Shown: positions 1 through 64,000 of the stretch, in pieces | Position numbering within the stretch: the first letter of the stretch is position 1 | Layout: each line of letters begins with the position of its first letter | Source of the DNA: Streptomyces sp. NBC_01716 | GTDB taxonomy: Bacteria; Actinomycetota; Actinomycetes; Streptomycetales; Streptomycetaceae | Direction: 5' to 3' | DNA length: 64,000 bases | Assembly (NCBI RefSeq): GCF_036248275.1 | Contig: NZ_CP109181.1 | Coordinates: forward strand, 1,860,001 to 1,924,000 | Program-made: the position numbers and the translations under genes | Notes under the pieces: model-generated | Database searches by the model: none | Seen by the model: only the letters and a program-made list of their open reading frames with translations | Told to the model about the DNA's origin: nothing

Positions 1-325
1 GATAGTTCGCACCGACCGACCAGGACACATACCCTGCCTCGTACCGTCGGTCCGCGTAGTCGTCCGCAGGCCGGTAGTGCCCCGCGGCGCCCGTCTCCAC
101 GACCAGGCCGGCCGCCACCAGTGCGGTCAGATACTGCTTGAGGCCGGGCGTCGGCAGGTCGGTGTGCCGGGCGAGTTCATCGATGCCGAACACGTCACCG
201 GCGTCGAGCGTCTGGTCCACGCCCAGCTCGGCGCCGATCTGGAGCAGAGCCGCGGTAGCCGCGATGTCGGCGGCTTTGTCCAACGGGGACTCCGGTGGGG
301 AACTGAGTGGAGACGGCCGACTCAT
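1..325 (-). CDS. Methyltransferase-type protein, N-terminal part (truncated by window edge)
   Basis: Only the first ~108 residues are present; the rest lies before base 1. The start is the ATG at 325, preceded by a strong GGAGGAG ribosome binding site. After a Ser/Pro-rich leader the sequence runs DKAADIAATAALLQIGAELG, then a winged-helix-like stretch (DELARHTDLPTPGLKQYLTA, then VETG and HYRPADDY). This is the usual dimerisation/wHTH start of SAM-dependent small-molecule O- or N-methyltransferases; the SAM-binding fold itself is not visible. It is the last gene seen in the minus arm of the NRPS cluster, so it probably tailors the peptide or a precursor. A MarR-like regulator is an alternative but fits less well. 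The family is inferred from the N-terminus only. Confidence 0.6.
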   Translation of the reverse strand, partial: MSRPSPLSSPPESPLDKAADIAATAALLQIGAELGVDQTLDAGDVFGIDELARHTDLPTPGLKQYLTALVAAGLVVETGAAGHYRPADDYADRRYEAGYVSWSVGANY

Positions 326-611
326 GTCTTCTCCTCCTACGGGGGTGTCGGCGACGCCGACGAGCGACTTGCGGTGCGAATCCGGCAGCGGGCGGACGTC
401 CTTCTCCCGCGTTCCGTCAACTGGCTGCCCAGGCAGGCTGAAATGTTCTGTACGGTCCGCGGCGCCCGCACCGTCGGTCGGTCCGCAATTGCAGGCGCCT
501 ACTCATTCGCCGTTCATTGTTCTCTGTGTTTCGTTGACGGTACATCCGGTCCCCGTCGGGCGGTGCATGACGCAGATACAATTCCCGTACAACACGAAAG
601 ACAGGCACTGC
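326..611. other. Intergenic gap, probable methyltransferase promoter region
   Basis: This 286-base non-coding gap lies between the methyltransferase start and the type II thioesterase stop, both on the minus strand. It has locally more A/T than the flanking genes (around 480-600), as expected for a promoter serving the methyltransferase separately from the NRPS operon. No convincing -35/-10 pair, riboswitch or terminator hairpin was recognised. Confidence 0.4.
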
Positions 612-1400
612 TCACGGTCTTGGGCCGCCCGCGTTCCCCGTCACGTTCAGAAGGGCTCCGACGCTGCCCACGACCTCCCGTTCATGGGAGTGCAGGAAGA
701 AGTGGTCCCCGGGGAAGAGACGCAGGCGGAACTCTCCTGAAGTCAGGTCGCGCCAATGGCGCGTGGAGTCCCCCATGGAAAGGCGGTCCGAGGATCCCCC
801 GAAAGCCGTCACAGGGCATTCGAGCTCGAAATGCCTGTCCCATTCGTAAGTGTCATAGAGCCAAATATCGTACTTCATCATGGGGTAGACCAACGCCTGT
901 ACTTCTGTGCTGCCGCGTATGATCTCCGGAAGTCGCAGGGAATCGTTCCAGGCAGCGAAGAACTCCTTTTGGCCGAGACCGTGCAGGGGCGTCGCCTTCT
1001 CACCCTTGTGCGGAGCCACACACCCCGATACCACGAGGTGGTCGATCGGGACACCGTGAAGCATGAGCTCCACGGCGGTCTCGTAGGCCAGCAGAGCGCC
1101 GAGGCTGTGCCCGAAGAGGACGGTCGGCACGCGAGGCAGAGCGGCGATCTCTCCGGCGATGAGTGCCGCCACGTCCAGCAACCCCTCCGAGGGCACCGCA
1201 CCTTGTTGTCCGGTGACCCTGCCCGGCGGGTCCGCGCCGAGCAGTTCCACCGCGGGCGGCAGTCTCGCTCCCCAGTTCCGGTAGACCGTGGCGGCGGCGC
1301 CGGCGTACGGCAGACACACCAGCCGTACGCCGGCCCCGGCCTCACCACTCAATCGGGTCAGCCGGGAGGACACCCGGGTCATCTGGGCACGGGGCGCCAT
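612..1400 (-). CDS. Type II thioesterase (editing, alpha/beta-hydrolase)
   Basis: 262 residues, normal for a discrete type II thioesterase of NRPS/PKS clusters. These enzymes hydrolyse wrongly acylated or stalled groups from carrier proteins. Visible features are the LVCLPYAGAAA strand-turn after the N-terminus, the nucleophile elbow LFGHSLGALLAYE (Ser near residue 98), a late aspartate (FGGSSDRLS) and the histidine in PGDHFFLHSH. The chosen start is the ATG at 1400; a second ATG six codons in is possible, and neither has a strong ribosome binding site. It lies 43 bases after the MbtH-like gene in the same orientation, so it is probably the distal part of the minus-strand NRPS operon. With an A-less module and an orphan C-A protein in the cluster, mis-loading and therefore editing is likely. 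Confidence 0.92.
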   Translation of the reverse strand: MAPRAQMTRVSSRLTRLSGEAGAGVRLVCLPYAGAAATVYRNWGARLPPAVELLGADPPGRVTGQQGAVPSEGLLDVAALIAGEIAALPRVPTVLFGHSLGALLAYETAVELMLHGVPIDHLVVSGCVAPHKGEKATPLHGLGQKEFFAAWNDSLRLPEIIRGSTEVQALVYPMMKYDIWLYDTYEWDRHFELECPVTAFGGSSDRLSMGDSTRHWRDLTSGEFRLRLFPGDHFFLHSHEREVVGSVGALLNVTGNAGGPRP

Positions 1401-1443
1401 ACGCCCCGATCCGACCGAGGGCAGCCGACTGCCGTACGCCCGG

Positions 1444-1626
1444 TCAACGCAGGCTCTTCGGTGTTATGTCGGTCCACACCTTCTCGATGTGGTCCAGGCA
1501 CTCGGACTTCTCCCCGGAGAAGCCGACGGTGTGCCAGCCCTCCGGCGCCTCGCGGTGATCCAGCCAAATCGAGTACTGCTCCTCGTCGTTGACGACGACC
1601 TTGTAGCGATCCGTGCTCTCGGACAT
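1444..1626 (-). CDS. MbtH-like protein
   Basis: 60 residues from the ATG at 1626 (MSESTDRYKVVV), chosen because GGGAGAGGGAGAAC precedes it; upstream in-frame starts lack a good site. MbtH-like proteins bind adenylation domains and are often needed for their solubility or activity. The hallmark pattern is present: NDEEQYSIW, then PEGWHTVG, a CLDHIEKVWTD stretch and the C-terminal SLR. Two usually conserved positions differ: W-L replaces W-P after the NxExQxSxW motif, and WTDIT-P replaces WTDxR-P. It sits 80 bases downstream of the terminal NRPS gene and probably serves every A domain in both arms, because no second MbtH gene is seen. Confidence 0.95.
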   Translation of the reverse strand: MSESTDRYKVVVNDEEQYSIWLDHREAPEGWHTVGFSGEKSECLDHIEKVWTDITPKSLR

Positions 1627-1706
1627 GTTCTCCCTCTCCCGCATCGTGTTTCGTATCCTGCATCTCGGGTCAAACTGGTCCATCTGCTCCGGGGGCCGGG
1701 CAGGGT

Positions 1707-4700
1707 TCAGCCGCGCCGGTCGAGCCAGTGCCTCAGCAACTCACCCAGGGTTTCGCTGTGTTCGACCGCCATCAGTTCGCCATGAGTGGACGGCATGGAC
1801 ATGACGGTCAGTTCTCCGGTGACGTAGGGCTCCCAGTCCTGTTCCGGTGCCCTCCCGACGGGGACGGGGTCCAGCGCGGCCCGGATCAACAGCGCGTCAC
1901 CGTGGAAGGTCTCAGGACGATGCAGGCTGAGCAGCTGAAGATTGTTGGTCACGACCCCCCGGACAACGGCCTCGGCCTGCTTCTGGTCGGCCGCGTCGTC
2001 CACCGGGCTGATCAGCCGGCCCACGGTGAAGTCGGGGCCGGCCGCCTCCGCCATCACGCGCTCCACTTCCGCGAAGTCCCCCACCGCGGCGGAGGCTTCG
2101 TCATCGAGCACCGGGTAGCTGTCCAGCATGATCAGGGCCCCGACCTCCTCGCCCCGCCGCTGCGCCTCCACCGCCATGGCGTGTGCCACCACGCCGCCCA
2201 TCGACCATCCCAGCAGGTGAAGCGGTCCCTGCGGCTGCACCTCGCGCGCCCGGTCCACGTAGTCGGCGGCCATCTCCGTCAACGTGCCGGGAAGCATGGC
2301 ATCCGTCGAGACGTCGAGCCCTCGGGCCTGGAACGCGTGAACCGGCCGGCCGGATCCCAGCATGCGTGGCACACCCGAGTAGCACCATCCGAAGCCGCCT
2401 GCCGGGTGGACACAGAACAGTGGTGGCTCATCTCCGCCGGTCCGCAACGGAAGCATCGTTGACGCGGCCCGCGCGCCTGCCCCCTCCTCAAAGGTGGTGG
2501 CGAGGAGGGCGGGGGTGGGGAGGTTGAACAGGTCGGCGACCGTCACGGGCCTGTGGAGTTTCTCACCGACCTGGGTCACCAGGCGGACGGCCAGCAGGGA
2601 GTGGCCGCCCAGATCGAAGAAGCTGTCGTCCGCTCCCACCTCGCTCACACCCAGGACCTGCGCGAACACGTCCGCGATCACCTGCTCGTCCGGAGTCCTG
2701 GGCGCCCGCCCACGCGCCGTCCCCGACACCACCGGCTCCGGCAACCGCGCCCGGTCCAGCTTCCCACTCGACATCATCGGCAGCGCGTCCAGCACCATGA
2801 ACGACACCGGAACCATGTACGCGGGCAACTCCGCCACCACACCCCGCCGCACCTCAGCCACATCCACCACCGACCCGGCCACCGGCTCGACATACGCGAC
2901 CAACTGCCGGTCCCCCGCACGCTCGAACACCGACACCGCCGCCCGGCCCACACCCTCCTGCCGCAACACCGCAGCCTCCACATCCCCCAACTCGATCCGA
3001 TACCCGCGCACCTTCACCTGACCATCGATACGCCCGAAGAACTCCAGCGCACCATCAGCACGCCAGCGCACCGAATCCCCCGTCCGGTACATCCGCCCAC
3101 CCGGCACCCCACCGAACGGATCCGGAACAAACCTCTCCGCCGTCAGCCCCGGCCGACCCGCATAACCACGCCCCACACCAGGACCCGCCACACACAACTC
3201 ACCCCGCACCCCCGGCGGAACCAGACCACCCCACTCATCCACCACACACACCCGCACATTCACCAGCGGACGACCAATACTCACCCCACCCCCACCCACC
3301 ACACGAGCAAACGTACTGTAGACCGCACACTCGGTCGGTCCGTAAAAGTTGTGAACCGCTACGTCCTTCGTCTCCAGCAGCTGATCCCACAGCGGCTGGT
3401 CCATGGCCTCACCGCCGACGGACAGCACCGCCGGACGCGGATGCCCCTCGTCGAACATGCCGACACCCGCCAGCTGCCGCACCACCGACGGCGTGACGTC
3501 CATGAACCCGATGCGGTGATCGGCGACGTACCGGGCCAGCGCCTCCATGTCCAGACGCGTCACACTGTCCACAATGTGCAGCTCATTCCCCTCGAACATC
3601 CACAGAAGAGCCTCCCAGTGGCTGTCGAAGGACAGAGGCGCGGTCAGCGCCGCGGGCATCCCCTCGCCCCGGACCTCCCGGAACGCCTTGTCATGACCGT
3701 GATGAAGGCTACAAGCCGCCCGATGGGAGATGACGACTCCCTTGGGCCGGCCCGTCGAACCCGACGTAAAGATCATGTACGCGGCATGCTCCGGCAGCAA
3801 CGGCGACAACCGGTCCACATCCGACAGATCACCCCCGCCGAACCCCGCCAGCAGACCACCACCGGCACCCTCCTCCGCCACCCCCGCCAAATCCACCCAC
3901 TCCGTACCCTCCGGCCACGACACCCACGAACGCGAATCCCCCAGCACCACCACCGGACCCGCATCATCCAAAACCGCCCCCACCCGCGCCACCGGCAGAT
4001 CATCACCCACCGGCACATACACCCCACCAGCCTTCAACACCGCCAGCACAGCAACAACCATCTCCACCGACCGCGACACACCCAACGCCACCCTCGACTC
4101 CGGCCCCACCCCCCGACTCACCAACAACCGCGCCAGCCGATTCGCCACAACATTCAACTCCGCAAACGACAACGACACCCCACCAGCCACCACCGCCACC
4201 CCCGACGGCGACCTCACCACCTGCGCCTCAAACAACTCCGACACCACCCCTACCGAACCCCCCTCCGCCAGACCCCCAACACCCTCCAGCCACCCCCGCT
4301 CCTCACCCGACAACAACTCCACATCACCCAACAACACACCCGGATCAACCGCCACACACTCCAAGAACCGCACAAACCGATCCGCCAACCCCCGCACCGA
4401 CACCTCATCAAACAAATCCAACCGGAACGCCAAACCACCGTGCAGTACATCCCCCGCGTCAACCAGCGTCAGATCCAGATCGGCAGGTATGTAACCGGCA
4501 CCGGGCTCCATCCGGGTGGCGGTGATCCCGGCGAAGCTCGACTCCGTCAAAGGCTCGGCGACAGTCTCCGGGAAGTAGGTGAACATGGCTTGGTAGAGGG
4601 GGTTGCGGCTGGGATCACGGGCCGGCTGCACTCGCTCCACCACGGAACTGAACGGCACGTCCTGATGAGCCATACCCTCCAGCACGGAACCACGGACCCG

Positions 4701-5798
4701 CCCAAGGAAGTCCACGAACCGCATCCCCGGCTCCCACTGACCCCGCAACACCACCGTATTCACAAAGTATCCGATCAACGGCGCCACCTCAGGACGACTC
4801 CGCCCCGCCATCGGACACCCCACCGTCACATCACGCTGACCACACACCCGGCCCAGAAACGCCTGATACACAGCAAGCAGCGTCATGAACATCGTCGCGT
4901 CAGCACCCCGGGCAAGCCGACGCAACCCCTCAACCACACCCACAGGAACAACAAACCCGACATGACCCGCCCGACCCGACTGCACCGCCGGCCGCACCCG
5001 GTCAACCGGCAGATCCAACACCGGAACACCCGCCAACCGACCACCCCAATAATCCAGCTGCGCATCCAGCACACCACGCTCCCGCAACCCATACTGCCAA
5101 CGCGCCACATCCAAAAACTGCAACCCCAACTCAGGCAGCCCCGCAACCCCACCACCCACCGCAGCCCCATACAGAACCGTCAGCTCACGCCAGAAAATCT
5201 CATCCGACCACGCATCCGTAAACGCATGATGCGTCACCACCAACAACACATGCTCATCCACACCCAACCGGAACAACACCACCCGCAACGGCACATGCCC
5301 ATCCAGATCAAACGGCTCACCCGCCCGCTCAGCCACCAACTCCTCAAGCAACCCCTCCCCACCAGCCCCACCAGGAACCGACACCACCTCAACCCCCACC
5401 GGACCCGCCGGCATCACCTCCTGCACCACCGACCCCCCACGCTCCACAAAACGAGTCCGCAACACCTCATGCCGACCCACCACACCCGCCAACGCACCCT
5501 CCAACGCCCCCACATCAAGCCGCCCCACAAGCCGGAACGCCGACGGCACGTTGTACGACCCCACCCCCGGCCCCAACCGCCACAAAAACCACAACGCCTC
5601 CTGCGCAGGCGACAACACCCCCTCACCCGCACCCAACCCCACCAACACATCCCCAGAAACCCCACCCATCAGCCTGCGCTGGAGCAGCTGGCGCTTGGCA
5701 ACGCTGAGGCTGCGCCACTGCTCGTCGGTGACGCGGGGAATCGGGCTGCGCTCCGACGTGACGTCAAATGCCGTGGGAAGGAATCCCTCGTTGCTCAC
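1707..5798 (-). CDS. NRPS termination module, C-A-T-TE
   Basis: 1363 residues. The GTG start at 5798 overlaps the preceding gene's stop (GTGA) and follows GAGGAGG. Order: ~60-residue docking-type leader; condensation domain (~60-495, motif HHAFTDAWS near 190, so HHxxxDA instead of HHxxxDG); adenylation domain (~515-1020, [11 protein letters not shown] near 678, NFYGPTE, YRTGD, final SSGK lysine); carrier domain ([11 protein letters not shown], Ser near 1066); thioesterase (~1130-1363, GWSMGG near 1198, LDSYPV aspartate, STHGEL histidine). The TE makes this the last module, releasing peptide by hydrolysis or cyclisation. Hand-aligned to GrsA the pocket reads about D-S-W-D-S-G-F-V-Y-K, with one residue fewer than usual between D235 and W239 (FDSHWE). 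I recognise no substrate for it. Residues ~60-690 use strikingly G/T-rich codons, unlike the TE end. Confidence 0.95.
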
Positions 5799-8700
5799 TG
5801 CTCCTCCTCAAGAAGTCGCACAGCGTCACTGTCGGACAGCTGATCCAATTCGGCCAACAATTGCCCTATGTCCTCGGAATCCGCCTGCAGTTGGCGGACA
5901 TGGGCCGCGAGGACCGCGAGGCCTGGGCAAGCCAGTACGTCTTGTACGGCGATTCCGACACCGAGGTCGGCATTGAGGCGGGTGGTCACCCGGATGGCAT
6001 GCAGGGAATGCCCACCGAGATCGAAGAAATTGTCCGTGGTGGAGACGCGTTCGGTTCCCAGGGTTTCGGACCAGATCCGGGCGATCGCCTTCTCGACATC
6101 GTCGGCCGGCGGTACGTACTCGTCCGGCCGGGTCCCGATGTCCGGCTCTGGCAGCCCGCTTCGGTTGATCTTCCCGTTGGGGAGTAGGGGCAGTGTGTCC
6201 AGGACCACCACCTGTACGGGCACCATGTGTTCGGGCAGCCGTTCGGCCAGGAAGGCCCGCAGTTCGCCCCCGCTTCCAGGTTCCAGGCCCGGCCCCTCGG
6301 CGTAACCCACCAGACGCAGTGCACCACCCGTCCCGGGCGAAGCCACCACCACGGCCGCCTCGACCTCCGGATGCGAGTGCAACACCACCTCGATCTCGCC
6401 CGGTTCCACCCGGAAACCCCTGATCTTGACCTGCTGATCGACACGCCCCACGAACTCCAGCGTCCCGTCCGGCAGCCACCGCGCCAGATCACCCGTCCGG
6501 TACAACCGCGCACCCGGAACCCCGGAGAAACAGTCCGGCACGAACTTCTCCGCCGTCAGCCCCGGACGCGCCCAATAGCCCACCGCCACACCAGGACCAC
6601 CCAGCCACAGCTCACCCGGCACACCCACCGGCGCCAGCCACCCGAACCGGTCCACCACCCACGCCTGCGTATTCGCGATCGGCGGACCAATACGACCCGG
6701 TGTGACCGATCCCGCCACCAGCGGCATACACGTCGAGGTCGTGGTGACCTCGGTGGGACCGTAACAATTGTAGAAACGCGCCCCGCCGGCCCCGATAGCA
6801 CGCTCCACCATCACCGGATTGAGCGCCTCACCACCCACATGCACCCGCTCCAAGGTGGCAAAAGCGTCAGGGACCGCCGATACCGTCGCGTTGAACAGTG
6901 CCGACACGGCTCCAAGGACGGTCACGCCCTCCGAGCGGATCAGATCGCGCAGGCTCTCCGGAGCCGTCACCACTTCCGGTGGAATGATCACCACCCGGCC
7001 ACCGTTCAGCAGCGGTCCCCACACCTCGAACGTCAGAGGATCGAACGACGCCGAAGCAAGCTGCGCCATCACTGACGACTCGGACAGCGGAAGATAATCG
7101 GCCTCACATACCAGGCGCACCACCCCCGCGTGCGGCACCACCGCGCCTTTCGGCCGGCCCGTCGAACCCGACGTATACATCAGACACGCCGGCCTGAGAC
7201 CAGAACCACCGCCAACACCCCCACCGACACCGCCGGATGTGAGAGGGACAGGCCGCACCTGACTGATGTCGATGGTGGTCCGGCCGTCCAGCGGCAGACG
7301 GTCGAACAGATACTCATGCCCCACCACCACCCGCGCCCCGGAATCCTCCAGCATGAACGCCAGCCGCTCCCGCGGATACTCCGGATCCAGCGCCACATAC
7401 GCCGCCCCCGCCCGCAACACACCCAACATCCCCACCACAAGATCCGCCGAACGCTCCACACACAACCCCACCACCCCACCACGCCCCACACCCACAGCCC
7501 GCAACGCCGCAGCCACCCCATCAGCCCGCGCCACCAACTCCCCATACGACACAGACACACCACGATCCCGCACCGCCACCGCACCCGGCCGCTCCAACGC
7601 CCGCGCCACCACCCCCTCATCCACCGAATCCCACACCAGATCCGCGGCCGTCGAATTCCACGAGGAAAACGCCCGCCGCTCCTCATCGGAAAGGACATCA
7701 ATGGTGTCCACCCGACGATAAGGATCCTCAGCCAGGGCCCGCAGCAACCGCAGATAGCAGTCCCGGTAGCCACGCACCTGCTCGCCGGTGAACTCGGCCG
7801 TGTGGTAATCGATGACGTGAACGAGCCCGTCGGCCCCTGGTTCACGCATGAACCCGCACGCGAAAGGCCAGTTGGTCGGCTCGGACCGCGCGGTCATGTA
7901 GGAGCCGTCCGCCGCGCTCACGATCCCGACCTCGCCCGCCTCCAGCGCCTCGGCCAGTACATGGAAGTGGTTGTAGATGAAGTGCGTCTCGTACAGCTGG
8001 GCTCCGCCGGCCAGCGCCCTGATCTCGGTGTGCGGGAACCGTCGGTGCGGAAGGATCTCCGTGTCCCGGGCGAAAACCGCGCGGATGACATCCGCCATCG
8101 TGCCTTCCACCGGGACAGAGAAAGGAACCGAATTCAGGAAAAGACCCCGCGTGTCGGTCCCTCCCTCACCCTCCAACCGGCCATTGACCAAGAGCCCGGT
8201 AGTCGGACTACGGTGCCCGGTCAACTTGGACATCACCGCCAGATGAGCGCCAAGCAGCACAGACTTCAACGGCAGACCAAGCCGACGGGTGACGTCCACC
8301 AGCCCTTCGTACACAGCAGGATCCAGCCGAGTCTCAAGCGAGCCGAAGCCACTCCCCTCCTCCGGCGAGACCCGTTCCCCGTCTCCGACATCGCCGACCG
8401 GAACCGGGGCGCCTCCGCGCTCCGCCGGCGGCAACCGGGGAAGCCGGAGCGCCTCCCAGTCGCATATCGCTTCCTCCCAGAACGCCCGTGAAGCAGCGCT
8501 ACGGGCATCCGCCCGCTCCAACGCCACGAACTCCCGGAACCGGGAAACCGGAGCGGACTCCCGCGCGGCCTCCGGATCCTCCAGCAGCAGCGCATAGCGA
8601 CCGATAATCTCACCGATCGTGGAATTCAGGCTCCAGCCGTCCAGAATCGCGTGATGCTCGACAAGCGTCCACTGGAACTCCCCGTCATCCACTACATGAA

Positions 8701-11700
8701 TGAAGAACCTCAGCAGGCCGGGAACATTCACATCGAAGGGTATTCCGCGCTCCCTTCTCACGCACTCGGCGACCAACGCCGACCGTTCCGCCTCCGCCAG
8801 CTCACGGACATCCTCAACCACGACCGAAAGCTCAGCCATCTCATGGACAACCTGGAGCAAATCGTCGTAACCACTCAGGTGGAAAGAGGTACGCAAGATT
8901 TCATGACGAAGGACCACATCGTCCACAGCACGACGGAACAGGGACTCGTCGAAACGGGCCCGCATCCCAAAACTGTCCACATTGAGATAAGGGCTGATCC
9001 GGGAATCGGCCTCCATCTCGTAGATCATTCCCATCTGAAGCGCGGTCATCGGATAGGCGTCGACCGCGTCCGCGGGCATCCTTTCCCGGTCCCCGGTGGA
9101 GACCATCGAGAACGGTTTCAACTCCTGGGCTCGGGACTCGTGCGAGGTGCACAGCGGCGCCAGTCGCTCTACCGTCCTGTGCTGGAAGAGACTCTGAAGG
9201 TCAAAGGTCAGCCCGCGACTACGTGCGGCCGCCAGCACCTGAACACTTCGGATCGAGTCACCACCCAGATCGAAGAAGTTTTCACGCACCCCCACGCGAT
9301 TCACACCGAGCACCTCGCACCACACATCGGCAAGGATCTTCTCCTGCTCCGACGACGGCGCCAGATACTCCTCACGCGTTTCCGCGTGTGCGAACTCCGC
9401 GGAAGGCAGCCGAGCCAGATCGGCTTTGCCGTTGGCGTTGAGCGGAATCTCGTCGATCAGGATGATCAGCGCCGGAACCATGTAGGACGGGAGCCGCGCG
9501 GCCAGATGGTCGCGCAGGTCATTGACTGATGTCTCAGCTCCCGCAGCGGGAACGCAGTAGGCCACGAGCCGAGGAGTGTCCTCGTCGCGGGTCACGGTCA
9601 CCACGCTGGAATCGACCTGCGGATGAGCACCAAGGACGGCTTCCACCTCGCCCGTCTCCACCCGGAACCCTCGTATCTTGACCTGCTGATCGGCGCGGCC
9701 CACGTACTCGAGTTCGCCGCTGGGCAGCCAGCGCGCCAGGTCTCCGGAGGCATAGGTGACTCCGGCCCGGGAATTCTCAGGATCGATGGGAAGAAAGCGC
9801 TCAGCGGTCAGCTCCGGCCGGTTCAGGTAGCCGGCCGCCACCCCGGCGCCGGAGATGTGCATCTCCCCGGCGACACCGATCGGCTGTTCCCGCCCGTCAG
9901 GACCGAGCACACGGATGCTGTATCCGGGCAGCGGGACACCGATAGGGCTGACGCTGTCGTCCAACGCTTCGGGGGTGAGCGTCTTGACAGTGGCATGCAC
10001 CGTCACCTCGGTGATACCGAACATGTTGATCAGCTCAGGAGCACCAACCTGGTGCCGCTCCCACCAACGGCGGACCGCCGAGAGATCGACAGCCTCGCCC
10101 CCGAAAATTACCTTGCGCAGAGCCAGCGGTGCGGGTATTTGGGCGTCCGCCTCTTCGAACCTGCCGAAGGCGGTTGGTGTCACATTGAGGACGGTGACGC
10201 CGGCCTCCGAAACAAGCCGATGAAATCCGGCGGGATCCCTGGCCAATTCCGGAGGAACCACGACGAGGCACCCTCCGTTCGCGAGCGCGCCCCAGGTCTC
10301 CCACACGGAAAAGTCGAAGGACGCCGAGTGAAACAGTGACCAGACATCTTCGGGGCCGAAGTCGAAACACCTGCGGCCGATGGCCATCAGTGAGCCGAGA
10401 TTCCGATGTCGTACCGCGACGCCCTTCGGCCTCCCGGTGGAACCCGATGTGTAGATCAGGTACGCGAGATCGTCACCGCGCTCAAGGTTCCGGCCGATCG
10501 CATTCGCCGTGTCGGGTGTGAGGGCGACGGGTCGGGTTTGGCTGATGTCGATGGTGGTCCGGCCGTCCAGCGGCAGACGGTCGAACAGATACTCATGCCC
10601 CACCACCACCCGCGCCCCGGAATCCTCCAGCATGAACGCCAGCCGCTCCCGCGGATACTCCGGATCCAGCGCCACATACGCCGCCCCCGCCCGCAACACA
10701 CCCAACATCCCCACCACAAGATCCGCCGAACGCTCCACACACAACCCCACCACCCCACCACGCCCCACACCCACAGCCCGCAACGCCGCAGCCACCCCAT
10801 CAGCCCGCGCCACCAACTCCCCATACGACACAGACACACCACGATCCCGCACCGCCACCGCACCCGGCCGCTCCAACGCCCGCGCCACCACCCCCTCATC
10901 CACCGAATCCCACACCAAATCACCACCACCACCCCGCGACCACGACCGCAGCAACTCCACCTCAGCCGCCGGCATCCCCCTCAGCTCCGACAACCGCACC
11001 CGCGGATCCGCCGTCACCTCACCAAGCACCGCAAGCCACTGATCCACAAACCGCCGCACCGTAGACGCATTGAACAAATCAGACGCAAACTCAACCTCCC
11101 CCCACATACCATCCGCACCAGCATCAAAGACCAGCATCCCCAGATCAAACTTCGCCGTCCCCGTATGCACCGAACCAACCTCCCCCTCAGCACCACCACC
11201 CCACTCCCACCGGCGCCGCTCCACCGGATTCACACTGAACGTCACCTGCACCAACGGCGACCACGACGACTCACGCTCCGGCACCAACGCATCCACCAAC
11301 GACGAAAACGGCACCTCCTCATGCCCCTGCGCCGCCACCGCACTCCCCCGCACCCGCCGCACCAACTCCACAAACGACGGATCACCACCCAGATCCACCC
11401 TCACCGGCAACATATTCGCGAAAAACCCCACCACCCGATCCAGAGCAGCGGCACCCGACCGCCCCGCACCCGGCACCCCAACCACCACATCCTCCTGCCG
11501 CGACCAACGACCCACCACCACATCAAAAGCCGCCATCAGCACATGAAAAACCGTCGAACGGCACTCCCGCGCCACACCACGAACCCCGTCCACCAAACCA
11601 CCAGGAACATCAAAAACAACCATGTCCCCCACATACGACTGCACCGCCGGCCGCACCCGATCACCCGGCAGACTCAACACACCCGGCGCACCCTCCAAAT

Positions 11701-12349
11701 ACCCACGCCACCACCCCACACCCTCATCCAGCACACCCCCCGACAACCGCTCCCGCTCCCACACCGCAAAATCACCGAACGACAAAGAAACCTCCGGAAG
11801 CACCACCTCCCGCCCCTCAACCCCCGCCGCATAAAACTCCCGCAACTCCTCCTGCAAAACCCCCAACGACCACCCATCACACACCGCATGATGAAACACC
11901 AACCACAGAAGCCCCTCACCCACACCACCAAACTCCACAAACCCACCCCGCACCAACGGCGGCACACTCAAATCAAAAGACCCACACACCCCCTCACGCA
12001 CCACATCCCACGCCTCCCCCTCACCCCCCACAGAAACAACCGACCACGACACCTCAACCCCCACACCCGCCACCACAGAAACCGGACGCCCACCCACCGT
12101 CCGAACCCCCGAACGCAACGCCTCATGACGATCCACCAACCCCTGAACCGCCCCACCCAAAACCCCCACATCACACCCACGCACACGCACCACAAACGGC
12201 GCGTTATACAACGCACCCCCACCCACCAACTCATCAAGAAACCACAACCGCTCCTGCCCGAACGACACCACACCAGCCCCCACACCCCCACCAGGCACCG
12301 GACCAACCGACGGCACGAACGACCCAACAGAAGCCTCATACGCCTTCAT
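5795..12349 (-). CDS. Bimodular NRPS, C-A(Thr)-T-C(modAA-like)-A-T
   Basis: 2184 residues from the ATG at 12349 (MKAYEAS), preceded by GGGGAGAG. Module 1: C (~20-445, HHAVCDGWS near 155); A ([11 protein letters not shown] near 635), whose GrsA-aligned pocket reads DFWNIGMVHK, the classical threonine code; T ([11 protein letters not shown], Ser near 1030). Module 2: C' (~1075-1510, [10 protein letters not shown] near 1235; first motif [10 protein letters not shown]), a divergent condensation type resembling dehydrating modAA domains; A (YTSGSTG near 1728; pocket about D-P-F-A-H-G-C-T-T-K, substrate unrecognised); T ([11 protein letters not shown], Ser near 2112). Inference: Thr is loaded and may be dehydrated to dehydrobutyrine by C'. 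Bases 10542-12349 are almost identical to the neighbouring gene at 13605-15412. The next gene overlaps its stop by four bases. Confidence 0.95.
7251..7732 (-). repeat. 0.48-kb inverted repeat of 27029-27510 (end of C' domain plus A-domain core)
   Basis: This segment of the second module matches the reverse complement of 27029-27510 in the opposite arm with no length difference and only a few substitutions. It encodes the end of the C' domain ([20 protein letters not shown]) and the A1-A2 core up to [10 protein letters not shown]. The A-core part also recurs in 10542-10915 and 13605-13980, giving four near-identical copies in the cluster. Convergent arms with inverted identity can recombine and invert the segment between them. 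Confidence 0.88.
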
Positions 12350-12396
12350 AACTCTCCCCACTCCACTTCCCAATCAACAAACAAAACCATCCACCA
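10542..12396 (-). repeat. 1.85-kb direct repeat, copy 1 (C domain plus A-domain N-terminal core)
   Basis: This copy matches 13605-15459 at a constant offset of 3063 bases. I saw only two differences, at 10552 and 10565, both near its left edge. It covers a 47-base leader ending at 12396, the ribosome binding site, the whole first condensation domain and the A-domain N-terminus up to the [10 protein letters not shown] stretch. Beyond 10542 the two genes diverge into different A-domain pockets. The coding strand is strongly G/T-rich across the repeat. It reads as a recent tandem duplication by unequal crossover or gene conversion, although an assembly error in a long repeat cannot be excluded. 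Confidence 0.93.
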
Positions 12397-12433
12397 GAAA
12401 GGGCAACAGGACGGCTCAATCGCCATCCGTTTC
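12397..12433 (-). other. Remnant of a deleted carrier-domain linker
   Basis: Between the stop of the C-A gene and the duplicated leader lies a short stretch that is open in a different frame. Read on from about 12500 in that frame it gives PEPDIGTGPDEDVAPAHGIE, matching the A-to-T linker [20 protein letters not shown] of the neighbouring gene. It then jumps directly to the duplicated leader (reading [16 protein letters not shown] and a stop overlapping the next ATG). The ~75-residue carrier domain that should follow the linker is absent. Confidence 0.7.
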
Positions 12434-15412
12434 TCAATGCCGTGGGCCGGCGCCACGTCCTCGTCCGGCCCGGTCCCGATGTCCGGCTCGGGGCAGCGCT
12501 TGTCGGTTGATCTTCCCGTTGGGGAGCAGGGGCAGGGTGTCCAGGACCACCACTTGTACCGGCACCATGTGTTCGGGCAGCCGCTCGGCCAGGAAGGCCC
12601 GCAGTTCGCCCCCGCTTCCAGGTTCCAGGCCCGGCCCTTCGGCGTAACCCACCAATCGCAGTGCACCACCCGTCCCGGGCGAAGCCACCACCACGGCCGC
12701 CTCGACCTCCGGATGCGAGTGCAACACCACCTCGATCTCGCCCGGTTCCACCCGGAAACCCCTGATCTTGACCTGCTGATCGACACGCCCCACGAACTCC
12801 AGCGTCCCGTCCGGCAGCCACCGCGCCAGATCACCCGTCCGGTACAACCGCGCACCCGGAACCCCGGAGAAACAGTCCGGCACGAACTTCTCCGCCGTCA
12901 GCCCCGGACGCGCCCAATAGCCCACCGCCACACCAGGACCACCCAGCCACAGCTCACCCGGCACACCCACCGGCGCCAACCACCCGAACCGGTCCACCAC
13001 CCACGCCTGCGTATTCGCGATCGGCGGACCAATACGATACGGAGTAACCGATCCCGCCACCAGCGGCATACACGTCGAGAACGTGGTGACCTCGGTGGGA
13101 CCGTAACAATTATGGAAGCGGGCCCCGCCGGCCTGCATGGCACGCTCCGCCAGTACCGGGTTGAGCGCCTCACCACCCACGTACATCTGCTCCAGCGAGG
13201 CGAAGACATCAGGAACCAACGGCACCATCGCGTGGAACAAGGCAGTCACCACAAAGGCCACGGTCACGCCCTCCGAACGGAGGAGATCACGCAGGCTCTC
13301 CGGAGCCGTCACCACTTCCGGTGGAATGATCACCACCCGGCCACCGTTCAGCAGCGCACCCCACACCTCGAACGTCAGAGGATCGAACGACGCCGCGGCA
13401 AACTGGCCTGTCACTGACGACTCGGACAGCGACACATAGTCCGTCCCGCAGACCAGGCGCACCACCCCCGCGTGCGACAGCACCGCGCCCTTCGGCCGGC
13501 CCGTCGAACCCGACGTATACATCAGACACGCCGGCCTGAGACCAGAACCACCGCCAACACCCCCACCAGCACTGCCGGATGTGAGAGGGACAGGCCGCAC
13601 CTGACTGATGTCGACGGTGGTCCGGCCATCCAGCGGCAGACGGTCGAACAGATACTCATGCCCCACCACCACCCGCGCCCCGGAATCCTCCAGCATGAAC
13701 GCCAGCCGCTCCCGCGGATACTCCGGATCCAGCGCCACATACGCCGCCCCCGCCCGCAACACACCCAACATCCCCACCACAAGATCCGCCGAACGCTCCA
13801 CACACAACCCCACCACCCCACCACGCCCCACACCCACAGCCCGCAACGCCGCAGCCACCCCATCAGCCCGCGCCACCAACTCCCCATACGACACAGACAC
13901 ACCACGATCCCGCACCGCCACCGCACCCGGCCGCTCCAACGCCCGCGCCACCACCCCCTCATCCACCGAATCCCACACCAAATCACCACCACCACCCCGC
14001 GACCACGACCGCAGCAACTCCACCTCAGCCGCCGGCATCCCCCTCAGCTCCGACAACCGCACCCGCGGATCCGCCGTCACCTCACCAAGCACCGCAAGCC
14101 ACTGATCCACAAACCGCCGCACCGTAGACGCATTGAACAAATCAGACGCAAACTCAACCTCCCCCCACATACCATCCGCACCAGCATCAAAGACCAGCAT
14201 CCCCAGATCAAACTTCGCCGTCCCCGTATGCACCGAACCAACCTCCCCCTCAGCACCACCACCCCACTCCCACCGGCGCCGCTCCACCGGATTCACACTG
14301 AACGTCACCTGCACCAACGGCGACCACGACGACTCACGCTCCGGCACCAACGCATCCACCAACGACGAAAACGGCACCTCCTCATGCCCCTGCGCCGCCA
14401 CCGCACTCCCCCGCACCCGCCGCACCAACTCCACAAACGACGGATCACCACCCAGATCCACCCTCACCGGCAACATATTCGCGAAAAACCCCACCACCCG
14501 ATCCAGAGCAGCGGCACCCGACCGCCCCGCACCCGGCACCCCAACCACCACATCCTCCTGCCGCGACCAACGACCCACCACCACATCAAAAGCCGCCATC
14601 AGCACATGAAAAACCGTCGAACGGCACTCCCGCGCCACACCACGAACCCCGTCCACCAAACCACCAGGAACATCAAAAACAACCATGTCCCCCACATACG
14701 ACTGCACCGCCGGCCGCACCCGATCACCCGGCAGACTCAACACACCCGGCGCACCCTCCAAATACCCACGCCACCACCCCACACCCTCATCCAGCACACC
14801 CCCCGACAACCGCTCCCGCTCCCACACCGCAAAATCACCGAACGACAAAGAAACCTCCGGAAGCACCACCTCCCGCCCCTCAACCCCCGCCGCATAAAAC
14901 TCCCGCAACTCCTCCTGCAAAACCCCCAACGACCACCCATCACACACCGCATGATGAAACACCAACCACAGAAGCCCCTCACCCACACCACCAAACTCCA
15001 CAAACCCACCCCGCACCAACGGCGGCACACTCAAATCAAAAGACCCACACACCCCCTCACGCACCACATCCCACGCCTCCCCCTCACCCCCCACAGAAAC
15101 AACCGACCACGACACCTCAACCCCCACACCCGCCACCACAGAAACCGGACGCCCACCCACCGTCCGAACCCCCGAACGCAACGCCTCATGACGATCCACC
15201 AACCCCTGAACCGCCCCACCCAAAACCCCCACATCACACCCACGCACACGCACCACAAACGGCGCGTTATACAACGCACCCCCACCCACCAACTCATCAA
15301 GAAACCACAACCGCTCCTGCCCGAACGACACCACACCAGCCCCCACACCCCCACCAGGCACCGGACCAACCGACGGCACGAACGACCCAACAGAAGCCTC
15401 ATACGCCTTCAT
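12434..15412 (-). CDS. NRPS C-A protein lacking its carrier domain (truncated, frameshifted)
   Basis: 992 residues from the ATG at 15412 (same GGGGAGAG site and MKAYEAS start as the next gene). C domain ~20-445 with HHAVCDGWS near 155; A domain with [11 protein letters not shown] near 633, NCYGPTE, YRTGD and LPNGKINR near 966; pocket about D-P-F-V-Y-G-C-T-F-K, unrecognised. The reading frame ends at once after the A10 lysine motif with an Arg/Gly-rich tail. Against the second module of the neighbouring gene there is one extra base near 12500 (GGGGCAGCGCTTGT against TGGCAGCCCGCTT). Even in the corrected frame only the linker remains and no T domain follows. It is therefore either a decaying duplicate or an A domain loading a T domain in trans; the A-less T in the plus arm is an obvious candidate. 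All A-domain core motifs look intact. Confidence 0.85.
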   Translation of the reverse strand: MKAYEASVGSFVPSVGPVPGGGVGAGVVSFGQERLWFLDELVGGGALYNAPFVVRVRGCDVGVLGGAVQGLVDRHEALRSGVRTVGGRPVSVVAGVGVEVSWSVVSVGGEGEAWDVVREGVCGSFDLSVPPLVRGGFVEFGGVGEGLLWLVFHHAVCDGWSLGVLQEELREFYAAGVEGREVVLPEVSLSFGDFAVWERERLSGGVLDEGVGWWRGYLEGAPGVLSLPGDRVRPAVQSYVGDMVVFDVPGGLVDGVRGVARECRSTVFHVLMAAFDVVVGRWSRQEDVVVGVPGAGRSGAAALDRVVGFFANMLPVRVDLGGDPSFVELVRRVRGSAVAAQGHEEVPFSSLVDALVPERESSWSPLVQVTFSVNPVERRRWEWGGGAEGEVGSVHTGTAKFDLGMLVFDAGADGMWGEVEFASDLFNASTVRRFVDQWLAVLGEVTADPRVRLSELRGMPAAEVELLRSWSRGGGGDLVWDSVDEGVVARALERPGAVAVRDRGVSVSYGELVARADGVAAALRAVGVGRGGVVGLCVERSADLVVGMLGVLRAGAAYVALDPEYPRERLAFMLEDSGARVVVGHEYLFDRLPLDGRTTVDISQVRPVPLTSGSAGGGVGGGSGLRPACLMYTSGSTGRPKGAVLSHAGVVRLVCGTDYVSLSESSVTGQFAAASFDPLTFEVWGALLNGGRVVIIPPEVVTAPESLRDLLRSEGVTVAFVVTALFHAMVPLVPDVFASLEQMYVGGEALNPVLAERAMQAGGARFHNCYGPTEVTTFSTCMPLVAGSVTPYRIGPPIANTQAWVVDRFGWLAPVGVPGELWLGGPGVAVGYWARPGLTAEKFVPDCFSGVPGARLYRTGDLARWLPDGTLEFVGRVDQQVKIRGFRVEPGEIEVVLHSHPEVEAAVVVASPGTGGALRLVGYAEGPGLEPGSGGELRAFLAERLPEHMVPVQVVVLDTLPLLPNGKINRQALPRAGHRDRAGRGRGAGPRH

Positions 15413-15459
15413 AACTCTCCCCACTCCACTTCCCAATCAACAAACAAAACCATCCACCA
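13605..15459 (-). repeat. 1.85-kb direct repeat, copy 2
   Basis: Partner of 10542-12396 (offset 3063). It includes the leader upstream of the 15412 start, the full C domain and the A-domain N-terminal core of the C-A gene. Identity stops abruptly at 15459, where sequence leading to the MFS gene begins. The duplicated 47-base leader still contains the tail reading frame [16 protein letters not shown] ending in an ATGA overlap. This suggests that the unit originally followed another NRPS gene whose stop overlapped the start codon. Confidence 0.93.
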
Positions 15460-15484
15460 AGACGACGACAGGACAGCCCTGTGC

Positions 15485-16759
15485 TCACCGCCCCTCCGGA
15501 AGGGCGGGAGAAGAGTCCGAGCCCGGCTCCCGCGCCCCTTCCTCGACGACAGCGTCCTCATCCCGCTCCCGGCCGACCAGCGCCCACTGCCCGGAGTGAG
15601 ATGCGAGGTAGAGCGCCGCCCCACAGAGCACCACCGACACGACCACGACCAGGACGCGGTAGTCGACCAGGGAGATGAGCAGAGCGCCCATCGCCATGGA
15701 CACCGTCTGCGGAACCGTGGCGATGAACTCGAAGGCGGCAAACGCCCTGCCGAGATGGGAATTGGGCACCTGCCGTTGCAGGGCGGTGGTGGCAGAGGTG
15801 GCCAGAGCCGGAAACGCCACGCCCAGGACGAACACGGCGAACAGGACCGCCGGGTAGGACGGGATCAGCAGAAGCAAGGTGGCCAGACCGCCGGCCAGCA
15901 GCCCCGCGCTGACGATCAGTCCTTCGCCGAGCCTGCGCAGAAGCACACCCACGGTGATGCCGCCCGCGATGGTCCCCACTCCCTGGGTCGCTCCGATGAA
16001 ACCCAGATGCGATGCCTCCTGCCCCAGCCCCTTGGTGACGACCTCTATGCCGATGACTTCGAAGAAGCCCAATGCCAGCATGGCAATCCCCAGAGCCGTC
16101 ACGATCTGGCGAAGGGCCGCGGTCCGGGCGAGGAGTCGGACGCCTCCGGACACCTCCGCCCACCAGCTCTCGCCCGTCGGACGTTCCGCGACCGTCTCCT
16201 CCGTCTTGACCGGAAGCAGCACGAGCGCCGAGATCACGAAGACGCAGGACACAGCCGCCGAGACACCGGGCCCACCGATCAGAGCGAACGCACCGACACC
16301 GATGGCCGGGGTGAAGAGGCGCAGAGCTCCGTGCAACGACTGCCGAATGCCATTGACGATCGACAGTTCCTCACGTGGCACCAGAGAGGGCAGCAGCGCG
16401 GCCTGCGCCGGCGCGGTGAACGCTCCGTACAGTCCGTACACGAAGATGACGCCGTAGATCATCCACACGTCGTCCTTCGAGTCGACCATGACGAGGGTGA
16501 GCAGCAGCAGAGCGATCAGCAGGTGGGCAGTGATCAGCATCCGTTTCCGTGGGAAGCGATCAGCGAGCACACCGAACAGCGGCAGGAACAGGCCACCCAG
16601 CGCGAAGGAGAACATCACCAGCCCTGCGGCAGCGGTGCTGCCGGTCAGTGTCTTCACCCAGACCGCCATCGCCAGCCACAGCGCGAAGTCAGCGAAGTTC
16701 GCGAGAAGATCTCCCACCAGGAACAGGCGGAAGTTCTTCTCTTTGAGGATTGCGGGCAC
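15485..16759 (-). CDS. MFS exporter
   Basis: 424 residues, typical for a 12-helix major facilitator drug antiporter. It starts at the GTG at 16759 after AAGGAG. The N-terminal half shows FRLFLVGDLLANFADFALW, then the loop signature GVLADRFPRKRM between helices 2 and 3. Several long hydrophobic stretches follow, and there is a charged central loop (KTEETVAERPTGESW). The closest family appearance is the MefA-like/MFS_3 macrolide-exporter group. It lies 72 bases upstream of the minus-arm NRPS genes in the same direction and diverges from the SARP gene, so it probably exports the peptide product and confers self-resistance. Substrate is inferred from context only. Confidence 0.9.
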   Translation of the reverse strand: MPAILKEKNFRLFLVGDLLANFADFALWLAMAVWVKTLTGSTAAAGLVMFSFALGGLFLPLFGVLADRFPRKRMLITAHLLIALLLLTLVMVDSKDDVWMIYGVIFVYGLYGAFTAPAQAALLPSLVPREELSIVNGIRQSLHGALRLFTPAIGVGAFALIGGPGVSAAVSCVFVISALVLLPVKTEETVAERPTGESWWAEVSGGVRLLARTAALRQIVTALGIAMLALGFFEVIGIEVVTKGLGQEASHLGFIGATQGVGTIAGGITVGVLLRRLGEGLIVSAGLLAGGLATLLLLIPSYPAVLFAVFVLGVAFPALATSATTALQRQVPNSHLGRAFAAFEFIATVPQTVSMAMGALLISLVDYRVLVVVVSVVLCGAALYLASHSGQWALVGRERDEDAVVEEGAREPGSDSSPALPEGR

Positions 16760-17217
16760 GCCCGCTCCTTCCCGATGGTCGGAACTGCGGGACCATGGCT
16801 TGTCGTCACCCGCCGCGCATGGCCGGCAGCCGACTTACCACGTCAATCGTGGTGAGGAATTGACGGAGCCGAGAACGCGCTCACTTACCCTGCGGCGATG
16901 CACTGGCTTGACTGATCAGTTTCGCTATTGGAGCAGCGACAACGTAAGGGCAGCGACTCACAGAGGGTGTATGAGCCCCGCACAAGACACGTGCAAGCCG
17001 GTTTCGTTGTCGTGGGGTTCACGGCGTGGAGGCTCACGTGTCCCCCTCTGGAGGCACCGGGTTCAGGCCTGGCTTGGCCAGGAATTGTGCGTTGCCCATA
17101 CGAAGTCGGTACGCGGTGTCTGTACCGTTCGGCGCCCCTGAGCGGGCCCCCCACCGAGGCGGGCGGCTCGCTCCGCAGACGGTCACGATCCGAGGAACTC
17201 ACGACGGAGGAACGACA
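16760..17217. promoter_or_regulatory. Divergent MFS/SARP control region
   Basis: This 458-base non-coding region separates the MFS exporter and the SARP gene, which are transcribed away from each other, so it should hold both promoters. A near-perfect dyad CCTGGC-TTG-GCCAGG lies at 17068-17082, about 135 bases before the SARP start, and is a candidate operator. Reading frames here show no start signal or family resemblance. No -10/-35 pair could be assigned with confidence, and no terminator was seen. Confidence 0.5.
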
Positions 17218-19245
17218 ATGCCGGTGAGGATCTCCGTTCTGGGTGACGTGGCGATGCAGGTCGACGGGCGTCTCATCGACCTCGGACACGCGCGACGCAA
17301 GTCCGTGTTCATCAGCCTGCTCACCGATGCCAGTCGCTTGGTGCCCGTCGATGAACTCATCGGCCGCGTCTGGGGACCCCGGCCCCCGCAGAGTGCCCGC
17401 TCGACGCTCTACACCTACTTGTCCAGGCTGAGAACAGCTCTCTCTCCGGCCGGCCAGGCAGCCAATGTCCATCGACAGACCGATGGCTACGTCCTCGCTC
17501 TCGATGAGAGGACGGCAGCCACGGTAGATCTCCACCGGTTCCATGAGCTCACCGCACAGGCCAACGCCGCCACGGACGACGACACCGCTCTGGCCCTGCT
17601 GGAGGAAGCACTCTCCTTGTGGGAGGGGGACGCCTTTGGCGCTCTGCGCTCCCCCTGGATCGACGAACTGCGGGAATCGCTCCGCCGGAAACGCCTCCGG
17701 GCCCACTTGGACCGCAACGAACTGTTGCTGCGCCAGGGCAGGCAGACGAAGATTCTCGGTGACCTGCTGTCCCTTGCCCGGCAGGAGCCCCTCAACGAAC
17801 GTGTCATCGGTCAGCTCATGGTGACGCTCTACCGCGAGGGACGCACCTCACAGGCCCTTGACTACTACGAGCGCACCAGGCAGACCCTGGTCAGGGAGAA
17901 GGGGACCGTCCCGGGCTTGGACCTCAGCGACATCCACCTGCGTATCCGCAACGCCGATCCAGCCCTCGATACCCCGACCAGACCCGCCGCCGCGGTGTCT
18001 CCACGGGCCGCGGTCCCGAGCGAACCCGGACCCGTCACGCTTCCCGCCGCACCCCCTGTGCTCGCCGGCCGGGCGGCAGCACTCGCCGAACTGGACGACG
18101 GGCAGTCGGCCACCACGCCCCCCGTCGTCGTCATCACGGGTCTCGGCGGGATCGGCAAGACGTCTCTGGCCCTGAGATGGGCTCACGACAACGCTTCGCG
18201 GTTCCCCGACGGACAGCTCTACATAAACCTCCACGGGTACGATCCGACGGTTCCGGCCATGACACCGTCGGGGGCGGTACGCGACTTGCTCGTCACCCTC
18301 GGCGTGGAACAACGAGCGCTCCCCGCCCGCGCCGAGGCGCAGTACGCCCTGTTCCGCGGCCTCCTGGCCCATCGGCGGATGCTCCTCCTCCTGGACAACG
18401 CGCACGACGCCGAACACGTACGTCCCCTCCTGCCCGGATCCCCCACCTGTAGCGTCGTGATCACCAGCCGCGACCGGCTCAACAGTCTCGTGGCACATGA
18501 GGGAGCGCGTCCCCTCGCGCTTGACGTGCTGTCACCCGAGGCCTCGCGCCAGTTCCTTGCCACGCAGCTGGGCGAACGCCGTACGGCGGCCGAACCGCAC
18601 GCCGTCGGCGCGATCATAGACAGTTGTGGGCGGATGCCCCTCGCTCTCGCGAGCGCTGCCGCACGCGGCGCCGCGCGTCCACAGTTTCCGCTCTCCGCAC
18701 TCGCGGATGAACTGCGCGCGGCGGAGACGCGGCTGGACACACTGGAGACCGGAGATCCGCTCACGTCTCTTCGAAGGGTCTTCGATGCCTCGTACAACGC
18801 GCTGCCCTACTCAGCGGCGCGGGTATTGGGCCTGGTGAGCCTTGCGCCCGGCCGGCACATCGAGCTGTCCGCGGCCGCGGCGCTGACGGGACTCACGCCC
18901 AGCCGGACGCAAGCGCTGCTGTCCAGCCTGGAGTCCGCGCACCTGGTGAATCAGACGTCACCGGGCCGCTACGAGCTCCACGAACTCGTCCGTCTCACCG
19001 CCGCCGAACGGTGCGTTCACGACCAATCCGCCGAGGAGCGCTCCGAAGCTCTGCACTCGCTCGTCACCTTCTACGTGCGGACCGCGGCCTCCGCCGGCGA
19101 GTCGCGGGATGCTCAGGTGACTCCGTCCGCGGCCGTAGCCGGGGTGTCCGAAGATGCCGAAACCGTTCAACCGAGTTGTGCCTTGTTCATGCAGTCCTTG
19201 TGCACCTCTGGATCCGAATTCTCGAATGATGTGACCACAGCCTAG
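17218..19245 (+). CDS. SARP-family pathway activator with NB-ARC domain
   Basis: 675 residues from the ATG at 17218 (MPVRISVLGDVAMQVDG), preceded by GACGGAGG. Upstream in-frame codons lack a site and domain homology. Domains: OmpR-like winged helix (~1-95, with PVDELIGRVWG and STLYTYLSRLR); bacterial transcriptional activator domain (~100-245); NB-ARC NTPase (~285-600) with P-loop TGLGGIGKTSL near 306 and the kinase-2-like strand RMLLLLDNAH near 386, plus SVVITSRDR. The AfsR-like TPR domain is missing; the protein ends shortly after the winged-helix region (YELHELVRLTAAERC). SARPs activate antibiotic clusters by binding heptameric direct repeats at -35 regions. Its place between the two NRPS arms makes it the likely cluster-situated activator, with ATP/ADP state as a possible input. 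Confidence 0.93.
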   Translation: MPVRISVLGDVAMQVDGRLIDLGHARRKSVFISLLTDASRLVPVDELIGRVWGPRPPQSARSTLYTYLSRLRTALSPAGQAANVHRQTDGYVLALDERTAATVDLHRFHELTAQANAATDDDTALALLEEALSLWEGDAFGALRSPWIDELRESLRRKRLRAHLDRNELLLRQGRQTKILGDLLSLARQEPLNERVIGQLMVTLYREGRTSQALDYYERTRQTLVREKGTVPGLDLSDIHLRIRNADPALDTPTRPAAAVSPRAAVPSEPGPVTLPAAPPVLAGRAAALAELDDGQSATTPPVVVITGLGGIGKTSLALRWAHDNASRFPDGQLYINLHGYDPTVPAMTPSGAVRDLLVTLGVEQRALPARAEAQYALFRGLLAHRRMLLLLDNAHDAEHVRPLLPGSPTCSVVITSRDRLNSLVAHEGARPLALDVLSPEASRQFLATQLGERRTAAEPHAVGAIIDSCGRMPLALASAAARGAARPQFPLSALADELRAAETRLDTLETGDPLTSLRRVFDASYNALPYSAARVLGLVSLAPGRHIELSAAAALTGLTPSRTQALLSSLESAHLVNQTSPGRYELHELVRLTAAERCVHDQSAEERSEALHSLVTFYVRTAASAGESRDAQVTPSAAVAGVSEDAETVQPSCALFMQSLCTSGSEFSNDVTTA

Positions 19246-19317
19246 GAACCGTGTGATCACACGCCGCCGGCTGCCGCCGCGCCTACGGAGAGTGCGATGC
19301 CGCCAGGAGGAGCCTTC

Positions 19318-21216
19318 ATGACAGGAAACGCGGGTGATCTTCCGCAATCGGCCGGCCCGGCCCGTGTCGCGGCGGCCGGGGGCTTGGTGATGAGCCGTGC
19401 GCAGGCACTGCCGCGCTTCGAGCTCGGTCCGGACGACGGCACCGGCACGAAGCCGTTGGTACTGCCCTGGCGGGCCACGCTGGCGGACGCGGTGCGGGGC
19501 ATCAGCGGGCGGCAGTCCGCCGAACACCTTGAGACGTGGGTGTCCGGCGGCATCGGCATGACCCTTGAGACTTCCGCCCGAGGCATGTCGATCAACATGC
19601 CGGACGGCCCGCCGTATGTGGACGGCGAACTCCTGCGGGGACGCGTCGTCGCCATCCTGGATCAGTGGGATCGTCTCGCGAATGAGCCCATGGGGAGCGT
19701 GGCGCCTTGGGGAGTTGGCGACAAGACCGTCATCGACGCCGCCAGCGGTACCGCCGTGCCACCTCCCAGCCGGCTCGTTCCCCAGACGATCGCCGACGCG
19801 GGCAAGGGTGCCGCCGGCGACATCTGCCTGATCGACGACGCCGGCAGTGTGACGTGGGCGGAACTGGCCGCTCTTGCCGCCGGCTACGCGGCGGGGCTGT
19901 GGCAGGCCGGACTGGGACCCGGAGACGTAGCGGCGGTGGCTCTGCCACGAAACCGTCACCTGATCGCCGCGTACCTCGGTGTCTGGCACGCCGGTGCCGC
20001 CTTCGCCCCGGTCGACGCGACCCATCCGGCAGCGCGTGTCGCACGTCAGCTGGAAGCCGTCGGTGCGCGGGCCGTCGTCGGAGACCCGGGAAACACACTT
20101 CCCGGACCGCTGCCCCGGATCCGGCCCGTTCGGGGCAGCTCCGCTCCGGAGCACCGGCACAGCCCCGGCGAACTCGCCTATGTGATGTGTACCTCCGGGT
20201 CCACCGGCGAACCGAAGGCCGTGGGGGTGTCGCACGGCGCGCTCGCCGGCTGTGTCGAAGCGTTCCGCGATGTTCTGGGCGACGGCCGAAGGACCGCCTA
20301 TCTCACCGGATCCACGTTTGACATATCCCTGCTGGAGTTCACGTATCCGCTGACCACCGACGGTGTCCTGCTCGTGGTGGGAGACGCCCGGCGTCGTGAC
20401 CCCGCCGACACCACGCGCTGGCTGCTGGATCAGCGGGCCGATCTGATCCAGGCGACCCCGAGTGCGTGGAGTCTGATGACGGACTCGCTACGCGAGGACA
20501 TGTCTCACACCGTTCTGCTCTGCGGGGGCGAGGCCCTGGCTCCTGATCTCGCAGCCCGCCTCACCGCCACCGGCGCTCAGGTGTGGAACTGTTACGGACC
20601 GACCGAAGCCACCATCTGGGCCACCGTGCAGCCACTCACTTCCGGGACGACGGGCCCCGTGTCCATCGGCCGGCCGCTTCCGGGGACCACCGCGCATGTC
20701 TTGTCCGGCCCCGGTCTGGTGCCGGTCGCCGTCGGCGAGCCGGGCGAACTCTATATCGGAGGGCGGCAGCTCGCCGTCGGCTACCTCGGACGTGACGACC
20801 TCACCGCGGAAGCTTTCGTCACCCATCCCGTCCATGGCCGCGTCTACCGGACAGGAGACATCTGTTCGTGGCGGGATGACGGCACTCTTCGTTTCCACGG
20901 CCGTGAAGACGGCCAGGTCAAGGTGCGGGGCCATCGGGTGGAACTGGTGGAGATCGACGCCGCCGTGGAGTCTCACCCCAAGGTGCGCAGGGCGGCGACC
21001 CTCCTCTCCGGAGAGGGCGAGACGGCGTCGCTGCTGTGCTGTCTCGAACCGGCTGACGGGGCCGATCCCGATGCCACCGAGCTCCGTACGTTCATCGCCG
21101 GTCTGCTTCCCGGGGCTTGGGTGCCGGCGCGGTTCGCGATCGTCGACGAACTGCCCCGGACATCCAGTGGCAAGGTCGACCGCCGTGCGCTGACGGCGCT
21201 TGCCAGCAACTCCTGA
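19318..21216 (+). CDS. Free-standing adenylation domain, glycine-like code
   Basis: 632 residues. The ATG at 19318 is preferred to the one seven codons earlier because CAGGAGGAGCC precedes it. Residues ~1-140 are not a standard A domain: they resemble the last part of a condensation domain (MSINMPDGPPYVDGELLRG, then VVAILDQWDRLANEP) without HHxxxDG. The A domain follows: MCTSGSTGEPKA, NCYGPTE, YRTGD, and SSGKVDRR at the end. The GrsA-aligned pocket reads DILQLGCIWK, one change from the glycine code DILQLGLIWK. There is no carrier domain, so the aminoacyl group must go to a T domain in trans, most plausibly the A-less first T of the NRPS gene at 23033. It lies 72 bases after the SARP gene and 35 bases before the carbamoyltransferase. 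Confidence 0.9.
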   Translation: MTGNAGDLPQSAGPARVAAAGGLVMSRAQALPRFELGPDDGTGTKPLVLPWRATLADAVRGISGRQSAEHLETWVSGGIGMTLETSARGMSINMPDGPPYVDGELLRGRVVAILDQWDRLANEPMGSVAPWGVGDKTVIDAASGTAVPPPSRLVPQTIADAGKGAAGDICLIDDAGSVTWAELAALAAGYAAGLWQAGLGPGDVAAVALPRNRHLIAAYLGVWHAGAAFAPVDATHPAARVARQLEAVGARAVVGDPGNTLPGPLPRIRPVRGSSAPEHRHSPGELAYVMCTSGSTGEPKAVGVSHGALAGCVEAFRDVLGDGRRTAYLTGSTFDISLLEFTYPLTTDGVLLVVGDARRRDPADTTRWLLDQRADLIQATPSAWSLMTDSLREDMSHTVLLCGGEALAPDLAARLTATGAQVWNCYGPTEATIWATVQPLTSGTTGPVSIGRPLPGTTAHVLSGPGLVPVAVGEPGELYIGGRQLAVGYLGRDDLTAEAFVTHPVHGRVYRTGDICSWRDDGTLRFHGREDGQVKVRGHRVELVEIDAAVESHPKVRRAATLLSGEGETASLLCCLEPADGADPDATELRTFIAGLLPGAWVPARFAIVDELPRTSSGKVDRRALTALASNS

Positions 21217-21251
21217 CGTACCTGTTCCGCAACGAAGTCGGAGGATTCCCG

Positions 21252-23036
21252 GTGAAGATACTCGGCCTGAGTGGGTTCCATACGAGTGCGGCCTTCAAAC
21301 GGGCCCAGCTGCCGGACCTGGACGAGCGCGAGCTTCGCATTCTCCAGGGCCAGGACTCGGCCGCCGCTCTGCTGGTGGACGGGGAGGTACGCGCCGCCGC
21401 CGCGGAGGAACGCTTCTCCGGGGAGAAGGCCACCGGACTCTTCCCGGCGGCCGCGATACGCGACGCCCTCGACCGCAGCGGTGTGAAAGCGCATGAACTG
21501 GACGTCGTCGCGCACGGCTTCGCCTACCAACGGCCCTCCGGGGCCGGCGAGGGCAGCGATTACCGCACGCGCCAGTTCGATGAGGTCTTCGACCCGGAGC
21601 TTCAGGCCCAGTGGCTGGGCGAGCACTTTCCCGGCGTCGACTGGCGAGAGCGCCTGCGCCCCGTGCCGCATCACCTTGCCCATGCCGCCAGCGCCTATTA
21701 CCCCTCCGGCGCGTCCGAGTCACTGATCCTCGTGGCGGACGGCATGGGCGAGAGGGAGAGCCTGACGGTGGCCGTGGGGCAGGGCCGCGACATCGAGATC
21801 CTTCACACCGTTCCCGTTCTGCATTCACTCGGAACCTTCTACGGAGCGATCACCCTCTATCTCGGCTTCGACATGATGATGGACGAGTACAAGGTGATGG
21901 GCCTGGCCTCCTTCGGCGACCGGGGCCGCTTCGCCAAAGACTTCGCCGATCTGGTGGTGCGGCATCCGGGTGGGCGGTTCGCGATTCCGCTGCTCGCGCG
22001 TGACCGAGGACTGGTCGAGCAGGAGAGCCTGCGCGGAGCGCTGCGTGTGCTGGCCGAGCGCTTCGGTACGCCGCGCAAGCCGGGCGAGCCGCTGGAACAG
22101 CGGCACATGGACGTCGCGGCCGCCGCGCAGGCGGAGCTGGAGGCCTGTCTCCTGCACGTTCTCTCCCACTACAAGGAGCAGACCGGACTGCGTACCCTCA
22201 GCTTTGCCGGAGGAGTGGCGCTCAACTGCACGGCCAACGGCGTGATCGCGCGCAGTGGCCTCTTCGACGAGGTGCACATCCCGCCGGGTGCCGGCGACGA
22301 CGGCACCGCACTCGGTGCCGCCATGTATGTGGCGTCGACCTCACCCCAGTCACCGCCCGTGGCCCACGCTCCCATGCCCTACTGGGGAAGCTCATTCAGC
22401 AGGTCCGAGATCGAGGGGGCGATCGACGAGCGGCGGGACTGCGAGGCCACGTCCTTTGCCGACTTCGATGAACTCGCCGCCGTGGTCGCGGACGCCCTGG
22501 CCGCCGGGGAGGTGGTCGCGTGGTTCCAGGGCGGTATGGAGTTCGGCCCGCGAGCGCTCGGGCATCGCAGCATTCTCGCGGACCCGCGGGAAAGCGGTAT
22601 GCGGGACCGCATCAACGCGCTGATCAAGCGGCGTGAGGACTTCCGGCCTTTCGCGCCGATTGTTCTGCACCGCTCCGCGGCGGAGCTCTTCGAGATCGAG
22701 CCGGGCACCGAAGACCGCTACGCGCACATGTTGTTCGCCACCGCCACTCGTCCTGGGCACCGACACCATCTCGGTGCGGTCACTCACATCGACGGGAGCG
22801 CGCGAGTTCAGGTCCTTCGGCCGGAACACAATCCACGACTGGCCGCGGTTCTCGAGGAGTTCGCGGAGAGGGCGGGCATACCGGCGCTGCTGAACACCTC
22901 CTTCAATCTCCGCGGTCAGCCGATCGTGCGTGACCCGGCGACGGCCCTGGACACCTTTGTCCGGGGCGGTCTGGACCGGCTGGTCATCGGCGACTTCTCC
23001 GTTCAGCGACGGGGCACCGAGGGAGTGAAGAAGTGA
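21252..23036 (+). CDS. Carbamoyltransferase, NodU/CmcH (TobZ) family
   Basis: 594 residues from the GTG at 21252 ([14 protein letters not shown]), chosen for the GGAGGA site; the open frame upstream overlaps the A-domain gene. The family transfers a carbamoyl group from carbamoyl phosphate to a hydroxyl (or amine) through a carbamoyl-adenylate formed in a Kae1-like domain. Visible: [20 protein letters not shown] start, [14 protein letters not shown] near residue 139, FAGGVALN, and the C-terminal domain signature [19 protein letters not shown] near 428 with [14 protein letters not shown] near 546. The stop overlaps the next NRPS start (GTGA), so the two are translationally coupled. The substrate is not visible. 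A hydroxyl of a residue in the peptide, such as Thr or Ser, is an inference. Confidence 0.93.
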
Positions 23037-26000
23037 CGAGAGACCTGCCTCAGGGACCTTCCAGCGGCAGCCCTGCCCACGAGTTGCCCGGGACGGCCGA
23101 TCCACGACTTCTTTCCTACGAGCGGGCCTCGCTGACCCATGTCATGCCGACTGCCCGACGGGACATCACCGACGCGGCGACTCGGCACGGGGTCGGCTCG
23201 GCACGGGTCGTCGAAGCCGCCCTGCACGCGATGCTCGCCGCGGACGGCCACGAAGGAACTGTCCTCTTCCTGCGCGATTCCGGGCATCCAGCCCCGGTGC
23301 CGGAGCTGATGCCGGTGACACCGGTCACGCCCCTGGCCGAGGTGACGAGACTCGGCGCCGTGCGGCCGGCATCCAGTGATTCCCGCACCCCGGCCGTGCC
23401 GGGGCTCGCGTTGCTGTTCACCGAAGCCGACGCGGTCCCACCCATGCCGCGTGAGGCCGACTCCGCCGACGTTGTGGTTCACGTGGACATGGGTGGCGAA
23501 GCCGTAAACGCGACGTGGACCTATGACGCGGACCGCCACACACAGGCGGACATCGACGCCCACGCACGCACTCTGGAGGTGCTGCTGGTCGCCTTGGGCA
23601 CGGAGAATCCGGGTACGGTCGAGGAAGCCCGCCATTCCCGGTCGCCGGGGCTGACCCTGCTCGCGCCCCTTCGTCATTCCGATCAGCTGGACTCCGATCA
23701 GCTGGAAACTTCCACGGAGAAGCGTCTCGCCGAAATCTGGTGCGACCTTCTCCTGTTCGACACCATTGGCCCCGGCGACGACTTTTTCGCTCTCGGCGGT
23801 GACTCCTTCACAGGAACCCGCCTGATGGGGATTGTCGCCAAGACGTGGGGCGTCTACATCGGCATCCAGAGTCTCCAGGATCATCCCACTCTGGCCGGTC
23901 TCGCGTCCGTGATCAGTCGCGCCGTCGACGAGGACTCCGCCGGGGCCTCGTCCCTGTCGCGCGTGCCGTCCCGCGAGGGCACCGGGCCGGCGGTCGTGTC
24001 GCTCGGTCAGGAGCGTCTGTGGTTCCTCGACCATCTGGTGGGGGGAGGCGCGCTGTACAACGTCCCGTTCGTGGTGCGTGTACGTGGCGGATGCGACGTG
24101 GGCTCACTGCACGGGGCGATCCAAGAGCTGGTGGGCCGTCATGAGGCCCTGCGTTCGGGAATTCGTACAGTGGACGGGCGTCCCGTCCCCGTGGTGTGCG
24201 ACGTGGGGACCGGCGTGCCGTGGTCGGTCGTTTCCGCGACTGACGAGAGCCAGGCGTGGAATGTGGTGCGTGCGGGGGTGCGTGAACCTTTCGACCTGAG
24301 CGCGCCGCCGCTGGTGCGGGCGGGATTCGTGCGGTTCGGTGAGGGCACGCGGGGAGACGGGCTGCTCTGGCTCGTCCTCCATCATGTGGTCTGCGACGGC
24401 TGGTCGTTGCGGCTACTTCAGCAGGAGCTCCAGGAACTCTACGAGGCGGGTTCCCCGGCTCGTGAGGCGGATCCAGCGGAGTTCACTCCGTCTTACGCTG
24501 ATTTCGCGGTGTGGGAGCGTGACCGGCTTTCCGGTGAGGTGTTGGAGGAAGGCATCGGGTGGTGGCGCGAATACCTGGAGGGTGCGCCCGGAGCGTTGAG
24601 TCTCTCGCGGGATCGTCCTGGACCCGCGGTGCGGTCCTTCGCGGGTGACATGATCGCCTTCGACGTCCCGGGAACTCTGGTCGAGGGGATTCGCGCTCTG
24701 GCACGGGAGTGCCGATCCACGGTTTTTCATGTGCTGATGACGGCGTTCAACGTGGTGGTGAGCCGTTGGTCGGAACAGGATGACGTGGTCGTCGGAGTGC
24801 TGGGTGGCGGGCGGTCTGGCGCTGTCGGCCTGGACCGTACGGTGGGGTTCTTCGCTCGTACGCTGCCGGTGAGGGTGGATCTGGCGGGTGATCCGTCGTT
24901 CGCCGGACTGGTGCGGCGAGTCCGGGCGAGTTCTTCCGCGGCCCAGGGGCACGAGCATGTGCCGTTCACGTCGCTGGTGAACGCGCTGGTGCCGGAGCGG
25001 GAGAGAGCCGGATCTCCCCTCGTGCAGGTCACCTTCAGTGTGAATCAGGTGGAGCGTCGTCGTTGGCGATGGAGTGACGGAGCTGAGGCGGAGGTCGGCT
25101 CGGTGCACACCGGCACGGCCAAGTTCGATCTAGGGATGCTGATCTTCGACGCCGGTACCGACGGAATGTGGGGCGAGGTGGAATTCGCCTCGCAACTGTT
25201 CGACGTCGCAACGGTTCAGCGATTTGTTGACGAGTTGCTCGCGTTGCTCGAAAAGGCCGCGGTCGACCCGCAGTTGAGGCTCTCGGACCTGGGGGGCCGG
25301 TCCTCCGCCGAGACGGCACCGGTACGCGGCCACCGCGGCACCGAGATGTTGTCCGCCAAGTACGCCGCGTACCGGGAGAAAGACGGTGGTCACGTACCAC
25401 CGTCCAGTGAGCAGGAGCGAATTCTCGCCGGTGCCTGGGAGGAGGTGCTGGGCGTCGAGCGGGTCGACCCGCGGGACAATTTCTTTGATCTGGGAGGAGA
25501 CTCGATCCGCGGTGTGCACATGCTTGCCACGGTGCGTCGGCGCGGGCTGACGTTCGAGCTTCAGGATCTGTTTCAGAACCGGACCGTCGAGGCTCTGGCC
25601 CGGTGCTGCACACCGGTCGCGGCTCGCGACAAGGATCTGGATCCGTTCTCCATGATTTCTCCGTCGGATCGGGAGCGGATGCCCGCGACCGCGGTCGACG
25701 CCTATCCGCTGGTGTCGCTTCAGACAGGGATGATCTATGAGATGGAGGCGGACACCCAGCGCAATCTCTACCACAACGTGGACAGCTTCCGGGTACGTGG
25801 CCTCTTCTCGGAAGATCTCTTCCGTCAAGCCGTCGACGACGTGGTCAGTCGCCACGATGTTCTACGTACATCCCTGCACATGAACGGCTTCGACGATCTG
25901 CTCCAGATTGTTCACGAGAGCGCGAGCATCTCCCTGGCAGTGCGGGACGTCAGTTCCCTCCCGGAAGACGAGCGGGCGGAAGTCCTGGACGCCGCGGTTG

Positions 26001-28876
26001 GAGAACAGCGCGGGCTTCCTTTCGACGCGACCGTTCCAGGCCTGATGCGCTTTGTTGTCCATCTGCTGGACGACCGCGAATTCCAATGGACGATAGCAGA
26101 GCATCACGCGATACTGGACGGCTGGAGTCTGAATGCGACCGTCAACGAGATACTGAGCCGTTACGCTGCCCTTCTCAGTGCCCCTGACGCCCCATTGGCT
26201 CCGCCGCCGGCCTCCCAGTTCCGGGACTTTGTCGCACTTGAGCGGCGGGAGGTACTCGGGCATACCTCGGCCGCGTTCTGGGAGGAGGCTGTGCGGGACT
26301 GGGAACTGCCGCTGTTGCCTCGTGTGCCCCTTGCCGGGCGTGGGGTTGTGATGCCGCCGGCCAACAGCCCTGGATCGGCAGACCGATCACCGTCGGCCCG
26401 CAACGACGATTTCTACGGGTCCAGGCAGAGCAAGCTGGATCACGCGCTGCGCGATCGGCTGACGGATGTTTCGCTGCAATTCGGTCTACCGCTGAAGAGC
26501 GTACTGCTGAGTGTGCATCTGATTGTCATGTCGACGCTGACAGGGCATCCGATGCCGGTAACCGGTGTGGCTTCGAACGGGCGACCGGAGACCGAAGGGG
26601 GCGTTGATTCCCGTGGCATGTATCTGAATTCTTTGCCCTTTTCGGTGCCGATTGAAGGCACTTTCTCCGACATCGTTCATGCGGTCTTCAAGCGCGAAAC
26701 GGAGATTATTCCGTACCGGCGCTACCCGAGCGCGCAGATTCAGGCACTGGCCGGCGGAGGCCGGCTACACGAGGCGCATTTCGCATACAATCACTTCCAC
26801 GTGCTGGGAGATGTCCTGGGTGATGGCCGGGTGAGCATCGTAAGCACCGGAGGTGACTCATACCTGAGCGCCCGGGTAGGACCGACGGACTTCCCGTTCC
26901 TCTGCGCCTTCCTGCGTGATCCTCTGTCGGACGACATCCACCATGTCATTGACTTTCACACCGCCGAGTTCACCGACGATCAGGTTCAGTCCTTCATCGA
27001 CTGCTATCTGCGGGTGATGCATTCGGTTGCTGAGGATCCTTATCGTCGGGTGGACACCATTGATGTCCTTTCCGATGAGGAGCGGCGGGCGTTTTCCTCG
27101 TGGAATTCGACGGCCGCGGATCTGGTGTGGGATTCGGTGGATGAGGGGGTGGTGGCGCGGGCGTTGGAGCGGCCGGGTGCGGTGGCGGTGCGGGATCGTG
27201 GTGTGTCTGTGTCGTATGGGGAGTTGGTGGCGCGGGCTGATGGGGTGGCTGCGGCGTTGCGGGCTGTGGGTGTGGGGCGTGGTGGGGTGGTGGGGTTGTG
27301 TGTGGAGCGTTCGGCGGATCTTGTGGTGGGGATGCTGGGTGTGTTGCGGGCGGGGGCGGCGTATGTGGCGCTGGATCCGGAGTATCCGCGGGAGCGGCTG
27401 GCGTTCATGCTGGAGGATTCCGGGGCGCGGGTGGTGGTGGGGCATGAGTATCTGTTCGACCGTCTCCCGCTGGACGGCCGGACCACCATCGACATCAGCC
27501 AGGTGCGGCCCATGGGGATCCCGGAGTCGGCCAAGTCGGTCGCTTCGGCCGGATCTCCGGTGTGTCTGACGTATACATCGGGATCCACGGGACAGCCGAA
27601 GGGCGCCTTGCTGCCACACGCGGGCGTGGTGCGGCTGGTCTGCGGGACGGACTTCGTGTCGTTCTCGGAGTCTTCGGTGATCGCACAGATCTCCTCGTCG
27701 TCGTTCGATCCTCTGACGCTGGAGGTGTGGGGTGCGCTGCTGAACGGGGGACGGCTGGTCATGGTTCCGCCGGACGTGGTGGTGGACCCGGTCGCGCTGC
27801 CGGAGCTGTTGCGCTCAGAAGGCGTGACAACGCTGGTGATAGTCACGGCACTGTTCAACGCGACAGTGGCGCAATTCGCGGATGCCTTCGCCTCGATGGA
27901 CCAGATCTACATCGGAGGTGAGTCGATGAATCCTGCCATGGTGCGGCGTGCCCTCGAAGCGGGGGACGCACAGATCTACAACGTCTACGGGCCAACTGAG
28001 GTGAGTTGCATCTCCACATCCGAACCCTTGGTGGAGGAGCCGGAGGGGACGGGTCGTATTGGTCCGCCGATCGCGAATACGCAGGCGTGGGTGGTGGACC
28101 GGTTCGGGTGGCTGGCGCCGGTGGGTGTGCCGGGTGAGCTGTGGCTGGGTGGTCCTGGTGTGGCGGTGGGCTATTGGGCGCGTCCGGGGCTGACGGCGGA
28201 GAAGTTCGTGCCGGACTGTTTCTCCGGGGTTCCGGGTGCGCGGTTGTACCGGACGGGTGATCTGGCGCGGTGGCTGCCGGACGGGACGCTGGAGTTCGTG
28301 GGGCGTGTCGATCAGCAGGTCAAGATCAGGGGTTTCCGGGTGGAACCGGGCGAGATCGAAGCGGTGCTGTGGTCGCATCCGGAGGTCGAGGCGGCCGTGG
28401 TGGTGCCCATGACGGGGCCGGACGGTTCGCAGCGTCTGGTGGGTTACGGCCAGGGGCCCGGCCTGCGCCCGGGGGACGCGCGAGAGTTGCGCGCGTTCCT
28501 GGCCGAGCGGCTGCCCGAGCACATGGTGCCCGCGCAGGTGGTGGTGCTGGACACGCTGCCGCTGCTGCCCAACGGGAAGATCAACCGGTTGGAACTGCCT
28601 CAACCGGAAGAACGTCAGGCGGAGCCGGGCGAGTTCGTATCGCCCGGAGGCGAGATCGAGGAAACCATCGCTCGGATCTGGTCCGAGGTGCTGGGCGTGG
28701 AACGGATCTCGGCCACCGACGACTTCTTTGATCTCGGTGGGCATTCCCTCCACGCCGTCCAGGTCATCACGCGCGTCAATACCCGCCTCGGAGTCGGCAT
28801 CGACCTGAACGATCTTTTCGAGGCCGAGTCTCTGAGCGCGCTGGCCGATCGCTGCGAACTTCTCCGGGCCCGGTAG
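23033..28876 (+). CDS. NRPS with partial C-T, an A-less C-T module, then C'-A-T
   Basis: 1947 residues from the GTG at 23033. Order: ~1-215, a degenerate region like the C-terminal half of a C domain, without HHxxxDG; T1 ([11 protein letters not shown], Ser near 258); C (HHVVCDGWS near 449); T2 ([11 protein letters not shown], Ser near 823) reached directly, with no A domain between; C' (~870-1300, [10 protein letters not shown] and [10 protein letters not shown] near 1023); A ([11 protein letters not shown] near 1514; pocket about D-P-L-I-Y-G-V-C-I-K, unrecognised); T3 ([11 protein letters not shown], Ser near 1903). T1 is probably charged by the free-standing glycine-type A domain. T2 and the following C' closely match the Thr module and C' of the minus arm, as if the Thr A domain had been cleanly deleted. 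No thioesterase is present, so the chain passes to the minus-arm proteins. Confidence 0.94.
27029..27510 (+). repeat. 0.48-kb inverted repeat, plus-arm copy
   Basis: Counterpart of 7251-7732 in the plus-arm NRPS gene. Identity begins at GCTGAGGATCC and fades just after the [10 protein letters not shown] codons. A second conserved block, about 28050-28360, matches 6405-6700 and 12760-13045 and encodes the A5-A8 region ([17 protein letters not shown] onwards). The pocket-forming stretch between the two blocks is different in each gene. This is the pattern expected when only the substrate-binding subdomain has been exchanged. Confidence 0.85.
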
Positions 28877-28953
28877 AAGATGGCGCTCACGGCAACCGAC
28901 AGGAGTGCGAGCCCTCTGGGACTTCTCTGTGCGGACCCCCGTGGCCGCCGGTG

Positions 28954-30117
28954 TCATCCGGTGAACTCGACGGTCTCGACCGTGTGCGCCTCGATGGCGT
29001 CCCAGTCGTACTCCACGCCGAGCCCGACACCCTCGGGCACCGGCACACAGCCGTCCGCGCCGATCGCGGTGAGCCCGTCGCGGTAGTCGTCGGCGTAGAT
29101 CAGCTGACTGCGCCCGATCTCCGAGGACTTGGGGTGCACGAAGGACATCTCGTAGTAGTTGGTGTTCCGCAGCGAGGCCATCAGCTGGCGCTGCGCGGGG
29201 CCCGGTGTGTGCAGTTCCACGTCGAGGCCGAGCGCCTCGGTGGCATGGGCGATCTTGAGCGCGCCGGTGATGCCGCCGTCGTACTCGGCGTCGGCGCGCA
29301 TGAAGTCGGTGCCGCCGCCGATCGCGAAGTCCATGTGCTGCTCAAGACCGCGCACGTGCTCGGTCTGGAGCAAGGGCGTGCGGATCAGCTCCCGCAGGCG
29401 CTTGTGGCCGAAGATCGAGATGCCTGTGTCCTTGTACGGGTCCTCCAGCCACAGGTAGTTCGCGTCGTCGCACGCGCGGCCCACCTGTACGGCGTGCGCG
29501 AAGGTCTCCAGCTTGCAGCCGGGGTCGAGCATCAGGTCCATGTCCGGTCCTACGGCCTCGCGCACCCTGGCGATCGTGCGCACCACCTCGGGCACCTCGT
29601 AGGTGTCCCACACGTGCAGCTTGTACGCGCGGTAGCCGAGCTCCTTGCAGGCCACGGCGAAGTCCGCGTACGCCTCGGGGCTGTCGAGGCCGCCGTTCCG
29701 GTCGCCCGCCGCCGTGGAGGCGTAGGCGGGCAGCCGGGTCTTCCAGCCCCCCAGCAGGGTCCGGACAGAGGCGTTGTGCACCCGGCCCGCGAGGTCCCAC
29801 AGCGCGATGTCGACGAAGCCCATGCCCATCTTGTCGAACTTGCGCAACTGCCGTTTGACGTCGTTGTAGATGAGTTCGCGTTGCAGCGGGTCCTTGCCGA
29901 CGAGGTAGTCGCCGAACATCTTCACCTGCGCCGTGGCCACCGAATTACCGCCGACGTACTGGCCGACCGCCCCCTCATCGGTGTAGATCCGGATCGCGTA
30001 GGCGCTGGTCGGCTTACGGCTGCCGGGGGTGTAGACCAGCGAGAAACCGGTGGGGTGCTTGGAGAAGTCGAGCATGTCGAACTTCGCCTTGTCGATGCGA
30101 ATACGTTCGATCTTCAT
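28954..30117 (-). CDS. Enolase-superfamily acid-sugar dehydratase (mandelate racemase group)
   Basis: 387 residues, the usual length. Such enzymes abstract the proton alpha to a carboxylate using a Mg2+ site; most in catabolic loci dehydrate aldonic or aldaric acids to 2-keto-3-deoxy acids. Visible: capping domain, then YKLHVW (base region), metal ligands in LMLDPG, WLEDPY and LQTEHVRG, the aspartate of MRADAEYDGG, and the His of VELHTPG. An Asp/His pair in this order is typical of the mandelate racemase subgroup. It is the last gene of the ABC-transporter operon, 24 bases after the hydroxyacid dehydrogenase, and is convergent with the NRPS arm. The substrate cannot be fixed; an aldonate fits the neighbouring aldolase. 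Confidence 0.9.
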   Translation of the reverse strand: MKIERIRIDKAKFDMLDFSKHPTGFSLVYTPGSRKPTSAYAIRIYTDEGAVGQYVGGNSVATAQVKMFGDYLVGKDPLQRELIYNDVKRQLRKFDKMGMGFVDIALWDLAGRVHNASVRTLLGGWKTRLPAYASTAAGDRNGGLDSPEAYADFAVACKELGYRAYKLHVWDTYEVPEVVRTIARVREAVGPDMDLMLDPGCKLETFAHAVQVGRACDDANYLWLEDPYKDTGISIFGHKRLRELIRTPLLQTEHVRGLEQHMDFAIGGGTDFMRADAEYDGGITGALKIAHATEALGLDVELHTPGPAQRQLMASLRNTNYYEMSFVHPKSSEIGRSQLIYADDYRDGLTAIGADGCVPVPEGVGLGVEYDWDAIEAHTVETVEFTG

Positions 30118-30141
30118 GACGGTCCTTTGCGTTGAGTGGGG

Positions 30142-31083
30142 TCAGAGCGCGGCGTACCGGGGCTGGGCTCCCTGGAGCACGGCGAGTACGCCTCTCGCCA
30201 CGGCGACGCCCATCGTCCGGTTCGCCTCCCGGCTGCACGCGCCGATGTGAGCGGTCAGCACCACGTTGGGAGAGCTCAGCAGCGGGCTGTCGTGGAGGGG
30301 CTCGACGGCGAAGGCGTCGAAACCGGCTCCGGCCAGGTGCCCGCTGTGCAGCAGCTCGGCGGCGGCCACTTCGTCGACGAGCCCACCGCGTGCGGCGTTG
30401 AGCAGGATGGCCCCTGGCCTCATGGCGGTGAGCCGGTCGCGGTCCAGCAACGGCTTGGCGCCGGGGACGGCGGGCAGGTGCAGGCTCACCACGTCACTGT
30501 CGAGCGTCGTGTCGAGATCGGCCGAGGCCACGGTCCCGAACGCCTCGGCGGGCAGGTACGGATCGTGCGCGGTCACGTCCATGCCGAAGGCGGTGGCGTA
30601 GCCGGCCATCACCCTGCCGATCCGGCCGAAGCCGATGATGCCCAGGCTGCGCCCGGCCAGTTCGACGCCGAACGTCTTGGGCCAGCCGCCGGCCCGTACG
30701 GCACGGTCGTTGGCGGAGATCCCGCGCGCGACGTCGAGCAGCAGACCGAACGTCAGCTCGGCGACGGCGCGTGAGTTGCTGCCCGGCGCGTACACCACCC
30801 GCACGCCGTGCTCGCGCGCGGCGTCGAGGTCGATGTTGTCGTGGCCGACACCGTGCTTGGCGACGACCTTGAGCCGGGGCGCGGCCTCGAACACGTCGTT
30901 GTCGATCGGGTCGAGCCCCACGATCAGTGCCTCGGCCTCGGGGACGCGGTCAAGCAGGTCGGCGCGGGGCAGCGGCACGTCGTCGCGGGGCCGCTCCGCA
31001 CGCACGCCCGCCATGCGCAGCAGGTCCCACGGCTCGTCGGAGAACCGGCCGAACGTGGGTGTGGTGATCAGGGTCAGACTCAC
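30142..31083 (-). CDS. D-2-hydroxyacid dehydrogenase (phosphoglycerate dehydrogenase-like)
   Basis: 313 residues. NAD-dependent oxidation or reduction of a 2-hydroxy/2-keto acid pair. The two-domain layout is clear: N-terminal lid domain, GIIGFGRIGR dinucleotide fold in the middle (~150), then the catalytic Arg (LNAARGGLVDE), Glu (FAVEPLHDSP) and His (LTAHIGACS) in the expected order. The start ATG at 31083 overlaps the stop of the upstream sialidase-like gene by four bases, showing coupled translation. The locus suggests a sugar acid or keto-acid breakdown product as substrate, rather than serine synthesis. Confidence 0.9.
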   Translation of the reverse strand: MSLTLITTPTFGRFSDEPWDLLRMAGVRAERPRDDVPLPRADLLDRVPEAEALIVGLDPIDNDVFEAAPRLKVVAKHGVGHDNIDLDAAREHGVRVVYAPGSNSRAVAELTFGLLLDVARGISANDRAVRAGGWPKTFGVELAGRSLGIIGFGRIGRVMAGYATAFGMDVTAHDPYLPAEAFGTVASADLDTTLDSDVVSLHLPAVPGAKPLLDRDRLTAMRPGAILLNAARGGLVDEVAAAELLHSGHLAGAGFDAFAVEPLHDSPLLSSPNVVLTAHIGACSREANRTMGVAVARGVLAVLQGAQPRYAAL

Positions 31084-32249
31084 GCGGTCTCCCGCCAGCC
31101 CGGCCAGTCCGCGTCGAGCCGGACGTAGGAGATGGACGAACGGTGATGGGTGAACGCCACGTGCACGGCGCCCCGCGCGTCCGCGACGATCGACGGGTAG
31201 GAGAGCTCCTTGTTGAGGCCGTCACGGGAGTTGTTGCTGAGGCATGTCCCCTCCCCCTGGGCCAGATCGGTGTGCCGGCGCCAGGTCAGTCCGTCGTCCG
31301 CCGACGTCGCCAGCGCGAGCGGCGCTCTCGGCGCGCCCCAGAACGCCTCGGTGCTGTCCGCGCGTCCGGTGTGGGCGAGTGCCGGACGATCCTGCCCGCC
31401 CAGCGCGCCGTGCTCGTCGACCTCGTCGTAGAGGCCCGCCCTGCGGTGCGTGGCGTGGGCGGCGCTGCTCGCGTTGTAGACCAGTGCGAGCCTGCCGTCG
31501 CCGAGCCGGGTGGCCTGGATGGAGGAGTTGTTGTTGGGCAGCGCCGTCGGCTCCGGCTCCGTCCATGTCAGGCCGTCGGGCGAGGTGCTGGAGCGGATCA
31601 CATCGGCGAAGCGACTGCGGTAGAACGCGACGTAACCTTCGGAGCGGGGCAGCACGTTCATGTGCACCGAGCCCCTGCTCCCCGGTACGTCGTGGCGGGT
31701 CCAGGTGGCGCCGGAGTCGTCACTGGCGTACACGGCGCTGGTGTCGTCGCCGCCGGACCAGTCGCCCGCGGCCGGTGTGACGCAGTGGAACGCGGGCAGC
31801 AGCCACGTGCCCGAGGCCGTGACCTGGATCGGTTGCCGGATGAAGACGCCACGGGTCTGGTCGGCGGGCAGCAGCACCCGTGGTTCGTCCCATGTGTACC
31901 CGCCGTCGCTGGAGCGGCGCGCCCGCACCTCGGCTGTGTTCTGCCGGCCCGCGTGCTGCGCTGTCCACAGCAGCCACAACGTGCCGCCGGGGTCGGTGAA
32001 CAGCAAGGGGTTCTGGTCGGACCGGTCGGGGTCGCCGGTCAGCGCGACGGGCTCGGACCACTCGTCTCCGTCCGGCGCCAGGCGGGAGAACCAGATACGG
32101 ATGTCGTGCACACCTTCCTGCGTGCCGCCGAACCAGACGCATCCGAGGTCGCCGCCGGGCAGCACGGCGAGATTCGCCGCGTGCGACTGGGGCACCGGGG
32201 CGGTGAGCGTGGCTTCGGCGCGGCCGGGTCCGGTCTCGCGCAGCCTCAC
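31080..32249 (-). CDS. Sialidase-like Asp-box (BNR repeat) protein, apparently cytoplasmic
   Basis: 389 residues with four Asp-box-type repeats: SSDGGYTW, ASDDSGATW, TSPDGLTW and TSADDGLTW. This is a six-bladed propeller like GH33 exo-alpha-sialidases and the wider BNR_2 family. There is no signal peptide or membrane segment, so it should act inside the cell on imported material. That is unusual for a true sialidase and suggests a glycoside or unsaturated oligosaccharide hydrolase. The GTG start at 32249 overlaps the aldolase stop. Flanking genes are an HpcH/HpaI aldolase and a hydroxyacid dehydrogenase; nothing for sialic acid metabolism (such as NanA or NanE) is nearby. The exact reaction is not known. 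Confidence 0.82.
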   Translation of the reverse strand: MRLRETGPGRAEATLTAPVPQSHAANLAVLPGGDLGCVWFGGTQEGVHDIRIWFSRLAPDGDEWSEPVALTGDPDRSDQNPLLFTDPGGTLWLLWTAQHAGRQNTAEVRARRSSDGGYTWDEPRVLLPADQTRGVFIRQPIQVTASGTWLLPAFHCVTPAAGDWSGGDDTSAVYASDDSGATWTRHDVPGSRGSVHMNVLPRSEGYVAFYRSRFADVIRSSTSPDGLTWTEPEPTALPNNNSSIQATRLGDGRLALVYNASSAAHATHRRAGLYDEVDEHGALGGQDRPALAHTGRADSTEAFWGAPRAPLALATSADDGLTWRRHTDLAQGEGTCLSNNSRDGLNKELSYPSIVADARGAVHVAFTHHRSSISYVRLDADWPGWRETA

Positions 32250-33013
32250 AGGTCGCCCCGCGCGGCTGACAGATGGTCCCGCGCCGCCTGCTCCAGGTGG
32301 GTCAGGTCGCTCGCCACCGACGCGAACGTGTAGCCCTGTGCCAGCCTGCGCCTGGCGATCTCGCCGTTCGGCGTGTGGATGCCCGCGGCGATCCCCGCCG
32401 TCTCCGCGGCCTTGGCGATCTTCGCGACGGCCTGCTCGAACACCTCGTCCACGGCCGGGTCGGTGGAGGTCTCTCCACCGACCGCGAGCCGCAGATCCGA
32501 CGGGCCCACATAGATGCCGTCGAGACCGGGGGTCGCGCAGATCTCGGCCACGTTGTCCAGGCCCTGCGGCGTTTCGATCATCGCGAGTACGAGCACCGAC
32601 TCGTTGGCCTCCGCGGGCTTGGGGCCCACGCGCAGTTGTGAGCGCATCGGCCCGTACGAACGGCGTCCCTCCGGTGGGTAGCGGGTCGCGCGTACGGCGG
32701 CCGCGGCGTCATCGGCGGAGTCGATCAGCGGCACGATGACGCCGGTGGCGCCCGCGTCGAGCACCCTGCCGATGGCGAACGGGTCGTTCTGCTCCACCCG
32801 TACCAGTGCCGCGGATGTGGCTCCCGCGTCGATGGCGAGCATCGCGTTGCGGATGCCGGTGTAGCCGATGAGGCCGTGCTGGGCGTCCACCGCGACGTAG
32901 TCGTAACCGAGCCGGGCGAGCCGTTCGGTGGCGACCGGGTCGTCGAGCACCACCCAGTAGCCGATGGCCTGTTGACGGGTCCGGACTCGATGTGCGAATT
33001 CGAGTGCGCTCAC
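32246..33013 (-). CDS. HpcH/HpaI family class II aldolase (2-keto-3-deoxy acid aldolase type)
   Basis: 255 residues from the GTG at 33013 (VSALEFAHRV), preceded by GGAG; this length matches the family, while the longer open frame upstream overlaps the reductase gene. The fold cleaves 4-hydroxy-2-keto acids to pyruvate and an aldehyde. Visible: DYVAVDAQHG (catalytic His region), VRVEQNDPFAIGRVLDAGA, GVIVPLIDSADDA, the metal-ligand Glu in AMIETPQGLDN and the Asp in GIYVGPSDLRLAVG. Members act on 2-keto-3-deoxy-L-rhamnonate or related acids. Paired with the enolase-superfamily dehydratase in the same operon, it can complete a non-phosphorylative sugar-acid route. Confidence 0.92.
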   Translation of the reverse strand: MSALEFAHRVRTRQQAIGYWVVLDDPVATERLARLGYDYVAVDAQHGLIGYTGIRNAMLAIDAGATSAALVRVEQNDPFAIGRVLDAGATGVIVPLIDSADDAAAAVRATRYPPEGRRSYGPMRSQLRVGPKPAEANESVLVLAMIETPQGLDNVAEICATPGLDGIYVGPSDLRLAVGGETSTDPAVDEVFEQAVAKIAKAAETAGIAAGIHTPNGEIARRRLAQGYTFASVASDLTHLEQAARDHLSAARGDL

Positions 33014-33054
33014 GGAGATGTGCTCCTGTTCCTCGTCTTCTTCGTTCTCTTCGA

Positions 33055-34001
33055 TCAGCGGTTGTAGTTGGGCATCGGTCCGCGCAGTACGGCCCCGACC
33101 TCGTCGCACGCCGCGGCGACGTCGCCGGGCAGCGGTCCCCTGCCCAGCGCGGCGATGTTCGCGGTGAGGTGGTCGAGCCTGGACGCTCCGAGCAGTACGG
33201 AGCCGACCACGGGCTGGTTGAGCAGCCAGCGCAGTGCGAGCTCCGTCAGCGGCAGCCCGGCCTGCCCGGCGACGCCCTCCAGTGTCGCGACGGCCTCGAA
33301 GAGCCGCTCGTCCCAGTAGCGCCGGCGGTACATGTCTGCGAGCACGGAATCGCCGAAGCGGCCGGTGCCCGGTTCGGCGGCGAAGCGGTGCTTGCCCGTG
33401 AGCAGCCCGCCGCCGAGCGGGTTGTAGACCATCGTCTCCAGCCCCGTCGCCGCGGCCATCGCCGCGTACTCCTCCTCGATCCTGCGCGCGAGGAGGTTGC
33501 AGAGTTGCTGGGCCACCACGGGCCGGGGCGCGCCGACGCGGTCGGCGACATGGTTCAGTTCCACGATCTGCCACGCCGCGAAGTTCGAGACGCCCAGCTC
33601 GCGGATCTTGCCCTCCGTCACCAGGTCGGCGACCGTGCTCAGCGTGTCCTCGACGCGGGCGGCGTAGTCGGGCTGGTGCAGGTAGAAGAGGTCGATGTGG
33701 TCGACGCCGAGCCTGCGCAGGCTGCCCTCCACCTCGGCCCGCAGGCCCTTGGGCGACAGCGGCGAGTGCTCCCCGGCGTCCGGGTGGGGCATACCGGCCT
33801 TCGTGGCGAGCCTGATGCGGTCCCGGCGAGCCGCGACAAGGGGCGCGAGAAGTTCCTCCGTGGCGCCCTTGGCGTAGCCGTTGGCCGTGTCGACGTCGGT
33901 GATCCCGGCGTCGAGCGCCGCGTCGAGCATCGTCTCGGCGTCGGCCGCCGAGACGGTGTCGCCGAAGGTCATGGTGCCGAGCACCAGCCTGGGTGTGCCG
34001 G

Positions 34002-34005
<4 letters not shown>
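33055..34005 (-). CDS. Aldo/keto reductase
   Basis: 316 residues from the ATG at 34005 (MTGTPRLVLGTMTFGDTVS), preceded by GGAAGGAA. NADPH-dependent oxidoreductase of the YghZ/AKR type. Visible: catalytic Asp and Tyr in DVDTANGYAKGATEE, Lys in LATKAGMP, the His in DLFYLHQPD, the GVSNFAAWQI strand and C-terminal cofactor-binding stretch GSVLLGASRLDHLTANI. It lies in the operon 41 bases upstream of the aldolase gene. It may interconvert a sugar or aldehyde and its alcohol before oxidation to the acid. The substrate is not evident. Confidence 0.92.
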
Positions 34006-34843
<838 letters not shown>

Positions 34844-34847
<4 letters not shown>

Positions 34848-35650
34848 GCGGGCACCTCCTTGCGTGCCAGTCGCGGCACGGCTGCGAGCAGTTGCTTCGA
34901 GTAGGGGTGCGCCGGCGCGTTCACCACCCGTTCGACATCGCCGCTCTCCACGAACCGGCCCGCGCGCATCACATGCACGCGGTCGGATACGAGCCGGGCC
35001 ACGCCGAGGTCGTGGGTGATCATCAGGATCGCGACGCCGGTGCGTTCCTGGAGCTCCATGAGCAGGTCGAGCACGCCCGCCTGCACGGTGACGTCGAGGG
35101 CGCTGGTCGGCTCGTCGGCCACCAGCAGTTCGGGCTCGCCCGCGAGCGCGCACGCGATCAGCACCCGCTGCTGAAGTCCGCCGGAGAGCTGGTGGGGGTA
35201 GTGGCCGAGCACCCGTTCCGGGTCGGGTACGTGCACGCGCTCCAGCAGTTCCCTCGCCGTCAGCCGGGCCTGGCGGCGGCTGGTTCCCTTGTGCCGCAGG
35301 CGGACCAGGTCGGTCAGCCGCCTGCCGACCGTGTGCACCGGGCTCAGGGCGGTCATCGGGTCCTGTGGGACGAGCCCCACGACGCGCCCGCGCAGGCCGC
35401 TGATCGCGGCCGGATCGGCGATCACGTCGTGCCCGGCGAGCACGGCCCTGCCGGACAGTACGGCCAGGTCGGGCGGCAGGAGCCGCAGCAGGCCCATCGC
35501 CGTGGTCGACTTGCCGGAACCGGACTCGCCGATCAGGGTCACGGTCTCGCCGGGGTCGACATGCAGTGAGACCCCGTCGACGGCGCGGACCACACCGCGT
35601 TCGGTTATCAGCTCGATCTGGAGGTCCTCGACCTCTAGCACACTGCTCAC
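34844..35650 (-). CDS. ABC importer ATPase, OppD/DppD type
   Basis: 268 residues from the GTG at 35650 (VSSVLEVEDLQIEL), with AAGGGAG upstream and a GTGA overlap with the permease stop. The long open frame upstream is the antisense-phase shadow of the permease. Motifs: Walker A GESGSGKST, VGLVPQDPMTALSPV, signature LSGGLQQRVLIACAL, Walker B ELLVADEPTSALD and MITHDLG. DppD/OppD proteins normally end in an oligopeptide-type extension (PAHPYSKQLLAAVPRL here). It energises uptake together with the OppF-type partner. Confidence 0.95.
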
Positions 35651-36558
35651 GCTGCCACTCCCTTCTTGGTACCTCTGATCGTGTCCCGCAGTCCGTCGCC
35701 GAGCAGGTTCACGCCGACCACCAGCAGCACGATGACAAGACCGGGCAGCGTGACGAGCCACCACGAGGTGGTGATGTAGTCCTGACCGTCCGAGATCAGC
35801 CGTCCCCAGGTGGCGAACGGCCGCTCCGGGCCGGCGCCGAGGTAGCTGAGCGCGCTTTCCAGCAGCACCGCCTGCGCGAGGAGCAGGAGTACGACGAGGC
35901 TGGTCTGCCGGACGATATTGGGCACGAGGTGGCGCAGCAGCACGCTGTGGTGGGGCAGGCCGAGTGTGCGGGCCGCGTCGACGTACGGCTTCTCGCGCTC
36001 GACGAGCACCATGGAGCGGGTCAGCCTGGCGACCTCCGGCCACTGCGCGATCGCGATGACTGCGGTGATCACCGGTACGGACGGTCCGAACAGTGCCACG
36101 ACGAGCAGCAGCATCATCAGCAGGGGCAACGACATCTGGGCTTCCAGCAGGCGGCTGATGACCGCGTCGCACCAGCCGCCGAAGTAGCCTGCCGCGGCAC
36201 CGGCGGCGAGCCCGATCAGCCCGGACACGACCACGGCGAGGACACCGATGAGGATCGACACCTGCCCGCCGTCGAGGACCCGTGCGAGCAGGTCCCTGCC
36301 GAGCTGATCGGTCCCGAACAGATGGCCGTCGGTGAGCGGCGGCAGCCGGCGTGCGCCGAGGTCCTGCTCGGTGGAGCCGGGCAGGGGCAGCAGGCCGGCC
36401 AGCGCCACCGGCAGCACGACCAGCGCCGTGAGGACCGCGCCGACGCGGATCTTGATCCGGGCCATGCGGGGGCGGCGGGTGGCTCCGGCGTCGCGCAGCT
36501 GGGCGGCGGTGATACGGCTGGGACGGCTCTCGGTCTCCGTACTTTCTGTGATGGTCAT
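35647..36558 (-). CDS. ABC importer permease, DppC/OppC type
   Basis: 303 residues. N-terminal cytoplasmic tail, first helix around residues 35-60 (VLTALVVLPVALAGLLPLPG), a FGTDQLGRDLLARVLDGG segment that is diagnostic of DppC/OppC permeases, and the cytoplasmic EAA loop (EVARLTRSMVLVEREKPYVD). Five to six further helices follow. The ATG at 36558 overlaps the DppB-type stop by four bases. It forms the membrane channel together with the DppB-type partner. Confidence 0.95.
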   Translation of the reverse strand: MTITESTETESRPSRITAAQLRDAGATRRPRMARIKIRVGAVLTALVVLPVALAGLLPLPGSTEQDLGARRLPPLTDGHLFGTDQLGRDLLARVLDGGQVSILIGVLAVVVSGLIGLAAGAAAGYFGGWCDAVISRLLEAQMSLPLLMMLLLVVALFGPSVPVITAVIAIAQWPEVARLTRSMVLVEREKPYVDAARTLGLPHHSVLLRHLVPNIVRQTSLVVLLLLAQAVLLESALSYLGAGPERPFATWGRLISDGQDYITTSWWLVTLPGLVIVLLVVGVNLLGDGLRDTIRGTKKGVAA

Positions 36559-37490
36559 CGCGCCGTGGCCTTTCCGAGGCGGATCCGTGGATCGAGCAGC
36601 GGGTACAGCAGGTCGATGACGAGCTGTACGAGGATCGCGAGTGCGGCGGTGACGAGCACCGTCGCCTGAATCAGCGGGTAGTCGCGGGTCTCCAGCGCCC
36701 GGACCACGAGCGAGCCGACGCCGGGCCAGTTGAACACGACCTCCACCACGACGACGCCGTTGAGCATCGCCGCGAACCGGGTGCCGAGCGCGGTGAGCAC
36801 GGGGATCGCGGAGTTGGTGAGCGCGTGGTCCCAGACGAGTCTGCGTTCCGGGATGCCGTGCGCACGGGCCACCATGAGGTGGGGGGAGGTCAGATTGCTC
36901 ACCATCTCGCGGCGTACGAGCCGTGAGATGAGCGCGACCTGGAGCAGCGCGATGGTGGTCGCGGGCAGCACGAGCCCCGACCAGGTGGTGAACCCGGACG
37001 AGGGCAGCACCGGCACGAGCACGGAGAAGACGGTGAGCAGCATGATGCCGCTCCAGAACTCGGGCATCGACTGCGCGGCGATCGTCAGGATGTTGGCGCC
37101 CATCTCGCGGCCGGTGTCGGCGCGGCGGGACATCCAGATGCCCAGGGGCAGCGAGATCACGGCGGTGAGGGTGACCGCGGCGAGCGCGAGGGTGATCGTG
37201 TAGGGCACCCGGTCGAGAACCACATCGAACGCGGGCGCGCGGAACGAGTACGACATACCGAGGTCGCCGGTGAACAGATGCTCGATGAAGGTCAGGTACT
37301 GCGAGAGGACCGGGCCGTCCAGCCCGAGCTGGGTACGGATCTTGGCCAGGTCCGCGGCGGTCGCGTTCGGCGCGGCCAGGGCTGTCGCCGGGTCGCCGGG
37401 CGCCATCCGGATCAGCACGAACACAGTGGAGACCGTGAGCAGCACGACGAACGCGCTCTGGCCGAGTCGCCTGAGGATGTACGTGGTCAC
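36555..37490 (-). CDS. ABC importer permease, DppB/OppB type
   Basis: 311 residues; the GTG start at 37490 lies one base after the binding-protein stop. MTTYILRRLGQSAFVVLLTV is the classic opening of DppB-type permeases, followed by the periplasmic loop (GDPATALAAPNATA, QLGLDGPVLSQYLTF). The EAA loop is VARAHGIPERRLVWDHAL, and the C-terminal VEVVFNWPGVGSLVVRALE is a family hallmark. Six helices are expected. The spacing and gene order (binding protein, B, C, D, F) are those of a complete peptide-type importer. Confidence 0.95.
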   Translation of the reverse strand: MTTYILRRLGQSAFVVLLTVSTVFVLIRMAPGDPATALAAPNATAADLAKIRTQLGLDGPVLSQYLTFIEHLFTGDLGMSYSFRAPAFDVVLDRVPYTITLALAAVTLTAVISLPLGIWMSRRADTGREMGANILTIAAQSMPEFWSGIMLLTVFSVLVPVLPSSGFTTWSGLVLPATTIALLQVALISRLVRREMVSNLTSPHLMVARAHGIPERRLVWDHALTNSAIPVLTALGTRFAAMLNGVVVVEVVFNWPGVGSLVVRALETRDYPLIQATVLVTAALAILVQLVIDLLYPLLDPRIRLGKATAR

Positions 37491-37491
37491 C

Positions 37492-39075
37492 TCAGCCCTC
37501 CAGACCGACGCGCGCGAGCTGGTAGGAGTTGGTCGCTTCCAGCGTCACGTCGGTGACGCGGTTACGGAAGGCCAGCACCGAGTTGGGTACGAACGCCCAC
37601 ATGCTCGGCCATGAGTCCCACACCACCTGCTGGGTGCGGGCGGTGATCTTCTGCCGTCGCTCGGCGTCCACCTCGGCGTAGGCCTGGTCGAGCAGCGCGA
37701 GTACCTCGCGGTTGACGTAGCCCTGGTAGGTGTCGCGGGTGCGTTCGCGTTCCGGCGTGCCGCCGTACATCCCCTGCAGGATCGGCAGCGCCGCACCGAC
37801 GGGAGAGGCGTATCCGTTGCCGAGGATGTCCCAGTCGCCGGCCCGGCCCTGGCGCCACTTGGAGATGTCGCCGCCCGGCTCGAACTGACGGAGCCTCACG
37901 CGGACGCCGATCTCGCCGAGCATCTGCACGACGGCCTCCATCACACTGGTGTCGCCCGCGAACTCGCCTGTCTCCCAGATCAGCGTGAGCCGCAGATCGC
38001 CGTCGGCGATGCCCTCGGCTTCCAGCATCTGCTTGGCGCGGCGCGGGTCGTAGTCGTAAGTACCGCAGGACACGGCGCCGTTGAGTGTCTGGGCCACGGG
38101 CCCGACAGCGGGCTGCGCGGAGCCGGCCAGGACCTCTTCGGCGAGCCGTTCGCCGTCCACGGCCAGCGAGAGCGCCTGGCGGACCGATGCCTTGGACAGC
38201 GGATGGCTGTCCGGCTTACGGAAGTTGTAGAAGAGCTGGTTGATCCGGGTGCCGCGCACCCGCTCGAACGACACGTCCGGCTGTCCGCTCAACTGGTCGG
38301 CGGAGTCGGGGGTGATCGTGTCAATGATGTCGATCTCGCCCGAGCGCAGTCCCACCACCCGGTTGGATTCCTCGGGCACGAACCGCACCTGTGCCTGCTT
38401 CACGCGCGCGGGTCCGCCCCAGTAGTCGCGGTTGCGGCGCAAGGTGTACTCGCCGGTGCCGCGGTTCGACGCGGTGACCACGTAGGGGCCGGAGCCGACG
38501 CCGGACTGGAGTTCCTCGGGCACGTTCGCCGCCGCGGGCGTCACGAGGATGTTGGCCATCAGATAGTCGAGAACCGGCAGCGGGCGGTTGGTCTCCAGCG
38601 TGAACGTCCGCTCGTCCACCGGCACGACCGTCGGCCACTCGGGGAAGAACCCCGCCAGATAGGAACCGCTGACCTGTTGATACATCGTGAGCGCGGTGCT
38701 GACGTCCTTGATGCGCACCGGACTGCCGTCGGAGTAGCGAACGCCTTCGCGCAGCCGCACCGTCCACTGTGTCGGGGCGGTGAGCTCGAACGTGTCGGCG
38801 AGCACGGGCACCGGGGAGAGATCGGTGCCGATCCGGGTCAGCCCCTGGCGGACCGCGCGCTGCACGGTGACCGCCGCGTCGAACTGATTGAGCTTGTTGT
38901 CGAGTGAGACGAGTGAACGGTTCAGCCCGAGGGTCACCGAGCCGGGCGGCGGACCGCCCGTGGGACTGGCGCAACCGGCGAGGCTGCCCGCGGCCATCGC
39001 GCCCCCGGTGACGCCCAGTGCCTTGAGCAGTGTTCGTCGGGATATCTGTGCCTTCTGTGGCATCACTTTCCGCAT
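37492..39075 (-). CDS. Solute-binding lipoprotein, family 5 (peptide/oligosaccharide type)
   Basis: 527 residues from the ATG at 39075, preceded by GGAGGG. Signal: twin-arginine-like SRRTLLKALGVTGGAMAAG followed by the lipobox LAGC, so it is probably Tat-exported and lipid-anchored. The SBP_bac_5 domain fills the rest, with VRLREGVRYSDGSPV, GSGPYVVTASN, and LSKASVRQALSLAVDGERLA. Family 5 binds oligopeptides, nickel, or oligosaccharides and opines. Embedded among sugar-acid enzymes, an oligosaccharide or acidic glycoside is the likelier ligand. It is the first gene of the operon, downstream of the inverted repeat at 39147. Confidence 0.94.
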   Translation of the reverse strand: MRKVMPQKAQISRRTLLKALGVTGGAMAAGSLAGCASPTGGPPPGSVTLGLNRSLVSLDNKLNQFDAAVTVQRAVRQGLTRIGTDLSPVPVLADTFELTAPTQWTVRLREGVRYSDGSPVRIKDVSTALTMYQQVSGSYLAGFFPEWPTVVPVDERTFTLETNRPLPVLDYLMANILVTPAAANVPEELQSGVGSGPYVVTASNRGTGEYTLRRNRDYWGGPARVKQAQVRFVPEESNRVVGLRSGEIDIIDTITPDSADQLSGQPDVSFERVRGTRINQLFYNFRKPDSHPLSKASVRQALSLAVDGERLAEEVLAGSAQPAVGPVAQTLNGAVSCGTYDYDPRRAKQMLEAEGIADGDLRLTLIWETGEFAGDTSVMEAVVQMLGEIGVRVRLRQFEPGGDISKWRQGRAGDWDILGNGYASPVGAALPILQGMYGGTPERERTRDTYQGYVNREVLALLDQAYAEVDAERRQKITARTQQVVWDSWPSMWAFVPNSVLAFRNRVTDVTLEATNSYQLARVGLEG

Positions 39076-39146
39076 GTGGAACCCTCCGTGGCTCGCCGGC
39101 GCCATCGCCGTAGGAGCACCTGTGGCTGCGCACTCTGGCACCCTTG

Positions 39147-39181
39147 CACGCTATGCGCAATACAGATAGCGTGTTTCACGC
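39147..39181. promoter_or_regulatory. Operator candidate between divergent catabolic operons
   Basis: CACGCTAT (39147-39154) and ATAGCGTG (39166-39173) form a perfect 8-base inverted repeat around an 11-base spacer. A second dyad, GCGTG-TTT-CACGC (39169-39181), overlaps its right arm. They lie between the binding-protein start (39075, minus) and the kinase start (39206, plus), where one repressor could control both operons. The DeoR-family gene at 41364 is the natural candidate ligand-responsive regulator. Function is inferred from position and symmetry. Confidence 0.65.
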
Positions 39182-39205
39182 AGAACAAGTTGTGGGGAGG
39201 TGCGA

Positions 39206-40351
39206 ATGAGATCTGCTGAGATCATGGGCTCGGCACTGTGTGACGACCTCAGCGGTGCCGCGGAGGCCGCTCTGGCTCTTGGTATCGATACAGTCGATCT
39301 TGCGCGTTCCGCGCAGGACACGGGGGCGCGGGTGGTCGACCTTGATGTCCGTCAGGCCTCTCCGGAGACCGCCCGCGCCGCCGTTCGAGCGGGGCTGCCA
39401 CAGCGACGCCAGGCCTTCGTCAAGATCGACTCGCTCCTGCGCGGCAACGTCGAGGCGATGGTGCGCGGAGTGCGCGATGTGCGCTCCGGCCTGGTGGTCT
39501 GTACCCCGGCGTTGCCGGTCGCGGGCCGCCCCACACTCAACGGGCGCGTGGTGCTGTCCGCCGAGCCCGGCATCGGCGAGCACCGCCCCGACTCCGTCGA
39601 GGACGCGCTCGGGGATCTCCCGGTCACCCATGTGAAGCTCGACGAGCTGCGCTCGCCCGGCCTGCGCGATGCGCTCACGCAGGCCGCGCGCTCCGGGCGG
39701 ATCGCGGTCTGCGACGCGGAGACCGACGCCGATCTCGACCTGCTCGCCGCCGCCACCGTCGCGACGACCGGCGGTGCCGACGACGCCGGCGACATCACCG
39801 CTGTCGGATCCGCCGGGCTCGCGGCGGCCTTCGGAAGGTTGCGTCCTGCGCGAACCACGCAAGTCCCGTCCACCGTGTCCGCGACAGTGCTCGTCGTGGT
39901 CGGCTCCGCCGAACCGGGCGCGCGCCGCCAGGTCGAACTGCTGGCCTCCAGCGGCGCGCGGCTGGTCGAGGTGGACCCGGCGACCCGTGACGTTCCCCGC
40001 TTCGAGCTCACCGGGGGCCGCACGGTGCTGACCCTGTGCCCCGCGCCGCTCGATCCCACCCGCGCCCGTGCGCTCGCCGTACACCTCGCGGGCCTCGTCC
40101 GCGAGGTCGTCGCCCGGCACGACGGCCCGCTCCGGCTCGCCCTCACCGGAGGCGAGACCGCACGGCGGGTACTCGACGCGCTCGGCGTACGACGCCTCCA
40201 CGTGCTCGGCCAGGTGCATCCCGGCGCCGTGCACATGCGTACCGACACCGGGCTGGAGATCGTGACCCGGCCCGGCAGCCACGGCGGCCCGGACAGCCTG
40301 CTCATGATCGCCAACCGGCTCCACCAGCCTGCTCTTCAGGAGGAACTGTGA
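39206..40351 (+). CDS. Four-carbon acid-sugar kinase (DUF1537, OtnK/DtnK type)
   Basis: 381 residues; ATG at 39206 five bases after GGGGAGG. The DUF1537 family phosphorylates threonate, erythronate or 3-oxo-tetronate at O4 with ATP. Visible: N-terminal substrate domain ALCDDLSGAAEAALALG, then QAFVKIDSLLRGNV, VVCTPALPVAGRPT, and the C-terminal nucleotide domain with VVVGSAEPGARRQ, LALTGGETARRVLDALGV and PGSHGGPDSLL. The stop overlaps the next gene's GTG start. With PdxA2 next door it should generate a 4-phospho-tetronate that is oxidised onward. Which stereoisomer is used cannot be told from sequence. Confidence 0.92.
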   Translation: MRSAEIMGSALCDDLSGAAEAALALGIDTVDLARSAQDTGARVVDLDVRQASPETARAAVRAGLPQRRQAFVKIDSLLRGNVEAMVRGVRDVRSGLVVCTPALPVAGRPTLNGRVVLSAEPGIGEHRPDSVEDALGDLPVTHVKLDELRSPGLRDALTQAARSGRIAVCDAETDADLDLLAAATVATTGGADDAGDITAVGSAGLAAAFGRLRPARTTQVPSTVSATVLVVVGSAEPGARRQVELLASSGARLVEVDPATRDVPRFELTGGRTVLTLCPAPLDPTRARALAVHLAGLVREVVARHDGPLRLALTGGETARRVLDALGVRRLHVLGQVHPGAVHMRTDTGLEIVTRPGSHGGPDSLLMIANRLHQPALQEEL

Positions 40352-41352
40352 ACTCGCCCTTGCCCGCCATAGCCATCACGATGGGGGACGGAGCCGGAAT
40401 CGGCCCCGAGGTCGTGGTCGGCGCGCTCGCCGACGCGGCCGTGTACGAACGGTGCCGTCCCCTCGTCATCGGGGACGCCCGCCGCCTGCGCGAAGCCGCC
40501 CTGGTGCGGGGTGAGACGGTCGAGGTGGTGGCCGTCGAATCGGTGGCCCAGGCCCGGTTCGAGCCCGGCCGGATCGATGTCATCGATCTCGGTCTGCTGC
40601 CCGACGGCCTGGAGTGGGGAAAGCTGAGCCCGGCCGCGGGCGAAGCGGCGTACCAGTACGTGCGTGTCGCGGCCGAACTCGCGGTCGCCCACGAGGTGCA
40701 GGCCATCTGCACGGCGCCGCTGAACAAGGAGGCGCTGCACGCCGCGGGGCACATCTACCCCGGGCACACGGAGTTGCTCGCGGCGCTGACCGGCATCGAG
40801 GAAGTGTCGATGATGCTGTCGACGCCCAAGGTCAAGGTCATCCATGTGACCACCCACATCGGCCTGATCGACGCCATAGCCAGGATTGATCCCGGGTTGG
40901 TGGAGCGGACCGTACGCCGCGGCCACCGGGCGATGCGCTCCTCGGGTGTCGAGGCACCCGTCATCGGGGTCTGCGGGATCAACCCGCACGCCGGGGAGAA
41001 CGGCCTGTTCGGTGCCGGTGAGGAGGCGGAGAAGATCGAGCCCGCGCTGGAGAAGCTGCGCGCCGACGGCATCGACGCGCGCGGCCCGCTGCCCGCCGAC
41101 ACCGCGTTCTTCCTCGCCGGGCGCGGAGACTACGACCTGATCGTGGCCATGTACCACGACCAGGGCCACGGCCCGGTGAAGGTGCTCGGCATCGAGGCGG
41201 GCGTCAACATCACCGTGGGACTTCCCGTGATCCGCACATCGGTGGACCATGGAACGGCCTTCGACATCGCGGGAACCGGAACAGCCGAAGTAGGTAGCAT
41301 GATCGAGGCCCTGCGCCAGGCTGCGGACCTGGCCCCGGCTTCGGTCGGCTGA
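40348..41352 (+). CDS. PdxA2-like 4-phospho-tetronate dehydrogenase
   Basis: 334 residues; GTG start at 40348 in a GTGA overlap, with CAGGAGGA upstream. The longer open frame upstream overlaps the kinase gene. It resembles 4-hydroxythreonine-4-phosphate dehydrogenase (PdxA): AITMGDGAGIGPEV, ICTAPLNKEALHAAG, the GHTELLA loop with its metal-binding His, NPHAGENGLFG, and the MYHDQGHGPVKV metal/substrate motif. PdxA2 paralogs beside DUF1537 kinases oxidise and decarboxylate 4-phospho-D-threonate or erythronate to dihydroxyacetone phosphate. The genomic pairing supports catabolism rather than vitamin B6 synthesis. Confidence 0.92.
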   Translation: MNSPLPAIAITMGDGAGIGPEVVVGALADAAVYERCRPLVIGDARRLREAALVRGETVEVVAVESVAQARFEPGRIDVIDLGLLPDGLEWGKLSPAAGEAAYQYVRVAAELAVAHEVQAICTAPLNKEALHAAGHIYPGHTELLAALTGIEEVSMMLSTPKVKVIHVTTHIGLIDAIARIDPGLVERTVRRGHRAMRSSGVEAPVIGVCGINPHAGENGLFGAGEEAEKIEPALEKLRADGIDARGPLPADTAFFLAGRGDYDLIVAMYHDQGHGPVKVLGIEAGVNITVGLPVIRTSVDHGTAFDIAGTGTAEVGSMIEALRQAADLAPASVG

Positions 41353-41363
41353 AGGGACAACGA

Positions 41364-42164
41364 GTGGCTCGCGATTCCGAACTCCGCAGACAGGCCATCG
41401 TCCAACTGGCCACCACCACAGGGCTCGCCAACGTGGACGAACTCTCCGGGCAGTTCGGAGTGACCGCGTCGACCATCCGGCGCGATCTCGCCCAGCTCGA
41501 ACGCGCGGGCGCCCTGGCCCGCACCTACGGCGGCGCGATGGCGCTCGTCGCGCACCCTGAGGCCAGCCTCCGCCAGCGCGTCGGTGAGGCGTTCGAGGCC
41601 AAGCAGTCCATCGCGCGCTGGGCCGCGCGCCAGATCGGGGCCGGGGAGACGGTGCTGCTCGACGCGGGCACCACCACCGGCGCGCTCGCACACGAGCTGC
41701 GGCACGGCCCCGCGCTGACAGTGGTGACCACCGGCATGACGGCTCTCCAGGAGCTCTCTTCGGCCGACGCGGTGACCGTGGAGTGCCTCGGCGGCCAACT
41801 CCGGCCGCGGAGCCAGGGTTTCATCGGCCCCCTCGCCGAAACCGCCCTGGAACGCCGCACGTTCGACCGGGTATTCCTCGGCGCGGACGGGGTCACCGCC
41901 GAGGACGGCATCTGTGAGGCCGACATCCGGCAGACCCGGCTCAAGGAGCTGATGGCGCGCCGCAGCGACCGCGTCTATCTGCTGGTGCACGGGGCCAAGA
42001 TCGGTCGTCGTCCGTTCCACGCCTGGGCTCCGCTGCCTCCGAAGTGGACACTGGTCACCGACGAATCGGCCACCGGCGCCGATCTCGACCCGTTCCGCGC
42101 CAAGGGGATCGATGTCGTGGTCACCGACGAGAACGGCGACGACGTGTCCGGCGGCCGGAGCTGA
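41364..42164 (+). CDS. DeoR-family transcriptional repressor
   Basis: 266 residues from the GTG at 41364, eleven bases after the PdxA2 stop. N-terminal HTH (~5-60): VDELSGQFGVTASTIRRDLA, then LERAGALARTYGGAM, the standard DeoR signature. The C-terminal sugar-phosphate sensing domain shows LDAGTTTGALAHELR, TVVTTGMTALQEL, FLGADGVTAEDGIC and the terminal VVTDE motif. Its ligand is likely a phosphorylated intermediate such as a 4-phospho-tetronate. It is the last gene of the plus operon and probably regulates both divergent operons through the dyad near 39147-39181. Confidence 0.93.
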   Translation: MARDSELRRQAIVQLATTTGLANVDELSGQFGVTASTIRRDLAQLERAGALARTYGGAMALVAHPEASLRQRVGEAFEAKQSIARWAARQIGAGETVLLDAGTTTGALAHELRHGPALTVVTTGMTALQELSSADAVTVECLGGQLRPRSQGFIGPLAETALERRTFDRVFLGADGVTAEDGICEADIRQTRLKELMARRSDRVYLLVHGAKIGRRPFHAWAPLPPKWTLVTDESATGADLDPFRAKGIDVVVTDENGDDVSGGRS

Positions 42165-42211
42165 CCGCAGGGTGAGCGACGGCGCTCACGCGCCGGTGCG
42201 GGCGTGCGTCA

Positions 42212-42251
42212 CCGTGCCCGGCACCGGCGGTTCGGCCGGTGCCGGGCACGG
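42212..42251. terminator. Bidirectional hairpin terminator
   Basis: A perfect 17-base stem (CCGTGCCCGGCACCGGC and its complement) encloses the loop GGTTCG between the convergent DeoR and GH16 genes. No T-run follows, as is usual for actinobacterial terminators. Confidence 0.88.
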
Positions 42252-42269
42252 GTCCTGCTCAGCCTCCTG

Positions 42270-45200
42270 TCACTTCGGTACGAACTTGACGTAGCTGGTG
42301 CGCAGATAGCTGCTGCCCGCGCTGTTGGAGACCGTCACGTCACCGGCCGATCCCTGGGCGAACTCGAAAGTTCCGAGCGAGATCCACCGGTTCCCGCCCG
42401 CGCTCTGGCCGATGTCCACGGCTTTCGTGCCACCGGCGTGGGTGACGGTGTACCGGGCCGCCGTGGTGCTGTTGGGATGGCTGGGCACCCACGCGAACAC
42501 CTCGTAGCCGCCGGCCGCTCCCAGCTCGGGGCGCCACGTGGCCGTCGCCGAAGTGTCGTTGCTGGTACGCGTCTTGGAGCCGAGCCAGCCTGCGACGCTC
42601 GACCCGGTCCAGGTGCCCTTCTCGGTGTAGCCCGCGTCGTCGATGCCGATGATGCTCATGGGCAGTGGCGTGATCCGTACGGACGACGGCTTGGACTCGT
42701 TGCCCGTCTGGTCCACCGCGGTGACGGCCAGCTCGTGCTCGGCGTTGTTCGTCAGATCCTCGACCGGGAAGCCGAGCGCGCGCAGGTGCGCGTCGACCGG
42801 GTTGCCGTAGGGCTCGTCGGTGATCCGTCTGCCGTCCACGTACACGTGGTAACCGTGCAGGTCCACCTCAAGGCTCTGGTCCCAGTACAGCACCGCCGCC
42901 TCGTTCGTCGCCTCCGCGGCCACGCGGGCCGGTGGTGCCGGTGGCTTCGTGTCGGCCGGTGTCCTCACCGACAGCGGTGCCGAAGGCGCCGACTCGTTGC
43001 CGGACCGGTCGACCGAGGTCACGGTCACCTTGTGCGTCTGGCCGGCCAGCATCTCGTACAGGCGGAACGAGTCGCGCCGCACCGGCTTCCAGGTGATCCG
43101 GCGCCCGTCCAGGTAGACGTGGTGCCCGAGTACGTCGTCGTCCTGGGCGGGGCTCCAGCGCACATGGAGTACGGCGTCGCCGTTCGACGCGTTCGGCTGG
43201 ACGAAGGCGTGCGGATTGCGCGGCGCGGCGGGCCGCCGCGCGTCGTCCCGGGGCGCGGGAACGAACTTCACCGCGTCCGCGTGCATGAGCCCGTGGGAGC
43301 CCTCCTCCCTGCCCAGTTCCACATAGCCGTCAGATCCGGCGTCGAACGGGAAGTTGCCGAGCCGGACCCAGCGGTCCGTCCCGCCGCTCGTGTCCGCCGC
43401 CACCTCGGTGGTGCCGCCCGCGTGGGAGACGGTGTAGCCGGCCGGGTCGGGCGTCTCCGTACCCACGCGGGCGAACTTGACCACGTTGGTGCGCAGGTAG
43501 TTGCCGCGAGCGGCGTTCGAGACGGTGACGTGCCCGTCGGTGCCGGCCGCGAACTCGTACTCGCCGAGCTCGACCCAGTCGTTGCCGCCGGTGGTCTGAT
43601 CGATGTCGGTGGAGTCGGACCCGCCGGCGTGAGTGACGGTGTACCGGGCCGCTGTCGTGCTGACGGGGTTGGCGGGCGACCACGCGTACACCTTGTACGT
43701 GCCGGCTTCCTTGAGGTCGGGGCGCCACTCGGCGGTGGCCGAGGTGTCGTTGCTCGTCCTGGTGGGGGTTCCGTCCCAGCCCCGGATACTCGACGCGGCC
43801 CACCGGCCGGTCTCCGTGTAGCCGGTGTCGTCGGTGCGGGTGACGGTCTCGTTGTCGCCCGCGGCGTCCGGAAGCCAGGCGTAGACGTCGTAGGTGGTGC
43901 GCTTGGGCAGGTCGGGCGTCCAGCGGGCGGCCGAGGCTGAGGCGGTGGCCCAGCGGGTGCCGGTGCCCCGCCAGCCGGTGACCGCGTCCGACGCGCCCCA
44001 GGTGCCCCGCTCGCGGTAGCCGTCGTCACCGTTGTCGACGACCACGGCAGGCACGAACTTCGCGGCGTCGGCACGCAGGATGCCGCCGCCCGGACCGCCG
44101 GTCACACGCACGCCGCGGCCGGCTTCGGGCGTCATCGGGTAGGAGCCGAGACTGACCCACTGCTGGCCTGCCCCGGTCTGGTCGACGACGACTTCGGTCT
44201 CTCCGCCGTCGTGGGTCACTGTGTAGGTGGCGGCCTTGTGCCCGGTCTTCAGGAAGCTCGGGTTCCACACGAACACCTCGTACGGCTGGGCTGACCGCAG
44301 CTTCGGTGTCCAGCGGGCCGTCGCACCTGGGTCGTCGGAGCGGCGGAGCTCCTTGTCCTGGTATCCGAAGACCTCGCGGTGCCCGTCCGTGATCTCATCC
44401 GCCCACCTGCCTGTTTCGGCGTACCCGCCGTCGCCGTTGTCGACCACGACGGTGTCCGCGGACTCGTCGTCACCGGTGTCCACGGGCGCGTAGTACCGGA
44501 AGTAGTCCCAGGTGGTCTCGCCCGGCAGGTTGGTCTCGTCGACCGGGGAGGTGTAGCCGAGCGTGGTCAGCCAGATGTTCTGCAGTCCGTGCGGGCCGGC
44601 CTTGGGCAGTGTCTGGGTCAGCTTGCCGTCGATGTAGTACCGCACCTCTGTGGGGGTCCACTCGAAGCCGTAGGTGTGATAGCCGTCGGACGAGTCGGGG
44701 CCTTGGTACAGCCGGCCGGGGTTCCCCACGTGGTGCGGTACGAACCAGTGCGAGACCTGGGTGAACTCGTCGGGGGTGTGCGAGTCGACCTCGAAACCGT
44801 CGATCTCGTTCACCCGGTTGTTCGGCCCCTTGTACTTCGGTGTGTCCGGCACATAGTCGGCCAGGCCGGTGGTCCACATCGCGGAGTGGAAGCCCTGGTC
44901 ACCCCAGAGCCGGGCGCGTGTCTCGTAATATCCGTAGCCGAACGTCCGCTTGCTGATCACACCGCCGCACGTGTACTCCATTCCGTTGCGGTCCTCGCGC
45001 TTCAGCGCGATGCGCATCAGCCCCTGGGACACGGATACGTTGTCCGGGCTGTTCGAGCAGATCGCCTTCTCGCTCTCGCGGTAGTGCCACTCCGCTTCGT
45101 CGAGGCCCTTGCCTTCCGCGTCGACGCCGTCGAACTCGTCGGACCAGGCCAGCTCGTATCCGGGCGCCGGCGCCCCGGCCGGCGCCGCCGCCTCCGGGGC

Positions 45201-45299
45201 CGCGGCCGGGGCTGCGGACATCGCCGACGACGCGGGCACGAGGGATATGGCGACGGAGGCCGCCAGGAAGGCGGCCACCACCGTTCTGCGGACGTTCAC
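42270..45299 (-). CDS. Secreted GH16 glycoside hydrolase with golvesin-like and fibronectin III domains
   Basis: 1009 residues from the GTG at 45299, with GAGGAG upstream. Signal peptide: VRRTVVAAFLAASVAISLVP, then an Ala/Pro linker. The GH16 domain (~45-275) has the retaining-enzyme motif NEIDGFEVD (ExDxxE), with FGYGYYETRARLWG before it and YHTYGFEWTPTEVRYYIDG after. Further on are several golvesin C-terminal-like modules (VVVDNGDGGYAETGRW, VVVDNGDDGYRERGTW, TRTDDTGYTETGRW, GIDDAGYTEKGTW), two fibronectin III-like domains with GHHVYLDGRRIT and GYHVYVDGRRIT, and a final golvesin module ending YVKFVPK. GH16 acts on beta-glucans or beta-galactans (laminarin, agar, porphyran, carrageenan); the exact polymer is unknown. 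It follows the second GH16 gene by 70 bases. Confidence 0.93.
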   Translation of the reverse strand: MNVRRTVVAAFLAASVAISLVPASSAMSAAPAAAPEAAAPAGAPAPGYELAWSDEFDGVDAEGKGLDEAEWHYRESEKAICSNSPDNVSVSQGLMRIALKREDRNGMEYTCGGVISKRTFGYGYYETRARLWGDQGFHSAMWTTGLADYVPDTPKYKGPNNRVNEIDGFEVDSHTPDEFTQVSHWFVPHHVGNPGRLYQGPDSSDGYHTYGFEWTPTEVRYYIDGKLTQTLPKAGPHGLQNIWLTTLGYTSPVDETNLPGETTWDYFRYYAPVDTGDDESADTVVVDNGDGGYAETGRWADEITDGHREVFGYQDKELRRSDDPGATARWTPKLRSAQPYEVFVWNPSFLKTGHKAATYTVTHDGGETEVVVDQTGAGQQWVSLGSYPMTPEAGRGVRVTGGPGGGILRADAAKFVPAVVVDNGDDGYRERGTWGASDAVTGWRGTGTRWATASASAARWTPDLPKRTTYDVYAWLPDAAGDNETVTRTDDTGYTETGRWAASSIRGWDGTPTRTSNDTSATAEWRPDLKEAGTYKVYAWSPANPVSTTAARYTVTHAGGSDSTDIDQTTGGNDWVELGEYEFAAGTDGHVTVSNAARGNYLRTNVVKFARVGTETPDPAGYTVSHAGGTTEVAADTSGGTDRWVRLGNFPFDAGSDGYVELGREEGSHGLMHADAVKFVPAPRDDARRPAAPRNPHAFVQPNASNGDAVLHVRWSPAQDDDVLGHHVYLDGRRITWKPVRRDSFRLYEMLAGQTHKVTVTSVDRSGNESAPSAPLSVRTPADTKPPAPPARVAAEATNEAAVLYWDQSLEVDLHGYHVYVDGRRITDEPYGNPVDAHLRALGFPVEDLTNNAEHELAVTAVDQTGNESKPSSVRITPLPMSIIGIDDAGYTEKGTWTGSSVAGWLGSKTRTSNDTSATATWRPELGAAGGYEVFAWVPSHPNSTTAARYTVTHAGGTKAVDIGQSAGGNRWISLGTFEFAQGSAGDVTVSNSAGSSYLRTSYVKFVPK

Positions 45300-45369
45300 A
45301 ACTCGGGCTCCTCTACGGGCGATGAATGGCTCGGGGTGAAGGCGGCCGTCAACAGGCTCATGGGGTTTC

Positions 45370-46794
45370 TCAGGGGGACGTCATGGCGACGTCGTCGACA
45401 CTGAAGGGCTGGTTGTAGCCCTTGACGCCCCACTTGCCTTCGGCCAGGGACCTGTCGGTGACGCTCATGATCCCTGTGCCGTTGAGCTTGGCGGTCAGCC
45501 GGGCGTCGTGGAGCTCGAAGCTCAGCCGATAGGTGGTCCCGGGATCGATCGTGGTGCTGTGACTGGCGAGGGTGGTCACTGAACCAGCCACCTTCTTGAC
45601 GAGGGTGACGGTGTTCGTCTCCGGGAAAAGGCGCAGGTAGTAGTAGTTGTCGGCGTCCGTGTAGCGTCCGACGATGCCGGCTCCGCCTCCGGTGCCCGAC
45701 AGTTCGACCGCCGCGGAGAGCGTCGTGCTCCGCCACTTCGGGAAGTGCGTCGCGGTGGCGGTGTAGAGGGAGTACACGTCCCCGGAAGCAGTGTTGCGGT
45801 ACGCGTGGTCCCCGCCGTCGGCCGTGACGGACCAGGAACCCCCGACAGGGGTCCAGTTCGCCGCTGTACCGCTTTCGAAGTCGTTGTGGTAACTGGTCAG
45901 TGAGGCGGGCACCGATGCCGGGACGGTCGCGGGAACGGCGCCGTCGCTGGAGTAGTAGCGGACCCAGTCGACGTTCATGGTGCCGTAACTGTGTCCGGCC
46001 GGATCGGTGAGTCCGTCCAGCCGGCCCACCTGCGGGATGGTGGACAGCCAGATGGACATCGGACTGTTCGGAATCGAGGTGTAGGCCAGCGACCCCTGCT
46101 CGGTGCCGTTCAGGAAGAACGTCGTCTTGCGCGGTTCGTACAGCACCCCGTAGGTGTTGTAGTTCCTCCCGTCCGGGGTGCCCATGGTGCGCCGCTCGGA
46201 GGTGGACTGCTTGATGTCCTCCTGGCCGGACAGCCAGGTGAGGTAGCCGCCGTGGGTCTGGCCCTTGAACGACTCGACGATGTCGATCTCGGTGAAGCCG
46301 GCGTTGTAGTCGGGCTTGGCGTACTGGCCGTCCCAGATCTGCGTCCAGAACGACTGGTGGAAGGGGCCGGTGTTCGGGGGAAGCTTGACCCGGGCCTCGT
46401 AGTAGCCGTAGCCGAAACGCTTCTTCGTGGTGATACCGCCGCCTCTGAAGCTTGAGGTCTCCGTATTGGCGGTCGAAACCCGGGTCTGGTCGATGCTGAG
46501 ACTTCCGCCGGTGACCTTGACGTTGTCGTCCGAGACCCAGGAGCTCTGGCGGGTGCGCCACGCGTTGGCGTCGAGGCTCGTGCCGTTGAAGTCGTCGGAG
46601 AACACGAGCTGGTAGCCGGCCGGCGCGGTGGAGCCGGGCGGAGGATCGGCATGGGCGGGCGTGGTGAGTGTCGCCGCGGCGAGGGTGCCGACGAGGACGG
46701 CACTCGCGCATGCCATCACCCGTGTTCTTGCGCGAAGCAGAAGACTCAACGGCTTTCCTGTCTCTGGAAGCGGCGTGCGGGCAGATGACGTCAT
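45370..46794 (-). CDS. Secreted GH16 glycoside hydrolase with C-terminal LamG-like domain
   Basis: 474 residues from the ATG at 46794 (GGAGAG upstream). The signal peptide follows a basic stretch (RARTRVMACASAVLVGTLAA) and ends near HADPPP. The GH16 domain (~60-285) has catalytic TEIDIVESF (ExDxxE), GYGYYEARVKLPP and a YNTYGVLYEP strand. Residues ~305-474 form a concanavalin-like (LamG/DUF1080-type) beta-sandwich that may bind sugar: YHNDFESGTAANWTPVGGSW to WGVKGYNQPFSVDD. It probably cleaves the same polysaccharide as the neighbouring GH16, supplying oligosaccharides to the importer at 53398-56563. Confidence 0.92.
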   Translation of the reverse strand: MTSSARTPLPETGKPLSLLLRARTRVMACASAVLVGTLAAATLTTPAHADPPPGSTAPAGYQLVFSDDFNGTSLDANAWRTRQSSWVSDDNVKVTGGSLSIDQTRVSTANTETSSFRGGGITTKKRFGYGYYEARVKLPPNTGPFHQSFWTQIWDGQYAKPDYNAGFTEIDIVESFKGQTHGGYLTWLSGQEDIKQSTSERRTMGTPDGRNYNTYGVLYEPRKTTFFLNGTEQGSLAYTSIPNSPMSIWLSTIPQVGRLDGLTDPAGHSYGTMNVDWVRYYSSDGAVPATVPASVPASLTSYHNDFESGTAANWTPVGGSWSVTADGGDHAYRNTASGDVYSLYTATATHFPKWRSTTLSAAVELSGTGGGAGIVGRYTDADNYYYLRLFPETNTVTLVKKVAGSVTTLASHSTTIDPGTTYRLSFELHDARLTAKLNGTGIMSVTDRSLAEGKWGVKGYNQPFSVDDVAMTSP

Positions 46795-46934
46795 CAGCTC
46801 TCCGGTAGGCGCATCCCTATGGTGAATGACACATCCGAATTGCTCGCAGCGTAGGAGTGTTCATGGATGCCGTCAATCATGTTGCACGCGAATCTTGTTG
46901 CAGGCGATCGGCCGGCCCGGCCCGGCCCGGTGGC

Positions 46935-47870
46935 TCATCGCAGAGCGGTGCCGGAGGTACGTGTGAGGAGCCCAAGGTCCTGGCGGGTGGGCAGGCCTTC
47001 CCAGTCCCCGCGTGTTCCCACGCAGAACGCCCCTGTGGTGGCCCCGCGCCTCAGACGCTCCCGAGGGGGCAGGTCGTTCAGCGACGCGGAGAGGTAGCCG
47101 GCCACGAAGGCATCACCGGCGCCGACGCTGTCGACCACGGTGACCGGGAGGGCGTCCTGGTGGTGTTCGGCGTCCGCTGTACGGCAGTACGCACCGGCGG
47201 CTCCGGCGGTGACGACGACCTCGGCGACCCCGTGGGCGAGCAGGTCGGACACCGGATCCGGTGCGTCCGTGAGGATGTCGAGTTCGTCGCTCGACGCGAA
47301 CACGATGTCGGCCGAAGGCAGCAGGGGGCGGAGGGCCCCTGCCGCTTGCCGGCGGGTCCACAGGCGGCTGCGGTGGTTGACGTCCAGGCTCACCCGGACT
47401 CCCCTGGCGTGCGCGGCAGTTGCCGCCGCGAGCGTCGCCGCCCCGGCCGCCGGCGAGAGGGCGGGGGTGATCCCGGTCAGGTGCAGCAGCGACGGCGAGG
47501 CGTCCTCCAGTGCGGCAAGGCACTCCTCGGCGGTGAGCAGTGAGCCGGCGGACCCTCTGCGGTGGTAGCTGACTCGCGTGATGTCGTGGACCGGCTGGTC
47601 GAAGGCGACGAGTCCGGTGAACGACTCCGCCGTGGAGCGGATGAAGCGGGTGTCGACTCCTTCGGCACGCAGTGTTCGGCGGATGAGCCGGCCGGGCTGG
47701 TCCTCACCGACCACGCCGAGCCATGCGACGCCGTGGCCGAGCCGGGCAAGACCGATGGCAACGTTGCTCTCGGAGCCGGCCACGGACAGCCGCGCGGCGC
47801 CGCCGAGTTCGAGAGGTACGGGGGTGCGCACGGACACCATTGCCTCGCCGATCGTAAGAACGCCGCTCAT
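46935..47870 (-). CDS. kdgK: 2-Keto-3-deoxygluconate-type kinase (PfkB family)
   Basis: 311 residues; the ATG at 47870 overlaps the aldolase stop (ATGA). The open frame upstream is only the shadow of the aldolase gene. PfkB signatures: GGAARLSVAGSESNVAIGLARLG near the N-terminus and the C-terminal VVDSVGAGDAFVAGYL with the catalytic Asp, plus VSLDVNHRSRLW and ASSDELDIL. It phosphorylates a 2-keto-3-deoxy-hexonate at O6 with ATP, giving the substrate of the neighbouring aldolase. Gluconate and galactonate epimers cannot be told apart from sequence. Confidence 0.9.
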   Translation of the reverse strand: MSGVLTIGEAMVSVRTPVPLELGGAARLSVAGSESNVAIGLARLGHGVAWLGVVGEDQPGRLIRRTLRAEGVDTRFIRSTAESFTGLVAFDQPVHDITRVSYHRRGSAGSLLTAEECLAALEDASPSLLHLTGITPALSPAAGAATLAAATAAHARGVRVSLDVNHRSRLWTRRQAAGALRPLLPSADIVFASSDELDILTDAPDPVSDLLAHGVAEVVVTAGAAGAYCRTADAEHHQDALPVTVVDSVGAGDAFVAGYLSASLNDLPPRERLRRGATTGAFCVGTRGDWEGLPTRQDLGLLTRTSGTALR

Positions 47871-48535
47871 CGCGTCTCCTGCCCGCGGTCGCGGCCCACG
47901 GCGTGGCGGGGCTCCACCGCTTCGAGGAATGCCGCAGCGCGTTTTGCCAGGTCGTCCTGTGCCCGCGGTGCGTCGGTGGCCCCGGCGGGGCCGAGGAGAG
48001 GGGACCCGACGCCGACGGCGACAGCGCCCGCCGCGAGGTACTGGGGTGCCGTCTCGCGGTCGACGCCGCCGACGGCCACCAGTGGCGCTCGGGGCAAAGG
48101 GCCCCGCAGTTCGCGCAGGTAGCCGGGTCCGTGCTGACCGGCCGGGAAGATTTTCACAGCCGTGGCGCCGAGGTCCAGCGCGGTGATGACCTCCGTGGGG
48201 GTCAACGCGCCGCACAGGAGCGGGACTTCGGTCGCGGCGGCGCGGCGGGCGCCCGGCGTGATCCCCGGCGTGACGATGAAACCGGCGCCCGCGGCGGACG
48301 CGGCGTCGGCCTGGTCGGCGGTCAGTACGGTGCCCGCGCCGATGAGGACGGCGGGCGGGCACTGCGACCGGGCCCGGGTGATCGCGTCGAGGCCGCCCGG
48401 CGTGGTCAACGAGACCTCCATCGCCGTGACGCCGGCGTCGATCAGGGTGCGCATACAGCGCAGGGCCCGCTCGGCGCTGTCGGCGCGGATGATGGCGAGG
48501 AGCCTGCGCTGTGTGATCTCTTCCAGCAAATTCAT
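47867..48535 (-). CDS. eda: KDPG/KDPGal aldolase
   Basis: 222 residues from the ATG at 48535. A class I aldolase with all key features: AIIRADSAERAL, the Glu of AMEVSLTTP, GAGTVLTADQA, TPGITPGARR, the Schiff-base lysine in ATAVKIFPAGQHGPGYL and the phosphate-binding VAVGGVDRET. It cleaves 2-keto-3-deoxy-6-phosphogluconate (or the galactonate epimer) to pyruvate and glyceraldehyde 3-phosphate. It is transcribed with the kinase and diverges from the dehydratase gene; two dyads lie between them. Confidence 0.93.
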   Translation of the reverse strand: MNLLEEITQRRLLAIIRADSAERALRCMRTLIDAGVTAMEVSLTTPGGLDAITRARSQCPPAVLIGAGTVLTADQADAASAAGAGFIVTPGITPGARRAAATEVPLLCGALTPTEVITALDLGATAVKIFPAGQHGPGYLRELRGPLPRAPLVAVGGVDRETAPQYLAAGAVAVGVGSPLLGPAGATDAPRAQDDLAKRAAAFLEAVEPRHAVGRDRGQETR

Positions 48536-48606
48536 GCCATTTCCGGTTCTGGGCCATGACGCGGCAGCGGTCGCGGTCCGGTGAGGGGCTTGACCAGCCC
48601 ACGGTG

Positions 48607-48650
48607 GATGGATGTTTAATCCATCATGCGCAAGTATTGAACCGCAATAC
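48607..48650. promoter_or_regulatory. Paired dyads between divergent aldolase and dehydratase genes
   Basis: Two adjacent inverted repeats with identical geometry: GATGGAT-GTTTA-ATCCATC (48607-48625) and GTATTG-AACCG-CAATAC (48634-48650). Their centres are 26 bases apart, and they sit 24 bases before the dehydratase start. An IclR-type regulator, encoded at 52474-53283, commonly binds such short dyads. The half-site ATGGAT also occurs upstream of the GH16 operon (46863-46868) and the ABC importer (56615-56620). Confidence 0.55.
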
Positions 48651-48673
48651 GAATCTCACACTCTGGAGGCACC

Positions 48674-49840
48674 ATGCGGGTCACGCAGGTTCGGACATAC
48701 GTCCTGAAACAGCCCACGGAGTCTGCCTATCTGGGCAAGCTGAACGACGGATCGGCGCCGGCGCCGGACCTGGGCTACTTCGTGCGCCCGCCGTGGCGAA
48801 GCCTGTACTCGGCCCATATGGAGACCGTCCTCGTCCGCGTCACGACAGACGAAGGGGCAGAAGGGTGGGGCGAGGCGCTCGCTCCGGTCGGTCCCGAGGT
48901 CGTCGCCGCGATCATCGACCGCATGCTGGGACCGTGGCTGGTGGGCCGGGATCCGTCGCAGGTCCGGCCTCTCTGGGACGGCATGCGCGATCTCATGCGT
49001 GAGCGCGGCCATTTGACGGGGCATCAGGCAGACGCGCTGGCCTCTCTGGACATCGCCTTGTGGGACCTGGCGGGCAAAGCGTCCGGTCTCCCCGTGGCCC
49101 AGCTTCTTGGCGGGGCCTACCGCACCGAGATCCCCGCCTACATCTCCGGTCTGCCCGAGCCGACGGACGAGGGCCGCGCCCGGCTGGCCGCCGAATGGGC
49201 GGCTCGGGGAGCCTCCATGGTGAAGCTCGCTCTCGGCAACGGCATCGACGAGGACCTCGCCACCTATGACGCGGTGGCCGCTGCCGCGCCGAGTCTGGGC
49301 ATCGCGATCGATGCCCACTGGGTCTACTCACTCCCTCAGGCCCTGGAACTCGGGCGCGAACTCGACCGCCGGCGCGCCCTGTTCTTCGAGGCCCCCCTGG
49401 CGCCCGAGGACATCGCCGGCCACCGCGAGCTGGCATCCCGCCTCACCACCCCGGTCGCGGTCGGCGAAGCGATGCGCAACCGCTACGAGTTCCGTGACTG
49501 GTTCGACCACAGGGCCATGGGGCTGGCCCAGCCGGACGTCGCCCGCACGGGGATCACGGAGGCCATGACCATCGCCACGCTGGCCGACGCCCGCCACATC
49601 CCTGTGGCCTGCCACCACTCCGTGGGCCTCGGCGTGGCACTCGCCGCCGGGCTGCACGTCTCCGCGGCCGTGGCCGACAGTCCTTTCTTCGAGTTGCAGC
49701 CGACCACACTGCCCTTCGCGCAGCGGATTCTGCGGACCCCGGTCAACAGCACCGCCGCCGGGTTCACCTTGCCGCACGGGCCAGGGCTGGGCATCGACAT
49801 CAACCAGGACGTCCTCGACGACCTCGTTCAGGGAGGCTGA
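48674..49840 (+). CDS. Enolase-superfamily sugar-acid dehydratase or cycloisomerase
   Basis: 388 residues; the ATG at 48674 follows GGAGG. Mandelate racemase/muconate lactonizing fold: VRVTTDEGAEGWGE capping strands, DIALWDLAGKASGLP, SMVKLALG (base Lys; the second Lys of a KxK motif is absent), metal ligands in IAIDAHWVY, LFFEAPLAP and AVGEAMRNR, and the catalytic His in PVACHHSVGLG. Such enzymes dehydrate galactonate-, fuconate- or gluconate-like acids; 3,6-anhydrogalactonate cycloisomerase of agar catabolism is also in this family. With KDG kinase and KDPG aldolase alongside, the product is probably a 2-keto-3-deoxy acid. It is the first gene of a three-gene plus operon. Confidence 0.9.
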   Translation: MRVTQVRTYVLKQPTESAYLGKLNDGSAPAPDLGYFVRPPWRSLYSAHMETVLVRVTTDEGAEGWGEALAPVGPEVVAAIIDRMLGPWLVGRDPSQVRPLWDGMRDLMRERGHLTGHQADALASLDIALWDLAGKASGLPVAQLLGGAYRTEIPAYISGLPEPTDEGRARLAAEWAARGASMVKLALGNGIDEDLATYDAVAAAAPSLGIAIDAHWVYSLPQALELGRELDRRRALFFEAPLAPEDIAGHRELASRLTTPVAVGEAMRNRYEFRDWFDHRAMGLAQPDVARTGITEAMTIATLADARHIPVACHHSVGLGVALAAGLHVSAAVADSPFFELQPTTLPFAQRILRTPVNSTAAGFTLPHGPGLGIDINQDVLDDLVQGG

Positions 49841-49842
49841 CC

Positions 49843-50757
49843 ATGACACGCACCGCCACCCCCATCGGACTCGTACCGATTCTGGCCACGCCGTTCACCA
49901 CCTCCGGTGAGCTGGACCTGCCCTCCCTGCGCTCCCTCGTGGAGTTTCAGCTCGACGCGGGTGTGGACGGCCTGGCGGTCTTCGGCATGGCGAGCGAGGG
50001 CTTCGCGCTCGCCACCGACGAGCGAGCGGCCATCCTGCACGCGGTCAGGGACGTGGTGGGCGACGACCTGCCGATCGTCGCCGGAGTGAACGGCACCAGC
50101 ACGGTGGTAGCCATCGAACAGGCCCGGCACGCCGCGGCCGGTGGAGCCGACCAGTTGATGGTTCTCCCCCCGTACCTCGCGAAGCCCAGCCAGCGGCAAC
50201 TTCTCGAATTCTTCGGCGAAGTGGCGGCGGCGACAGACGCGACGGTCATGGTGCAGGACGCCCCCGGGGTCACCGGCGTCACGATCGACGTGGCGACGGT
50301 GGCGGCCCTGGGCCGCGTTTCCGGCATCACCTCGGTGAAAGTGGAGGCACCGCCCACCCCCGTCAAAGTGGCAGCGGTGACCAAGGCCATCGACGACCTG
50401 GCGGTTCTCGGCGGTCTCAACGCCGCCTCACTGATCGAGGAGTACGACAACGGCAGCGTTGGCACCATGCCGGCCTGCGAATACTCCGACCTGCTCCGCG
50501 GCATCCTCGACGACCTGGCCGCCGACCGGCGCCCCCAGGCGCGTTCGGCGTTCGGCCGTCTGCTGCCGCTGATTCACCTCGGCACGCGCCCCGGCCAGGC
50601 GTGGGCGGTGCACAAGGAAGTGCTGCGCAGGCGCGGGATCATCGAGTCGGGCCGGGTCCGGCTGCCCGCACAGGAACTTGAGCCGGTCACGGCCCGCGCG
50701 CTTGACGAGATCCTGGCCGAACTGCGGCTTCCTTCCTGGCAGAAGGTACCCGCGTGA
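49843..50757 (+). CDS. DapA-family (DHDPS/NAL) lyase
   Basis: 304 residues starting two bases after the dehydratase stop. TIM-barrel class I lyase forming a pyruvate Schiff base: GLVPILATPFTTSGELD, FGMASEGFALATDERAAIL, VAGVNGTSTVVAIEQ, and the Schiff-base lysine in GITSVKVEAPPTP. The general base Tyr of the typical YxxP motif is not obvious (VMVQDAPGVTG). Members in sugar loci act as 2-keto-3-deoxy-gluconate aldolase, 5-keto-4-deoxyglucarate dehydratase or L-2-keto-3-deoxyarabonate dehydratase. Here it may provide a non-phosphorylative branch beside kinase/aldolase cleavage. Confidence 0.88.
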   Translation: MTRTATPIGLVPILATPFTTSGELDLPSLRSLVEFQLDAGVDGLAVFGMASEGFALATDERAAILHAVRDVVGDDLPIVAGVNGTSTVVAIEQARHAAAGGADQLMVLPPYLAKPSQRQLLEFFGEVAAATDATVMVQDAPGVTGVTIDVATVAALGRVSGITSVKVEAPPTPVKVAAVTKAIDDLAVLGGLNAASLIEEYDNGSVGTMPACEYSDLLRGILDDLAADRRPQARSAFGRLLPLIHLGTRPGQAWAVHKEVLRRRGIIESGRVRLPAQELEPVTARALDEILAELRLPSWQKVPA

Positions 50758-51473
50758 GCCGGTCGGTGCTGCTGATCGGCAGCTCTTCTCCGATCGGGCA
50801 GGCCATCGCCGCCGGCTTCGCCGAGGCGGGGGACAGGGTCGTCGGCATCTCGTTGGACGGCACGGCCGGCCCTCACCTGGTGGAGGCACTCGCTCTCGAC
50901 GTCAGTACCGAGGAGGGGGCTGACGCGGCGGTGGGCCGTACCGTGGAACGGCTCGGCTCCCTCGACGTCCTGGTCCTGGCCGCTTCGGTGATGGCGCCGG
51001 CGCCGGCCCATGCCGCCACCGCTGACGACTGGCATCGCGGCATCACCAACACCCTGTACACCGCCTTCTTCCCTGCCCGAGCTGCTTTGGCGGTTCTGCC
51101 CAGGGGAGGCAGCATCGTGGCGGTGAGTTCCGTCAACGCCACCCTTGCCGCGCCGTGGCTGCCCGCCTACTCGGCGGCGAAGTCCGGGGTCGAGGGGTTG
51201 GTGCGGCAGCTGGCGCTGGAGTACGGCCCACGCGGCATCCGCGTCAATGCCGTGGCTCCGGGGATCATCGACAACGACGACCTTCCGAAGGTCACCGAGG
51301 GGTACCCGCTGGGCCGGGTCGGCCGACCCGGTGACGTCGCCGGCGCGGTGTTCTACCTCGCGGCGGCCCCCTTCGTCACCGGCGTCGTGCTGCCGGTCGA
51401 CGGCGGCCTGTCCATCGCTTCTCCCGCCGCGTTCCTCCGCCCCGACCTGCGGAGCAAGCTCCTGGGGGACTGA
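50754..51473 (+). CDS. Short-chain dehydrogenase/reductase
   Basis: 239 residues; GTG start at 50754 in a GTGA overlap with the lyase stop. Classical SDR: a cofactor loop LLIGSSSPIGQAIA (a variant of GxxxGIG), VLVLAASV (equivalent of NNAG), the catalytic Ser in IVAVSSVNAT, the YSAAKSGVEG catalytic Tyr/Lys and the PVDGGLS end. Likely oxidises an aldose, such as galactose or fucose, to its lactone, feeding the SMP-30 lactonase nearby. It may instead reduce a keto intermediate. It is the last gene of the operon, followed by a hairpin. Confidence 0.9.
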   Translation: MSRSVLLIGSSSPIGQAIAAGFAEAGDRVVGISLDGTAGPHLVEALALDVSTEEGADAAVGRTVERLGSLDVLVLAASVMAPAPAHAATADDWHRGITNTLYTAFFPARAALAVLPRGGSIVAVSSVNATLAAPWLPAYSAAKSGVEGLVRQLALEYGPRGIRVNAVAPGIIDNDDLPKVTEGYPLGRVGRPGDVAGAVFYLAAAPFVTGVVLPVDGGLSIASPAAFLRPDLRSKLLGD

Positions 51474-51488
51474 TCGGCTCCAGGCATG

Positions 51489-51529
51489 ACGAAGCGGGGC
51501 GCGGGCACGTGGCCCGTGCCCCGCTTCGT
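51489..51529. terminator. Bidirectional hairpin terminator
   Basis: An 18-base stem with one mismatch (ACGAAGCGGGGC-G-CGGGC against its complement) and loop ACGTG lies between the convergent SDR and SMP-30 genes, 16 bases after the SDR stop. Confidence 0.9.
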
Positions 51530-51568
51530 GCGGGACGGAGGTGCGCGGGACGACCGGACAGCCTGCTT

Positions 51569-52474
51569 CTACGCGGTCGGCTCTCCCGGGACCCGGGCGC
51601 GGGGGGCGGCAGGCCCGCCCACCGCGACCTCGACGGTGTAGGTCCAGCCTGACGCCGCCTCGCCGGGCAGCGTGGCAGTGCAGATGACAAGGCGCGAACC
51701 CAGCAGAGCGCACGAGGTCGGCCGGGAACAGGGCATGGTGACGCGCTGGAGCACCTGGCCTTGTGGGCTCAGGCGGACGACGGCCGCGGCATCCCACAGC
51801 GCCACCCACAGACAGCCCTCGTCGTCGACGGTGATCCCGTCCGGGACACCGGCCGGCACGGACAGCGGCGGTCCGGCCGGGCCGAGCAGTTCACCGGAGG
51901 CCGCCTTGACGCGGTGGATCAACCGGTGGCCGCTGTCGACGGCGTAGCACGTCGAACCGTCGGGGCTCCAGGCGATGCCATTGGCCGCGAGCATCCCTGC
52001 CCGGACGACGCGGCCGCCGACGGATGTGCCCTCGTGGTCGAGTACATGCAGTCTTCCCCACGGCTTGAGAGGGCGGGGAACACTCATCGAGCCCACCCAG
52101 AAGCGTCCCTCCGCGTCCACGGCACCGTCGTTGAGACGGGCCGTGTCCGTATCGGGCTCAAGGACGGCCAGCGGGGTCGGCGCCGTGCCGGCTCGCCAGC
52201 GGAACACCGTCCCGCCGGACGCGAGCAGCCACCCACCGCTCGTGGTCCGCACGGCACAGCCCAGCGGTCCTGGCACCTCGATGAGCGGTTGGGCCTCAGG
52301 CTCCCATGCCGCCACGGGATCGTCGGGTGCCGCGTGGGCGAGCCAGAGACGCCCGGCGACCAGGTCGACCCAGCTCACCGTCCGCGTCTCGGCATCGAAG
52401 CGAGGAGACTCTCCCAACTCCGCGCGAGCGAAGCCTGTGCGTACGATCTCCTTTTCCAGGGCGCTGTCTCCCAC
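51569..52474 (-). CDS. SMP-30/gluconolactonase family protein
   Basis: 301 residues; the GTG at 52474 shares one base with the IclR stop (TAGTG). Six-bladed propeller family that opens sugar lactones with a divalent metal: ELGESPRFDAETRTVSWVDL (metal-binding Glu), LNDGAVDAEGRFWVGSM (Asn and Asp), NGIAWSPDGSTCYAVDSG (Asn and Asp) and VPDGITVDDEGCLWVAL. It probably hydrolyses the lactone made by the SDR to give the aldonate used by the dehydratase. It is cotranscribed with the IclR gene. Confidence 0.92.
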   Translation of the reverse strand: MGDSALEKEIVRTGFARAELGESPRFDAETRTVSWVDLVAGRLWLAHAAPDDPVAAWEPEAQPLIEVPGPLGCAVRTTSGGWLLASGGTVFRWRAGTAPTPLAVLEPDTDTARLNDGAVDAEGRFWVGSMSVPRPLKPWGRLHVLDHEGTSVGGRVVRAGMLAANGIAWSPDGSTCYAVDSGHRLIHRVKAASGELLGPAGPPLSVPAGVPDGITVDDEGCLWVALWDAAAVVRLSPQGQVLQRVTMPCSRPTSCALLGSRLVICTATLPGEAASGWTYTVEVAVGGPAAPRARVPGEPTA

Positions 52475-53283
52475 TAACCCAGGGACACACGCGGCTGCGG
52501 TGCGCGGGCGATGGTGAAGCCCAGCGCGACGGATACCTCGTCGGCGGCCTCGACCACCATCAGCGCGAGCTCCCGCAGGCGCCGCGCGTCGTCCAGTTCG
52601 GAGAGGGGACCGCTCACCGACAGCGCTGCCACGACCTCTCCCCCGCGGCCGCGAACGGGAGCGGCGACGCAGGCTCGCCCGAAGGCGAGTTCCTCGATCT
52701 CCGTGGCGTAGCCGCGGCTGCGGGCCTCGGTCAGCGCGCTCTCCATGGCGGCGAAGTCGGTGATGGTGTGGGGGGTGTAGGCGAGGCCGAGCCCCTTGGC
52801 GTAGAACTCGCGGACGTACTCCGGGGTCTGAGCCGAAAGGAACGTCTTGCCCATGCCGGTGGCGTGCAGCGGTGCCGTGCGCCCGGCCATGGTGAACGAC
52901 TTGGGGGACTTCGCCCCCTCGAAGTTCCCGAGGTAGAAGAGCTGGTCGCCGCGGAATTCCGCGAGATTCGCGCCGAGTTCCGCGACATGGGCCAGGTTCT
53001 GGGCGATCTGCCGTGCGGCACGGAAGATCGACGAGCTGTTGAGCGCCACCGATCCCAGCGTCACCACGGTCGGGCCCAAGCGGTACAAGCCCGTCCGGGG
53101 GTCCTGTGCGAGGAAGCCCATGCGGTCCAGTGAGGAGACCATGCGGGACACGGTCGACTGCCCGAGATCAGTCTGGGCGCAGAGCTCGGAAATCCGCAGT
53201 TCACTGGTCTCGTCGGTGAAGCAGGCGAGCAGCGACATCGCGCGTTCGACTGCCTGTGTTCCGGCGCCGTGTTCGGCTGCCAT
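52474..53283 (-). CDS. IclR-family transcriptional regulator
   Basis: 269 residues from the ATG at 53283, with AGGAG upstream. N-terminal winged helix (~10-75): AVERAMSLLACFTDETSELR, then LCAQTDLGQSTVSRMVSSLD and GLYRLGPTVVTLG. The C-terminal effector domain (~90-255) includes APLHATGMGKTFLSAQ, then ELAFGRACVAAPVRGRGGEV and AALSVSGPLSEL, typical of IclR/KdgR-type sensors of sugar acids. Likely controls the whole 42270-56563 locus in response to a keto-deoxy acid or similar intermediate. Confidence 0.94.
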   Translation of the reverse strand: MAAEHGAGTQAVERAMSLLACFTDETSELRISELCAQTDLGQSTVSRMVSSLDRMGFLAQDPRTGLYRLGPTVVTLGSVALNSSSIFRAARQIAQNLAHVAELGANLAEFRGDQLFYLGNFEGAKSPKSFTMAGRTAPLHATGMGKTFLSAQTPEYVREFYAKGLGLAYTPHTITDFAAMESALTEARSRGYATEIEELAFGRACVAAPVRGRGGEVVAALSVSGPLSELDDARRLRELALMVVEAADEVSVALGFTIARAPQPRVSLG

Positions 53284-53397
53284 GGTTCTCCTGTCCTATC
53301 GGCGGCGTCAACTGACCATTTTACATCGGCCATCCGCTTTGTGGGTTACGTTTCCACGCACGCGCCCGTCCCCGCAGTGGTGCCGGGCCGGCATTCG

Positions 53398-54702
53398 TCA
53401 CCCCTGCTCAAGGGCGTCGTCAACCTTCTTCCTCAGGGCATTGAGACCGCTCTGGACTCCGACCTGACCAGCGAGGATGGAGGCGACGCCCTCGCCGATC
53501 GCCGTGTCGATCTGGGCCGTGGTGGACAGCGTGTCCCAGGCTCCGAGCCGGGCGTGCTCGGCCACCGCGTCGGCGAAGCTGGTCTGGAACGTGTCCTTCC
53601 GCAGGGCATCGATGCGGTCGGCGACATTCTTGTCGGCGGGCGGCAGCGCGGACTGCTCGTACAGCGCGGTCACCGCGCCGAGGTCGCCGGCCGCGTAGGA
53701 GATGAAGTCCCTGCTGGTCTTCTCCCCCTTGCCGGCACTGCAGGACAGTCCCGCGCCCCAGAAGCGGTTGTAGGAGGGGAGGCTCTGGACGGTCGGTCGC
53801 CGCAGGGGGCGTACAGCGGCCTGCAGCGCCGCCGAGCCACCGTTGGACTTCACGAACGTGTTGGCCAGGGGGGCGTCGTCGTACATGACCGCCTGTCCGC
53901 GCGCGAACATGATGCGCGCGTCGGTACGCGCGACGCCCGACTTGGTGAGCTTGGCGTCCTGGAGCTCCTTGTACCACTCGACGGCGGCGACGCTCTCCGA
54001 GTCGCCGATGGTGCACTTCAAGTCCTTGGTGACCACCTCGCTGCCCCAGCCCCACATCCAGTGCACGGCGTCCTTCAGGTCCGGGTTCTTCGTGACGGCC
54101 GCGTACGGGACGAGGTCGGGATCCTGACGCTTGATCTTCTCCAGTGCGGTCGCGAATTCCTCGACGGTCATGCCGCTCTTGAGACCGGTCTCGTCGGCGA
54201 TCCGGCCGTCGCACACCAGGCCGATGCCGGAGGCCGTCAGAGGGAGCATGTAGAGCTTGCCGTCGAGACGCAGTCCGTCGAGTACCGCCCGCGGCAGGTC
54301 CATGCCTTCAGCGAGATCGGAGAGGTCGGCGAGAATGCCCATGGGAACGAGCAGTTGCCACGGGCCCTGGGAGACACCGTTGAAGGAGCCCGACTTCGCG
54401 GCCAGTGCCAGCTGGGTGGAAGCCTGGTCGTAGGGGTATATGACCGGCTTCACCTTCTTGCCCGACTTCTTTTCCCAGCCCGCGATCACGGCCTGCCACG
54501 CCGCCTTCTGGGAGTCCTCACCGAGTGCGTTGCCGTAGAGCTTGATCGTGTCGATCTCCGACGCGTCGCCGCTGTTCGCGGCGCCGCCGGGTGCGGAAGT
54601 TGAGCAGGCTGTCAGGCCGAAGGCGCTGGAAAGGCCGAGGGCTCCAAGGCCCGCGAGGACTCCTCGCCTGGTCATGGCCTGCCGGGGGGCATTGTGGGAC
54701 AT
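53398..54702 (-). CDS. Sugar ABC transporter solute-binding lipoprotein
   Basis: 434 residues from the ATG at 54702 (GGAG upstream). Tat-like signal TRRGVLAGLGALGLSSAFG with lipobox LTAC. Family 1 extracellular binding protein: VIAGWEKKSGKKVKPVIYPY, then ASTQLALAAKSGS, LDGKLYMLPLTASGIGLV and VMYDDAPLANTFVK. Binds a mono- or oligosaccharide and delivers it to the two permeases encoded just upstream. No ATPase gene is in the operon, so a shared MsiK-type ATPase elsewhere is expected, as is usual in Streptomyces. Confidence 0.93.
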   Translation of the reverse strand: MSHNAPRQAMTRRGVLAGLGALGLSSAFGLTACSTSAPGGAANSGDASEIDTIKLYGNALGEDSQKAAWQAVIAGWEKKSGKKVKPVIYPYDQASTQLALAAKSGSFNGVSQGPWQLLVPMGILADLSDLAEGMDLPRAVLDGLRLDGKLYMLPLTASGIGLVCDGRIADETGLKSGMTVEEFATALEKIKRQDPDLVPYAAVTKNPDLKDAVHWMWGWGSEVVTKDLKCTIGDSESVAAVEWYKELQDAKLTKSGVARTDARIMFARGQAVMYDDAPLANTFVKSNGGSAALQAAVRPLRRPTVQSLPSYNRFWGAGLSCSAGKGEKTSRDFISYAAGDLGAVTALYEQSALPPADKNVADRIDALRKDTFQTSFADAVAEHARLGAWDTLSTTAQIDTAIGEGVASILAGQVGVQSGLNALRKKVDDALEQG

Positions 54703-54740
54703 GATGGCTCCGTCGTGTGTCGGGGTGGGAAACGGGCGGC

Positions 54741-55625
54741 TCAGCCCTTGACTGCTCCGGCCGCCAGGCCGGAGACGAAGTACCGCTGCAAGGCGATGAA
54801 GATCAGCGCGAGCGGCAGAGAAGTGATCACCGACGCGGCCATCAGGGCGGGCCAGTCGCCGGAACCCTCGTGGATGAAGGCCGAAGTCATGCCGACGGGG
54901 AGAGTCTGCTTGTCCGGGCCGGCGAGGGTCAGAGCGAACAGCAGATCGCTCCAGCCACGCATGAAGGCGAACATCCCGGCCGTGACCAGGCCAGGCGTGA
55001 TCAGCGGAAAAATGATCCTGAACAAGATCGCCAGGTTGGACAGGCCGTCCACCTTCCCAGCCTCGATGATCTCGTCCGGCAGCCCGTCGATGATGCCTTT
55101 CAGCAGGAACACGGTGAGCGGCAAGGTGAACGTGGTGAACGCCAGAACCACGGCCGTATACGTATAGAGGAGCCCCGCGGCGCTGAACATCAGGTACAGC
55201 GAGACCAGAAGCAGCACACCCGGAACAAGCTGCCCGACGAGGAACATGACCATGAAGAGGTTGCGTCCGCGGTAGCGGAACTTCGACAGCGAGTACGCCA
55301 TCAGTCCGGACACCAGGACCGAGACCGCCGCGGTCCCGGCCGAGACGATCACCGAGTTGCCGAGCGCGGACAACAGCGCGGTGTCCTCGAAGAACGCGCC
55401 GAAGTTGTCGAGAGTCGGGTTGAACGGGAAGAACGGCCGGTCTTTGGAGAAGACATCCTCGCGCCGCATGAACGCGGTGGCGACCAGCCAGTACACCGGA
55501 AGCAGCCCGAAGAGACCGAGCACCGACAGGCCCAGCTTGCCGAGGACGCCGAGCGTCGGCCGGGTGATGCCCTCACCCACATGGCGTGACCGGCGCCGGG
55601 CCGGCGGGAACGGCACAATGCTCAC
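54741..55625 (-). CDS. Sugar ABC transporter permease, MalG type
   Basis: 294 residues from the GTG at 55625, overlapping the MalF-type stop (GTGA), with GGAGG upstream. The open frame further upstream is a shadow. Six helices: LGLSVLGLFGLLPVYWLVA first, then SALGNSVIVSAGTAAVSVLV. The EAA loop reads LPDEIIEAGKVDGLSNLAIL, and the protein ends with FIALQRYFVSGLAAGAVKG, a standard MalG-family C-terminus. Pairs with the MalF-type protein. Confidence 0.95.
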   Translation of the reverse strand: MSIVPFPPARRRSRHVGEGITRPTLGVLGKLGLSVLGLFGLLPVYWLVATAFMRREDVFSKDRPFFPFNPTLDNFGAFFEDTALLSALGNSVIVSAGTAAVSVLVSGLMAYSLSKFRYRGRNLFMVMFLVGQLVPGVLLLVSLYLMFSAAGLLYTYTAVVLAFTTFTLPLTVFLLKGIIDGLPDEIIEAGKVDGLSNLAILFRIIFPLITPGLVTAGMFAFMRGWSDLLFALTLAGPDKQTLPVGMTSAFIHEGSGDWPALMAASVITSLPLALIFIALQRYFVSGLAAGAVKG

Positions 55626-56563
55626 CTTCGCGCCTCCAGTCTCTTGTTCAGCAGGAAGTACGCGGCGCACACGACGGACAGGGCGACCAGCCACAGCACG
55701 CCCATGGCGGCCGCGCGGCCCAGGGAGAACTCGACGAACGCGTACTGGTAGATGCTCACCGCGAGGGTCATGGTCGAGGTTCCGGGACCGCCGCCCGTCA
55801 TCACGAAGATCATGTCGAACGAGCCGAAGTTGTAGATGAACTCCAGCATGGTCACGAGCGCGACCGGGCCGATCAGATGCGGCAGTGAAACGTGCCAGAA
55901 GCGCTGCCGGCGGGAAGCGCCGTCGATCGCGGCCGCCTCCAACTGCTCTCGCGGCAGGGTCTGCAGGACCGCGAGGACCACCACCATCATCCAGGGGAAG
56001 GTGTTCCACGACTTGGCGATGATCACCGCCGCCAGGGCAGTGCCCGGCGCCCCGAGGAAGTCGACCTCCGGCAGACCCAACTGCGACAGAACGTGGTTGA
56101 GCACGCCATAACTGTCATTGAAGATCCACGCCCACAGAAAGGAGACGACCACGCCCGGCAGCAGCCAGGGAAGCATCAACACGCCTCGCAGCACGGCACG
56201 CCCCTTGATACGGGCGTTGAGGAGCAGAGCGATCCCCGTACCGAGCAGGAGGGGGAGGACCGTCGCGAGAACGGAGAACACGAGCGTGGTCCCCAGGCGG
56301 TCGACGAAGTCGGGCCAGACCTCGGCGTAGTTGCGCAACCCGACGAATGACCGGCCCGGCCGTATGAGGGATTGGTCGAACAAGCTGGTTCCGAGGCTCG
56401 ACACCAGCGGGTACACCGCCACGGCGATGAAGAGCGCCACCGCGGGGGCCGCGAGCATGAACCCGAAGGTGCGGTCGCGCCCGTTCAGTGAGGAGCGTTG
56501 CCCGGCCCGCCTCGGCGGGCGTGCGGGGGCTCGCACCGGCGGACGTCCAGTAGTAGTCGTCAT
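55622..56563 (-). CDS. Sugar ABC transporter permease, MalF type
   Basis: 313 residues from the ATG at 56563, after AAGGAG. Basic N-terminal tail, first helix GFMLAAPAVALFIAVAVYPL, then the periplasmic loop (FVGLRNYAEVWPDF). The EAA loop is LPREQLEAAAIDGASRRQRF and the C-terminal helix is AAMGVLWLVALSVVCAAYFL. It is the first gene of the importer/IclR/lactonase operon, so its upstream region (56564-56826, with an ATGGAT half-site at 56615) should hold the promoter. Confidence 0.95.
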   Translation of the reverse strand: MTTTTGRPPVRAPARPPRRAGQRSSLNGRDRTFGFMLAAPAVALFIAVAVYPLVSSLGTSLFDQSLIRPGRSFVGLRNYAEVWPDFVDRLGTTLVFSVLATVLPLLLGTGIALLLNARIKGRAVLRGVLMLPWLLPGVVVSFLWAWIFNDSYGVLNHVLSQLGLPEVDFLGAPGTALAAVIIAKSWNTFPWMMVVVLAVLQTLPREQLEAAAIDGASRRQRFWHVSLPHLIGPVALVTMLEFIYNFGSFDMIFVMTGGGPGTSTMTLAVSIYQYAFVEFSLGRAAAMGVLWLVALSVVCAAYFLLNKRLEARR

Positions 56564-56826
56564 ATCAACTCCTTGCGATGCGAGGGACCATATCTCAGAA
56601 GCTGCATCTGGTAAATGGATATGAAGCCCACATTATGGCGAGCTACTCCGCTGCACCGTGGACGAGTTGCCGGCCTCGGGCCTGACCTGGCCACTCATGT
56701 GACGTTTCGCGGGTGGGGTGCGCTGGGTAGGAGAGGTCGCCCATGTGACGGGTGCGCCGCAAGTGAACTCGTTGAGGGGTGGGGCATTTGAGCCCGCGTA
56801 CGTCGCATGCGTACCGAATACTGAGC

Positions 56827-59535
56827 ATGAAGCGCCGGGTATGGCTGACCGTCGGCGCCGTTGTTGTGGGGGGCGCGGGACTGATCACCGTCGCCATAGC
56901 CGATCCGCCGGAGAACCCGGGTAAGGCCGGTCAGGAGAAGCGGGCGGCCAAGGTTCGTACGCTTCAGCTTTCCCAGGGCGACGCCAACGAGAGGGAGCTG
57001 CCGAGCACCGGAACGGAGCCGTTCTCGCTCGTCGGCATCGGCTGGGACAGTGCGACGGCCGAGATCGACGGCGTGGCCCAGGTGCGTACCCGGGAGGCGA
57101 AGTCCGGCAAATGGTCCGGCTGGCAGTCGCTGGACCTGGACTCGCACGGACCGGACGAGCCGGAGGGCAAGACACGGGGTGCCTCCGAGCCGCTGTGGGT
57201 GGGGCCGTCGACCGCGGTGCGGGTACGGGTGGAGTCGGACAAGGGGCTGCCCAAGAATCTGAAGCTGCACATGGTCGATCCCGGAGTGAGCGCGACCGAG
57301 GCCGGGAACCCGGCCGAACCGGTCATGGACAGCGCCGCGTTCGCGGTGGACGCGACCGCGACCCCGGCGGCGAGCGATGCCGGGCCATCGGGCGACCCCG
57401 TGACGCCCAGCGATGCCGTGACGCCAGGGGATCCCGTGACGCCGACGGACAGCATCGCCCCGACGGAGTCGGTCACGCCCCCGGGCACCCCGACCGACAG
57501 CCCCGCTCCGACGGACACCGCGACGCCCGGTCCGAGCCCGACGCCCACCAAGCCGACCGCGCCGCCCTCGACGGTGAAGCGCCCGCCGATCATCGACCGT
57601 GCCCAGTGGGGCGCGGACGAGTCGATCGTCGCCGACCCGCCGGAGTACATCGACAAGGTGCGGGCGGTCTACATCCACCACACCGTCGGCTCGAACAACT
57701 ACAGCTGCGCCGAATCGGCCGCTCTGGTCCGCGGCATCATGACGTACCACGTCAAGACGGAGGGCTGGAACGACCTCGGCTACAACTTCCTGATCGACAA
57801 GTGCGGCCGGATCTTCGAGGGCCGGGGCGGCGGCGCCGACCTGCCGGTCAAGGGCGCGCACACGTACGGCTTCAACAGCTACTCCACCGGCATCGCCCTG
57901 CTCGGTGACTTCGAGGGCGACGCCGCCGCGGGCAAGGCCGCCGGGCGGCCGACCAGCGCCGCGCAGCAGTCCGCCGCCCGGGTCGCCGCCTGGAAGCTGG
58001 GCCAGTACGGCGGCAATCCGAAGGGCTCCGTGACCCTCGTCGCCCAGGGCAACACCGGGAAGTACACCGAGGGCCAGCAGGCCACGATGAGCGTGATCTC
58101 CGGCCACCGCGACGCCTTCGCCACCGCGTGTCCGGGCAAGAACCTCTACGCGAAGCTCCCCGCGATCCGCGACTTCGCCGCCGGCCCCGGCCGTAACTCC
58201 GCCATCCCGACCGCCGACTTCAACAGGGACGGCATCAACGACCTGGTGGCCGGGCTGCCCCGCGTCGCGAACAGCGACGGAAGCGTCACGGTCCTGCCGG
58301 GTACCACCGACGGACCGGGCTCCGCGGCACGGAGGACGATCAACCAGAACAGCCCGGGAATCCCCGGGAACTCCGAGGCGGGCGACCTCTTCGGCTCCTC
58401 CAACGCGTGGGGCGATGTCAACGGCGACGGATACGCCGACCTGATCGTCGGCTCACCCGGCGAGAACGGCACCACCGGGCAGACCGACACCGGCGTGGTG
58501 GCGGTGCTCAACGGCCCCGGTCTGAACAGCGGCAAGGGGTACTGGACCAACGCGACCACCCGGACCGCAGGCGAGAAGCTCGGCGCCACCGTCACCTCCG
58601 GTGACTTCAACGCCGACGGCAACGCGGACATCCTCTCCGTCGCTCCGGGCAAGCCGGGCCGCTGGTGGGCCTGGGACGGCAAGTCCGGCGCGGCCAAGTC
58701 CGGTTATCTGAACTCGACGGCGTACACCGGCGCCGTGAGCTACGCCTCCGCCGTCAGCGGCGACTTCAACAAGGACGGATACGCGGACGCCGCGATCGGC
58801 TTCCGCGACCCGGGCGGTATCGGCCGGCTGCTGTGGCTCAAGGGCTCCGCGACCGGGCTCCAGCGCGTCGGCGTCCTGGACGCGCGCGGCGGCCGTTCGC
58901 TCGCGGCGGGCGACCTCAACGGCGACGGCTACACCGACCTCGCGGTCGGCCAGCCGAGCACCACGGAGTCGGGGCACACACTCAAGGGCGGCGCGGTCAC
59001 GGCCGTCTTCGGGTCGGCGACGGGTCTGACATCGACGGGACGCAAGACGTTCGGCCAGGACACCGCCGGCGTTCCTGACACGGGCGAGACCGGCGACGAC
59101 ATGGGCGCCTCGGTCTCCGTGGGCGACGTGAACCTCGACGGGTACGACGACATCCTCACCGGCCTGCCGGGCGAGGACATCACCCGGAGCGGCGTCGCCA
59201 GGACCAACGCGGGCCAGGTCATCCTGCTGCGCGGCACGTCCACGGGCCCGACCGCCACCGGCTCGGCCGCGTATCACCAGGACACCGCGGGTGTGCCGGG
59301 CAGCACCGAGTCCGACGACCGCCTCGGCTCCGCCGTCTCGCTCACCGACCTGTCGGGCTACAGCCGGGCCGATCTGGCGATCGGCGCCGACGGCGAGGAC
59401 GCGAACAACGGCACGATCCTGCAGTTGGACAACAGCAGTGCGAGCGGCATCGTGACCAGTTCGGGCGTCTACTACGGCACCACGGCACTGGGCGCTCCCG
59501 CGGGCATGCGCATCGGCCAGGTACTGACGCCGTAA
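56827..59535 (+). CDS. Secreted PGRP-type N-acetylmuramoyl-L-alanine amidase with FG-GAP repeats
   Basis: 902 residues from the ATG at 56827, which opens a clear signal peptide (KRRVWLTVGAVVVGGAGLIT). An in-frame GTG at 56779 is less likely. A Pro/Thr/Asp-rich linker (~185-255, repeated T-P-S/T-D units) precedes the PGRP/Amidase_2 domain (~255-455). Zinc ligands are the His in VYIHHTVGSNN (near 283), and the His and Cys in SGHRDAFATACPG (near 426). The rest holds seven FG-GAP/VCBS-like calcium-binding repeats, such as ADFNRDGINDLVAGLP, DVNGDGYADLIVGSPGE and DLNGDGYTDLAVGQP. It probably cleaves or binds peptidoglycan at the cell surface. Confidence 0.93.
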   Translation: MKRRVWLTVGAVVVGGAGLITVAIADPPENPGKAGQEKRAAKVRTLQLSQGDANERELPSTGTEPFSLVGIGWDSATAEIDGVAQVRTREAKSGKWSGWQSLDLDSHGPDEPEGKTRGASEPLWVGPSTAVRVRVESDKGLPKNLKLHMVDPGVSATEAGNPAEPVMDSAAFAVDATATPAASDAGPSGDPVTPSDAVTPGDPVTPTDSIAPTESVTPPGTPTDSPAPTDTATPGPSPTPTKPTAPPSTVKRPPIIDRAQWGADESIVADPPEYIDKVRAVYIHHTVGSNNYSCAESAALVRGIMTYHVKTEGWNDLGYNFLIDKCGRIFEGRGGGADLPVKGAHTYGFNSYSTGIALLGDFEGDAAAGKAAGRPTSAAQQSAARVAAWKLGQYGGNPKGSVTLVAQGNTGKYTEGQQATMSVISGHRDAFATACPGKNLYAKLPAIRDFAAGPGRNSAIPTADFNRDGINDLVAGLPRVANSDGSVTVLPGTTDGPGSAARRTINQNSPGIPGNSEAGDLFGSSNAWGDVNGDGYADLIVGSPGENGTTGQTDTGVVAVLNGPGLNSGKGYWTNATTRTAGEKLGATVTSGDFNADGNADILSVAPGKPGRWWAWDGKSGAAKSGYLNSTAYTGAVSYASAVSGDFNKDGYADAAIGFRDPGGIGRLLWLKGSATGLQRVGVLDARGGRSLAAGDLNGDGYTDLAVGQPSTTESGHTLKGGAVTAVFGSATGLTSTGRKTFGQDTAGVPDTGETGDDMGASVSVGDVNLDGYDDILTGLPGEDITRSGVARTNAGQVILLRGTSTGPTATGSAAYHQDTAGVPGSTESDDRLGSAVSLTDLSGYSRADLAIGADGEDANNGTILQLDNSSASGIVTSSGVYYGTTALGAPAGMRIGQVLTP

Positions 59536-59545
59536 CATCCACGGC

Positions 59546-59581
59546 GCCCCGGTCTCCGCGCCGACACACGGAGACCGGGGC
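59546..59581. terminator. Bidirectional hairpin terminator
   Basis: A perfect 13-base stem (GCCCCGGTCTCCG and its complement) with a 10-base loop lies 10 bases after the amidase stop and between it and the convergent YcxB-like gene. Confidence 0.88.
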
Positions 59582-59612
59582 CGCCAACACCCCCTGGGCG
59601 CCTTCCCGTTCG

Positions 59613-60176
59613 TCACACGCGAGCGGTGTGCCCGTCCAGGATCGCCCGCAGCCGGTCGAGGTCCCCGGCCGCACGCACGCCCCGCTTGGGCAGGACGTCG
59701 AGGCACATGATGTTGGGGTCCCGGCTGAGCAGGACGAAGTGGCCCGCCGTCTCCCGGTAGCCCTGGAAGACGGACCACTGCTGGACCAACGTGCTGTGGT
59801 CGGTACGGCAGGTGATCCCGGCCGGAGACACGCTCGTGCGGTACTCGCCCTGCCATCCGACAATCCGCTGCACGTGGGCGGCTTGCAGCCGCGGGTACCC
59901 CCACACCATCAGAACGACCAACAGGAACAGCACCGTCGAGACGACGTCGGCACTCCCCCGGCCCACGGTGGAGAACAGCCAGTGCCCCACCCACAGCGCG
60001 AGGAACCCCCAGCGCAGCAGCCCGGTCCTCTTGATCCGCCCGCGGACCCGCAGGCCGGCCAGTGTGTCGGCGGGCTCGGGCCGGTAGGCGAGTCGGACCG
60101 CCGTCCGCTCGTCCACGACATCCACGGGAGTCTCCGCGCTGTTGTCGGTGCCTTCGGCACCGCGGTCCTCTGCCAT
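59613..60176 (-). CDS. YcxB-like membrane protein
   Basis: 187 residues. An N-terminal acidic stretch precedes VRLAYRPEPADTLAG, then two adjacent transmembrane helices around residues 55-92 (WGFLALWVGHWLFSTVG and STVLFLLVVLMVWGY). The C-terminal domain (~100-187: VSPAGITCRTDHSTLVQQW, then FVLLSRDPNIMCLDVLPKRG) matches the layout of the YcxB family, whose function is unknown. The ATG at 60176 is two bases after the stop of the preceding membrane protein, so it belongs to the sigma-factor operon. Confidence 0.8.
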   Translation of the reverse strand: MAEDRGAEGTDNSAETPVDVVDERTAVRLAYRPEPADTLAGLRVRGRIKRTGLLRWGFLALWVGHWLFSTVGRGSADVVSTVLFLLVVLMVWGYPRLQAAHVQRIVGWQGEYRTSVSPAGITCRTDHSTLVQQWSVFQGYRETAGHFVLLSRDPNIMCLDVLPKRGVRAAGDLDRLRAILDGHTARV

Positions 60177-60178
60177 GA

Positions 60179-60934
60179 CTACGACCCGTCCTTACCGGTG
60201 TCCTGGGTGTGCTCCGCGCTTCTGCCCCGCGAGGGAGAAGCCGCCGGAGGAGAGACCGCCGGGGGATTCCTCGGCTGTCCCGGCTGTCCCGGCGCGGCTG
60301 TCCCGGCCGGCTTCCCGGGCGCCGAGGGAGCGTCCGCGTCCGCACCGGACAACGCGGCGCAGTAGCCGTCCACGGCACCCTCGCCGCCCGCGGCGTCCAC
60401 CAGTCGCCGGAACGCCGCGCCCTCGTGCTTCTCGGCGCCCTGACTCCACGCGTGGCACAGCGCCGCGTGACTCCGGGACCCCGGATCGTGCGCCGAGGGC
60501 GGGGGCGCCGGTGACGAGGGGCTCGGGACCGTAGCGCCGGGTGTACCGCCAGGGGTACGCGGGGCGTCCACGCCCGGCGTGGACGTGGAGTTCTTCGCGG
60601 GGCCTTCGGCGGGGCGGAACGGATCCGGGAGCCCGCCGGGAACGGCCGCCACCGCCAGTCCGCCGAGCGTGGCGGTGGCGAGGGCCGCGCCGAGCGCCGC
60701 CTTCCATGAGACAAGGGCGGGGAACCGGCGCCGGGCCGGGCGCCAGTCGTCGCGCCTCCTGCGACTCCGGCCACGCCGGGGCACGGCGCCTTCGGCGGCG
60801 CTGCAGGCCTCCCGGAACGCCGTGAGCGCCCGCTCGACCCCCTCCGGCTCGACACCGCCTCGAACAGCGTCGGCGAGCGCCTGGACCTCGGGCGTGATGA
60901 ACGACGCATCCGTCGCTTCCGGCTCGCGTTTCAT
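60179..60934 (-). CDS. Single-pass membrane protein, possible sigma partner
   Basis: 251 residues; the ATG at 60934 overlaps the sigma gene's stop. The N-terminal ~70 residues are cytoplasmic and charged (EVQALADAVRGGVEPEGVER; then RRGRSRRRRDDW), followed by a helix (ALGAALATATLGGLAVAAVP) and a long Pro/Ser/Thr-rich external part with two Cys (ALCHAW and GYCAAL). I recognise no family. The position directly after an ECF sigma gene, with one membrane helix, is that of an anti-sigma factor, but no ZAS zinc motif (HxxxCxxC) is seen in the N-terminus. Confidence 0.75.
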   Translation of the reverse strand: MKREPEATDASFITPEVQALADAVRGGVEPEGVERALTAFREACSAAEGAVPRRGRSRRRRDDWRPARRRFPALVSWKAALGAALATATLGGLAVAAVPGGLPDPFRPAEGPAKNSTSTPGVDAPRTPGGTPGATVPSPSSPAPPPSAHDPGSRSHAALCHAWSQGAEKHEGAAFRRLVDAAGGEGAVDGYCAALSGADADAPSAPGKPAGTAAPGQPGQPRNPPAVSPPAASPSRGRSAEHTQDTGKDGS

Positions 60935-61560
60935 GTCTCATCCCTCAGCGTGCCCGACGCGGCGGGCGCCGCATTCTCCGCCCGGCTTCCCGAGGTCAAC
61001 TGCTCGGCCAGCCGCTTCAGCCCCCGATAGGCGGCCGTCCGCACGGCGCCCGGCCGCTTGCCCAGCACCCGTGCCGTGGAAGGTCCGTCCAGCCCCACCA
61101 CCACCCGCAGCAGCACCGCCTCCGCCTGGTCCGGCGGCAACTCGGCGAGCTGCCCCAGCGCCCACTGCGTCGACATCGACTCGAACACCGTTTCCACGGT
61201 GTCCGCCCGTCCGGGCAGTTCCAGGACATCCTGCTCGATGAGTGACATCCGGGGCCTGCGCTTCTGCTTACGGAGGTGGTCCAGCGCCCGGTTGCGCGCG
61301 ATGGTCGCCGTCCAGCCACGAAATCCCGCGCCGTCGCCCCGAAAACGCCTCAGGTCCCTGGCGATCTCCAGCCAGGCGTCCGAGGCGACATCCTCCGCGT
61401 CGTCCCCGACCAGCCCGCGCAGATATCCGAGCAGCCCTGGATGCACGAGCCGGTACGCCCTCGCGAAAGCTTCCTCATCCCCCTGCTGGGCGAGCGATAC
61501 GGCAATCCCGAGCTCCACGTCGGACACCTGCGTACGACGCTGGTTCCCACCCCTATCCAC
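60931..61560 (-). CDS. ECF-type RNA polymerase sigma factor
   Basis: 209 residues from the GTG at 61560. Sigma region 2 (~28-100): DEEAFARAYRLVHPGLLGYL, DAEDVASDAWLEIARDLRRF and GWTATIARNRALDHLRKQKR. Region 4 (~135-190): LAELPPDQAEAVLLRVVVGL with GPSTARVLGKRPGAVRTAAY and RGLKRLAEQL. The start is uncertain; a second GTG lies 12 codons in (VSDVELG). It heads a three-gene operon with the single-pass membrane protein and the YcxB-like protein. Its signal is unknown. Confidence 0.92.
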   Translation of the reverse strand: MDRGGNQRRTQVSDVELGIAVSLAQQGDEEAFARAYRLVHPGLLGYLRGLVGDDAEDVASDAWLEIARDLRRFRGDGAGFRGWTATIARNRALDHLRKQKRRPRMSLIEQDVLELPGRADTVETVFESMSTQWALGQLAELPPDQAEAVLLRVVVGLDGPSTARVLGKRPGAVRTAAYRGLKRLAEQLTSGSRAENAAPAASGTLRDET

Positions 61561-61785
61561 ACATGCCTCTTCGATCGCCCAGCATTCTTCCCCCTCCTGA
61601 CAGCGCCACGACGCACAGAAATGTCACATCAGGCGGAACATCAGGCGGAAGGAACGATAAGGAACGATCTCGACGCTCCGCGTCCGATTACTCACCTTGT
61701 GTGAGCGATGCCGCTCACCTTGCGCGCCCCGGTCAGGCGGACAATGGTTGTGATGGGATCTCCATGATGAGGTCGGGCGATAGAA

Positions 61786-64000
61786 ATGAGCCAAAGCGGA
61801 CTTCCCGCCGACGCATCTCATCCGCGTCGGCTTTCTTCAGAAGGCGAGGCCTTCTTTCCCGCCTCCTTCGCTCTTGCTCTTGTCGACGCCGACAGCACCA
61901 TCTCGTGGGCAGGCGAGTGGGCGGAGCGGCTGCTGGGACACCCGCCTCAGGAAGTCGTCGGGCGATCGGTCGCGGCGCTGATCGGTGACACGGATTCGGT
62001 TCTGCGCCACCGCGACGGTCGGCGGCTGCCCTTCCGCCCTCACCTGATCCAGCTGCCCGAGCACGTGGCCCGGGGCGGACGGCTGCTGGCGGCCGTTCCC
62101 ACGCGGGACGTCGCGGGAACGGACACCGCGGCGCTCATGGAGGCGGCGTTCGAGCAGTACCCGACCGCTTACGCGATCTATGACACGGAAGCGCGGCTGC
62201 TGCGGCTGAACACCGAGATGGCGCGCGTGCTCGCCCGCTCCGAGGAAGACCTGCGCGGCATGCACATCGGCGACATCGAGCACACCCCGGAGTACGCCGA
62301 GGCCGACATACGCGTTCGCCGGGTCGCCAAGACCGGAGAACCCGAGATCATGGAGCCCTTCACGAAGGTGCCCGGTGAGTCCGAGGCGCACCTGTGGTCG
62401 TCGGAGATCTTTCCCCTCAAAGACGACTCCGGGGAAGTGCGTGCCGTCGGCACCAACGCCCAGGACTTGACCGAGCTGCACCGCGGCCGTGAACGGCTGG
62501 CCCTGTTCACCGAGGCGCGCACGCGGATCGGGGTGAGCCTGGAGGTGGACGGCACAGCGCGCGAGCTGGCCGATGTGGCCGTTCCGCGCTTCGCGGACTA
62601 CGCGTGCATCGACCTGCTGGGTGCCGTCCTGGGCGGCGATCTGCCCGGACCTGTCGAGGACGGGACGGCCACACTTCATCGAGCGGTCAGCGCGTCGGCG
62701 TATGTCCCCTCGACGGTGCCCGACGGCAGCGCACACAGCCACCTGGCTCTCTCCCCCGTGAACCTGTGCCTGACGAGCGGCCGGGCGCTGCGGTTCTCTC
62801 GTACGGACCCGGAGATACGGCGCTGGCTGGCCGGGGACCCCGCCGGCGCGGCCCTGCCCGAGAATCACGGAGCGCACTCCTTCATCGTGGTCCCCATCCG
62901 CGCACGGGGCGCCACGCTCGGGGTCGTGTCCTTCACGCGCCATTCCGCCTCTCCGGGCCCGTTCTCCCCCGACGACCTGCTCGTCGCCGAGGACCTGGTG
63001 GCCCAGACGGCCGTCTGTCTGGACAACTCCCGCCGTTACACCCATGAACGGAACATCGCTTCGTCCCTTCAGCGCCGTGAGCTGTCTCCGCAAGCGCGTG
63101 CACAGCCCGCCGTCGACGTCGCTGCCCGGTATCTGTCCGCGCGCGGCGGCTCCGGTCCGGGCGGCGGCTGGTTCGACGTCATTCCGCTGCCCGGCCTTCG
63201 GGTGGGCCTGGTCGTCGGCACCGTGGTCGGGCATGGCATCCGTGCCGCCGCGGCGGCGAGCCGGCTCCGTATGGCTGTACGGACCCTCGCGGAGATCGAA
63301 CTGGCACCGGACGAAGTCCTCACCCGCCTCGACGACATCGTCAGCCACGCGCAGGAGGGAACGCGCATCGCGGGTGACGCGGTCAGCGACATCGGCGCCA
63401 CCTGCCTCTACGCGGTCTACGACCCCGCGTCCCGGGTCTGCACACTGGCGCGGGCGGGTCACCCGGCGCCGGTTCTGATACGCCCCGGAGCACGCGGCGA
63501 AGTCGTCTCCCTGCCTTCCAACTCCCCCCTGGGCATGGGGGGTCTGCCGTTCGAGGGAGCGCAGGTGACGCTGCCGCCGGACAGCGTGCTGGCCCTCTTC
63601 GACCGAAATCTCGGCCGGAGCGGCAACACCGTCGACGGCGACACCATCGAGGAGGCACCCGCCGGGCTGATGCGGGCGTTCAACGACCGGACCGACTCGC
63701 TGGACGAGATCTGCGAGAACATCGTGGACCTGGTCCGGCCCGAGGAGCCGAGGGACGACATCGCACTCCTTGTCGCCCGCACCCACGCCCTCGACAGCGA
63801 CCGCACCGCCTCCTGGGACCTGCCGTGCGATCCGTCGGTGGTCGCCGAGGCGCGCCAGAACGCGTGCGGGCTTCTGACCGCCTGGGGACTCGAAGACCTG
63901 GCTTTCGTGACCGAGTTGGTGGTGAGCGAGCTGGTCACCAACGCGATCCGCTACGGGGTGGGCCCGATCCGGCTGCGGCTGCTCAAGGACACGGCGCTGA
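61786..64000 (+). CDS. PAS-GAF-SpoIIE phosphatase with HATPase domain (truncated by window end)
   Basis: 738 codons are visible from the ATG at 61786 (MSQSGLPADASH) without a stop. Order: PAS-like region (~22-95), second PAS (~108-235, FEQYPTAYAIYDTEARLLRL), GAF (~245-430, FIVVPIRARGATLGVVSF), SpoIIE/PP2C-type phosphatase (~445-660, VVGHGIRAAAAASRLRMAV; CLYAVYDP; LARAGHPAPVL; DDIALLVART) and an RsbW-like HATPase domain beginning near 680 (ELVVSELVTNAIRYG). Such proteins adjust sigma factors by dephosphorylating anti-anti-sigma partners. Two metal-binding aspartates of the phosphatase core look replaced: GGGWFD for GGDWFD and GTVVGHG for GDVVGHG. No gene upstream shares its direction, so it appears monocistronic on this side. 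Confidence 0.9.
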   Translation, partial: MSQSGLPADASHPRRLSSEGEAFFPASFALALVDADSTISWAGEWAERLLGHPPQEVVGRSVAALIGDTDSVLRHRDGRRLPFRPHLIQLPEHVARGGRLLAAVPTRDVAGTDTAALMEAAFEQYPTAYAIYDTEARLLRLNTEMARVLARSEEDLRGMHIGDIEHTPEYAEADIRVRRVAKTGEPEIMEPFTKVPGESEAHLWSSEIFPLKDDSGEVRAVGTNAQDLTELHRGRERLALFTEARTRIGVSLEVDGTARELADVAVPRFADYACIDLLGAVLGGDLPGPVEDGTATLHRAVSASAYVPSTVPDGSAHSHLALSPVNLCLTSGRALRFSRTDPEIRRWLAGDPAGAALPENHGAHSFIVVPIRARGATLGVVSFTRHSASPGPFSPDDLLVAEDLVAQTAVCLDNSRRYTHERNIASSLQRRELSPQARAQPAVDVAARYLSARGGSGPGGGWFDVIPLPGLRVGLVVGTVVGHGIRAAAAASRLRMAVRTLAEIELAPDEVLTRLDDIVSHAQEGTRIAGDAVSDIGATCLYAVYDPASRVCTLARAGHPAPVLIRPGARGEVVSLPSNSPLGMGGLPFEGAQVTLPPDSVLALFDRNLGRSGNTVDGDTIEEAPAGLMRAFNDRTDSLDEICENIVDLVRPEEPRDDIALLVARTHALDSDRTASWDLPCDPSVVAEARQNACGLLTAWGLEDLAFVTELVVSELVTNAIRYGVGPIRLRLLKDTAL

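What the first reader, a model, noticed from the sequence alone, without database searches (positions are those of the whole stretch)
7251..28360. Mosaic A domains: identical core blocks with swapped substrate pockets, in both arms
The A1-A2 core is near-identical at 7261-7640, 10542-10915, 13605-13980 and (inverted) 27125-27500. A second near-identical block, A5-A8, is shared by three of these genes (about 6405-6700, 12760-13045 and 28050-28360). Between the blocks the pocket regions differ completely and give four different codes. This is direct evidence for subdomain exchange as the route by which this cluster changes substrates.
Basis: seen in the sequence. Interest (0 to 1): 0.8.

Follow-up and report, generated by a model that had tools for sequence, protein, structure and literature searches.

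The report
Copied enzyme blocks around kept pockets
In a Streptomyces gene cluster for a peptide-making enzyme line, near-identical DNA blocks with a lopsided base make-up flank different substrate pockets in four modules; in the one module where it could be tested by family trees the blocks, not the pocket, are the part that was replaced, likely by copying from module to module, which would keep the shared enzyme frame uniform while substrate choices stay apart.

Summary
The blocks are real and sharply bounded: synonymous divergence is 0-0.03 inside them and 0.37-1.9 in the pockets. The g2-A1 pocket groups with first-module pockets of Nonomuraea, Acrocarpospora and Micromonospora (100/100; alternative rejected, p 2e-12), but its core groups with its neighbours' cores (100/99; first-module placement rejected, p 0.001). 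g2-A2 and g4 pockets are about as diverged as their C and T domains. So blocks were overwritten and pockets kept; g3 stays open. [quoted passage not shown] no ketosynthase of the modular type lies near. Nine of 38 other multi-A loci, chosen with bias, show near-identical skewed cores around different pockets; 0 of 28 and 0 of 59 loci chosen otherwise do. Best reading: GRINS-type gene conversion homogenises the substrate-neutral frame of A domains in a pure NRPS, while pockets are likely kept apart by selection.

The parts
5795..12373 (-). g2, NRPS gene C-A-T-C-A-T (modules with A1 and A2)
   Evidence: Pfam scan
12434..15436 (-). g3, NRPS gene C-A without T domain; hybrid of g2 module 1 (5' part) and g2 module 2 (3' part)
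   Evidence: Pfam; self-BLASTN; remnant of T domain
23033..28876 (+). g4, NRPS gene T-C-T-C-A-T on the other arm; T1-C2-A-T2 paralogous to g2 at 75%
   Evidence: Pfam; self-BLASTN
1707..5798 (-). g1, NRPS gene C-A-T-TE; C, core and A5-A8 skewed but not near-identical to the others
10561..12420 (-). GRINS-type block 1 of g2: upstream stretch, C domain and A1-A2 core of module 1
   Evidence: GRINS rule; 99% to 13573-15477
13591..15480 (-). GRINS-type block of g3: upstream stretch, C domain and A1-A2 core
7261..7740 (-). GRINS-type block of g2-A2: end of C domain, linker and A1-A2 core
27031..27510 (+). GRINS-type block of g4: end of C domain, linker and A1-A2 core
6391..6750 (-). GRINS-type second block (A5-A8) of g2-A2
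   Evidence: exact 310 bp with g4
12721..13080 (-). GRINS-type second block (A5-A8) of g3
   Evidence: exact 322 bp with g2-A2
28051..28350 (+). GRINS-type second block (A5-A8) of g4
9991..10453 (-). A3-A5 pocket region of g2-A1 (code DFWNIGMVH), kept; limits read off the alignment
6733..7177 (-). A3-A5 pocket region of g2-A2 (code DPFGHGCTT)
13075..13519 (-). A3-A5 pocket region of g3 (code DPFFYGCTF); origin open
27572..28016 (+). A3-A5 pocket region of g4 (code DPLVYGVCI)

Best explanation
The near-identical blocks meet the sequence rule for GRINS (strand-skewed repeats) inside a pure NRPS gene cluster, and they were likely copied between modules by repeated gene conversion that overwrote the substrate-neutral parts of the A domains (A1-A2 core, A5-A8 block, in one pair the whole C domain) while the pockets stayed in place. 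Shown here: block identity with sharp ends; near-zero synonymous divergence in blocks against 0.37-1.9 in pockets; opposite placement of core and pocket of g2-A1 in trees; the skew. Inferred: that the process is gene conversion and still goes on, that the skew helps it, and that selection removes conversions that would make a pocket the same as its neighbour's. g3 is a hybrid: upstream stretch, C domain and core as in g2 module 1, A3 to A10 as in g2 module 2 apart from its pocket; without a T domain it would be dead or act in trans.
For: dS 0-0.03 in core and 0-0.013 in the second block against 0.37-1.9 in pockets. Blocks of g2-A2 and g4 are embedded in a 75% background that runs from T1 to T2. 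Trees: g2-A1 pocket with first-module pockets of other genera 100/100, alternative p-AU 1.9e-12; g2-A1 core with the window's other cores 100/99, first-module placement p-AU 0.0012, also rejected with each outgroup A1 group apart in a reduced set. Sister strain NPDC058665: in g2-A2/g4 the tract has 2 concerted and 0 vertical sites of 51, the upstream part 0 and 211 of 552. S. camponoticapitis P0240: core 85-86% to all four window cores alike, pocket 68, 67, 58 and 36%. G/T fraction at third positions of cores 0.88-1.00 in g1-g4 against 0.39-0.46 in six other A domains of the genome. Over 544 intra-locus A pairs of all sets, all 37 with cores 95% or more alike have both cores at G/T 0.7 or more, 0 of 434 other pairs do (pairs not independent).
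Against: No sister-strain DNA could be had, so the concerted signal rests on two residues in draft assemblies that may merge repeats. The core tree is weakly resolved in its depth: outgroup A1 cores do not form a clade in the free tree, though a clade is not rejected (p 0.395), and one set of identical rows was left free in the main core test. For the second block the alternative placement of g2-A1 is not rejected (p 0.098). The g3 pocket is unexplained. Five of the seven GRINS segments are 300-480 bp, shorter than the about 1 kb of the published description. Skew and identity do not match perfectly (rank correlation 0.49 over 42 bins), and g1 is skewed without being near-identical. In samples not chosen by the core, 0 of 59 and 0 of 28 loci show the pattern.
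Confidence: 0.8

Rival explanations
1. Pocket swap: a fixed A-domain frame received foreign pockets between A2 and A5/A6, and that changed the substrates.
For: The block ends lie where swaps were mapped in wollamide synthetases (between A2 and A5/A6; PMC9205934, passages). The g3 pocket (dS 0.37 from g2-A2) sits between near-identical flanks. Four different codes.
Against: The g2-A1 pocket, A5-A8 and the core have opposite placements, and it is the core that leaves the first-module group. g2-A2 and g4 pockets are as diverged as the C and T domains around them. No donor for the g3 pocket in the genome, nor above 67% elsewhere within the length limit of the search. A 67-bp identical patch inside the diverged stretch of g3/g2-A2 needs a second event.
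Confidence: 0.1
2. Recent duplication followed by selection for new pockets, without recombination.
For: Code residues differ between otherwise alike domains.
Against: Synonymous sites diverge together with amino acids in the pockets (dS 0.37-1.9) and not in the blocks; C and T domains of g2 and g4 are far apart while the blocks between them are identical.
Confidence: 0.03
3. The blocks are alike because of constraint (protein function or codon use), not copying.
For: A core motifs are conserved in the family; the skewed codon choice lowers the number of codons used.
Against: 376 bp identical at every base, whereas homologous cores of other genera are 43-62% identical in protein and other genus genomes 70-76% in DNA over most of the core; g1, equally skewed, is not near-identical.
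Confidence: 0.03
4. Assembly artefact: repeats merged or duplicated by the assembler.
For: Such repeats break drafts: the NPDC058665 g2 protein P0008 ends inside the second core, and P0240 lies on a 2,990-bp contig.
Against: The window's genome is one contig of 8.67 Mb, copies differ by a few bases, and the stretches upstream of g2 and g3 differ. Reads were not seen.
Confidence: 0.03

Closest known systems
[quoted passage not shown] 2021: not held, recalled; described in PMC10394414, PMC9899208 and PMC11907408, passages seen)
   Same: Repeats within one cluster, identity over 90%, GC and TA skew over 0.25 on the coding strand, linked with gene conversion between modules.
   Different: Here in a pure NRPS, in C and A domains; five of seven segments are shorter than 500 bp; they flank the specificity region and leave it out, whereas in PKS they are credited with helping AT domains to diversify (PMC11907408 passage).
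A-domain subdomain swap by intragenomic recombination, wollamide/desotamide synthetases (Booth et al. 2022, PMC9205934, passages seen)
   Same: Two paralogous genes alike outside, different between A2 and A5/A6; shared nucleotide skew noted.
   Different: There the pocket was replaced from a known donor gene and tested biochemically; here the tree test shows the core was replaced and the pocket kept (g2-A1).
A-core exchange across bacterial NRPS (Baunach et al. 2021, PMC8097286, passages seen)
   Same: Breakpoints inside the A core; C-A linker and A-sub/T interface kept.
   Different: There the exchanged unit carries the specificity region; here it leaves it out.
Homogenised McyB1/McyC A domains of microcystin synthetases (PMC2174460, passages seen)
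   Same: Paralogous A domains in one strain made alike by recombination while C domains stay diverged.
   Different: There whole A domains, pocket included, are overwritten in some strains; no strand skew is mentioned in the passages seen.

Membership tests
GRINS | High identity (often over 90%) to another region of the same cluster | tested here: met
   Seven segments, mean identity 0.99-1.0; 376, 310, 569 bp exact runs. Rule from PMC10394414
GRINS | GC and TA skew over 25%, same sense on the coding strand | tested here: met
   Mean skews 0.35-0.58 and 0.42-0.58, sign follows gene strand
GRINS | Length about 1 kb (or at least 500 bp in the rule of PMC9899208) | tested here: inconclusive
   Strict rule: two segments of 1860 and 1890 bp, five of 300-480 bp; laxer rule (over 80%, skew over 0.15, at least 500 bp): six segments of 510-2250 bp
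GRINS | Lies in an assembly-line PKS or PKS-NRPS hybrid (the hosts surveyed so far; not part of the sequence rule) | tested here: not met
   No PF00109 match between 1,314,963 and 2,053,168 of the contig that holds the window at 1,860,001-1,924,000
GRINS | Takes part in gene conversion | tested here: met
   By sequence only: tree conflict, block ends, concerted residues; no experiment
A-core subdomain (pocket) swap | The pocket, not its flanks, has the foreign tree position | tested here: not met
   g2-A1: pocket in place, core displaced. g3: inconclusive
A-core subdomain (pocket) swap | Breakpoints between A2 and A5/A6 | tested here: met
A-core subdomain (pocket) swap | Substrate change shown by assay | not testable with these tools
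   Codes differ; substrates not assayed

The most novel reading that the evidence does not exclude
NRPS clusters of Streptomyces and relatives carry their own GRINS system: strand-skewed blocks at the A1-A2 core, C domain and A5-A8 act as a copying frame that keeps the chassis of the A domains in a cluster uniform, and so interchangeable, while pockets persist as islands; the same layout arose or persists separately in at least ten clusters.
Probability: 0.45. Interest if true: 0.75.

Novelty: new variant of a known kind. Interest (0 to 1): 0.55.

Why it matters
The picture of alike flanks around unlike pockets is often read as proof that pockets move. Here a tree test shows that in one module the flank was replaced instead, so lists of pocket swaps made from identity plots alone may need an outgroup check. 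If skewed blocks drive conversion in NRPS as proposed for PKS, they would mark natural cut points where A domains tolerate exchange, useful for engineering, and they can be found by composition alone. It also makes a testable question of why third codon positions in such blocks avoid C and A while G+C content stays high.

Tried and rejected
Duplication plus selection, constraint without copying, and assembly merging were weighed and set aside (see rivals). A sister-strain DNA comparison was not possible: g4-specific DNA matched only the window's own genome among 395 genomes at E 1e-60, and the genome-contig scan listed 80 of 96 distant loci, best segments at most 42% identical. A plasmid search gave 4 records with at most 3% of the query covered. 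A search for a donor of the g3 pocket found none. Two samples not chosen by the core sequence gave no case: 0 of 59 multi-A loci, 141 pairs and 0 of 28, 119 pairs. RDP and GARD were not run; a GENECONV-like permutation, dS windows and AU tests stand in. No structure was predicted. The product of the cluster was not identified. The original GRINS paper is not in the library, so what it says on NRPS was not seen.

Full report
What is there. The window is part of one 8.67-Mb contig (positions 1,860,001-1,924,000). The nearest named proteins are from Streptomyces. Four NRPS genes matter: g1 1707-5798(-) with C, A, T and TE domains, g2 5795-12373(-) C-A-T-C-A-T, g3 12434-15436(-) C-A, and on the other arm g4 23033-28876(+) with three T, two C and one A domain. 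Between the arms lie an MFS transporter, a BTAD regulator, a stand-alone A domain and a carbamoyltransferase. The nearest PF00109 ketosynthase matches are 0.13 Mb to the right and 0.54 Mb to the left, so this is a pure NRPS locus as far as modular PKS go; a KASIII-type gene lies in the left flank.

Check of the observation. A codon alignment of the four modules shows the steps. Core: 0 differences in 120 codons between g2-A1 and g2-A2, and dS 0.01-0.03 in pairs with g3 or g4. Second block (99 codons): 0 differences between g2-A2 and g4, one synonymous difference of either with g3. Pocket (A4-A5, 104 codons): dS 0.37 (g2-A2/g3), 0.94-0.98 (g4 with these), 1.4-1.9 (g2-A1 with the rest). The C domain of g2 module 2 against g4 has dS 1.6, and the T domain 0.76. 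Exact shared runs are 376 bp (g2-A1/g2-A2), 310 bp (g2-A2/g4), 352 and 322 bp (g2-A2/g3) and 569 bp (g2-A1/g3). A permutation of polymorphic sites reached the longest shared run in 0 of 2000 draws for g2-A1/g3, g2-A2/g3, g2-A2/g4 and g3/g4; g2-A1/g2-A2 gave p 0.004 (for a short run outside the core) and g2-A1/g4 0.66, because the shared core has almost no sites that vary in the four-sequence set. Pockets do not 'differ completely': 80% protein identity for g3/g2-A2, 61% for g4 with either. The codes are DFWNIGMVH, DPFGHGCTT, DPFFYGCTF and DPLVYGVCI (positions set by motif anchors that I recalled from GrsA).

Which part moved. Homologues with the same C-A-T-C-A-T layout were found in Acrocarpospora (P0020), Nonomuraea (P0028, P0040) and, in part, Micromonospora (P0199, P0210). 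Trees of 20 A domains, after leaving out three far ones (g1, P0132, P0123), were built per segment with IQ-TREE. Pocket: g2-A1 lies with the five outgroup first-module pockets (100/100), and joining it to the other window pockets is rejected (p-AU 1.9e-12). Core: g2-A1 lies with the other window cores (100/99), and joining it to the outgroup first-module cores is rejected (p-AU 0.0012; one set of identical rows was left free in that test). In a reduced set it is also rejected with the Acrocarpospora/Nonomuraea group and with the Micromonospora group apart (p 0.0026 or less), while the outgroup A1 cores alone are not rejected as a clade (p 0.395). Second block: g2-A1 stays with the A1 group (100/99), the alternative not rejected (p 0.098). 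So in g2-A1 the core was replaced and the pocket kept. For g2-A2 and g4, which are paralogues from T1 to T2 at 75% nucleotide identity, the pocket is about as old as the C and T domains and the blocks are the young parts. Which copy was the donor is not known.

g3. Its 5' 1.9 kb (upstream stretch, C domain, core) equals g2 module 1 at 99%, and its 3' 1.5 kb equals g2 module 2 at 94%. It stops after A10 with a short T-domain remnant, 105 of 119 bases alike to g2 with one gap that shifts the frame, and has no PP-binding domain. No g3 protein of NPDC058665 is among the 120 listed best hits, which suggests a young gene; yet its pocket is dS 0.37 from g2-A2. An identical patch of 67 bp inside the diverged stretch fits an old duplicate partly overwritten, but an import from an unseen relative is not excluded.

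Sister strains. Streptomyces sp. NPDC058665 has g4 (98%, P0001) and most of g2 (P0008, cut in the second core). Two residues at the start of the tract differ between the strains but agree among the copies within each strain. In g2-A2/g4 the tract has 2 concerted and 0 vertical sites of 51, the upstream part 0 concerted, 211 vertical and 25 other of 552. In g2-A1/g4 the stretch that starts in the linker has 1 concerted, 16 vertical and 3 other of 147. A protein of S. camponoticapitis (P0240) has a core 85-86% identical to all four window cores alike, but a pocket 68, 67, 58 and 36% identical to g2-A2, g3, g4 and g2-A1, and a second copy of its own C-domain end and core start inside itself. Both are drafts, so merged repeats are a caveat.

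Skew. In the tracts third codon positions are nearly all G or T: the G/T fraction of the core is 0.88-1.00 in the five A domains of g1-g4, against 0.39-0.46 in six other A domains of the genome (five at three other loci and the stand-alone A in the window). Four-fold sites of the g2 C domain and core are A0 C7 G260 T98 in sum, while the second C domain of g2 has A12 C79 G121 T51. The laxer rule of PMC9899208 (passages) returns six longer segments. The fit of skew and identity is not perfect: over g2-A2/g4 the rank correlation of identity and G/T fraction is 0.49 (42 bins). g1 is skewed in C, core and A5-A8 and less in the pocket but not near-identical, so skew is not only a by-product of recent copying.

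Elsewhere. Set A: 40 stretches that I picked from the capped lists for two core matches on one contig within 20 kb and three for a single one; 38 have two or more full A domains. In 9 of 38 loci (11 of 266 pairs) the cores are 95% identical or more and the pockets 85% or less, and all 11 pairs have different codes. Choice by a skewed DNA query favours skewed loci. Set B: 80 loci, found by protein: 0 of 59 multi-A loci, 141 pairs. Set C: 36 stretches from 11 genus genomes, picked from the capped list of condensation domains: 0 of 28 loci, 119 pairs; one pair has cores at 97% and pockets at 92%. Over all sets with this genome's own loci (544 pairs), 37 pairs have cores 95% or more alike; in all 37 both cores have a G/T fraction of 0.7 or more; 73 further pairs are as skewed without being so alike; none of 434 less skewed pairs is so alike (pairs are not independent). 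The cores of the ten loci are at most 74% identical to each other, so each cluster has its own. In 23 pairs the pocket itself is 95% or more identical, 20 of them with the same code, so copying can reach pockets; that it spares them between modules of different code is likely selection, an inference. Whether the nine other loci are free of PKS genes was not checked.

Literature. Searches (open-licence library) listed GRINS only in papers on PKS or PKS-NRPS hybrids and in a minireview (PMC11915812) that speaks of skews and gene conversion in PKS and NRPS in general; the original paper is not held. PMC9205934 notes shared nucleotide skew in the wolG NRPS genes and a swap between A2 and A5/A6; PMC8097286 finds A-core exchange common; PMC2174460 describes homogenised McyB1/McyC A domains; PMC3640908 reports gene conversion of specificity regions. 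Of all these I saw passages, not whole texts. So neither skew in NRPS nor A-domain recombination is new by itself; what I did not find in these searches is a GRINS-rule match in a pure NRPS with a tree test showing that a flank, not the pocket, was replaced.

Verdict. A new variant of a known kind: GRINS-type gene conversion in an NRPS that homogenises the frame of A domains around kept pockets. The mechanism (conversion, role of skew, selection on pockets) is inferred from sequence.

Noticed in passing
23996-25650: The first module of g4 has no A domain: its C domain is followed directly by a T domain, while the relatives P0137 and P0178 have an A domain after a homologous C domain.
   Followed up: partly
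19297-21216: Stand-alone A domain with code DILQLGCIW, which from memory resembles glycine codes; it might load the A-less module of g4 in trans.
   Followed up: no
12374-12560: T-domain remnant at the end of g3, frame-shifted and cut, just upstream of g2.
   Followed up: partly
1707-5798: g1 is strongly skewed in C domain, core and A5-A8 but not near-identical to the other genes: skew without recent copying.
   Followed up: partly
42270-45299: Protein with five Golvesin C-terminal domains and a GH16 domain, outside the NRPS part.
   Followed up: no
L143:9466-14947: Left flank of the cluster: KASIII-type synthase, HMGL-like aldolase, acetaldehyde-dehydrogenase-like protein, FAA hydrolase and methyltransferase genes, perhaps a precursor pathway.
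   Followed up: no
L173, L163, L170 (other genomes): The opposite pattern: A-domain pairs with pockets 99-100% identical and the same code while cores are only 81-83% identical.
   Followed up: no
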